The notes under the pieces: generated by a model
Seen by the model: only the letters and a program-made list of their open reading frames with translations
Told to the model about the DNA's origin: nothing
The model's database searches: none
Shown: positions 1 through 38,772 of the stretch, in pieces
Position numbering within the stretch: the first letter of the stretch is position 1
Layout of the letters: the number at the start of each line of letters is the position of its first letter
Program-made: the position numbers and the translations under genes
Source of the DNA: Bacteroidota bacterium
GTDB lineage: Bacteria; Bacteroidota; Bacteroidia; Bacteroidales; Paludibacteraceae
Direction: 5' to 3'
Assembly (NCBI GenBank): GCA_030706465.1
Contig: JAUZOM010000015.1
Span: 1-38,772 of the forward strand
Length of the DNA stretch: 38,772 nucleotides

Positions 1-168
1 AGGGTTCGGATAGGTATACCTATCCGAACCCTAACTGAACCCTAACCAAACCCTAACTGAACCCTATCTGAACCCTATCTGAAGTTCCTTAATACAAAGA
101 CCTGATTATGGCGAAGAAAGGAATTCGTTGAACCGCTGTTTAGACGAAACTGTAACCTGAATTAAAGA
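1..168 (-). repeat. Dispersed repeat copy A: palindrome plus 11-bp tandem array and flank (cut by window edge)
   Basis: Positions 1-32 are a perfect 32-bp palindrome centred on GGTATACC. About five 11-bp units of the type CCCTAACTGAA follow to about position 84. The flank at 85-168 matches, in reverse complement, the flank of copy B at 25961-26047, including shared blocks such as CGTTGAAC and AACCTGAATTAAA. The other half of the element would lie left of the window. No protein is encoded in it. This is seen directly; what the element does is unknown. Confidence 0.8.
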
Positions 169-389
169 AAGGACTTACAGATAACTTGACAAAGAAGAGT
201 TTGCGGGCTGTTCAACAGATGAACTTTATGGGGCACTTACCCGAAAGGGGAAGCTGGCAATCATAAATCTGATTTCATTGACTTTTACTGGTAGAATTAC
301 AGATCTTCCACCACTTGTCAGGCAAAGCCGACAAATGAAACGACAGCATCAACTTCGTTCTTAAATTATACAACTTAAGAAAAAATTTG
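169..389. other. Gene-free stretch upstream of the TPR regulator
   Basis: I see no convincing coding region, tRNA or terminator here. Homology to the flank of repeat copy B fades near position 168. The first recognisable signal is the promoter at 390. A short reading frame on the minus strand at 275-517 has no family features and runs into the regulator gene, so it is not called. Confidence 0.5.
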
Positions 390-397
390 TACTTTTG
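390..397 (+). promoter_or_regulatory. Bacteroidota -7 promoter element (TACTTTTG)
   Basis: TACTTTTG fits the TAnnTTTG consensus and lies 18 bases before the ATG at 416. No clear TTTG -33 box is present at the right distance. The element overlaps the TTG that could extend the downstream gene, which argues that ATG 416 is the true start. Confidence 0.5.
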
Positions 398-415
398 TTC
401 AACAAATTTTGTAAA

Positions 416-2056
416 ATGTTTAGCCGCCCTTATTCCCGTTTCTGGTTGTACTTCCTTCTGTGTATTTCCTTCCTCGGTTGTTCTGCAGTGCCAACCGGAT
501 TGAAAACGGCAGAGCAACTTATGGAGAAAGCTCCTGACTCAGCTTTACATATCTTACAACATATTAATCCCCATAAACTATATACTCCATCCAATAAAGC
601 ATTGTATGCACTTTTGATGAGCCAGGCTTTGGATCGAAACGATATTAAGTTAGAGTCCGATTCCATCATCACGCCCGCCACGGATTATTACACCGAAAAG
701 GAACCTGAACGTGCCGGCTATGCCTGGTTTTATCATGCACGCACTGCCGGGAACCGGGGAAATGCCAATGAACAAGCCAATAATTTGTTGAAAGCCCAGG
801 CATTTGCCCAGCTTACAGAAAATTATAAATTACGGGGACTAATTTATTTCGATAAAGCTAAAATGTATGAGTCGCAAAAGCAGTTTGACAGTATGATCCA
901 TTATAACAAGCTGTCATTTCGTTCATTTCAACTTTCGAACAGTCCCCAAAATAGCGTTGTCAGTTTGATAAATCTCGGGGTTGGTTTCTTGCATGATTCC
1001 AGGCCCGACAGTGCTATCCGGTATTACACTTCAGCTGGGAAACTGGCTTCAATGCTTCATGACACACTATTGATATCCACAGTCGACAAAAGTTTAGGAT
1101 CGGCATATTATCATCAAAGCCTGTACATGGAAGCCCTGAATTATTATAGACTGGCTCCTTTAACCCATATTGGGATGTATGATTCGAATAAATGGTACCT
1201 GATGGCAGAAGCCTACAATCAAACCGGTAAATTGGATTCAGCACGAATCATGCTGAAACGGATTAAGAATACTTATGAGTTTGCTCCTCAATATTACAAG
1301 CTTTGGCAAACTATTTACGAAAAGGAAGGTAACCTGAAAGAAGCGTTAAATACTTCAATTAAAATTACCCAGGTAAAAGATTCTTTAAACGATCGGAAGC
1401 TGGCTATCAGTTTTGCCGGGTTGGATAAAAAATATAAATACCAGGGTTTGCAACTGGAGAATCAACGGCTGGTAATTAATAACAAGCAGCGAGGATTGTT
1501 TCTGCTATTCACCCTGTTTGTATTAAGTATGCTTGTGGTTGCTGTTTTGATTTGGAGGTTAAACACTAAAAAGAAACAGTTTGATGTACAAAATGAATTA
1601 CTGGCAAAAGAAAAGGCTTTTGTTGAAATAGAAAAAGATAAGGTAGAAAAGGAAAAGGAAAACAGCACCTTGCTGGAGAAACAATTGAAATTACAAGCAA
1701 TACTGCTCTTAAACATTGAACAACACAGGAAAAACGTCTTTAAACAACCCGGTATCTGGAAAAATGAATCTGAAGAAATGCAACCGGCACAAAACAATAC
1801 TTTCCACAAAGAACTAATTGCTTGTATGGACCTGGAGTATCCGGATATTTCACTCCGTTTAATAAAAAAGTTTCCGACACTCTCCAAGCGTGACATCTTG
1901 ATTTGTTGTTTGCTTTTAGCGGGTTTCGACACGGGCATGATAGCCACCATCCTGGATGTTAAACTTGAATCCATAACTAAGCACCGGTACCGCCTTCGCT
2001 TAAAGCTCCAACTACAAAATTCCGATAATCTGGTCGACTACCTGCGACAATTTTAA
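416..2056 (+). CDS. TPR-repeat membrane protein with C-terminal LuxR-like helix-turn-helix
   Basis: A 546-residue protein of a type common in Bacteroidota: an exported TPR sensor joined across the membrane to a cytoplasmic DNA-binding tail. Residues 1-22 form a signal sequence ending in SFLGC, a possible lipobox with Cys22. Residues from about 25 to 345 are helical with TPR-like pairs. A hydrophobic segment near residue 360 (LFLLFTLFVLSMLVV) spans the membrane, and a charged coiled coil (KEKAFVEIEKDKVEKEKE) follows. The last 45 residues (LSKRDILICCLLLAG, then IATILDVKLESITKHRYRL) resemble the LuxR recognition helices. An in-frame TTG at 395 lies inside the promoter, so ATG 416 is chosen. Target genes are unknown. 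The remnant peptide genes downstream could once have been partners. Confidence 0.75.
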   Translation: MFSRPYSRFWLYFLLCISFLGCSAVPTGLKTAEQLMEKAPDSALHILQHINPHKLYTPSNKALYALLMSQALDRNDIKLESDSIITPATDYYTEKEPERAGYAWFYHARTAGNRGNANEQANNLLKAQAFAQLTENYKLRGLIYFDKAKMYESQKQFDSMIHYNKLSFRSFQLSNSPQNSVVSLINLGVGFLHDSRPDSAIRYYTSAGKLASMLHDTLLISTVDKSLGSAYYHQSLYMEALNYYRLAPLTHIGMYDSNKWYLMAEAYNQTGKLDSARIMLKRIKNTYEFAPQYYKLWQTIYEKEGNLKEALNTSIKITQVKDSLNDRKLAISFAGLDKKYKYQGLQLENQRLVINNKQRGLFLLFTLFVLSMLVVAVLIWRLNTKKKQFDVQNELLAKEKAFVEIEKDKVEKEKENSTLLEKQLKLQAILLLNIEQHRKNVFKQPGIWKNESEEMQPAQNNTFHKELIACMDLEYPDISLRLIKKFPTLSKRDILICCLLLAGFDTGMIATILDVKLESITKHRYRLRLKLQLQNSDNLVDYLRQF

Positions 2057-2254
2057 GTATATTCTTCCATTATTTATTCCGGATTTAACTATGTCCATAT
2101 ACGTCTGTTTTCAGCCGGTAATAAATGTCTATATTTCAAAACATTACTATTTATTATTTTTCACCTTGTCCATAAAATAAATCCAGTATTTTCCACCGAT
2201 ATTGAATTTATTTTATATTTATTTGCAAAACAAACAATTCAAAAAAATACTGTC

Positions 2255-2539
2255 GTGAAAAAAGATTTATTCTCTCAAAAATTCAGCGTACTGGTTAGCC
2301 TGTTGGGTTTTTCAGATACGCATTCAGTTGTAGGTACACAACCCATTAAAAAAGATGATCCTCCCGTTATAGTACCACCCGCTAAATAGCATGGAGAGTA
2401 ACCCGAATCAGGAGAAGCGATACTTAATTTTGAATTAAGCAATTCAAATCAACCTGAAAATAGGACAGAACCTATAACTAAACCAAAACAACATGTTTTA
2501 AGCGGTATAGTCAATTGGGGTGTAGTGAACCTAGAATAA
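2255..2539 (+). pseudogene. Remnant of a small secreted protein with two in-frame stops
   Basis: From GTG 2255 a short signal-like peptide can be read: MKKDLFSQKFSVLVSLLGF, then a proline-rich stretch KKDDPPVIVPPAK. It stops at TAG 2387, and a second stop follows at TAA 2399. The same frame then continues for 45 protein-like codons (GEAILNFELSNSNQPENRTE...) to TAA 2539. This suggests a decayed gene of about 90 codons, although the first 44 codons alone could be a genuine peptide. The family is not recognised with certainty. Small secreted proteins of similar design (for example DUF3244 types) often lie beside TPR-LuxR regulators in Bacteroidales. Confidence 0.35.
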
Positions 2540-2616
2540 TTTGTCTATTTAACCTAAACGAATAATTTAAAACCAAGACAAATCCAATCCGTAATTTTGT
2601 ATTGACTGTACCGCTT
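2500..2616. repeat. 117-bp element bounded by 16-bp inverted repeats
   Basis: AAGCGGTATAGTCAAT at 2500-2515 and ATTGACTGTACCGCTT at 2601-2616 are complementary at 15 of 16 positions, and the exception is a G.T-type pair. An inner pair (ATTTGTCT near 2541, AGACAAAT near 2577) nests inside. The element could be a MITE-like insertion or a folded RNA. A TAATTTTG promoter-like box lies just inside the right arm. Confidence 0.5.
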
Positions 2617-2721
2617 TTATTCAAAAGCAGAAAGATATATCTGTGTTTACAAAGAGTCTTCCGTCTTTTCTGTCATGTTGGTTTTATACAAACCTGATTA
2701 AAAAGGCGAATAAGGAGATTT

Positions 2722-2756
2722 GAAGGTGGGATTTATAAAAATTCCACCTTTTTTTA
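2722..2756 (+). terminator. Rho-independent terminator
   Basis: AAGGTGG (2722-2728) pairs with CCACCTT (2743-2749) and runs into a T-rich tract. It ends a plus-strand transcript, although no intact gene lies just upstream. It may be a relic of the remnant gene at 2255 or serve a non-coding RNA. Confidence 0.7.
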
Positions 2757-3058
2757 TTTTTCACACGGCTTATTCCTGTTTAGCCTATATCCATACTCCT
2801 TATTTTGATTACCCACTCTCTCAATTTACTCTCTAAAAAACAGGAAATCCATTATCTTAACTGATTTCAATAATATACAACTCTACAAAGAAAGTATCCA
2901 GCCGAAATTACAAAGCTGATATGTCCGTTTTTTTATACTCTATTTTATAAAATAGCATTACTTTTGTCATTTATTTTAAGAAATTGTTGAAGAACTTATA
3001 AGTAACCTGCAACACCTCGCTATAAAGCAATTCATAGACTATATCCGATAAGGACAAC

Positions 3059-3136
3059 ATGATGCCTCCTCCCCTTTCTAACGAAAGTACAGGAGACAAA
3101 ACTTTCGATTTATCAGGCATCAAACAAGTTCTATAA
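3059..3136. other. Nested inverted repeat containing a 25-codon reading frame
   Basis: Outer arms TGATGCCT (3060-3067) and AGGCATCA (3115-3122) enclose inner arms CGAAAGT (3082-3088) and ACTTTCG (3101-3107). On the plus strand, ATG 3059 opens a 25-codon frame that includes NESTGDKTFDLSG and follows an AAGGA. On the minus strand the same DNA reads GGGGAGGAGG six bases before an ATG. Function, and which strand matters, are undetermined. Confidence 0.3.
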
Positions 3137-3157
3137 CCGATATAATACCATTCGATC

Positions 3158-3577
3158 GTGGATAAGAGTATATTTATGAATAAGCAGGTTATTCCCACAC
3201 ACAATGACCTGGCAGGCGCATTAGCCGACACCTGCGATTTGTGGCAACGAATCGTTGATTACGTGCATTTAAAATATCCGGCTGCCGTTGATGAATGGAA
3301 TTATTCTGGGGCCAACTACGGTTGGAGCTTCCGGACAAAAGATAAAAAGCGCGCCATCATATACCTGTTGCCTAGGGACGGGTACTTCAAGGCTGCCTTT
3401 GTTTTCGGGCAAAAAGCAACCGACAGGATACTGGAGAGCCAGGTTTCGGAGGCCATTAAATCGGAGCTTAATTCGGCAAGGATCTACGCAGAAGGACGCG
3501 GCATCAGGATTGAGATAACCGATAAAACGGTTATCAAGGATATTAAGGCATTAATTGACATTAAAATTGCCAATTGA
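3158..3577 (+). CDS. DUF3788 family protein
   Basis: A 139-residue cytoplasmic protein without signal peptide or membrane segment. The central block YGWSFRTKDKKRAIIYLLPR, then DGYFKAAFVFGQKATDRIL, and the later AEGRGIRIEI are the recognisable core of DUF3788, a small uncharacterised family of the YdhG/DUF1801-like type. The length agrees with the family. The GTG start at 3158 gives the family-like opening xKSIFxxKxxxPT; ATG 3176 is the alternative. No promoter box or Shine-Dalgarno is clear. It stands alone between decayed sequences. Its codons look richer in G and C than the surrounding DNA, which fits an intact gene in a decayed neighbourhood. Biochemical role unknown. Confidence 0.85.
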   Translation: MDKSIFMNKQVIPTHNDLAGALADTCDLWQRIVDYVHLKYPAAVDEWNYSGANYGWSFRTKDKKRAIIYLLPRDGYFKAAFVFGQKATDRILESQVSEAIKSELNSARIYAEGRGIRIEITDKTVIKDIKALIDIKIAN

Positions 3578-3612
3578 ACAACAAAAGCTGTTTTCATCCG
3601 TCGCATGGATAG

Positions 3613-3882
3613 ATCATTCCTGAAAATGAGAAAATAATCCTACTTGAGGCTGGGGCTTACTCTTTAACTGTCTTTAGTTTCCAAAATATCATTTTCGTGA
3701 ATAATCGAAGTAACCGGAAAGGAAATATCTATCTTTATAATACAAACCGGCGGCTGATTCAAGAATTTCAGTTTGATGCGAAAGTTATCACTACATTACC
3801 GGTGCGACTTCCGGCAGGCACCTACTTATTAAAAGCGTTTACACTATCCTATGAGCCCACCACCAAACTGGTTATCAGATGA
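3613..3882 (+). pseudogene. Remnant of a secreted-protein C-terminal beta domain (T9SS-type or DUF3244-like)
   Basis: An open frame without a convincing start runs from 3613, just after a stop, to TGA 3882. The text IILLEAGAYSLTVF, then GNIYLYNTNRRLIQEF and LPVRLPAGTYLLKAF, resembles the C-terminal sorting/beta-sandwich domains of Bacteroidota secreted proteins (a G-x-IxLYN turn and LPAGTYLLK near the end). A GTG at 3697 would give only 61 residues. It reads best as the surviving 3' end of a lost gene, possibly the same kind as the remnant at 2255. The family assignment is a judgement from motif shape. Confidence 0.45.
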
Positions 3883-4456
3883 TCTTAATTCGCATTAACC
3901 ACCAGGGGTCAATCCTTTTTGTTACTATTATAAAACATTAGTATTTGTTTTTCAACCAAATCCGGTTTCAACATGTTTTAATAAAAAATTATACCGTGTG
4001 TTTCCTAAATTGATTTTTATATGTTACGGTTTTCCCAAACAACGGTTCAACAAGTTCCGCACTGGCATTCGTTTTTAGTATAGAGGAACTTCAGAGAGGG
4101 CTCCGATTCCGCTCTATACCTAAAATAGAAGTCAGGCAAGATCCGTTGGTTGGGAATGAGTAAAATGAGCAAAAACAAATGAACAAGATCAGAACACTTT
4201 TATTCTTTTGCCGGAATTAATCCAGGGTTTATGAATTGAGATCGTTTAAATAAAAATTTGAACGTTGATTACCGCCGGGTTATGCCCATATTCGTATTTA
4301 TTATCAAGGCTTTAAAGTACAGGCTATTCCGTTAGGTCGGGATGGTTCATCCGCGTATCACGTTTCATTTACTTCACCAAAATATACTAAAATATTCATC
4401 AACTTGGCCTGTTAAACTTGACCCATAAATTTTTCAATTAAGAAAAAGAAAAAAAT
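3883..4456. other. Gene-free stretch upstream of rpsU
   Basis: Contains repeat copy C (4021-4275). A stretch open from 4269 to the stop at 4415 reads GYAHIRIYYQGFKVQAI and so on, protein-like but without a start codon, probably another remnant. No intact gene is seen on either strand. Confidence 0.5.
4021..4275 (+). repeat. Dispersed repeat copy C (short core)
   Basis: Same orientation as copy B. Matching blocks include GGTTCAAC near 4043, CATTCGTTTTTAGTAT near 4066 and AGGAACTTCAGAGAGGG at 4084-4100. After the core, TATACCTAAA, GGGAATGAGTAAA and TTTGCC match the right flank of copy B. The tandem core is reduced to about one 11-bp unit enclosed by TATAGAG ... CTCTATA arms. The left flank also matches copy A (ACAACGGTTCAACAAGTTCC here, ACAGCGGTTCAACGAATTCC there). 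Confidence 0.65.
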
Positions 4457-4488
4457 ATTGGATAATTCAAAATGATTATCTATCTTTG
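4457..4488 (+). promoter_or_regulatory. Promoter of the rpsU operon
   Basis: ATTG (4457-4460), a 20-base spacer, then TATCTTTG (4481-4488) match the Bacteroidota TTTG-N19-21-TAnnTTTG consensus well. The predicted leader before the ATG at 4537 is about 40 bases, AT-rich, and has no Shine-Dalgarno. Confidence 0.75.
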
Positions 4489-4536
4489 CAGTCCGATTTT
4501 GAAAACAGAAACAAACACATTAAATAATTAATAATT

Positions 4537-4728
4537 ATGATCGTAGTCCCAGTAAAAGAAGGCGAGAACATCGAAAGAGCATTAAAAAAATTCAAACGTA
4601 AATTTGAAAAAACAGGCGTAGTCAAAGAACTTCGTCGCCGTCAATGTTTTGACAAACCTTCTATTGTAAAACGCGACGATAAAATGCACGCGATTTACGT
4701 TCAAAAGAAAAATCTTAGCGAAGAATAG
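4537..4728 (+). CDS. rpsU: Small ribosomal subunit protein bS21
   Basis: A 63-residue basic protein with the bS21 opening MIVVPVKEGENIERALKKFK and the RRRQCFDKPS centre. It binds the 30S platform. In studied Bacteroidota ribosomes bS21, with bS18 and bS6, helps sequester the 16S anti-Shine-Dalgarno tail (established for Flavobacterium). Flavobacterial rpsU has a strong Shine-Dalgarno used for autoregulation. Here the 20 bases before the ATG are only A and T, so that device is absent in front of rpsU. It heads the conserved Bacteroidales run rpsU-xerC-hpf. Confidence 0.97.
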   Translation: MIVVPVKEGENIERALKKFKRKFEKTGVVKELRRRQCFDKPSIVKRDDKMHAIYVQKKNLSEE

Positions 4729-4739
4729 TAAATAATCGG

Positions 4740-4758
4740 CAGGAAGCTTGTTTTCCTG
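4740..4758 (+). terminator. Weak hairpin after rpsU
   Basis: CAGGAA (4740-4745) pairs with TTCCTG (4753-4758), followed by an AT-rich stretch ATTTATTTAT. It may be a partial terminator that sets a high rpsU to xerC ratio. There is no proper T tract. Confidence 0.35.
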
Positions 4759-4800
4759 ATTTATTTATCCTATTTTCGTTGCAGATTTGAACATACGGTT

Positions 4801-5682
4801 ATGATGAACGAATTTCTGCAATATTTACAGTATGAGAAGAATTATTCTTCTCATACTGTTTTGTCATACCATACCGATCTATTACAGTTCTGCCATTTCC
4901 TGAATATCTCTCCCGACAAATTCGAACCGGCAACGGTTGATTCGCAGCAAATCCAACAATGGGTGTTATCCCTCATGAATGAAAAAATTTCTGCCCGAAG
5001 TCTATCCCGTAAAATATCAACTCTTAAATCATTCTGGCGCTTTTTACTTACACGTGGATATACGAAGCTAAATCCAACGTTAAAAATCATTTTGCCTAAA
5101 ACAAAGAAACCGCTTCCTGCGTTTTTTAAGGAGAATGAGATGAACAACGCACTGGAAAATTCCTTTATACCCAATAGTTTTGAGTCGGTACGAAACCAAT
5201 TAATACTGAAACTATTTTATATAACAGGCATTCGGCTTTCCGAGCTTATCAATCTAAAGGACACCAATGTGGACCTGGTAGAAGGCAGTATAAGAGTTAC
5301 CGGGAAACGAAACAAACAACGAGTTATTCCATTTGACACTTCATTTTCGAGTGATATAGAGCGCTATATCAGTTTAAGAGACAAGGAGGTTTCGGTTATT
5401 GAATCCTACTTATTTTTACGAAAAAACGGATTAAAAATGTATCCAAAAATGGTATACAACCTGGTACATACATCCATGTCGGAAGTAAGCAGTTTACATA
5501 AAAGAAGCCCACATGTCCTGCGACATACATTTGCCACCAGTTTATTAAATGGGGGAGCCGACATTAATGCGGTAAAAGAATTACTGGGTCATAGTAGCCT
5601 GGCTGCAACGCAGGTATATACCCATACAAGTTTCGAAGAATTATATACTATATACAAACAAGCCCATCCAAGGGCAAAATAA
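4801..5682 (+). CDS. xerC: Tyrosine recombinase XerC/XerD-like
   Basis: A 293-residue site-specific recombinase, expected to act at dif to resolve chromosome dimers. The N-terminal SAM-like DNA-binding domain spans about residues 1-85, the catalytic domain about 105-290. All catalytic residues are present: Arg145 (TGIRLSEL), Lys169 (TGKRNKQR), His238 and Arg241 (SPHVLRHTFAT), His264 (LLGHSSL) and the nucleophile Tyr273 (QVYTHTS). The length is typical of Xer proteins. The gene lies between rpsU and hpf, a conserved Bacteroidales order. Start ATG 4801; ATG 4804 is an equal alternative. Codons 9-20 form a perfect inverted repeat, listed separately. Whether it acts as XerC or XerD cannot be told from this window. 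Confidence 0.93.
   Translation: MMNEFLQYLQYEKNYSSHTVLSYHTDLLQFCHFLNISPDKFEPATVDSQQIQQWVLSLMNEKISARSLSRKISTLKSFWRFLLTRGYTKLNPTLKIILPKTKKPLPAFFKENEMNNALENSFIPNSFESVRNQLILKLFYITGIRLSELINLKDTNVDLVEGSIRVTGKRNKQRVIPFDTSFSSDIERYISLRDKEVSVIESYLFLRKNGLKMYPKMVYNLVHTSMSEVSSLHKRSPHVLRHTFATSLLNGGADINAVKELLGHSSLAATQVYTHTSFEELYTIYKQAHPRAK
4827..4859. repeat. 16-bp perfect inverted repeat inside the start of xerC
   Basis: ACAGTATGAGAAGAAT at 4827-4842 and its exact complement at 4844-4859 are separated by one base. In mRNA the inner pairs would open into a small loop, leaving a strong hairpin about 26 bases after the start codon. It encodes residues 9-20 (QYEKNYSSHT region), which are family-typical, so the repeat coexists with coding constraint. 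Confidence 0.9.
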
Positions 5683-5686
5683 AAAA

Positions 5687-5693
5687 AAGGAGG
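5687..5693 (+). promoter_or_regulatory. Strong Shine-Dalgarno before hpf
   Basis: AAGGAGG lies five bases before ATG 5699 and four bases after the xerC stop. It is the only plus-strand start in the window with such an extended match to the anti-Shine-Dalgarno. The adjacent starts (rpsU, tuf, secE, ribosomal proteins) have AT-rich leaders instead. Confidence 0.85.
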
Positions 5694-5698
5694 CAATT

Positions 5699-5998
5699 AT
5701 GAAACTACGGATTCAATCCATCAATTTTGATGCAACTACCACACTGGAATCTTACATTAATAAAAAATCGTTGAAATTAGAAAAGTTTTTTGATGAGATA
5801 CTGAATTTTGAAGTGTATTTAAAGGTGGTTAAACCCGAAACAATTACGAACAAAGAGGCTGAGATTAAAGTTTCAATACCAAATGTTGATTTTTTTGCTT
5901 CCAAAACATGTGATTCTTTTGAAGAGGCGGTCGACCTAACTCTCGATGCGGTAGAGAAACAAATGCGCAAATACAAAGAAAAAAGCAGTAAAAATTAA
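5699..5998 (+). CDS. hpf: Ribosome hibernation promoting factor (short HPF/RaiA type)
   Basis: A 99-residue protein of the short HPF/YfiA family, which binds the 30S decoding region and stabilises inactive 70S or 100S particles in slow growth. It opens MKLRIQSINFDATTTLESYI, the family beta-strand and helix. The conserved IPNVDFFASKTCDSFEEAVD block follows, and a lysine-rich end (MRKYKEKSSKN). The C-terminal dimerisation domain of long HPF is absent. It begins 16 bases after xerC with a strong Shine-Dalgarno, which is unusual for this phylum. It is the third gene of the rpsU operon and is followed by a hairpin at 6047. Confidence 0.93.
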   Translation: MKLRIQSINFDATTTLESYINKKSLKLEKFFDEILNFEVYLKVVKPETITNKEAEIKVSIPNVDFFASKTCDSFEEAVDLTLDAVEKQMRKYKEKSSKN

Positions 5999-6015
5999 AA
6001 TAATGCAGGAAATGT

Positions 6016-6045
6016 TTTGTAGTCCAAAATATATTCGTACATTTG
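6016..6045 (+). promoter_or_regulatory. Promoter of the tRNA-tuf operon
   Basis: TTTG (6016-6019), 18 bases, TACATTTG (6038-6045). The predicted start falls near 6051, at the beginning of the hairpin at 6047-6078, so the transcript would start inside a stem-loop. Confidence 0.6.
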
Positions 6046-6046
6046 C

Positions 6047-6081
6047 AAGCCGTTTGAATAGCAGTATTTAAACGGCTTTTT
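6047..6081 (+). terminator. Terminator or leader hairpin between hpf and the tRNA cluster
   Basis: AAGCCGTTT (6047-6055) pairs with AAACGGCTT (6070-6078), followed by a run of T to 6081. It can end the rpsU-xerC-hpf transcript. It also lies exactly where transcripts from the promoter at 6016-6045 would begin. Confidence 0.65.
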
Positions 6082-6112
6082 CTACGGTAAAAACCTTAAG
6101 AAATAGCGCTTT

Positions 6113-6186
6113 GCCTCTTTAGCTCAGTTGGCCAGAGCACGTGATTTGTAATCTCGGGGTCGTTGGTTCGAATCCGACAAGAGGCT
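6113..6186 (+). tRNA. tRNA-Thr (anticodon TGT)
   Basis: Acceptor arms GCCTCTT and AAGAGGC with discriminator T. D arm GCTC...GAGC, anticodon loop TTTGTAA, T loop GGTTCGAATCC. One T.T mismatch is seen in the anticodon stem. CCA is not encoded. It is the first of a four-tRNA cluster read with tuf. Confidence 0.95.
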
Positions 6187-6224
6187 CAACGATCTTTGTT
6201 TTAATGTATCGAATAGGAAAAAAG

Positions 6225-6307
6225 GGGCAGTTACCAAAGTGGCCAACTGGGGCTGACTGTAACTCAGCTGTCTTTCGACTTCGGAGGTTCGAATCCTTCA
6301 CTGCCCA
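6225..6307 (+). tRNA. tRNA-Tyr (anticodon GTA)
   Basis: Acceptor arms GGGCAGT and ACTGCCC, anticodon stem GCTGA/TCAGC with loop CTGTAAC, and a long variable arm, as expected of tyrosine tRNA. 83 bases. Confidence 0.96.
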
Positions 6308-6375
6308 CTTTACCAATTCCTAATTATTAATGCATTATGCATATTAATGGTGAATTAATAATCAGGAATTGTATT

Positions 6376-6448
6376 GCGGAAGTAGCTCAGTCGATAGAGC
6401 ATTAGCCTTCCAAGCTGAGGGTCGCGGGTTTGAGTCCCGTCTTCCGCT
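6376..6448 (+). tRNA. tRNA-Gly (anticodon TCC)
   Basis: Acceptor arms GCGGAAG and CTTCCGC, anticodon loop CTTCCAA between TTAGC and GCTGA, T loop GGTTTGAGTCC. 73 bases. Confidence 0.95.
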
Positions 6449-6456
6449 CCATTCTT

Positions 6457-6528
<72 letters not shown>

Positions 6529-6587
6529 CAACTTTGTAGCTTTTATAAAACATATTAAATTACTAACAAAAAAATAATCTTTGAGTT

Positions 6588-7775
6588 ATGGCAAAAGAAA
6601 AATTTGACAGGTCAAAACCACACGTAAACGTAGGAACCATTGGTCACGTTGACCACGGTAAGACTACCCTGACCGCTGCAATTACCATGGTACTTGCAAA
6701 AAAAGGACTTTCTGAATTGCGTTCATTCGATTCGATCGATAATGCACCTGAAGAAAAAGAACGTGGTATTACGATTAACACTTCTCACGTAGAATACCAA
6801 ACAGCGAATCGTCACTATGCACACGTAGACTGTCCGGGACATGCCGATTATATTAAGAACATGGTTACAGGAGCTGCTCAAATGGATGGAGCAATCATTG
6901 TAGTAGCAGCGACTGATGGTCCGATGCCACAAACCCGTGAACACATTTTGTTAGCCCGTCAGGTAAACGTACCTCGTATTGTTGTTTTCATGAACAAATG
7001 CGATATGGTTGATGATGAAGAAATGTTGGAATTAGTAGAAATGGAAATGCGTGAATTGCTTTCATTCTATGATTTCGATGGTGATAATACTCCTATTATC
7101 CGTGGTTCTGCCCTTGGTGCATTAAACGGAGAAGCTCAATGGGAAGAAAAAGTAATGGAATTAATGGATGCTGTTGACAGTTGGATCCAATTGCCAGAAC
7201 GTGCAACCGACAAACCATTCTTAATGCCAGTTGAAGATGTATTCTCAATCACAGGTCGTGGTACAGTTGCTACAGGTCGTATTGAAACAGGTATCATCAG
7301 AACCGGTGAAGAAGTTCAAATCATTGGGTTAGGTCATGAAGCTAAAAAATCGGTTGTAACGGGAGTTGAAATGTTCCGTAAGATTTTGGACGAAGGTCAG
7401 GCTGGTGATAACGTAGGTTTATTACTTCGCGGTGTAGATAAAGATGAAATTAAACGTGGTATGGTTATTACCCATCCGGGAAAAGTAACACCTCATACTT
7501 CATTTAAAGCAGCAGTTTATATCCTGAAGAAAGAAGAAGGTGGTCGTCACACTCCATTCCATAACCGTTACCGTCCTCAATTTTATATCCGTACCCTGGA
7601 CGTAACCGGTGAAATCACTCTTCCGGAAGGAACAGAGATGGTCATGCCAGGTGATAACCTTGAAATCTCAGTTACCTTAATCTATCCGGTAGCTTGTAAC
7701 ATTGGTTTACGCTTTGCTATTCGTGAAGGTGGACGTACAGTCGGTTCAGGTCAGATTACAGAACTTCTTGACTAA
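6588..7775 (+). CDS. tuf: Translation elongation factor Tu
   Basis: A 395-residue GTPase that carries aminoacyl-tRNA to the ribosome. G1 GHVDHGKT is at residues 19-26, G3 DCPGH at 81-85 and G4 NKCD at 136-139. Domains 2 and 3 are complete, with the conserved [11 protein letters not shown], and the protein ends in [10 protein letters not shown]. The start is preceded by an AT-rich leader without a Shine-Dalgarno. It follows four tRNA genes and is followed by a hairpin and tRNA-Trp, the usual Bacteroidales arrangement. No sign of kirromycin-type resistance changes was looked for beyond the overall intact sequence. Confidence 0.99.
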
Positions 7776-7800
7776 GAATTAGATTTTAACTATACAATAA

Positions 7801-7828
7801 AGTCGTTTCCAGTAAAATGGAAACGACT
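7801..7828 (+). terminator. Hairpin between tuf and trnW
   Basis: AGTCGTTTCC (7801-7810) pairs perfectly with GGAAACGACT (7819-7828) over an eight-base loop. No T tract follows and tRNA-Trp starts six bases later. It may be a processing site or partial terminator rather than a full stop. Confidence 0.6.
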
Positions 7829-7834
7829 GAATAC

Positions 7835-7907
7835 ACGGGCGTAGCTCAGTTGGTAGAGCACTGGTCTCCAAAACCAGGTGTCGGGAGTTCGAGCCTCTCT
7901 GCCCGTG
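7835..7907 (+). tRNA. tRNA-Trp (anticodon CCA)
   Basis: Acceptor arms ACGGGCG and TGCCCGT with discriminator G, anticodon stem CTGGT/ACCAG with loop CTCCAAA, T loop AGTTCGAGCCT. It sits between tuf and secE, as in many bacteria. Confidence 0.96.
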
Positions 7908-7923
7908 CAAATTCTATTTATAT

Positions 7924-8115
7924 ATGAAGATAATTAACTATATCAAAGAGGCGTATTTAGAACTTGTTCAGAAAGTATCCTGGCCAACACGGGCAGAACT
8001 GACTAACAGTGCAGTAGTGGTATTAATTGCTTCCATCATTCTTGCATTGATAGTTTGGCTTATGGACTTAGGTTTTGAAAATATCATGAAATTTATTTAC
8101 GGACAACTGTCTTAA
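7924..8115 (+). CDS. secE: Preprotein translocase subunit SecE
   Basis: A 63-residue single-span SecE, the small stabilising subunit of the SecYEG channel. The amphipathic helix carries the family motif ELVQKVSWPTRAEL (residues about 11-24), and the hydrophobic span VVVLIASIILALIVWLM follows. The short length, with one membrane helix, is the usual non-enterobacterial form. It starts 16 bases after tRNA-Trp and ends eight bases before nusG. Confidence 0.95.
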   Translation: MKIINYIKEAYLELVQKVSWPTRAELTNSAVVVLIASIILALIVWLMDLGFENIMKFIYGQLS

Positions 8116-8123
8116 TTTAATCA

Positions 8124-8687
8124 ATGGAGGTCAATAAAGTGTCTGAGTCAACAAATTTAAAATGGTATGTAATGCGTGCCATTAGCGGAAAAGAGAGCAA
8201 GGTAAAGGAATATATTGATGCAGAAATCAAAAATTCGGATCTTGGTCAATATGTTGCCCAGGTATTAATTCCTACAGAGAAGGTTTACCAGATTCGTAAC
8301 GGCAAAAAGATTACCAAAGAACGTAGTTGCATGCCGGGATATGTCTTGATAGAAGCTAATCTAATCGGTGAAATTCCTCACCGTCTGCGTAACACACCAA
8401 ATGTAATTGGTTTTTTGGGAGAACGGAACAATGTTCCAACCCCGATTCGTCCTTCGGAAGTGAATCGGATATTGGGTACGGTTGACGAACTACAGGAGAC
8501 AGAAGAAGAAATGCTCACGCCTTTCTATATTGGTGAGAACGTGAAAGTGATTTTTGGTCCTTTCACCGGATTTAGCGGGTTGATAGAGGAAGTAAATACC
8601 GAGAAGAAAAAACTCAAAGTTATGGTTATGATATTCGGACGGAAAACTCCGCTCGAATTAGCATTCACACAAGTAGAAAAGGAGTAG
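8124..8687 (+). CDS. nusG: Transcription termination/antitermination protein NusG
   Basis: A 187-residue NusG that binds the RNA polymerase clamp and links it to Rho or the ribosome. The N-terminal NGN domain starts at KWYVMRAISGKESKVKEYI (about 13-31) and includes PGYVLIEA (71-78). The C-terminal KOW domain, about 136-187, contains GENVKVIFGPFTGFSGLIEE. It is followed by rplK, as in most bacteria. The start codon reads ATGGAGG; a GTG six codons in, after this GGAGG, is a possible alternative start, but the upstream ATG gives the better spacing from secE. Confidence 0.96.
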   Translation: MEVNKVSESTNLKWYVMRAISGKESKVKEYIDAEIKNSDLGQYVAQVLIPTEKVYQIRNGKKITKERSCMPGYVLIEANLIGEIPHRLRNTPNVIGFLGERNNVPTPIRPSEVNRILGTVDELQETEEEMLTPFYIGENVKVIFGPFTGFSGLIEEVNTEKKKLKVMVMIFGRKTPLELAFTQVEKE

Positions 8688-8741
8688 TAGATTACTGTTA
8701 CTAATCGATCACTCCAGTTTAACATCAAAAATTAAAACATT

Positions 8742-9185
8742 ATGGCTAAAGAGATTGCTGGACAAATTAAATTACAGATTAAAGGAGGTGCGGCAAACCC
8801 CTCTCCTCCGGTAGGTCCTGCATTGGGATCTAAGGGAATCAATATAATGGAGTTTTGCAAACAATTTAATGCCAGAACCCAAGACAAACCGGGTAAAATT
8901 TTACCCGCAGTCATCACCTATTATACTGACAAATCATTCGACTTTATTGTAAAGACTCCACCTGTTGCTATTCAATTATTGGAAGTGACTAAACTGAAAA
9001 GTGGATCGGCAGAGCCAAACCGTAAAAAAGTAGCTGAAATAACCTGGGAACAGGTAGAAGCTATTGCAGTGGACAAAATGGTCGATTTGAATTGTTTTGA
9101 ATTAGACGCAGCTATGAAAATGGTTGCCGGTACAGCTAGAAGTATGGGTATTACCGTAAAAGGTACTTTTCCAGTTAAACATTAA
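8742..9185 (+). CDS. rplK: Large ribosomal subunit protein uL11
   Basis: A 147-residue uL11 of the GTPase-associated centre, with the conserved proline-rich opening [20 protein letters not shown] followed by [19 protein letters not shown]. The C-terminal rRNA-binding domain has the AGTARSMGI motif near the end. It starts 54 bases after nusG in an AT-rich gap and begins the rplKAJL group. Confidence 0.98.
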
Positions 9186-9203
9186 TATAAACTTCAATTA
9201 AAA

Positions 9204-9899
9204 ATGAGTAAACTGACAAAAAATCAAAGGTTAGCTTTAGAAAAAATTGAAGCAGGAAAAACCTATTCTCTCAAAGAGGGAGCCGGACTGGTAAAAGAAA
9301 TTACCAATTCGAAATTTGATGCTTCTGTTGATATCGATGTCCGCCTAGGTGTTGATCCTCGGAAAGCCAACCAAATGGTACGCGGCGTAGTGTCGTTACC
9401 AAACGGCACCGGAAAACAAGTAAAGGTTCTTGCATTATGTACTCCCGACCAAGAAGCAGCGGCAAAAGAAGCCGGTGCTGATTTTGTAGGTCTCGATGAA
9501 TATATCGAAAAAATCAAGGGTGGATGGACCGATGTGGATGTCATTATCACAATGCCAGCCATCATGGGTAAATTGGGTGCACTGGGTCGTGTATTAGGAC
9601 CACGTGGTTTGATGCCTAACCCGAAAAGTGGTACCGTTACGAACGAAGTAGGGAAAGCAGTAAAAGAAGTAAAACAAGGAAAAATCGACTTTAAAGTTGA
9701 TAAATATGGTATTATACATACTTCAGTTGGGAAAGTATCTTTTACAACTGAACAACTTGTAGAAAATGCCAAAGAATTTGTTTCTACTTTGATGAAACTT
9801 AGACCCACAGCCGCAAAAGGTACTTATGTAAAGAGCATTTATCTTTCAAGCACAATGAGTATGGGTATTAAGATTGAACCCAAATCAATTGAAGAATAA
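9204..9899 (+). CDS. rplA: Large ribosomal subunit protein uL1
   Basis: A 231-residue uL1 of the ribosomal stalk that guides deacylated tRNA exit. The diagnostic block [19 protein letters not shown] lies near residues 130-148, and the usual [18 protein letters not shown] follows. It is 18 bases from rplK and 12 bases from rplJ. uL1 represses its own operon in other bacteria; I did not identify the RNA site here. Confidence 0.98.
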
Positions 9900-9911
9900 A
9901 ATTTAAAGTTT

Positions 9912-10439
9912 ATGAAAAAGGAAGATAAAAGCGCTATTATAAAACAACTTGAGTCGACTCTTAGTGAGTATTCTCACTTCTATTTAGCTGATTTTGGTGG
10001 CTTGAACGCTGCGAAGACCACTGAATTAAGAAGAATTTGCTTCAAACAAGGTATCAAACTTGTGGTTGTAAAAAATACATTGCTTCAAAAAGCACTTGAA
10101 AACTCAGCAGTAGACTTTGGTGAACTTTACGGTTCTCTTACAGGTGAAACATCGTTGATGCTTTCGAATGTTGGTAATGCTCCTGCTAAAGTTATTTTGA
10201 ATTTAAATAAAGCAAACAAGAGCAAGGTTAAAAAAACAATTTTTAAAGCAGCATATGTAGAAGAGAGTTTCTATGTTGGTGAAGATCAATTAGAAGCATT
10301 AATTCATGTTAAGAGTAAAAACGAACTTATTGCCGATGTTATTGCCTTGTTGCAATCGCCTGCTAAGAACGTTATTTCAGCACTCCAAACAGGAGGAACA
10401 ACTATCCACGGTGTATTGAAGACATTGTCGGAAAGATAA
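9912..10439 (+). CDS. rplJ: Large ribosomal subunit protein uL10
   Basis: A 175-residue uL10 that anchors bL12 dimers. The N-terminal rRNA-binding part contains YLADFGGLNAAKTTELRR and LVVVKNTLLQKAL, and the C-terminal helix carries the bL12 docking surface. The gap to rplA is only 12 bases, so a long L10 leader structure cannot sit directly before this gene. Confidence 0.97.
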   Translation: MKKEDKSAIIKQLESTLSEYSHFYLADFGGLNAAKTTELRRICFKQGIKLVVVKNTLLQKALENSAVDFGELYGSLTGETSLMLSNVGNAPAKVILNLNKANKSKVKKTIFKAAYVEESFYVGEDQLEALIHVKSKNELIADVIALLQSPAKNVISALQTGGTTIHGVLKTLSER

Positions 10440-10484
10440 AATTATCCCAAAATAAAAAAAACAAAATCATAAAAAATAAGTAAA

Positions 10485-10862
10485 ATGGCAGATTTGAAAG
10501 CTTTTGCAGAACAATTGGTTAACTTAACAGTTAAAGAAGTAAATGAGTTAGCTCAAATTTTGAAAGATGTATACGGTATTGAACCAGCTGCTGCAGCTGT
10601 TGCTGTTGCCGCAGGTGCTCCTGCAGCTGCTGCTGAGGCAGTAGAAGAAAAGACAGCTTTTGATGTTGTATTAAAAGCAGCCGGAGCTAATAAATTATCT
10701 ATCGTTAAGTTAGTTAAAGAATTAACCGGACTTGGCTTGAAAGAAGCTAAAGATTTAGTAGATGCAGCTCCTTCAGTAGTTAAAGAAGGTGCAACAAAAG
10801 ACGAAGCTGAAGCCTTAAAAAAATCACTCACCGAAGGCGGAGCTGAAGTTGAACTTAAATAA
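10485..10862 (+). CDS. rplL: Large ribosomal subunit protein bL12
   Basis: A 125-residue bL7/L12 stalk protein. An N-terminal dimerisation domain is followed by an alanine-rich hinge ([18 protein letters not shown], about residues 36-53) and the C-terminal factor-binding domain with [20 protein letters not shown]. The protein is acidic, as usual. A hairpin with T tract follows before rpoB. Confidence 0.98.
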
Positions 10863-10885
10863 CAAAACCTGATTACCAGGTCTTT

Positions 10886-10925
10886 GGTTTAGATTCCCTC
10901 TGAAAGAGGGATTCTAAACCTTTTT
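10886..10925 (+). terminator. Terminator/attenuator between rplL and rpoB
   Basis: GGTTTAGATTCCCTCT (10886-10901) pairs with 10905-10920, with one T.T mismatch and a GAA loop, followed by five T. A smaller hairpin (ACCTG/CAGGT, 10867-10881) precedes it. The position matches the partial terminator that lowers rpoBC relative to ribosomal protein genes in other bacteria. Confidence 0.8.
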
Positions 10926-10974
10926 CTGTCTATAAAATAATTGAGTTCACCGCACCCAAATAACCTCTTTGAAA

Positions 10975-13900
10975 ATGTCTTCATTAACAAAAAATCAAAG
11001 AATAAATTTTGCTTCTATTAAAAATCAGTTAGAATATCCTGATTTTTTGGAAGTACAATTAAAATCTTTCCAGGACTTTTTTCAAATGGACACTGCTCCA
11101 GAAAAAAGAAAATCAGAAGGTTTGTATAAGGTTTTTTCCGAAAACTTTCCTATCGCTGATACCCGAAATAATTTCATCCTCGAATTTCTCGATTATTACG
11201 TTGACCCTCCACGTTATTCGATTGATGAGTGTGTCGAACGCGGCTTAACTTACAGCGTGCCGCTTAAAGCCAAACTAAAACTATATTGCACCGACCCGGA
11301 TCACGAAGATTTTGATACGGTGATACAAGATGTCTATCTGGGGCCTATCCCCTATATGACAGCAAAAGGAACTTTTGTAATAAATGGTGCTGAACGTGTA
11401 ATTGTGTCGCAGCTTCACCGTTCACCCGGTGTGTTCTTCGGTCAAAGTACACACGCTAACGGAACGAAACTATATTCTGCAAGGATTATTCCTTTCCGCG
11501 GATCCTGGATCGAATTTGCAACGGACATCAACAATGTCATGTACGCTTATATCGACCGTAAGAAAAAACTCCCCGTAACTACCTTGCTTCGTGCCATCGG
11601 GTTCGAAAGCGATAAAGATATATTAGAGATTTTCAATCTTGCCGAAGAAGTTAAAGTAAGCAAGACCAGTTTGAAAAAGGCCCTTGGTCAAAAATTAGCA
11701 GCCCGCGTTTTGAAAACCTGGGTTGAGGATTTTGTGGATGAAGATACCGGCGAAGTGGTAACTATCGAACGTAATGAAGTCATTATTGATCGTGAAACAA
11801 TTTTGGAGAACAGTCATATAGACGAAATTCTGGAAGCTGGAACCCCGACTATTTTGCTTCATAAGACAGATGCTAATCAGAATGATTATGCAATCATATA
11901 CAACACGCTTCAAAAAGACCCGAGTAACTCCGAAAAAGAAGCAGTACTCTATATCTATCGTCAATTACGTAATGCTGTACCGGCTGATGATTCAACCGCC
12001 CGCGAAGTAATCAATAATTTATTCTTCTCCGAAAAACGTTACGATTTAGGCGATGTAGGCCGCTTCCGGATTAACCGGAAGTTAAACCTCACAACAAGTA
12101 GCGACATCAAGGTGTTGACAAAAGAAGACATCATTGAAATCATCAAATATCTGATTGAGTTGATTAACTCAAAAGCCGATGTGGATGATATTGACCACTT
12201 GAGCAATCGTCGTGTACGTACAGTAGGCGAACAATTATATAATCAATTCGGCGTAGGACTTTCCCGTATGGCTCGCACCATTCGTGAACGGATGAATGTT
12301 CGTGATAACGAAGTATTCACTCCTATCGATTTGATCAATGCAAAAAGCATTTCTTCGGTAATCAATTCATTCTTTGGTACCAATGCACTTTCGCAGTTTA
12401 TGGATCAACAAAATCCATTGGCTGAGATTACGCACAAACGACGCATGTCAGCCCTCGGGCCCGGTGGTTTATCGCGTGAACGTGCGGGCTTTGAGGTACG
12501 AGATGTTCATTATACTCACTACGGCCGATTATGTCCAATTGAGACCCCTGAAGGGCCTAACATTGGTTTGATTTCTTCGTTGTGTATATACGCTAAAATC
12601 AACGAGCTTGGTTTTATCGAAACTCCATATCGTAAAGTAACCGATTCGGTTGTTGATACAACAGAAGCCGGAATTGAGTACTTTACAGCGGAAGAGGAAG
12701 AAAACCTGATTATTGCTCAAGGTAATGCTCCATTAAATGATAAAGGTGAGTTTATAAATTCCAAGGTAAAATCGCGTTTAGGTGCTGATTTTCCAGTTAT
12801 ATCACCATCGGAAGTAAATTTAATGGATGTCTCACCTTCGCAGATTGCATCGATAGCAGCAGCTTTGATTCCCTTTCTGGAACATGATGATGCTAACCGT
12901 GCTTTGATGGGATCAAACATGATGCGCCAGGCTGTGCCTTTATTGCGCTGTGAAGCTCCTATTGTAGGAACAGGCATTGAGGCACAATTGATTCGTGATT
13001 CACGGACACAAGTAGCAGCTGAAGGAGAGGGAGTCATTGAATTTGTAGATGCAACCCGTATCAATATACGTTATGAAAGGACAGAAGAAGACGAATTTGT
13101 AAGCTTCGAATCGGCTGTCAAAGAATACAAATTGCCGAAGTTCCAGAAAACAAACCAAAATACAACAATTGACCTACGTCCTATTGTTGTAAAAGGAGAG
13201 AAAGTTCATGCCGGACAGATTTTGACTGAAGGATATTCAACACAAAATGGCGAATTGGCTATCGGTAAGAATTTGAAGGTCGCATTCATGCCCTGGAAAG
13301 GATATAACTTTGAGGATGCCATTGTAATTAACGAACGGGTAGTACGTGAAGATATATTCACATCAATTCATGTCGTGGAACAACTTTTGGATGTCCGCGA
13401 AACAAAACGTGGAATTGAAGAGTTCACTTCGGATATTCCAAACGTAAGCGAAGAAGCCACCAAAGATCTTGACGAAAATGGTATTATTCGCATTGGGGCC
13501 CGTATTGAACCCGGCGATATTATTATCGGGAAAATAACTCCAAAAGGAGAATCAGACCCTTCACCGGAAGAAAAACTGCTTCGAGCTATTTTTGGAGATA
13601 AAGCAGGAGATGTGAAAGATGCTTCTTTGAAAGCAACCCCATCGCTTTCGGGTGTAGTGATCGGTAAACGTTTGTTCTCTAAAGCACAAAAGAACCGGAA
13701 GTCAAAGTTAGCAGATAAAGCTGTTCTCCCGAAACTGGATGAAGAGTTCGAAAATCAAGCTACAATCTTACGCAACACATTAGTTGAGAAACTAATTATA
13801 TTACTTGGAGATAAAACGTCTGCGGGAGTGAAAGATTTCTTAGGTAGCGATATTATCTCACGAAATAGTAAATTCACTATTGAACGTTTGCGTGAAATAG

Positions 13901-14787
13901 ATTATACAGCTATTCAATTAAGCAAGTGGACTACAGATGCACACAAGAATGAGTTGGTAAAAAGACTTATCATGAATTATCTGAGGAAACACAAAGAATT
14001 GGATGCCCAGATAAAACGTCAGAAATTCAACATCACGATTGGGGATGAACTTCCAAATGGAATTGTACAAATTGCCAAAGTATATATTGCGAAAAAACGA
14101 AAAATACGTGTAGGTGATAAGATGGCAGGACGCCACGGAAATAAAGGGATTGTTTCCCGTATTGTTCGCCAGGAAGATATGCCTTTCCTTGCCGATGGAA
14201 CTCCGGTCGACATTGTACTGAATCCGCTGGGTGTGCCTTCCCGTATGAACTTGGGACAGATTTTTGAAACAGTTCTAGGTTGGGCCGGAAAAGAATTGGG
14301 TGTACGTTTTGCTACTCCTATTTTCGACGGTGCTAGTCTTGATGATTTGAATGCCTGGACCGATAAAGCCGGTGTACCAAATTATGGTAAAACATATTTA
14401 TACGATGGCGGAACAGGTGAGCGATTTGACCAAACAGCTACAGTTGGTGTGATTTATATGTTGAAACTGGGGCACATGGTTGAAGATAAAATGCACGCAC
14501 GCTCGATTGGGCCATATTCACTTATTACGCAACAACCACTTGGAGGTAAAGCTCAATTTGGGGGACAACGTTTCGGAGAAATGGAAGTTTGGGCACTTGA
14601 AGCATTTGGTGCTGCTCATATTTTGCAAGAAATATTAACAGTAAAATCGGATGATGTTATGGGTCGTGCCCGCACTTACGAGGCGATTGTAAAAGGTGAT
14701 CCAATGCCAACGCCTGGAATTCCGGAATCGCTCAACGTGTTGTTGCACGAACTTCGAGGATTAGGTCTGAGCATCAGTTTAGATTAA
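10975..14787 (+). CDS. rpoB: DNA-directed RNA polymerase subunit beta
   Basis: A 1270-residue beta subunit closely resembling Bacteroides RpoB. ATG 10975 gives the family opening [20 protein letters not shown]; a TTG two codons earlier is not needed. The rifampicin-binding region is wild type at the usual resistance positions ([10 protein letters not shown], then [14 protein letters not shown]), so no rifampicin resistance is predicted. The catalytic-centre blocks [15 protein letters not shown] and [19 protein letters not shown], and the C-terminal [12 protein letters not shown]-like block, are intact. It is followed after 125 bases by rpoC. Confidence 0.99.
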
Positions 14788-14820
14788 AAGTGCCTTAAAT
14801 TTATTGAAAAACTTAAGACA

Positions 14821-14847
14821 AATAAATAGAGCTAAGCTCTATTTATT
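14821..14847. repeat. 13-bp perfect inverted repeat between rpoB and rpoC
   Basis: AATAAATAGAGCT and its exact complement AGCTCTATTTATT are separated by one A. As RNA it would form an 11-bp stem with a five-base loop. It lies 33 bases after the rpoB stop and 66 before rpoC and lacks a T tract, so a processing or stability role is more likely than termination. Confidence 0.85.
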
Positions 14848-14912
14848 AACTTTCAATCATAAATTGTGAATTCAAAAAATGTAAATCTTATAACTCTTTA
14901 TAAAACAGAGAT

Positions 14913-17900
14913 ATGGCTTTTAAAAATGATAATAAGGTAAAGAGTAATTTTAATAAAATCTCAATCGGTTTAGCATCTCCGGAAGAAATTTTAAAATTAT
15001 CGAGTGGCGAGGTTCTCAAACCCGAAACCATTAATTATCGAACCTACAAACCAGAAAGAGATGGTTTGTTCTGTGAACGTATTTTCGGTCCTACCAAGGA
15101 CTTCGAATGCCATTGCGGAAAATACAAACGTATCCGTTACAAGGGAATTGTCTGTGATCGTTGTGGAGTCGAAGTAACGGAGAAAAAAGTTCGTCGTGAA
15201 CGTATGGGACACATTCAATTGGTAGTTCCGGTTGCTCACATCTGGTATTTTCGATCATTACCGAACAAAATAGGTTATTTGTTGGGTATGCCTACAAAAA
15301 AACTTGATTCAATTATTTATTACGAAAAATATGTTATCATTCAGGGTGGAATCCTCGAAAACGGTGAAAATATTGCCCAGGGAGAATTACTTTCAGAAGA
15401 TGAGTATTTAGACATACTTGAAGCATTACCACGTGAAAATCAATTACTGGAAGACACCGATCCGAACAAGTTTATTGCGAAAATGGGTGCAGATGCCATT
15501 CATGACATGCTAAGCCGTCTGGATTTGGACGTTTTATCGTATGATTTGCGGCACAAAGCAAATACTGACACATCACAACAACGAAAGAACGAAGCTTTAA
15601 AACGCCTTCAAATTGTAGAATCGTTTCGTGCTTCTAAATTGCGGAATAAACCAGAATGGATGATTATAAAAATCGTTCCTGTTATACCTCCTGAATTACG
15701 TCCGTTGGTACCTTTGGATGGTGGCCGATTTGCTACTTCCGATTTAAACGATTTATACAGACGTGTTATTATTCGTAATAACCGGTTGAAACGATTGATC
15801 GAAATTAAAGCTCCGGAAGTAATTCTTCGTAATGAGAAACGTATGCTTCAGGAAGCTGTTGATTCATTATTTGATAATTCACGTAAATCAAGTGCTGTTA
15901 AAACCGATGCAAACCGTCCGTTAAAATCACTTTCCGACAGTTTGAAAGGGAAACAAGGTCGTTTCCGTCAGAACTTACTTGGAAAACGTGTCGATTATTC
16001 AGCTCGTTCAGTTATTGTTGTGGGTCCTGAATTGAAGATGCACGAATGCGGATTACCAAAAGACATGGCAGCCGAGTTATATAAGCCGTTTGTTATCCGT
16101 AAATTAATTGAGCGCGGAATTGTAAAAACAGTAAAATCGGCTAAGAAAATTGTCGATCGCAAAGATCCAGTGATCTGGGATATTTTAGAATACGTGATGA
16201 AAGGTCATCCTGTATTACTAAACCGTGCACCGACTTTGCACCGTTTGGGGATACAAGCTTTTCAGCCTAAAATGATTGAAGGAAAAGCCATTCAACTTCA
16301 CCCACTGGCATGTACGGCTTTTAATGCCGACTTTGATGGCGACCAGATGGCTGTTCACTTACCTCTAGGTAACGAAGCTATTCTGGAAGCACAGATGTTG
16401 ATGTTGGCTTCACATAATATTTTAAATCCGGCTAATGGAGCTCCGATCACCGTACCATCTCAAGACATGGTACTTGGTTTGTATTATATTACAAAACCGC
16501 GAAAGGGCGCTTTGGGTGAAGGTTTGATCTTCTATTCTCCGGAAGAGGCCGAAATTGCTTATAATGAACGGAAAGTTGCATTACACTCGTGGATTAAAGT
16601 AAAAACAAAAGACCTGGATTCTGAAGGGAAATTAGTTGATACGATAATAGAAACCACAGTAGGACGTATATTATTTAATAAATGTGTACCTACGGAAGTT
16701 GGTTATATCAACGAGTTACTATCTAAAAAATCATTACGTGATATTATTGGTAATGTAATTGATATATGTGGTGTAGCCCGTACAGCACATTTCCTTGACG
16801 ATATTAAAGATTTGGGTTATTACATGGCGTTCAAAGGAGGACTTTCGTTCAATTTGAATGATGTAATTATTCCACCCGAAAAAGATGAGCTCGTTAAAGA
16901 GGGAAATGCAGAGGTAGATGAAATTCTGAATAACTATAATATGGGATTCATTACCTTCAATGAACGGTACAATCAAATTATTGATACATGGACTCACGTA
17001 AACTCTAAATTGTCGAATATTTTGATGAAACAACTTTCAACCGACAATCAGGGATTCAACTCGGTCTACATGATGTTAGATTCAGGAGCCCGTGGTTCGA
17101 AAGAACAGATACGTCAGTTATCCGGTATGCGTGGATTGATGGCCAAACCTCAAAAGTCTGGTGCTGAAGGTGGTCAGATTATTGAAAACCCGATTCTATC
17201 TAACTTTAAAGAGGGACTTTCAGTGTTGGAATACTTTATTTCAACTCACGGTGCTCGAAAAGGGTTGGCTGATACTGCCTTGAAAACTGCAGATGCTGGA
17301 TATCTAACCCGTCGTCTGGTAGATGTGTCGCAAGATGTTATTATCAATGAAGACGATTGTGGAACACTACGAGGTTTGATAGCAACCGAAATGAAAAACA
17401 ACGAAGAAGTAATATCTTCGCTTTACGAACGAATTCTTGGTCGTGTTTCGGTTCATGATATTTATCATCCTTTAACTGGGGAATTAATAGTTTCGTCAGG
17501 TTCACAAATTACTGAATTACTGGCAAAAAAGATTCAGGATTCGCCAATTGAACGGGTTGAAATTCGATCAGTATTGACCTGTGAATCTAAAAAGGGTGTT
17601 TGTGCAAAATGTTACGGACGTAACCTTGCTACAGGAAAAATGGTTCATATAGGGGAAGCTGTGGGTGTTATTGCAGCACAGTCAATCGGTGAACCGGGAA
17701 CTCAGTTGACATTGCGTACTTTCCACGTTGGTGGTGTTGCATCAAATGTAGGTGCTGAAAATAAAATTATCTTACGATATGATGGTCGCATTGAATTTGA
17801 TGAACTTCGAACGGTTGATGCCATTGAGGACAACGTAAATGTACATCAGGTAGTAGTAAGTCGTTTGACTGAAATGCGTGTCATTGATACAAATACGGGC

Positions 17901-19208
17901 ATTGCTCTAACAACTCAAAATATCCCATACGGATCTAAATTATACGTTAAAGATGGAGAGTTGGGAACAAAAGGTCAAATTGTCTGCGAATGGGACCCTT
18001 TTAATGCTGTAATTATTTCAGAGACAGAAGGTAAAATCGAATTTGAAGATGTTGTTGAAAATATCACTTTCAAGACTGAGACAGATGATGCTACCGGCTT
18101 ACGCGAAAAGATTATCATTGAGTCGAAAGATCGTAATAAGGTTCCAAGTGCTCATATTTTATCGAAGGATGGCTCTATCTTACGTACATATAACTTACCG
18201 GTGGGTGCCCACTTGGTATTGGATAACGGCGATAAGATTAAAACCGGTCAAATGTTGGTAAAGATTCCACGTGCTGTTGGAAAAGCAGGTGATATTACCG
18301 GTGGTCTTCCACGTGTAACGGAATTATTCGAGGCACGTAACCCATCGAATCCAGCAGTAGTTGCCGAAATTGATGGTGAGGTAACCTTTGGAAAGATCAA
18401 ACGTGGTAATCGTGAATTAGCAGTTACTTCCAAAACAGGTGAAGTCAAGAAATACATGATTCCACTTTCAAAACAAATATTGGTTCAGGAAAATGACTTT
18501 GTTCGTGCAGGAACTCCGCTTTCGGATGGAGCTACCACACCTTCGGATATTTTGTTGATCAAAGGGCCTACTGCAGTTCAGGATTATATTGTAAACGAAG
18601 TTCAGGACGTTTATCGCTTACAAGGTGTAAAAATTAACGATAAACACTTTGAAGTAATTGTACGTCAGATGATGCGTAAAGTTGACATTCTGGAACAAGG
18701 AGATACAAGATTCCTCGAAAAACAAATCGTTGATAAAAACGAATTTATGGAAGAGAATGATCGTATCTGGGGTAAAAAAGTAATTCTGGATGCCGGGGAT
18801 TCGAGTACACTAAAACCTGGACAGATTATTACGGCTCGTAAACTTCGTGACGAAAACAGCATGTTAAAACGTCGTGACATGCGCCTGGTGCAGACACGCG
18901 ATGCAATAGCAGCTACTTCAAATCAAATTTTACAAGGGATTACCCGAGCTGCTCTTCAAACCAATAGCTTTATGTCTGCGGCGTCTTTCCAGGAAACAAC
19001 GAAAGTACTTAACGACGCGGCTATAAATGGGAAAGTAGACAGATTGGAAGGCTTGAAAGAGAACGTAATCTGTGGACATTTAATTCCAGCCGGAACAGGA
19101 CAACGTGACTTTGATAAAATTGTGGTTTACTCACGTGATGAGTACGACAAGAAAGTTGATGCCCGTAAGAACGTATTGGATATGGAAGACCGAGAATCAG
19201 AAGAATAA
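14913..19208 (+). CDS. rpoC: DNA-directed RNA polymerase subunit beta'
   Basis: A 1431-residue beta' subunit. The N-terminal zinc site [19 protein letters not shown] is near residues 69-87, and the magnesium-binding motif NADFDGD is at 471-477. The second zinc site contains [13 protein letters not shown] near residue 890. The bridge helix and trigger-loop region includes the canonical [16 protein letters not shown]. The C-terminal extension ends in acidic residues. It is read with rpoB and ends at a strong terminator at 19229. Confidence 0.99.
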
Positions 19209-19228
19209 CTAATTTTTCAGATATTGAC

Positions 19229-19266
19229 AACGAGGTTGTTTTCTTTTCGAAGGCAACCTCGTTTTT
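19229..19266 (+). terminator. Terminator after rpoC
   Basis: AACGAGGTTG (19229-19238) pairs exactly with CAACCTCGTT (19254-19263), followed by a T run. It ends the rpoBC transcript 20 bases after the rpoC stop. Confidence 0.9.
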
Positions 19267-19306
19267 GTGATGTTAAGTTTTGGTTCACTCAAAAAAAGAC
19301 TGTATC

Positions 19307-19337
19307 TTAGTACGATTTTTTGTAAGCCCTAATTTTG
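19307..19337 (+). promoter_or_regulatory. Promoter of the manC-mutL unit
   Basis: TAATTTTG (19330-19337) matches TAnnTTTG. TTAG at 19307-19310, with a 19-base spacer, is a partial -33 match. The ATG follows 22 bases after the element. Confidence 0.6.
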
Positions 19338-19358
19338 AAACTCTAACCATTCATTAAA

Positions 19359-20432
19359 ATGAAACATAATTATTGTATTATTATGGCAGGTGGCGTTGGT
19401 AGCCGCTTTTGGCCATTCAGTAGAAATGACCGTCCTAAACAGTTTCTTGATTTTTTTGGAACCGGTCGGTCACTTTTACAAATGACTTTTGATCGTGTCA
19501 GACATTTAGTGCCCACAGAAAATATCCTAATCGTATCAAACATTATTTATAAAGATTTAATTCTGGAACAACTACCTGAAATTAAACCTGATCAGGTTTT
19601 GTTGGAACCTAACCGGCGAAATACGGCACCTTGTATTGCCTATGCCATAAATCGTATCAAAGCTGTTACCGATAAAGCTAACATTATAGTTGCACCTTCT
19701 GATCACCTAATTTTAAAAGAGACCGATTTTCTTGAAACTATAAAAATTGGACTTGATTTTGTTGAGAAAAACGATTGTCTTCTGACATTAGGGATTAAAC
19801 CTAGCCGTCCAGAGACAGGGTATGGCTATATTCAAATCGATGAAGGTGAAACGAACCTTCGGAGAGTTAAAACTTTCACCGAAAAACCAAATGCGGAATT
19901 AGCTAAAGTCTTTTTTGAAACAGGAGAATTCTTTTGGAACTCCGGTATTTTCCTTTGGAATCTGCAGACTATTGATAAAGCATTCAATGATTTATTACCA
20001 GAAGTATCGAACAAGTTTAAAGCTGGTAAAGAATTCTTCAATACAAAAGAAGAGCAGGAATTTATTGATGAGATGTATCCCTCCTGCCCTAACATATCTA
20101 TCGACTACGGTATCATGGAAAAAGCATCCGATGTCTATGTACTCTGTTCTGATTTTGGATGGACCGATCTGGGGACTTGGGGGTCTTTATATGAAATGTC
20201 GCCCAAAGATGAGCATCAAAATGTAACCTTAAAATGCAAAACCGCCTTCTATGAAAGTGAAGAGAATATTATTGTCCTTCCTTCCGACAAGCTTGCAGTG
20301 ATTCAAGATTTAGAGGGATATATTGTTGCAGAATCGGATAATGTACTGCTCATTTGCAAACGTGAAAATGAACAACGCATTCGTCAGTTTGTTAATGATG
20401 TCAATGTGAAATTTGATGGGAAATATAACTGA
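19359..20432 (+). CDS. manC: Mannose-1-phosphate guanylyltransferase
   Basis: A 357-residue nucleotidyltransferase that makes GDP-mannose from GTP and mannose 1-phosphate, for O-glycans, capsule or lipopolysaccharide. The family signature is GGVGSRFWPFSRNDRPKQFL at residues about 11-30. EPNRRNTAPCIAYA, APSDHL and the FWNSGIFLWN block follow. It lacks the C-terminal phosphomannose isomerase cupin of longer ManC/AlgA proteins, the usual Bacteroidota form. The mutL ATG follows 12 bases after its stop, so the two probably share a transcript. Confidence 0.93.
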   Translation: MKHNYCIIMAGGVGSRFWPFSRNDRPKQFLDFFGTGRSLLQMTFDRVRHLVPTENILIVSNIIYKDLILEQLPEIKPDQVLLEPNRRNTAPCIAYAINRIKAVTDKANIIVAPSDHLILKETDFLETIKIGLDFVEKNDCLLTLGIKPSRPETGYGYIQIDEGETNLRRVKTFTEKPNAELAKVFFETGEFFWNSGIFLWNLQTIDKAFNDLLPEVSNKFKAGKEFFNTKEEQEFIDEMYPSCPNISIDYGIMEKASDVYVLCSDFGWTDLGTWGSLYEMSPKDEHQNVTLKCKTAFYESEENIIVLPSDKLAVIQDLEGYIVAESDNVLLICKRENEQRIRQFVNDVNVKFDGKYN

Positions 20433-20444
20433 TTACTGATAAGC

Positions 20445-22292
20445 ATGAGTGATATTATTCATCTTTTACCCGATTCAGTGGCCAATCAAATTGCGGCCGG
20501 TGAAGTGATTCAACGCCCTGCATCGGTTTTAAAAGAATTGGTTGAGAATTCAATTGATGCGGGAGCTACCTTTATTCAGATTGTGATTAAAGATGCCGGT
20601 CGTACATTGATACAAGTGGTTGATAATGGGAAAGGAATGAGTGAGACTGATGCCAGGATGGCATTTGAGCGGCATGCAACTTCGAAGATAGAAAACGCAG
20701 ACGATTTGTTTTCACTACGCACAATGGGTTTCCGTGGAGAGGCATTGGCCTCTATTGCTGCTGTTGCCCAGGTGGAATTAAGGACCCGTCGTTCAGAGGA
20801 TGAATTGGGAATACTGGTAGAAATAGCCGGTACAAGGGTGTTCAAACAGGAAACGGTTCAATGCGATTTAGGGACTTCGTTCCAAGTGAAAAATCTTTTC
20901 TTTAACGTTCCGGCACGACGTCGCTTTCTAAAAAGTGATAATGTAGAGAAAAGTCATATTTTAACTGAATTTTATCGTGTCGCCCTGGTAAACTCCAATA
21001 TTGCTTTTTCCCTTTTTGATGGTGACGAGGAAATTTTTCAACTACCCGCCTCCAATAATAAAATTAGAATTGAGAATATCTTTGGGAAGAATGTAAAAAA
21101 GCGTTGGCAACAACAACTGCTTACCATAGAGACTTCAACAAATATCGCCAACATTCACGGTTATGTTGGCAAGCCGGAATACGCTCAGAAATCTGGTAGT
21201 CAGTATTTCTTTGTCAATGGTCGATACATGCGTCATCCCTATTTTCACAAAGCCGTATTGCTGGCCTACAATCAAATGATCCAGGCGTCTGAAAGTCCTA
21301 ACTATTTTATTTATTTAGAAGTCGATCCTCAAACCATCGATATAAACATACATCCCACCAAGACAGAAATAAAGTTCGAAAATGAACAAGCTATTTGGTC
21401 TATTCTTTCTGCAACAGTAAAAGAAGCATTAGGAAAATTCAATGTAGTCCCGTCAATCGATTTTGATCAGGAAGGGGCCGTAGATATGCCGACAGGAATA
21501 CCTATTGAAAACATACGCCCACCACAAACGAACTTTAATCCAAATTATAATCCATTTGGTACAACGAATTACAAACGTCCTGCTTTAAACTGGGAAGATC
21601 TTTATGGAGAATTTGAAAAGAAGAACGATCCTGTTGAATCTTCAGCAACAGGACAGACTAATTTTGAACCGCCTGCCACCATCTCAGTCGACACATCATT
21701 TGGACAACAACAAGAAATTGATAATATTGAGTTACGTGCTGAGAATTTCCAATATAAAAACCGGTATATTCTTACAGGGATTAAATCCGGGCTTTTAATG
21801 ATTGACCAGCACCGGGCACATACCCGTGTTTTATTTGATCAGTTTTTAATTCAAATTGAAAATTCTAAAGGTATATCCCAGCAAGTTTTATTTCCCGAAA
21901 TTTTGGAATTAAGTGTTGATGATATGCTGCTATTTGAACAAATTATGCCTGACCTGCAACACGTCGGTTTTGAATTTGAGATATTGAATAATAACTCTTT
22001 AAAAGTAATAGGTGTTTCTGCTCAAGTTGGGACTTCCAGTGTTCTCGATTTGATTCTTGATATTCTTGAGAATGCAAAAAAAACAGCTGCAGATCCTACC
22101 ACTCACTTGAAAGAGTCCATTTCACTTTCCATGGCCGAATATGCCTCTCTGAAAGCCGGGCAGCATCTGACCAACGAAGAGATGTCCGATCTGATTGACC
22201 GACTTTTTGCCTGTGCCAATCATAATTTTACACCCGATGGGAAAAAGATTATGACACTTCTTTCATTAGATGAACTGGAAAAAAGGTTTTGA
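20445..22292 (+). CDS. mutL: DNA mismatch repair protein MutL
   Basis: A 615-residue MutL that couples MutS mismatch recognition to strand removal. The N-terminal GHKL ATPase is complete: ELVENSIDAGAT, VDNGKGMS, FERHATSKI and TMGFRGEALASIAAV. A variable linker (about 340-430) leads to the C-terminal dimerisation domain. There the nuclease motif expected as DQHA-x2-E-x4-E reads DQHRAHTRVLFD at 454-465, with Thr460 and Asp465 in place of the glutamates. The later CANHNFTPDGKK (from Cys590) is retained. Whether the protein nicks DNA is therefore uncertain. mutS lies 14 kb downstream on the other strand. Confidence 0.97.
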   Translation: MSDIIHLLPDSVANQIAAGEVIQRPASVLKELVENSIDAGATFIQIVIKDAGRTLIQVVDNGKGMSETDARMAFERHATSKIENADDLFSLRTMGFRGEALASIAAVAQVELRTRRSEDELGILVEIAGTRVFKQETVQCDLGTSFQVKNLFFNVPARRRFLKSDNVEKSHILTEFYRVALVNSNIAFSLFDGDEEIFQLPASNNKIRIENIFGKNVKKRWQQQLLTIETSTNIANIHGYVGKPEYAQKSGSQYFFVNGRYMRHPYFHKAVLLAYNQMIQASESPNYFIYLEVDPQTIDINIHPTKTEIKFENEQAIWSILSATVKEALGKFNVVPSIDFDQEGAVDMPTGIPIENIRPPQTNFNPNYNPFGTTNYKRPALNWEDLYGEFEKKNDPVESSATGQTNFEPPATISVDTSFGQQQEIDNIELRAENFQYKNRYILTGIKSGLLMIDQHRAHTRVLFDQFLIQIENSKGISQQVLFPEILELSVDDMLLFEQIMPDLQHVGFEFEILNNNSLKVIGVSAQVGTSSVLDLILDILENAKKTAADPTTHLKESISLSMAEYASLKAGQHLTNEEMSDLIDRLFACANHNFTPDGKKIMTLLSLDELEKRF

Positions 22293-22535
22293 GATAGACT
22301 AACTGTTGACAATAAGATTAAACACCTTGTTTTAAGTAATTTCTTTATCTGAGCCGGTTTGAACGGTGCACCTTGTCCTGATTAAAAAAAATCCGGCTTA
22401 TGAAATGAGAATTTTATATGTTCTCAATCCATTAACATATATAATAGGACACTACTAAACTCTGTTTGTCTCATATTAAAATCCATGGTAACACAGGATA
22501 GTATTATTTACCAGCAAAAGAAACATCCCTTTTTA

Positions 22536-23189
22536 ATGAAAAACCTTCTTATTTTTGATCTCGACGGCACATTGTTGAATACCGTTGCCGATCTGGCTGA
22601 AAGCACAAACTACGCCCTGCGTCTATGCGGATTCCCTACTCACGAAGCTGAAGCCTATAAATTCTTTGTTGGAAATGGGATCAACAAACTTTTTGAACGC
22701 GCATTACCTGTAGGAGAGAAAACCCAGGAGAATATTTTAAAAATTCGACATTTTTTTCTTGAATTCTACGGGACACACAATACGGAGCTAACGGTTCCTT
22801 ATCCGGGAATTCCTGCGTTACTACAAAAACTGCAGAGTGAAGGGGTGAAACTTGCTGTTGCTTCCAATAAATATCAAAAAGGGACAGAAGAACTCATTCA
22901 ACATTTTTTCCCGGAAATTAAATTCGTCGCAGTATTTGGTCAGCGTGAGAATGTCCCTTCGAAACCCGATCCAACGATTGTTCACGACATCTTAACTGTA
23001 GCAAAAGTAGAGAAGCAACATGTCCTTTACATTGGCGATTCTGGTGTTGATATGCAAACAGCGCGGAACAGCGGGATAGATGCTGCCGGTGTTACCTGGG
23101 GGTTCCGACCACGCTCTGAAATGGAAGAGTTTTCACCAAAATATCTGGTGGAGAATCCTTCTGAAATTCTTTCAATCGTATTTAAATAA
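22536..23189 (+). CDS. HAD-superfamily phosphatase (phosphoglycolate phosphatase-like)
   Basis: A 217-residue haloacid dehalogenase hydrolase. Motif I FDLDGTLLNT has the nucleophile Asp8 and the acid Asp10. Motif II is ASNK, and motifs III/IV are SKPDP and YIGDSGVDMQTA. The alpha-helical C1 cap (FVGNGINKLFERAL) matches Gph-type enzymes, so 2-phosphoglycolate or a similar sugar phosphate is the likely substrate. ATG 22536 starts at the usual MKNLLIFDLDGT; an ATG at 22485 would add 17 unrelated residues. It follows mutL after about 240 bases with no promoter box that I could find. A bidirectional terminator ends it. Confidence 0.88.
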   Translation: MKNLLIFDLDGTLLNTVADLAESTNYALRLCGFPTHEAEAYKFFVGNGINKLFERALPVGEKTQENILKIRHFFLEFYGTHNTELTVPYPGIPALLQKLQSEGVKLAVASNKYQKGTEELIQHFFPEIKFVAVFGQRENVPSKPDPTIVHDILTVAKVEKQHVLYIGDSGVDMQTARNSGIDAAGVTWGFRPRSEMEEFSPKYLVENPSEILSIVFK

Positions 23190-23217
23190 AAAAACCGCCT
23201 GATTAGGCGGTTTTTTT
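23187..23217. terminator. Bidirectional terminator between the HAD gene and rprY
   Basis: ACCGCCT and AGGCGGT enclose GATT, with a run of A before and a run of T after, so it works on both strands. It overlaps the last bases of the HAD gene and lies 17 bases from the end of rprY. Confidence 0.95.
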
Positions 23218-23234
23218 ATTTAGCCATAAATAGA

Positions 23235-23942
23235 TTAGTCTTCTTTTACCTGTGGAGTAATCAATTTGTAACCTTTACCATGGATATTGATAATAGCTAC
23301 GTTTTGATCATCTTTCAGTAATTTGCGCAATTTAGTGATATACACATCCATGCTACGAGCATTGAAATAATTGTCATCAACCCAAATTGTTTTTAAGGCA
23401 AAATTTCTTTCTAAAATATTATTAGCATTTGCAGCAAGTAAATTCAGCAATTCTGATTCTTTAGTTGTAAGTTTCTTTGATTCTCCTTCAAAAGTAAGCA
23501 TTTGTTTTTGGGCATCAAAGGTAAATCCACCAATTTGGTAAAGAACAACGTCTTTCGCGCGTTTACCTTTTACCCGGCGTAAAATAGATTCAATACGATA
23601 TAACAATTCTTCCATGCTGAATGGTTTAGACAAATAATCGTCAGCACCTAATTTGAAACCCTGCAAAATATCTTCTTTCATTGATTTTGCTGTCAAGAAT
23701 ATAATAGGCACTTCCGAATTCAAAGCACGTACATCGGCAGCCAAAGCAAATCCGTCCTTTTTAGGCATCATCACATCAAATACACACAAGTCGTATTTGT
23801 TACGTGAAAAAGCTTTATAACCGGCTTCGCCATCGGGTTGCAAATCTGCATCGTACCCTTTAGTTTGCAAATACTCTCTGAGAAGCATGCCAAGATTTTC
23901 ATCATCTTCGCATAACAAAATTTTTACTTTTTCGTCAGTCAT
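23235..23942 (-). CDS. rprY: OmpR-family response regulator RprY
   Basis: A 235-residue two-component regulator. The receiver domain (1-120) has the acidic pair Asp13/Asp14, the phosphoacceptor Asp56 (VFDVMMPKKDG), Thr84 and Lys86 (FLTAKS). The C-terminal winged helix (about 135-230) contains LTTKESELLNLLA and the recognition stretch NARSMDVYITKLRKLL. The pattern is that of Bacteroides RprY, associated with oxidative and envelope-stress genes. Its start overlaps the rprX stop by four bases, so the pair is translationally coupled. Confidence 0.93.
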   Translation of the reverse strand: MTDEKVKILLCEDDENLGMLLREYLQTKGYDADLQPDGEAGYKAFSRNKYDLCVFDVMMPKKDGFALAADVRALNSEVPIIFLTAKSMKEDILQGFKLGADDYLSKPFSMEELLYRIESILRRVKGKRAKDVVLYQIGGFTFDAQKQMLTFEGESKKLTTKESELLNLLAANANNILERNFALKTIWVDDNYFNARSMDVYITKLRKLLKDDQNVAIINIHGKGYKLITPQVKED

Positions 23943-25477
23943 AATTCGTAATTTTTTAAAGTTGGTATTGTAATAGTGAATTTAGTTCCGATATTTATTT
24001 CGCTCTCTACTTTTATAGATCCCTTGTGTTCTGAAACTATCTTTTTCACGTATGCTAGTCCTAGCCCAAAACCCTTAACATTGTGTAGGTTACCGGTCGA
24101 TACGCGATAAAACTTTTCAAAGATACGTTTCACATCCTCTTTACTTATGCCAATGCCATTGTCCTCTATACTAATGAGCAAATTATCTTTCTCATTCCAG
24201 GTTTCTATTGTCAACAACAAGGGCTTATCCGAATATTTAAGGGCATTATCCATTAAATTAAATATTACATTCGTAAAATGGACTTCATCGACTAACGCCA
24301 GGTCGTTGGTTGCACTGAGTTTTGAGGTAATCTTACCGCCTTTACTGGTAACTTTAAGCGAAAAGTTACTTATAATATCCGAAATAAGCGAGTTGATACT
24401 GATTTCATTTAATTTTAATATCGATTTATCTTTTTCGAAGATAGCCATTTGCAACACTTTCTCTACCTGAAGACTTAATCGTTTTGTTTCATCCCGAATA
24501 ACATGGGAAATATGTTTAAGCGTTTCGGGGGTTTTTCCAACACCCGGATCCTGCAACATCTGTGAAGCTAACGAAATGGTTGATATCGGAGTTTTTAATT
24601 CATGTGTCATGTTATTAACAAAATCGTTTTTCATATTGTTCAGTTGCTTTTGTCTGAATATGATAATAATAGCTCCGATAAATATACATAAAATGAGCAC
24701 CACAAGAGCTATAGAAGGCAAAAATAAATTCATGGAACTTAAAATATAATTTTGCTTCGTCGGAAAAATAACTTGTAGATAAGCTGTCTTATTCGATTCT
24801 TCTAACGGAAAAAGTTTCTGGATGTAAGTGTTATTTTGGATGTTTGAAGCATTCACCGGAATGTCTTTATGACATTTATAAATAATCTTCCCCTGTTTAT
24901 CTACAATAGAATAGAAGAAAGGCAATTTAATGCCATTGTTGGTAAACACTTTTTCCAATATTCCGTTAAGTTCTTCAAAGTTCACCCGCTCACTGATATC
25001 TTTCTCGTCTATTTCCTTCATCCATCTAAAGACGGCCTGATCTAGGATCGTTTTAGAGCGGGAGAAATTTTGTTTGAATTTTTCCTGTAAATATCGTGAG
25101 GTTTCTTCAATGGTTGCTTTACCATGTGGCGTTGATAAGCGAATCCCGGGACGATTGAGTTGATCCGAAGTTAATTTTAGATTTTCGGCCATACTATCGA
25201 TGTTATTTTTCAATCGCAGATTTTGGGCATCCATGCTCAAGAGTTTATTTTTACTCCCGGAATAATCAACTCCTTCCAAAGTTTGTCCAAGATATTCAAG
25301 GGCTTCATTTTCCTCAACTAAACTTACCGTTTGAAATAAACTTCGTTGTACATTATCATTAAACTGGTTTTCTACCATCTCGGCATTTACCCGCACGTAC
25401 CTTGCTTGTACGACAATAAGTCCTACAAAGGTCAAAATCATAAAAGCCATGAGTATCCAGATAGTTGTTCGCTTCAT
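23939..25477 (-). CDS. rprX: Sensor histidine kinase RprX
   Basis: A 512-residue membrane kinase partnered with RprY. TM1 is at about 5-25 and TM2 at about 250-275, enclosing a 225-residue periplasmic sensor domain without a family I can name. The H box NNMTHELKTPISTISLASQM places the phosphorylated His at 292. The ATPase motifs are present: NLMDNALKYS (N box), IEDNGIGIS (G1) and GFGLGLAYVK (G2). No HAMP domain is evident between TM2 and the H box. A promoter-like element lies only a few bases before the start codon. Confidence 0.93.
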   Translation of the reverse strand: MKRTTIWILMAFMILTFVGLIVVQARYVRVNAEMVENQFNDNVQRSLFQTVSLVEENEALEYLGQTLEGVDYSGSKNKLLSMDAQNLRLKNNIDSMAENLKLTSDQLNRPGIRLSTPHGKATIEETSRYLQEKFKQNFSRSKTILDQAVFRWMKEIDEKDISERVNFEELNGILEKVFTNNGIKLPFFYSIVDKQGKIIYKCHKDIPVNASNIQNNTYIQKLFPLEESNKTAYLQVIFPTKQNYILSSMNLFLPSIALVVLILCIFIGAIIIIFRQKQLNNMKNDFVNNMTHELKTPISTISLASQMLQDPGVGKTPETLKHISHVIRDETKRLSLQVEKVLQMAIFEKDKSILKLNEISINSLISDIISNFSLKVTSKGGKITSKLSATNDLALVDEVHFTNVIFNLMDNALKYSDKPLLLTIETWNEKDNLLISIEDNGIGISKEDVKRIFEKFYRVSTGNLHNVKGFGLGLAYVKKIVSEHKGSIKVESEINIGTKFTITIPTLKNYEL

Positions 25478-25484
25478 AACAGCA

Positions 25485-25503
25485 CAAATTTACATCAAAA
25501 TTA
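25485..25503 (-). promoter_or_regulatory. Two overlapping -7 elements of rprXY
   Basis: On the minus strand TAATTTTG (25503-25496) and TAAATTTG (25492-25485) both match TAnnTTTG and lie 18 and 7 bases before the rprX ATG. The nearer one would give an almost leaderless mRNA. No clear -33 TTTG is present, which suits an activated promoter. Confidence 0.5.
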
Positions 25504-25960
25504 AATGTTAATTGTATATTTAACTATGTTTAACGTGGAACGTTTTATAAAAATATATTTTATTATGAATTGTTTAACGTTAAAATTAATCGTTTCTAAA
25601 CAAGCTTTGATAAATTAAGCGTTAAATGGTTTATTATCGGATGCTTTTTATTTAAAAGAAACATAATCGATCTGCTTAACATCTTAACAAATAAAGGTTT
25701 CATCAGTTTACGAACTAATGTATTTTTATTTAAACAAATTAAAATGAATATAGTTGCCGCCCCATTTAATATCTGGATAATTCGAGAAACAATGTTTCGT
25801 CTTAGCCGATAGTTGCTCAAAATTCTTTGTTCTTACGCTTCAGGCAACAGTTAATGACCCTTTCGCAATTCAAGCCTTTTATCATTCAACGAAACACCCA
25901 CTCTACTTACGGGTTAGAAAACACGCAAACAATTCATTTATAGTAAATTAACATACACTG
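25504..25960. other. AT-rich gene-free stretch upstream of rprX
   Basis: The motif GTTTAACGT occurs near 25528 and again at 25572. The second is part of the palindrome TTTAACGTTAAA (25573-25584), and GCGTTAAA follows near 25620. These could be operator sites for rprXY. A 74-codon minus-strand frame at 25596-25820 has no protein features and is not called. From 25961 repeat copy B begins. Confidence 0.45.
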
Positions 25961-26320
25961 CTTTTAATTCAGGTTGCCTCTTCGCCTGAACAGAAGTTCA
26001 ACGGATTCCTTCCGCCATTCATTCTTACTATGAAGGGACTTTAGTTAGGGTTCGGATAGGGTTCGGTTAGGGTTCAGTTAGGGTTCAGTTAGGGTTCAGT
26101 TAGGGTTCAGTTAGGTATAGCTATCCAAACCCTATCCGAACCTTATCTGAATTCTTTCCGATACCACTTTATACCTAAACTGGATATACTATTGGATTAG
26201 GATAAGTAAAGAAAACCAGGACAAGAAAAATAATACCGGAATGCCTCCATTTTCTTGCCAAAATCAATTCAGAGCTCAGGACTCAAGGCCGTTTAGGTTT
26301 TATACGTTGTGCTTACGTTT
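25961..26320 (+). repeat. Dispersed repeat copy B: flank, six 11-bp units, imperfect palindrome, inverted units, flank
   Basis: The left flank at 25961-26047 matches copies A (inverted) and C. Six tandem 11-bp units (GGGTTCGGATA, GGGTTCGGTTA, then four GGGTTCAGTTA) fill 26048-26113. A near-palindrome GGTATAGCTATCC (26114-26126) leads into inverted units AAACCCTATCC and GAACCTTATCTGA. The right flank from about 26156 to 26320 again matches copy C (for example TATACCTAAA, GATAAGTAAA, CTTGCC, CGTTTA). The element is non-coding. Confidence 0.8.
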
Positions 26321-26422
26321 TTCACTTAGAGGAAACATCGGATAATCATTTTATAGTTTGATCAGGACTCATTTACCGCTTTCTATGAAAATTTGCCTGA
26401 CCGGATTGAAACAAGTACCAAA

Positions 26423-26454
26423 ATTGCATATTGATCCAAAAAACCTTATATTTG
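26423..26454 (+). promoter_or_regulatory. Promoter of the S9 peptidase gene
   Basis: ATTG (26423-26426), a 20-base spacer and TATATTTG (26447-26454) match the Bacteroidota consensus well. The leader to ATG 26543 is about 80 bases without a Shine-Dalgarno. Between repeat copy B and this promoter I see nothing else. Confidence 0.7.
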
Positions 26455-26542
26455 TAAGCCAAAAAAAGACATCAGGCCGATCACCAGGGACCACACTCAA
26501 ACAAAAACCAACTTTTGCAACCTCAAAACTTCATCAATAAAA

Positions 26543-28621
26543 ATGAAAACCTTTCTTAAAATAAGTATTATGACATTAGCTGTTACTGCTGCATCAGGTG
26601 GAATAAAAGCTGAAACTACGGTTATCGGGAAACAGCTACCCAAAATTGAAAACGGAATTATGACCCCGGAAGTGCTTTGGTCATTTGGACGGGTAGCCGG
26701 GACACAAGTCTCGCCGAATGGTACGAAAGTGCTGTACAGCGTCTCCTATTACAGTGTGCCCGAGAACAAAGGGAACTCCGAGATTTTTGTCATGAATGCC
26801 GATGGTTCCGATAAAAAGCAAATCACAAAAACCGCTACGCGCGAAGCAGCGGCCAAATGGATGAAAGATGGCGAACATATCGCTTTCCTGTCCTCGGAAA
26901 CAGGCACCATGCAACTCTGGATGATGAAAGCGGACGGTAGTGACCGGAAGCAAATCAGCGACCGGAAAGAAGGAATCAATGATTTTATTTTCTCGCCGGA
27001 TGAGACGAAACTGTTATTTATAGCCGACGTCAAATACGGCGAACGTACCGTGGATAAATATCCCGATCTGCCGAAAGCCAGCGGTGTAATCGTTAACGAC
27101 CTTATGTACAAACATTGGGATGAATGGGTACAAACCGTTCCGCATCCTTTTGTGGCAAATTTCAAGGAGAATAAACTTGAAGACGAAATTGACATCATGA
27201 CCGGCGAGCCTTACGAAAGTCCAATGAAGCCATTTGGCGGTATCGAACAACTGGCCTGGAGTCCCGATGGAAAAACAATCGCTTACACCTGCCGTAAAAA
27301 AGCCGGCAAAGAATACGCGTTGTCGACCAATTCGGATATTTATTTTTACGACTTAGCGACTGGAAAAACAGAAAACAAAACATCCGGTATGATGGGTTAC
27401 GATCAAAACCCGGTGTTTTCACCCGATGGTAAATGGCTTGCCTGGGAAAGTATGGAGCATGACGGATATGAATCGGACAAAAGCCGGTTGTTTGTTATGA
27501 ATCTTCAAACCGGAGAAAAGACGGATGTTTCAACTAATTTTGACCAGAACTCAAATGGGTTGACCTGGTCGGCTAACAGCAAGTCAATCTACCTGGTTAG
27601 TTGCTGGCATGCAGTGACCCAAATCTATCGTGCAGATATTGCTGCTAGGAAATTTACGCAAATCACCAAAGGTGTTCAGGATTATACCTATGTTGCTCCG
27701 GCAAAGGACAAACTGATCGGGGTAAAGCATTCGATGAGCAAGCCGGATGAGATTTATTCGATAGATCCCAAAACGGGAAAAGAGACCGAACTGTCATTCG
27801 AAAACAAAGAAATTCTTTCGCAACTGGAGATGGGGAAAGTGGAAGAACGTTGGATTACAACTACCGATGACAAACAAATGCAGACCTGGGTGATCTATCC
27901 ACCGCATTTCGATAAAAATAAAAAATATCCTACTTTGCTCTACTGCGAGGGCGGGCCACAATCTACCGTGAGCCAGTTCTGGTCGTACCGTTGGAACTTC
28001 CAAATGATGGCCGCCAACGGCTATATCATTGTGGCTCCGAACCGCCGGGGCCTACCCGGTTTCGGGATGGATTGGCTGAAACAAATCAGCGGTGATTATG
28101 GCGGACAAAACATGAAGGATTACTTTTCCGCTATCGATGCCCTGGCAAAAGAGCCATTTGTAAACAAAGACAAACTGGGATGCGTAGGTGCAAGCTATGG
28201 AGGTTATTCGGTATATTGGTTGGCCGGACACCATGAAAAGCGCTTCAAGTCATTTATTGCCCATGATGGCATGTTCAACCTGCCGCAACAATACCTGGAA
28301 ACGGAAGAAATGTGGTTTGTTAACTGGGATTTGGGTGGAGCTTACTGGGACAAAGCCAATGCCATTGCCCAACGTTCGTATGCCAATTCTCCCCATTTAT
28401 TTGTCGATAAGTGGGACACCCCGATTTTAGTCATCCATGGTGAAAAAGATTACCGTATTTTGGCTTCCCAGGGTATGGCCGCTTTCAATGCAGCTAAATT
28501 ACGGGGAGTTCCGGCTGAAATGTTGATCTTCCCGGATGAGAACCATTGGGTACTGCAACCCCAAAACGGCATACTCTGGCAACGTACATTCTTTTCGTGG
28601 TTGGATAAATGGTTGAAATAA
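26543..28621 (+). CDS. dpp5: S9 family peptidase, dipeptidyl peptidase 5-like
   Basis: A 692-residue exported serine peptidase. Residues 1-23 are a signal peptide ending at IKA. A beta-propeller with repeated WSPDGK-type blades (about 45-420) gates the C-terminal alpha/beta hydrolase. The catalytic triad is Ser551 (GASYGGYS), Asp636 (HGEKDYRI) and His668 (DENHW). All three are offset by nine from the triad I recall for Porphyromonas gingivalis DPP5 (542/627/659), with equal spacing, so a periplasmic dipeptidase releasing dipeptides with hydrophobic P1 is likely. It has its own promoter and terminator and is probably not part of the sigma operon that follows. Confidence 0.9.
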   Translation: MKTFLKISIMTLAVTAASGGIKAETTVIGKQLPKIENGIMTPEVLWSFGRVAGTQVSPNGTKVLYSVSYYSVPENKGNSEIFVMNADGSDKKQITKTATREAAAKWMKDGEHIAFLSSETGTMQLWMMKADGSDRKQISDRKEGINDFIFSPDETKLLFIADVKYGERTVDKYPDLPKASGVIVNDLMYKHWDEWVQTVPHPFVANFKENKLEDEIDIMTGEPYESPMKPFGGIEQLAWSPDGKTIAYTCRKKAGKEYALSTNSDIYFYDLATGKTENKTSGMMGYDQNPVFSPDGKWLAWESMEHDGYESDKSRLFVMNLQTGEKTDVSTNFDQNSNGLTWSANSKSIYLVSCWHAVTQIYRADIAARKFTQITKGVQDYTYVAPAKDKLIGVKHSMSKPDEIYSIDPKTGKETELSFENKEILSQLEMGKVEERWITTTDDKQMQTWVIYPPHFDKNKKYPTLLYCEGGPQSTVSQFWSYRWNFQMMAANGYIIVAPNRRGLPGFGMDWLKQISGDYGGQNMKDYFSAIDALAKEPFVNKDKLGCVGASYGGYSVYWLAGHHEKRFKSFIAHDGMFNLPQQYLETEEMWFVNWDLGGAYWDKANAIAQRSYANSPHLFVDKWDTPILVIHGEKDYRILASQGMAAFNAAKLRGVPAEMLIFPDENHWVLQPQNGILWQRTFFSWLDKWLK

Positions 28622-28644
28622 GCCATTCACTTTCTAACTAATTG

Positions 28645-28679
28645 AAGCTCCTGTTTTAATCCATCAGGAGCTTTTTTTT
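28645..28679 (+). terminator. Terminator after the S9 peptidase
   Basis: AAGCTCCTG (28645-28653) pairs exactly with CAGGAGCTT (28665-28673), followed by a T run to 28679. Confidence 0.92.
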
Positions 28680-28735
28680 ACTCCCAACCGGATAAATTAA
28701 AATTCTTTTGCTCCAAAAACATCAAAGTAATAAGT

Positions 28736-28743
28736 TAATTTTG
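28736..28743 (+). promoter_or_regulatory. -7 element before the ECF sigma operon (TAATTTTG)
   Basis: TAATTTTG matches TAnnTTTG. The nearest TTTG (28707-28710) is 25 bases upstream, longer than the usual 19-21. The predicted transcript start lies about 25 bases before the leader peptide ATG. Confidence 0.5.
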
Positions 28744-28771
28744 TATTTTTACAACAATTAATCTTTTTCCT

Positions 28772-28816
28772 ATGCAACGTTTCGCTTTGTTTATTCATCA
28801 TACGTATAGAGCATGA
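28772..28816 (+). CDS. Putative 14-residue leader peptide coupled to the ECF sigma gene
   Basis: ATG 28772 opens MQRFALFIHHTYRA, and its TGA stop overlaps the sigma ATG in an ATGA junction (28813-28816). It is the first ATG after the predicted promoter. Such overlap normally couples translation of the second gene to that of the first. There is no Shine-Dalgarno and no homology evidence, so it may be a regulatory upstream frame or chance. Confidence 0.4.
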   Translation: MQRFALFIHHTYRA

Positions 28817-29391
28817 AATCAACGACTGCAATATCTGACGAGGAACAGTTGGTTGCCGGATGCAAAGCAGGTAAAACCTGGGCTCAGAAAGGTATCTTTG
28901 AACGATATGCATCGGCCATGATGAGTGTATGCGTAAGGTATGTACCCGACCGGGAGACGGCAAGGGATTTGCTTCAGGATGGGTTCATAAAATTGTACAC
29001 AAAGATCGACACTTATTCAGGAGACGGATCGTTCGGAGGATGGGTAAGGCGAATCTTTGTTACTACCGCGTTGGAATACCTCAGGCAAAATGATGTATTA
29101 AAACAAAGTGACAGTATCGAGGAATACAGCGATTCAATACAAACAAACGACTTAACCATCCTTGATAAGCTATCGGCAGATGATTTAATGGGTTGTGTAG
29201 CAAAATTACCGGATGGCTACCGGACAGTATTCAATCTGTATGCCATTGAAGGATATTCGCATACCGAGATTGCCGAAATGCTGGAGATAACCGAAAGTAC
29301 TTCCAGAACACAATTTATGCGGGCACGAAAGCTCCTCCAGAAAAACGTACAAGCACTCATGGAACAAACACATGCAGGACAATACAAATAA
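28813..29391 (+). CDS. ECF RNA polymerase sigma factor
   Basis: A 192-residue extracytoplasmic-function sigma factor with only regions 2 and 4. Region 2 (about 12-95) includes ARDLLQDGFIKLY and the promoter-melting part GGWVRRIFVTTALEYLR. An acidic linker (98-120) precedes region 4 (about 125-180) with LPDGYRTVFNLYAIEGYSHT, then EIAEMLEITESTSRTQFMRA, the -35-binding helix-turn-helix. Start ATG 28813 overlaps the stop of a 14-codon frame. Its end overlaps the next gene by 20 bases, the usual coupling of sigma and anti-sigma. It probably also controls its own operon, though no repeated promoter motif could be identified. Confidence 0.92.
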   Translation: MKSTTAISDEEQLVAGCKAGKTWAQKGIFERYASAMMSVCVRYVPDRETARDLLQDGFIKLYTKIDTYSGDGSFGGWVRRIFVTTALEYLRQNDVLKQSDSIEEYSDSIQTNDLTILDKLSADDLMGCVAKLPDGYRTVFNLYAIEGYSHTEIAEMLEITESTSRTQFMRARKLLQKNVQALMEQTHAGQYK

Positions 29392-30682
29392 TAAAAAACC
29401 GGATGCATTTAGTGAGATCTTCAGACAAAAACTGGAAAATCACGAAATACCTGTTACTGCAAACAGTTGGGACGAGATTGATGTGCGTTTAAAGTTCAAA
29501 AGGAAAAGGATAACACCTTTCTGGTTTTGGCTATCAGGAGGTGCAGCGGTAGCGGCATTAGCATTGCTTTTTATACTCCGTCCCCTGAATGAGACGAAGG
29601 ATATCATTGGAAAATCAACATCAGCGAATAGTCGCTCAGTACATGCCCCCAAAGGGTCAATTGCAAATTATCGACATTCAATTTCCCCAAAACTCCTAAA
29701 AAAGAGTTCTGTTCAAATAGGACTCATTGCGAACAACCAACCTTCAAAAGCCACCCAATCGACCAAAGCACCCGTAAAAAAAGCTAAGATTAGGACTCAG
29801 GCATCCGATCCGGTTCAATCAACCAGAAGGACGGATTATCCTCCCGCCCGGGCCGACATAACTGATTCGGTTGGGATCAATAAGAATGTGGCTGAAAATG
29901 ACAAGAAAAAAGAGAATGATATTGCACGAAACACATCAGTCGGCAAGGACTCTGTTTCAAAAAAGGGTCGAAACATCCCCAGCAGTTTGGTGGAAGAGCC
30001 ATTCAACAGACCTATTGCAAAGACAAAAAACAAAAATAATTGGTTACTTGCAGCTGCTGTTGGTTCTAACGGGAGAGGACCTGCAGACAACAATAATTAT
30101 GAATTAGCGACCGGGAGCCAAAATACCATTGGCAAAAGTGCAAGCTATGCAAGCGTCGTGAAGCCAACCGGATTTACGGACATAAGCTATAATCCGCCAA
30201 TCTCGTTGGGATTGATCATCCGGAAAAACCTGAGCAACGGATTAGGCCTGGAAAGCGGATTGGTATATACCTATCTGTTAACGACTTTTGGAAGCAACGT
30301 CAAGCCGCTAAACGATGCCCAATTGCATCTGCATTATATAGGCGTTCCGCTTAACCTTGTTGTCCAACTATGGAACAGTTCGAAATGGGAAATCTATTTA
30401 TCGGGGGGAGGAATGGTCGAGAAAGGCCTAAAATCAGTTTATATACAGAACCAGTACGGAGGTAGCCAAACAATTACTACGAAAACCATCACCGATATTG
30501 ATGGCATCCAATGGTCAATTAATGGCACTGTTGGTACAACTTATAAAATCCAGCATAACCTGGGCATATTTTTTGAACCAAAAGTATCGTATTATTTCGA
30601 CGACGACCAACCGATAAGTGCCCGTACAAAATATCCGGCCGTAATTGGGTTGAGTGCCGGCGTAAGATTCCAGTTTGAATAG
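29372..30682 (+). CDS. Membrane-anchored anti-sigma-like protein with C-terminal beta-barrel domain
   Basis: A 436-residue protein. Residues 1-46 are cytoplasmic and contain the motif NSWDEIDVRLKFKRKR. Residues about 48-69 (TPFWFWLSGGAAVAALALLF) form one membrane helix. A low-complexity charged linker (about 75-210) leads to a C-terminal domain of amphipathic strands (ISLGLIIRKNLSNGLGLESG, YIGVPLNLVVQLW, PKVSYYFD) ending in VRFQFE, as outer-membrane barrels do. The start lies inside the sigma gene. The inferred role is to hold the sigma factor and respond to an envelope signal. The pairing of an inner-membrane helix with a barrel is the odd point. No zinc-binding anti-sigma motif is seen. Confidence 0.7.
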   Translation: MQDNTNNKKPDAFSEIFRQKLENHEIPVTANSWDEIDVRLKFKRKRITPFWFWLSGGAAVAALALLFILRPLNETKDIIGKSTSANSRSVHAPKGSIANYRHSISPKLLKKSSVQIGLIANNQPSKATQSTKAPVKKAKIRTQASDPVQSTRRTDYPPARADITDSVGINKNVAENDKKKENDIARNTSVGKDSVSKKGRNIPSSLVEEPFNRPIAKTKNKNNWLLAAAVGSNGRGPADNNNYELATGSQNTIGKSASYASVVKPTGFTDISYNPPISLGLIIRKNLSNGLGLESGLVYTYLLTTFGSNVKPLNDAQLHLHYIGVPLNLVVQLWNSSKWEIYLSGGGMVEKGLKSVYIQNQYGGSQTITTKTITDIDGIQWSINGTVGTTYKIQHNLGIFFEPKVSYYFDDDQPISARTKYPAVIGLSAGVRFQFE

Positions 30683-30715
30683 GACACAGAAAAAGATTTT
30701 AATCATTGAAGCTTT

Positions 30716-30925
30716 ATGAAGAAAAAAGTTGTAAATCATTCGCTTGTAATTTTAGTATTAGTGGTTAGTTGGGGGTTATTCCAGGCGTGGAAGGAATCGA
30801 AGAATCCGTTTGCCTTCTTTTCAAACCCTAAAAACGCGATTGAAAAGTCCAACTATGTATCGGATAAATCAATTAAACTTGACACAAAAGAGAGCTATAG
30901 GCTTAAACATTACTTAAAAGAATAA
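30716..30925 (+). CDS. Small single-span membrane protein
   Basis: A 69-residue protein starting KKKVVNHSLVILVLVVSWGL. One hydrophobic segment covers about residues 8-22, and a basic, lysine-rich tail follows. It begins 33 bases after the anti-sigma-like gene in the same direction, with no terminator between, so it probably belongs to the same operon. No family is recognised. The next gene starts 114 bases later. Confidence 0.6.
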   Translation: MKKKVVNHSLVILVLVVSWGLFQAWKESKNPFAFFSNPKNAIEKSNYVSDKSIKLDTKESYRLKHYLKE

Positions 30926-31039
30926 CAGGGTACAATGATTTGAATTTCCTTAAAAGTATGTCCTTGACTAAAGCCGGCTCTGAATACTATAACTACCGGA
31001 TGAAGGATAAATCTATTATAACTATTTAACCATGCTGCT

Positions 31040-32275
31040 ATGAAAACGATTTTTAAACTTATAATCATTGTTTTGTTGACGGCAGGTTGTACTGCCCAAA
31101 ACGAACCAACGATTCCCGTTCCGGCTACTGCAAAGCAAATAGTCCTAAAAGCAGGAATGGGAGTCCGCGTAAATCAGGATAATGAATTTGCCTTTGATTT
31201 ACTGAAAAAGACCATCAACTCTTCGGGGGAAACCAACGTATTTATATCCCCATTAAGCGTCAGTATAGCTCTTGGAATGGCCTGGAACGGAGCCAACGGG
31301 GATACCAGGACCGAAATGGCAACCGCACTTAAAATGAATGGCATGTCTGTAGCCGACCTGAACGGATATTATCAGATTATGCAGTCCACCTTGCCAACCA
31401 TTGATCCGACCACCAAATTAAGCATCGCCAATTCATTGTGGTATAAAACCGGGCTCCCTGTTAAAACAGACTTTTTAAAAGTAAATTCCGATTATTTCAA
31501 TGCTTACATTAAAGAACTGGACTTCTCGCAAAGTTGGGCGGTAGATACCATCAACAACTGGTGCGCCCGAAAAACAAATAATCTGATTAAAAATCCGCTT
31601 GATCAAATTTCTTCAGGAGCTGTTATGTACCTGGTTAATGCCATTTATTTCAAAGGAATATGGAGGAAACATTTTGACACCAAGAACACCACAGAAGCGA
31701 CCTTTACCAATGAACTGGCGAATCCGGTGAAAGTAAACATGATGTACCAAAAAGATACTTTTGCGTATGCAGCGGATGACTATGCCCAATACCTCGACAT
31801 GCCCTATGGAAATAATGCTTTTAGCATGACGGTTATTTTGCCGAACGACGGAAAAACCACTGCCGACGTATTGAATTATATGACCGCCGACAATTGGAAC
31901 AGCCGGCTTGCAACTCTGACCGCAAAAGAAGTGAAAGTGTATTTGCCCCGGTTTAAAACACAAAACAAATTCCTGCTCAACGATCCGCTTATAAACATGG
32001 GGATGAATCTGGCTTTTTCAGACTATGCAGATTTTTCGAATATAGCCAATGCTAATCTTAAGATTTCAAGAGTGCTTCATGACACGTATGTAGAAGTAAC
32101 CGAAGTAGGGACAGAGGCTGCAGCTGTTACTGTAGTAGAAGTTATTGATACCGCTGTTTTAAATCCACCGACGCCAGTCTTTAACGTAAATAAGCCATTC
32201 TTATTTGTTATTCGTGAAAAGAGCACCGGAGTAATCCTCTTTGCCGGTAAGATGGGGAATGTGGATAAATTCTAA
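31040..32275 (+). CDS. Serpin (serine protease inhibitor) lipoprotein
   Basis: A 411-residue serpin exported as a lipoprotein: a signal peptide ending LLTAGC with lipid Cys17. The serpin fold is intact: NVFISPLSVSIALGMAWNGA (breach/shutter), NSLWYK, LVNAIYFKGIW and the C-terminal signature FNVNKPFLFVIRE. The hinge EVGTEAAAVTVVE (355-367) is of the inhibitory type, with small residues that allow loop insertion. Counting from the hinge places P1-P1' near Thr371-Ala372, suggesting elastase- or subtilisin-like targets. It is the fourth gene after the ECF sigma factor and is followed after 21 bases by a second lipoprotein. It would face the periplasm or the cell surface. Confidence 0.92.
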   Translation: MKTIFKLIIIVLLTAGCTAQNEPTIPVPATAKQIVLKAGMGVRVNQDNEFAFDLLKKTINSSGETNVFISPLSVSIALGMAWNGANGDTRTEMATALKMNGMSVADLNGYYQIMQSTLPTIDPTTKLSIANSLWYKTGLPVKTDFLKVNSDYFNAYIKELDFSQSWAVDTINNWCARKTNNLIKNPLDQISSGAVMYLVNAIYFKGIWRKHFDTKNTTEATFTNELANPVKVNMMYQKDTFAYAADDYAQYLDMPYGNNAFSMTVILPNDGKTTADVLNYMTADNWNSRLATLTAKEVKVYLPRFKTQNKFLLNDPLINMGMNLAFSDYADFSNIANANLKISRVLHDTYVEVTEVGTEAAAVTVVEVIDTAVLNPPTPVFNVNKPFLFVIREKSTGVILFAGKMGNVDKF

Positions 32276-32296
32276 CGGATCCTGAAACATAAAGCT

Positions 32297-33118
32297 ATGA
32301 GAAAGATGAAGAGAGCCAGCCTGCTGAAGCTGGGTAGTTGTCTTGTAACTATGCTTTTTATATTATTTGTCCAGGGATGCGGACAAAATGAACTTATCCT
32401 GAATAGCGATACCCGTTATCCGACTACGTACAAAAAGCAGGATGCCACTACACTTATACAAATGCGAAGAGAGTTTGCCACTGCAAACCCATTCCTCACC
32501 AGTTCAATCACAGACTTTGGTTTTTGTGGTTTTCTTGACAATCTTTTACCGGCACCGTGGCCTGCCCGTATTCCGGATTTAACCAGATCAGAGGCCATCA
32601 ATGCGACTCAATCATTTATTGCACAAAATTCTTCTTTTTTAGGAGTTAAACCGTCTGAAAAAGTCACATTCTCCAGAGTTGATTCATTTACTGTATCCGA
32701 CGGTAGTGTTAAGTGGCATCTTTCTTCTAATCTGCAAAAACAGGACACCCTGGAAGTCTATGATACGCATTTGAACTTCAGCCTAACAAATGGGAAAATA
32801 ACTTCCTGCGAAGGAAATTGGTATCCTGCTATTTATGTCCCCGCTAAAATAAATGTAAATAAAGATAGGGTAAAATCGATCCTTCTAAACAAGGTAGTCT
32901 ATCTATCGGATATTGCGGGTAGGCCGATTCCAATGACCATTACAGCAAAAAGCCTGGAAACGGCAGCGTTTTCCAACATGATTTATCCACTCAAAACAAC
33001 AGCTAAAATTGAATTGCATGTTGTATGGGTCGTGAGTATTCCGGATGTTTTTTATGTAGTTTATCTGGACGTCATGTCCGGGGAGATAATCGGCGGTTTT
33101 CCGACAGTTTATTCTTAA
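32297..33118 (+). CDS. Lipoprotein resembling a free-standing peptidase propeptide (FTP/PepSY-like)
   Basis: A 273-residue protein with a lipoprotein signal ending FVQGC (Cys28). Residues about 97-175 run AINATQSFIAQNSSFLGV, then a strand pattern ending LEVYDTHLNFSLTNGKITSC. This is the look of the fungalysin/thermolysin propeptide fold (amphipathic helix, then paired strands with NGK). Residues about 187-268 end VFYVVYLDVMSGEIIGG, the PepSY-like ending in which aspartate and a GE turn follow a strand. No peptidase domain follows: no HExxH or other zinc motif. Propeptides of this type inhibit their enzymes, so an inhibitor role is possible. It is 21 bases from the serpin gene. The assignment is by pattern only. 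Confidence 0.55.
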   Translation: MRKMKRASLLKLGSCLVTMLFILFVQGCGQNELILNSDTRYPTTYKKQDATTLIQMRREFATANPFLTSSITDFGFCGFLDNLLPAPWPARIPDLTRSEAINATQSFIAQNSSFLGVKPSEKVTFSRVDSFTVSDGSVKWHLSSNLQKQDTLEVYDTHLNFSLTNGKITSCEGNWYPAIYVPAKINVNKDRVKSILLNKVVYLSDIAGRPIPMTITAKSLETAAFSNMIYPLKTTAKIELHVVWVVSIPDVFYVVYLDVMSGEIIGGFPTVYS

Positions 33119-33160
33119 AAACAAATACGGAGTGATTTAAAACCACTCCGTATTTGTTTT
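33118..33160. terminator. Bidirectional terminator between the lipoprotein gene and fabI
   Basis: A 17-bp perfect stem: 33118-33134 pairs with 33144-33160 over a nine-base loop. The outer part is A-rich on the left and T-rich on the right (TTTGTTTT), so it can end both converging transcripts. It begins at the stop codon of the plus-strand gene. Confidence 0.9.
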
Positions 33161-33175
33161 ATTTTAATTGGATGA

Positions 33176-34033
33176 TTATCCGTAAATAATCTTACCGTTT
33201 TCGTCTTTAAAATCCTCAAAACTTTTGTTGTATTGCTCCATGGCACGGTAGCTCATAGCCATACTGGAGAATCCGCCATCATGATACAGGTTTTGCATGG
33301 TTACCTTACGGGTCAGGTCACTGAACATAGCAACGCAATAATTGGCACAATCTAACGCAGAGGCATTACCAAGCGGTGACATACGTTCAGAGAAATCAAG
33401 CAAGCCATCCATGCCTTTCACGCCACTACCGGCAGTGGTAACTGTTGGTGATTGAGAAATTGTATTTACACGAACATTATGTTCCCGGCCATAAATATAA
33501 CCAAAACTACGGGCTATCGATTCCAGCATCGATTTAGCATCGGCCATATCGTTATACCCGAAAACAGTACGTTGTGCTGCCATGTACGACAAAGCCACCA
33601 CAGAGCCATATTCATTGATAGCATTCATTTTCTTTGCCACCTGAAGCATTTTATGAAATGAAATGGCCGAAATATCCAGTGTTGTAGCCAGCATATCGTA
33701 ATCCAGGTCATCGTAGGTTCGTTTTTTACGAACATTGGGAGACATTCCAATGGAGTGCAGCACAAAGTCGATTTTTCCGCCTAAGACTTCCATCGATTGT
33801 GCAAAAACCTGTTCCAGGTCTTCTACACTGGTTGCATCAGCCGGAATAAGTTTGGCATTAAGCCTTTCAGCCAACTCATTGGTAGTTCCCATCCGTACTG
33901 CTATCGGAGTATTTGACAAGGTGATAATTGCACCTTCTTCCACCACTCGCTCAGCGACTTTCCAAGCGATTGACATATCGTTCAACGCTCCAAATACAAT
34001 ACCTCTTTTCCCTTTTAATAAATCGTTACCCAT
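33176..34033 (-). CDS. fabI: Enoyl-[acyl-carrier-protein] reductase [NADH]
   Basis: A 285-residue short-chain dehydrogenase that performs the last reduction in fatty acid elongation. The NADH site opens GKRGIVFGALNDMSIAWKVA. DFVLHSIGMSP is the central strand. The catalytic residues are Tyr150 (LSYMAAQ), Tyr160 and Lys167 (FGYNDMADAKS), the Y-x6-K spacing of FabI. The length is slightly above the E. coli protein because of a C-terminal tail. It is transcribed alone from a promoter at 34112-34119 through a 5' leader carrying a hairpin. It is the target of triclosan in other bacteria. Confidence 0.96.
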   Translation of the reverse strand: MGNDLLKGKRGIVFGALNDMSIAWKVAERVVEEGAIITLSNTPIAVRMGTTNELAERLNAKLIPADATSVEDLEQVFAQSMEVLGGKIDFVLHSIGMSPNVRKKRTYDDLDYDMLATTLDISAISFHKMLQVAKKMNAINEYGSVVALSYMAAQRTVFGYNDMADAKSMLESIARSFGYIYGREHNVRVNTISQSPTVTTAGSGVKGMDGLLDFSERMSPLGNASALDCANYCVAMFSDLTRKVTMQNLYHDGGFSSMAMSYRAMEQYNKSFEDFKDENGKIIYG

Positions 34034-34060
34034 GTTTATTTAATTAATGGTTTATCGTTA

Positions 34061-34089
34061 TTAAACATTTCAAAAATCGAAATGTTTAA
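34061..34089 (-). promoter_or_regulatory. Hairpin in the fabI 5' leader
   Basis: TTAAACATTTC (34061-34071) and GAAATGTTTAA (34079-34089) are perfect 11-bp arms around a seven-base loop. It lies between the fabI promoter and its start codon, 27 bases from the ATG. It could be a protein operator or an RNA stem. Confidence 0.65.
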
Positions 34090-34111
34090 GTAACCCAACC
34101 GAATTTCTGCA

Positions 34112-34119
34112 CAAAGATA
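34112..34119 (-). promoter_or_regulatory. -7 promoter element of fabI (TATCTTTG)
   Basis: On the minus strand TATCTTTG matches the consensus, and an AT-rich TTTTA occurs about 19 bases upstream in place of TTTG. The predicted leader is about 70 bases. Confidence 0.6.
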
Positions 34120-34250
34120 AGCATATTGTGCAATAGATTAAAATCTTTCAGGAAGAACTTTACGTAAAAACTCATTAGTAAACTAACAACCAGTTATTTA
34201 ACGAGCATTCGTTATATCTATATTCTACATAAAAAACACGAAGCAGCAAC

Positions 34251-34305
34251 TTTTATAAACAAGACAACCTCAAAAAAAGTTTTTGAGGTTGTCTTGTTTA
34301 TAAAA
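34251..34305. terminator. 26-bp perfect hairpin after serA
   Basis: Positions 34251-34276 are exactly complementary to 34280-34305 with a three-base loop. It lies 10 bases after the serA stop (minus strand). The stem closes with A5/T5 rather than opening into a T tract, so it is either an unusual terminator or an inserted palindrome. The rest of the interval 34034-34314 holds only the fabI promoter region. Confidence 0.75.
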
Positions 34306-34314
34306 AGAATATTA

Positions 34315-35235
34315 TTATTTATTTACTTTAAATTTGGCATTTCCGTTTTTAATGAAATCGACAATTTGTTTAGCAGCAGCAATACCTGCATTAATATTGG
34401 CTTCTGAAGTTTGAGCTCCCATTTTCTTAGGTGTTGAGAAATAACGTCCTGCCAGTTTTTCAGTCATTTCAGCATCAACACCCGGCATAATATCCGTTAC
34501 GTATTTGAAATCGGGACGTGATACCATGAAATCGATTATCTGAGCTTCGTCAATCACTTCTTTCCGGGCCGTATTAACCAATATGGCTCCTTTAGGTAAC
34601 CGACCAAGCAAGGCTGCATTAATTGATTTTTTTGTTTCGGCTGTTGCCGGAATGTGCAGAGATACAATATCACAAGTGCTGTATAACTCTTCTGCCGATT
34701 TAACAGGTTTTACGGCATCCTTTTCCATAACCGAATCGGGGCAAAATGCATCGTAAGCATAAATTTCCATGCCAAAACCTTTGGCAATGCGGGCTACGTT
34801 ACGCCCCACGTTTCCGTAAGCATGAATACCCAGTTTCTTGCCCATTAATTCGGTTCCTGAAGTCCCGTTATAAAAATTACGAACTGCATAAACCAACAAA
34901 CCAAACACTAACTCGGCAACCGCATTGGCATTTTGTCCGGGCGTATTCATGACACATACTCCGGCTTTGGTAGCAGCTTCCAGATCGACATTATCATAAC
35001 CGGCACCTGCGCGAACCACAATTTTCAATTGTTTAGCAGCAGACAGTACCTGTGCATCAATAATATCGCTGCGAATAATGATGGCATCAGCATCCACTAC
35101 AGCATCCAACAGTTGTTGCTTTTCTGTATATTTCTCAAGTAAAGCCAGTTCGAAACCGGCAGCTTCAATTTCCTGACGAATACCGTCTACCGCAATTTTT
35201 GCAAACGGTTTATCAGTAGCAATAAGTACTTTCAT
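34315..35235 (-). CDS. serA: D-3-phosphoglycerate dehydrogenase (short form)
   Basis: A 306-residue D-2-hydroxyacid dehydrogenase for the first step of serine synthesis. VRAGAGYDNVDLEAA is the substrate-side block, AYGNVGRNVARI (139-150) the NAD-binding turn, and NTARKEVIDE has the catalytic Arg224. The position of the catalytic His in the usual TPHxG motif is Lys here (STPKKMGAQTSEAN, around 270). Bacteroides and some other short PGDHs share this substitution as far as I recall. There is no C-terminal ACT domain, so no serine feedback through that domain. It lies downstream of serC with an 80-base gap filled by a large inverted repeat. Confidence 0.92.
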   Translation of the reverse strand: MKVLIATDKPFAKIAVDGIRQEIEAAGFELALLEKYTEKQQLLDAVVDADAIIIRSDIIDAQVLSAAKQLKIVVRAGAGYDNVDLEAATKAGVCVMNTPGQNANAVAELVFGLLVYAVRNFYNGTSGTELMGKKLGIHAYGNVGRNVARIAKGFGMEIYAYDAFCPDSVMEKDAVKPVKSAEELYSTCDIVSLHIPATAETKKSINAALLGRLPKGAILVNTARKEVIDEAQIIDFMVSRPDFKYVTDIMPGVDAEMTEKLAGRYFSTPKKMGAQTSEANINAGIAAAKQIVDFIKNGNAKFKVNK

Positions 35236-35253
35236 GTTTTTTTATGTCTAAGG

Positions 35254-35310
35254 TCAAAGGTCAAAAGTCTAATGCCGTTATTATACAGGCATTAGACTTT
35301 TGACCTTTGA
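35254..35310. repeat. 23-bp perfect inverted repeat of heptads between serC and serA
   Basis: Positions 35254-35276 are exactly complementary to 35288-35310 with an 11-base loop. Starting at 35246 the left side is a tandem of four heptads of the pattern GTCWAAN. The right arm mirrors them. The mRNA of serC-serA would carry a long stem 18 bases before the serA ATG. No T tract follows in either direction. Confidence 0.9.
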
Positions 35311-35315
35311 TAAAT

Positions 35316-36383
35316 TTAATGTTGTTTTTCAAATTCCTGCATGCAATCCACCAGTGCCTGAACACTTTCTATCGGCATTGCATTATATATGGAAGCACGG
35401 AAACCACCTACCGAGCGGTGCCCTTTGATCCCAACCATTCCTCGTTCTGTAGCCAGTTTTAGGAAATCAGCTTCCAGTTCCTTATAATCCGGTTTCATTA
35501 CAAAGCAAACGTTCATTCTTGAACGATCTTCCTTAGCTGCTGTTCCAACGAAAATTTTGCTGTTATCAATGGCATTGTAAAGCAATTCGGCTTTCGCAAT
35601 GTTTTTCTTTTCCATTTCAGCCAAACCGCCGTTTGCTTTCAACCAACGCAAGGTTTCCATGGCGCTGTAGATAGGCAATACCGGAGGAGTATTAAACATA
35701 GAACCATCGGCAATGTGCGTTTTATAATTAAGCATGGTAGGGATGTAGCGTGAAACTTTACCCAACAATTCATCTTTTACAATAACAAAAGCCAATCCAG
35801 CTGGTGCCAGATTCTTTTGTGCCCCACCATAAATGATACCATATTTCGAAACATCCATGGGACGGGAAAAAATATCGGAAGACATATCAGCCACCAAAGG
35901 CACCGGAGAATCAAGGTCTGTCAGGATCTCTGTCCCATAAATGGTATTGTTGGTCGTAATGTGGAAATAATCAGCGTCAGCCGGGATAACATAATCTTTC
36001 GGAACAAACGTATAGTTGGCATCTTTCGAAGAGGCAACTTCAATTACTTCACCAAATCCTTTGGCTTCCTTCATGGCTTTATTTGCCCAAACACCTGTAT
36101 TTAAAAAAGCGGCTTTCTTTTCAAATAAATTAAACGGAACCATACAAAACTGCATACTTGCTCCACCACCAAGAAAAAGCACGGAATAACCTTCGGGAAT
36201 ATTCAACAATTCTTTGAAAAGCGCTACCGCTTCGTCAATTACTGCCTGAAAATCTTTTGAACGATGGCTTATTTCCAATACTGATAATCCGGAACCGTTA
36301 ATTTCCAATACCGCTTGTGCAGTTTTTTCGACAACTTCACGGGGTAAAATAGAAGGTCCCGCACTAAAATTATGTTTCTTCAT
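35316..36383 (-). CDS. serC: Phosphoserine aminotransferase
   Basis: A 355-residue class-V PLP aminotransferase converting 3-phosphohydroxypyruvate to phosphoserine, also used in pyridoxine synthesis. The start [16 protein letters not shown] is typical, and LGGGASMQF is the phosphate-binding turn. The PLP lysine is Lys190 in [12 protein letters not shown], and the C-terminal [16 protein letters not shown] block is complete. It is upstream of serA in the same direction, giving two of the three steps to serine. The phosphatase SerB is not in the window. Confidence 0.96.
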
Positions 36384-36434
36384 ACTTCAATTAAGTTATA
36401 TTTGTTTGATAGTTTCATTTTTGGAAAGAAAGCA

Positions 36435-36442
36435 CAAAAGTA
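36435..36442 (-). promoter_or_regulatory. -7 promoter element of serC (TACTTTTG)
   Basis: Minus-strand TACTTTTG fits TAnnTTTG and lies 51 bases before the serC ATG. No clear -33 box was found. It is well placed after the mutS terminator. Confidence 0.5.
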
Positions 36443-36568
36443 CTATTTTTTTTACTCCTGACCTTGAAAAAAATGTGTTTTTATAATCTTTTGGGTATGA
36501 TCATTCACATCCATTCATCAGTAGCTCAAAAAAATACATTTTTATGCACAAACCCAAAATTACTGTGC

Positions 36569-36596
36569 AAAAAAAAACAGGGAACTATTTCCCTGT
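36569..36596 (-). terminator. Terminator overlapping the end of mutS
   Basis: ACAGGGAA and TTCCCTGT form an 8-bp stem, with the mutS stop codon in the loop and a run of nine T on the minus strand. It separates mutS from serC. Confidence 0.92.
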
Positions 36597-38772
36597 AATG
36601 ATTCGCTTCACTTCATTTAGTTTATTCAGTGCTTCTATCGGAGTCAGATTGTTTACATCCAGGTTTTTTATTTCATCCCGGATCTGTTCCAGGACAGGAT
36701 CATCCAGTTGGAAGAAACTGAGCTGATACCCTTCACGCTGTTGGGCTATATCACCTACCGGTTTCGAAATGCCCGACTGGCGATTATCCGTTTCCAGTTG
36801 TTGGAGGATTTGTTCCGACCGTTTTACAATGCTTTGCGGCATGCCGGCCATTTTGGCTACGTGGATACCAAAGCTATGCTCACTTCCCCCCCGGATAAGT
36901 TTTCGCAGGAAAATCACTTTTTTATCCACTTCTTTCACCGATACATTGTAGTTTTTAATCCGATGAAAGCTTTTCTCCATTTCATTCAACTCGTGGTAGT
37001 GGGTTGCAAAAAGTGTTTTGGCTTTACAGGCAGCATGTTCGTGAATATATTCCACAATGGCCCAAGCTATGGATATTCCGTCATAGGTACTGGTACCGCG
37101 TCCCAATTCATCAAATAGCACCAGGCTGCGGCTCGAAAGATTATTCAGGATACTGGCCGCTTCATTCATTTCCACCATGAAAGTCGATTCTCCCAGTGAA
37201 ATATTATCGCTTGCCCCTACCCGGGTGAAGATCTTATCCACGACTCCTATTTTAGCACTCTCTACCGGCACGAAACATCCGATCTGTGCCATCAGGGTTA
37301 TAATCGCAGTCTGACGCAGCAAAGCCGACTTACCGGACATGTTCGGCCCGGTAATAATAATAATTTGCTGGGATTCACTGTCCAGGTATACATCATTGGC
37401 AATATAAGTCTCACCGATTGGCAATTGTTTTTCGATAACCGGATGACGTCCCTGCTTGATATCAAGCACATCGGTATCGGTGATTTCAGGACGGACATAT
37501 TTGTTTTCAGCCGAAACTTTTGTAAAAGAGAGCAAACAATCTAACTTGGCAATTAAGTTCGAATCCAACTGAATCGCCGTAATATAATCAACCAGGCTTA
37601 ATACCAGTTCATTAAACAGGCGGGTCTCGATGGCAAGTATTTTTTCCTCAGCCCCCAGGATCTTTTCTTCGTATACTTTCAGCTCCTGCGTAATATACCG
37701 TTCGGCATTTACCAGTGTTTGCTTACGGATCCATGTTTCGGGTACCTTATCCTTGTGCATGTTCCGCACTTCGATATAATAGCCGAATACATTATTAAAA
37801 CTAATCTTCAAGCTCGGTATGCCCGTTTCGGCACTTTCGCGTTCCTGTATTTTTTGTAGAAAATCTTTCCCGGAATAAGCCAGTTGCCTTAATTCATCCA
37901 ATTCGGCATCAATACCGGGTTTAATGATGCCTCCACGATTAACCAGGTTGGGTGGGTCATTGGTAATCTCAGCTTCAATTTTCTCTGAAATAACGGCACA
38001 AGCGTTTAGTTGATCGGCAATCTTACGCAAGGTGACGTTATCAGTTCCCGAGCAAGCTTGCTTTATCGGTTCTATGGCTTTCAGTGCAACCTTCAGCTGT
38101 ACTACTTCCCGTGGATTGATACGGCCGACCGCCACCTTGGAAATAATGCGTTCCAAATCGCCGATCAACGCTATATTTTGTTCGAGGAGAAGCTTTAAAT
38201 CCGGACTCTTGAAAAAGTACTCCACCACACTCAACCGTTCATTGATCGGCTTCACATCTTTCAATGGAAAAGCAATCCAGCGTTTCAACAATCTCGCGCC
38301 CATGGGGCTGATGGTTTTATCGATCACGTCCAGCAAGGTTCGTCCTCCTTCGTTGATCGTTCCGTACAATTCCAGGTTCCTCACCGTGAAGCGGTCGAGC
38401 CACACGTAACGTTCTTCTTCAATCCGCGAAAGTTGGGTAATATGTCCGGTTTGCTGGTGATGAGTTAAATCCAGGTAATGTAAAATAGCCCCGGCAGCCA
38501 CGACTCCATTCGGCAGGTTGTCAACGCCAAAACCTTTCAGGTTTTTGGTTTCAAAATGTTTCAGCAGCCTTTCCTGGGCAGTGTCCGGCGTGAATACCCA
38601 ATCTTCAAGGGCATAGGTAAAGAATTTAGTCCCGAAGAAGCTCTCAAAATCTTTCCGTTTGGAACGGTCATAAAGCACTTCTTTCGGTCCAAAACTGTTT
38701 AGTAATTTATCCACATATTCGGAGGTACCTTCAGCCACTAAGAATTCGCCTGTCGAAATATCCAGGAAGGAA
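36585..38772 (-). CDS. mutS: DNA mismatch repair protein MutS (5' end outside the window)
   Basis: The last 728 residues of MutS; the frame stays open to the right edge, where it reads [17 protein letters not shown]. The start and the mismatch-reading N-terminal Phe-x-Glu are beyond the window. Core and lever domains are followed by the ATPase: Walker A GPNMSGKS (around 37327-37350), Walker B with [16 protein letters not shown] and ATHYHEL. A conserved helix-turn-helix ([20 protein letters not shown]) and a C-terminal tail for dimer and MutL contacts close the protein. It is a MutS1-type repair protein by its ATPase and clamp order. mutL is on the other strand at 20.4 kb. Confidence 0.97.

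Follow-up and report, generated by a model that had tools for sequence, protein, structure and literature searches.

Eukaryotic foldback elements (FB, Galileo, Tm1) are mobile and have inverted arms that consist partly of short tandem repeats, as do the elements described here, but they are much longer, use Mutator- or P-type transposases and are not known to have a fixed 11-bp step. REP and BIME sequences with RAYT (Y1) transposases are intergenic, palindromic and multi-copy, again like the elements presented here. An 11-bp step is also known from plasmid R1 parC, where the repeats form two clusters; unlike the arrays reported below, these are not mirror images and belong to a single plasmid locus with cognate genes. 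The closest known kind is BrickBuilt, described in the available text of its report (Klein et al. 2015, PMC4596501) as a non-coding MITE of Porphyromonas gingivalis, whose strain ATCC 33277 carries 19 copies.

The window, i.e. the whole analyzed stretch of 38,772 nucleotides, contains three loci, A, B and C, which are very probably copies of a short non-coding, MITE-like mobile family with terminal inverted repeats (of two kinds, defining subfamilies A and B) and a central head-to-head 11-bp minisatellite around an 8-bp centre. The analysis showed terminal repeats, many dispersed copies, TA as the insertion site of subfamily B, variation in unit number and some copies that lack a core. A transposase that targets TA, most likely one of the IS630 superfamily, would move the elements in trans; the arrays would grow by ordinary tandem duplication inside one arm, and cores would be lost by palindrome deletion. 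Taken as a whole, the interpretation given in a first-pass annotation of this DNA is partly supported.

A re-reading of the sequence confirmed the coordinates and anatomy assigned to the loci in that annotation. The core consists of 11-bp units on either side of GGTNNACC; its arms are unequal and the palindrome is imperfect. Copies A and B belong to subfamily A and share 77% identity across positions 1-166. Copy A (1-331, minus strand) is truncated by the contig start, its flank reaching to ~168 and its outer arm to ~330. Its 11-bp units (1-74, minus strand) comprise one left unit, the 8-bp centre GGTATACC (13-20) and then inverted units. The 32-bp palindrome at 1-32 is perfect as described, and the count of about five units agrees with five exact GGGTTC/GAACCC marks (2, 26, 37, 59, 70) plus one AAACCC variant. 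The subfamily-A terminal inverted repeat (TTCCACCACTTGTCAGGCAAA) lies at 306-326 (minus strand), with four mismatches to the consensus from other copies, and a 301-bp query of these surroundings (100-400) gave 21 match rows including itself, most of which stop near 330-340. Copy B (25961-26362, plus strand) is a subfamily-A module with approximate limits, set on the left by the point where similarity to copy A stops and on the right by comparison with other copies. Its long arm (26037-26113, plus strand) has one diverged 11-bp step (26037-26047) followed by the six exact GGGTTC units noted before (26048-26113). These lead into the palindrome centre GGTATAGC (26114-26121, no strand assigned) and a short arm of three inverted steps (26122-26154, minus strand), the outer ones diverged.

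Copy C (4021-4275, plus strand) has the flanks without the 11-bp core, as judged from its sequence, its genome matches and its marks. It had been credited with about one unit, but within 4001-4300 GGGTT/AACCC marks occur just twice, at 4225 and 4277, neither at the core position, and it is therefore a core-less rather than a one-unit copy. The claim that all three loci share flanks held in local alignments against 1,000 shuffles for A-B (score 59, best shuffle 27), A-C (45, best shuffle 34) and the right flank of B-C (31, best shuffle 28). It failed for the left flank of B-C, whose score of 18 was equalled or beaten by 289 shuffles, so that this pairing alone does not rise above chance. Copy C is nevertheless a family member, since it matches, with its flanks, 18 other places in the genome at E <= 0.001, the best at 81% over ~106 bp.

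The first-pass annotation had made the family depend on further copies in the genome, and such copies were found in the window's genome (G000, 4.34 Mb in 337 contigs), probably that of a Paludibacter relative. Two tandem GGGTTCNGNTA units with up to two mismatches matched 338 times, compared with none for the reversed control, and a copy B query gave 79 match rows, self included, many of which represent both strands of one core. Parsing of the G000 DNA covered yielded 61 records, 59 of them distinct by sequence; the other two duplicate other records within 45 bp of the centre and are still contained in the unit and arm statistics. Some copies are truncated or hybrid. The 51 clusters in this genome occupy varied gene contexts (17 in divergent gaps, 16 co-directional, 2 convergent, 15 next to a contig end and 1 overlapping a predicted ORF), and the position before plus-strand genes claimed for all copies is thus no rule. 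For comparison, 16 of 185 gaps were divergent in contigs without known GGGTT copies, using a crude ORF caller. A reading as terminators or 3'-UTR elements is disfavoured, since the 35 clusters with genes on both sides include 17 divergent gaps and 2 convergent ones. The data show no advantage for the host.

Two subfamilies, A and B, differ in their terminal inverted repeats. Subfamily B elements measure 463-615 bp and end in TAAGTA..TGGAA (nine elements with both ends), ends that are common to most of the 20 listed loci. Scoring of 40 of the 120 first-look candidates placed this subfamily at 39 further sites, with 77-86% identity. It inserts at TA with a 2-bp duplication: two of the nine end-complete copies sit inside another repeat, and their flanks, joined over a single TA, align without gaps to the uninterrupted copy L235 at 37/41 and 60/77 positions. 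TA is the target expected of an element mobilized by IS630/Tc1-mariner transposases. Inspection by eye beside the nine end-complete elements revealed no longer target duplication. The subfamily-A end repeat TTTGCCGGATAGGTTGTGGAA was found at 17 places (control 0), and three clear elements measure 737, 561 and 286 bp, the shortest being core-less; for a further candidate, L014, two right ends come into question, both doubtful, and copies C10, C213, C108 and C220 were left out of the alignment. At the subfamily-A elements inspected, no target duplication was readable, and the orthologous locus of copy B was too diverged for a base-level empty site, so gap lengths alone were used. In the nine subfamily-B copies examined, the 300 bp on the left side of the core show frequent stops when translated in three frames. 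The suggestion of a non-autonomous mobile repeat is thus borne out by terminal inverted repeats, many dispersed copies, the lack of a recognized gene inside and the TA insertion of subfamily B. Like bacterial MITEs, the elements are short, multi-copy and devoid of an internal transposase gene, and subfamily B alone adds a target-site duplication or clean empty site.

An IS630-like partner is a likely, if weakly supported, source of the transposase. IS630-type DDE_3 domains gave five match rows on four contigs of the window's genome, and one remnant (contig C31) is 40 bp from a subfamily-B body; on its other side, a B-like end with 76% identity over 34 bp is not significant (E 0.28). None of the 5 DDE_3, 4 DDE_Tnp_1 and 7 Y1 loci carries the A end repeat (up to three mismatches) or an exact B end, so the search for an intact transposase bounded by matching ends found nothing. 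The Y1 (PF01797) loci contain no full A or B element and do not show the Y1 gene flanked by repeats that characterizes REP/BIME systems with RAYT, one of them having two 46-bp matches at 80%. Searches of plasmids and phages with one full B element gave no match, and viral_contigs gave five matches to the unit pattern with a palindrome score of at most 22 of 40.

The description of the core as expandable is supported. The long arm in G000 varies from 2 to 10 units, and its adjacent units are alike beyond permutation, with 1.39 mismatches between neighbours versus 1.84 when permuted (0/2000 permutations); long-arm neighbours are also alike in the related genome G005 (permutation p 0.0135). Such likeness is absent from the short arm in G000 (3.1 vs 2.8 mismatches). 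The suggestion of a cruciform-forming or protein-binding element was not borne out by the arms, whose first units show no co-variation between the two sides of one element (p 0.42 in G000, p 0.88 in G005). Their second units do so in G000 (p 0.001), perhaps reflecting subfamily structure, and not in G005 (p 0.30); arm co-evolution was accordingly rejected as proof of a hairpin function.

DNA was sampled from 11 congeners. In three of them (G000, G005, G008), 11-bp arms occur in 17 of 24 long palindromes, compared with 0/2 in the eight other congeners (79-400 kb sampled each). The G000 sample is biased against the GGGTT family because contigs with known copies (C10, C13, C14, C19, C23, C24) were left out, the window being added, whereas the samples of G005 (C77, C101) and G008 (all six contigs) are biased the opposite way, having been picked for known matches. 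In addition, the survey filter dropped arrays with period 1-5 character. For five of these 17 palindromes, no GGGTT/AACCC mark lies within 60 bp, and related arrays occur in one Prolixibacteraceae (G149), one Alistipes and one Sphingobacterium genome. We think that the remaining palindromic arrays with 11-bp units in G000, G005 and G008 are old, diverged relatives of one ancestral array borne by such elements, and common descent would suffice to account for the constant step. Integron attC and CRISPR-like readings were set aside on anatomy, as the copies are far apart and spacers are absent, and a G-quadruplex reading was set aside because several unit families lack a GGG run.

An unlikely alternative is that each unit is a site for a cooperatively binding protein, with the mirror layout forming a paired or looped complex that serves chromosome organization or is the transposase's own array, mobility being secondary. 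The constant step would suit such a protein, as would the precedent of plasmid R1 parC, whose 11-bp repeats are bound by ParR. In G005 and G008, counted from units 2-3 without a sequence filter, unit positions 1-5 and 11 (AGGGTT across the join) are nearly invariant and positions 6, 7, 9 and 10 vary, which would fit a binding site without proving one. However, position 8 is conserved as strongly as this motif in G000, several unit families do not share it, as with the five unmarked palindromes, and the eight other congeners have no such palindromes in the DNA sampled. Somewhat more doubtful still is a mirror-array class of Bacteroidota with freely changing unit sequences, its 11-bp step and symmetry being held by selection or growth mode, something reading or building DNA per helical turn at the palindrome and mobile elements spreading the product.

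Transcription of the palindromes into functional long hairpin RNAs is improbable. A per-element excess of wobble-type mismatches on one strand in G000 (larger-class sum 411 vs 377 expected, 0/2000 simulations, 39 elements, palindromes scoring under 60 dropped) speaks for it, as does the Alistipes array, whose 17 A-C versus 1 G-T mismatches correspond to G-U on the opposite strand. Being related, however, the G000 copies have mismatches in common and are not independent; their totals are balanced (320 G-T, 313 A-C), other groups show no strand skew (p 0.11 to 1.0), and orientation relative to co-directional neighbours is mixed by eye. At gathering score, Rfam 15 matched only five tRNAs in the window, and a search at E 0.5 with L036, L038, L010, L083 and L086 gave only two sub-threshold microRNA matches. 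Least probable of all is growth by hairpin-dependent repair, such as cutting of the SbcCD type with subsequent refilling, at about one helical turn per step, with new units placed centrally and older ones displaced outward. Differing inner series within a similar outer unit, seen by eye in G005 (L200, L222, L227) and in G149, agree with this, and the available text of one report has SbcCD cutting a long hairpin every ~10 bp (PMC6265447). That interval is 10 rather than 11, though, and mirror copying should match first units across arms, which they do not (p 0.42 and 0.88 above), the units resembling their same-arm neighbours instead.

Long palindromes are usually unstable in bacteria. The building and upkeep of dozens of them in the carrier genomes can be tested within one genus, with the eight sampled congeners without them as a contrast. 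The arrays break assemblies and should serve well as strain-typing markers. Searches of the open-licence PMC literature showed no description of 11-bp mirror arrays. REP units, as far as the text available describes them, are 20-40 bp long with a GTAG/CGTC tag, whereas the elements here have end repeats and TA insertion. BrickBuilt is the only bacterial MITE with an internal minisatellite known to us. As its available text describes it (PMC4596501), BrickBuilt resembles the elements here in being a non-coding MITE of a Bacteroidales species that combines a minisatellite in its interior with short terminal inverted repeats and distinct flanks, and in showing intergenic positions, unit-number variation and truncated copies. 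The BrickBuilt units, however, form a single family of 23-nt direct repeats, with no mirror layout mentioned and 'palindrom' missing from the main text (PMC4596501), whereas the 11-bp units here are arranged as mirror images, with several unit sequences. The ends also differ by inspection, being of the GAGACCTTTGCA type in the text on BrickBuilt (PMC4596501) and TAAGTA..TGGAA or the subfamily-A end repeat here. A mirrored internal array, a variable stack of 11-base units, makes these elements an unusual form within an established class of mobile bacterial DNA, set apart from BrickBuilt by the mirror arrangement, a step of about one helical turn, several unit sequences and an occurrence in several families of one phylum.

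The three repeat loci of the window belong to a MITE-like mobile family that carries an internal minisatellite, in which 11-bp units are mirror-arranged around an 8-bp centre. The expectation of the first-pass annotation that the genome holds further copies was borne out by a search for two GGGTT-type units in tandem, allowing up to two mismatches. This pattern gave 338 matches in the draft assembly of the window's own genome (G000; 4.34 Mb, 337 contigs) and none for the reversed control. Counting G000, it was found in three of the 149 genomes searched, all of them congeneric (3 of the 48 of the genus). In the loci examined, parsing by a GGGTT-type unit on either side of the centre yielded 61 records (59 different sequences) in G000, 15 in the congener G005 and seven in the congener G008. 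The long arm in G000 has 2-10 units (mode 5) and the short arm 1-3 (mode 2), and the centre is most often GGTAGACC (24) or GGTATACC (15). Beyond the GGGTT units the 11-bp step continues in units that differ in sequence, for example CAGTCTTATTT in subfamily B, one of two element groups with different ends. Conservation, calculated from 120, 30 and 14 units of G000, G005 and G008, is highest at unit positions 1-5 and 11 in the two congeners; in G000, position 8 is conserved as strongly as these.

When re-read in the window sequence, the placing of the loci at 1-168 (copy A, inverted), 4021-4275 (copy C) and 25961-26320 (copy B) proved correct. Copy A opens with a perfect 32-bp palindrome, and in copy B the centre comes after six exact GGGTTC units. 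The unit that had been described for copy C is not there, as its flanks are present and the core is absent. The proposed sharing of flanks held for A-B and A-C, which scored above every one of 1000 shuffles, and failed for the left flank of B against C, which 289 of 1000 shuffles matched. Copy C was nevertheless accepted as a member because it has 18 additional matches in G000. Since the core at window positions 1-105 is nearly identical to the core ending another contig (C185, L031), the assembly probably breaks inside one element between the two. About 525 bp past copy C, a tyrosine recombinase gene begins (4801-5682; Phage_integrase, E 4.2e-35), which shares a block with EF-Tu and rpoB and is probably a housekeeping gene of the XerC/D type.

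Mobility is best documented for subfamily B, whose elements start with TAAGTAATTGGAAATATA and end with TTCCACCTACTTA. With a B arm as query, 39 other places were found among the 40 candidates scored out of 120 first-look candidates (identity 77-86%). Part of the B copies are truncated at one side, and nine elements with both ends measure 463-615 bp. Two of these nine (L147, L149) sit inside another dispersed repeat, at different points of it. When their flanks are rejoined with one TA, they align to an uninterrupted copy of the host repeat (L235) at 37/41 and 60/77 positions. Because both alignments are gap-free across the single TA, insertion of subfamily B takes place at TA and duplicates 2 bp. 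The host repeat is itself a palindromic period-11 array with another unit (TTAGATGTTAC). For subfamily A, to which window copies A and B belong, the end TTTGCCGGATAGGTTGTGGAA occurs at 17 places with at most three mismatches (control 0). Elements with both ends measure 737, 561 and 286 bp, the last being coreless, and a further candidate (L014) shows two right ends, both doubtful. The flanks of the A elements gave no readable target duplication. Hybrids with an A-type left and a B-type right flank were seen by eye on three contigs (C304, C54, C19).

TA targeting is a trait of the IS630/Tc1-mariner superfamily and of some IS5-group elements, and thus points to a transposase from one of these. 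In G000, DDE_3 gave five match rows on four contigs, none of them an intact transposase with matching ends; none of the four DDE_Tnp_1 and seven Y1 match rows had matching ends either. On contig C31 (L370, 1119-1346), an IS630-type DDE_3 transposase remnant lies about 40 bp from a core-bearing B body, and its other flank weakly matches the right end of B (76% over 34 bp, E 0.28).

The 51 clusters in G000 are distributed over 17 divergent gaps, 16 co-directional gaps, two convergent gaps and 15 contig edges, with one over a predicted ORF. Compared with contigs without known GGGTT copies, where a crude ORF call makes 16 of 185 gaps divergent (6.3 of 39.5 kb), this is an excess of divergent gaps, which may reflect selection against insertion inside operons or some other cause. 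The 20 clusters in G005 comprise six divergent, seven co-directional and four convergent gaps, one contig edge and two over predicted ORFs.

Core change was studied by permuting elements, with the 61 parsed records as the G000 set. Units 1 and 2 of the long arm resemble each other beyond permutation in G000 (1.39 vs 1.84 mismatches, 0/2000) and G005 (1.80 vs 2.32, p 0.0135). Neighbours in the short arm do so in G005 (p 0.0045) and not in G000 (3.1 vs 2.8). Mirror partners at unit 1 show no excess likeness (G000 1.80 vs 1.83, p 0.42; G005 p 0.88); those at unit 2 exceed chance likeness in G000 (2.25 vs 2.73, p 0.001), with no such excess in G005 (p 0.30). Since long-arm neighbours are alike and unit-1 mirror likeness is at chance, within-arm copying is the main process seen. 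The mirror-partner comparison, negative at unit 1 and split between the genomes at unit 2, does not establish that pairing maintains the arms. The missing cores of copy C and the 286-bp element are probably due to loss.

The 11-bp period extends beyond the GGGTT units. Period-11 arrays numbered 13 in G000 (331 kb, known hit-bearing contigs omitted except the window), 26 in G005 (400 kb) and nine in G008 (118 kb), the latter two sampled on contigs known to hold hits, and one altogether in eight other congeners (1.08 Mb). Periods 10, 12 and 13 combined gave one array in the three carriers. By a crude ORF call in samples, 9/11 (G000) and 23/26 (G005) period-11 arrays are intergenic. At least 29 of 40 paired positions were required for a palindrome, and in 600 randomly picked places of G000, G005 and G015 the highest value was 28. 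In G000 and G005, 22 of 39 period-11 arrays lie at a palindrome, against 3/30, 0/11 and 0/13 for periods 7, 8 and 9. Intergenic arrays of 7-, 8- and 9-bp units were also seen in the 400-kb G005 sample (L209-L228; 23, 8 and 13), mostly non-palindromic, examples being the GTAGTAG, AATCAACC and TTCAAACC types. An array-independent scan found eight palindromes in G000, 11 in G005 and five in G008, of which 17 of 24 have period-11 arms and one period 7; the other eight genomes had two, neither periodic. Within 60 bp of these 17, at least four GGGTT/AACCC marks occur in nine, two in three and none in five.

The surprise is that a single period is common to many unit sequences, including GGGTTCAGTTA, GGGTTATCTAT, GGATTATATAT, TTAGATGTTAC, ACGATGTCGCC and ATCACTGTAAT. 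At the copy-B locus, G005 carries an array built of other units, its two 92-nt arms being 74% complementary. The aligned gene ends on either side of the gap at this locus are 419 bp apart in genome G016, against 1,039 bp in the window. In G015, G040 and G032 (L196, L197, L198), what looks by eye like a minus-strand methyltransferase gene occupies this gap in place of copy B. Descent from one ancestral array explains the shared period without extra assumptions. Alternatively, the period may be shared through shape selection or growth by one-turn steps.

For the wider picture beyond the genus, species genomes were scanned for three GGGTT units at an 11-bp step, and at least 58 stretches matched. 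Symmetry was tested in 27 of these, omitting those of the two congeners, and in five viral stretches; it reached at least 25/40 in four of the 32 and stayed below in the other 28. Scores were 31/40 in Prolixibacteraceae, 28/40 in Sphingobacterium and 25/40 in Alistipes. In Microbacterium rhizomatis (L102, ~741), a palindrome of 31/40 with adjoining GGGTT-like 11-bp units looks unrelated. Alistipes arrays were noted in L120 (~1740-1880) and L376; the arm mismatches in L120, one copy counted, are 17 A-C and one G-T, as though pairing by G-U were being preserved on one strand. Within the three of these four genomes that are Bacteroidota, the unit pattern turns up repeatedly (G149, Prolixibacteraceae, 16 matches on eight contigs; G150, five on two; G151, five on four; control 0). 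By eye, G149 has a shared outer GGGTTAAGTCA unit and two differing inner series at an 11-bp step; the automatic symmetry test at 28/40 picked up only a single G149 locus and two G151 loci, with none from G150.

The closest comparison is BrickBuilt, a Porphyromonas gingivalis MITE with a 23-nt direct-repeat minisatellite (PMC4596501). As far as the available part of that source describes it, unit length, arrangement and ends all differ from those found here, and the elements are therefore not BrickBuilt. They look as if they work like BrickBuilt, and they are a new variant of the kind of element that it represents.
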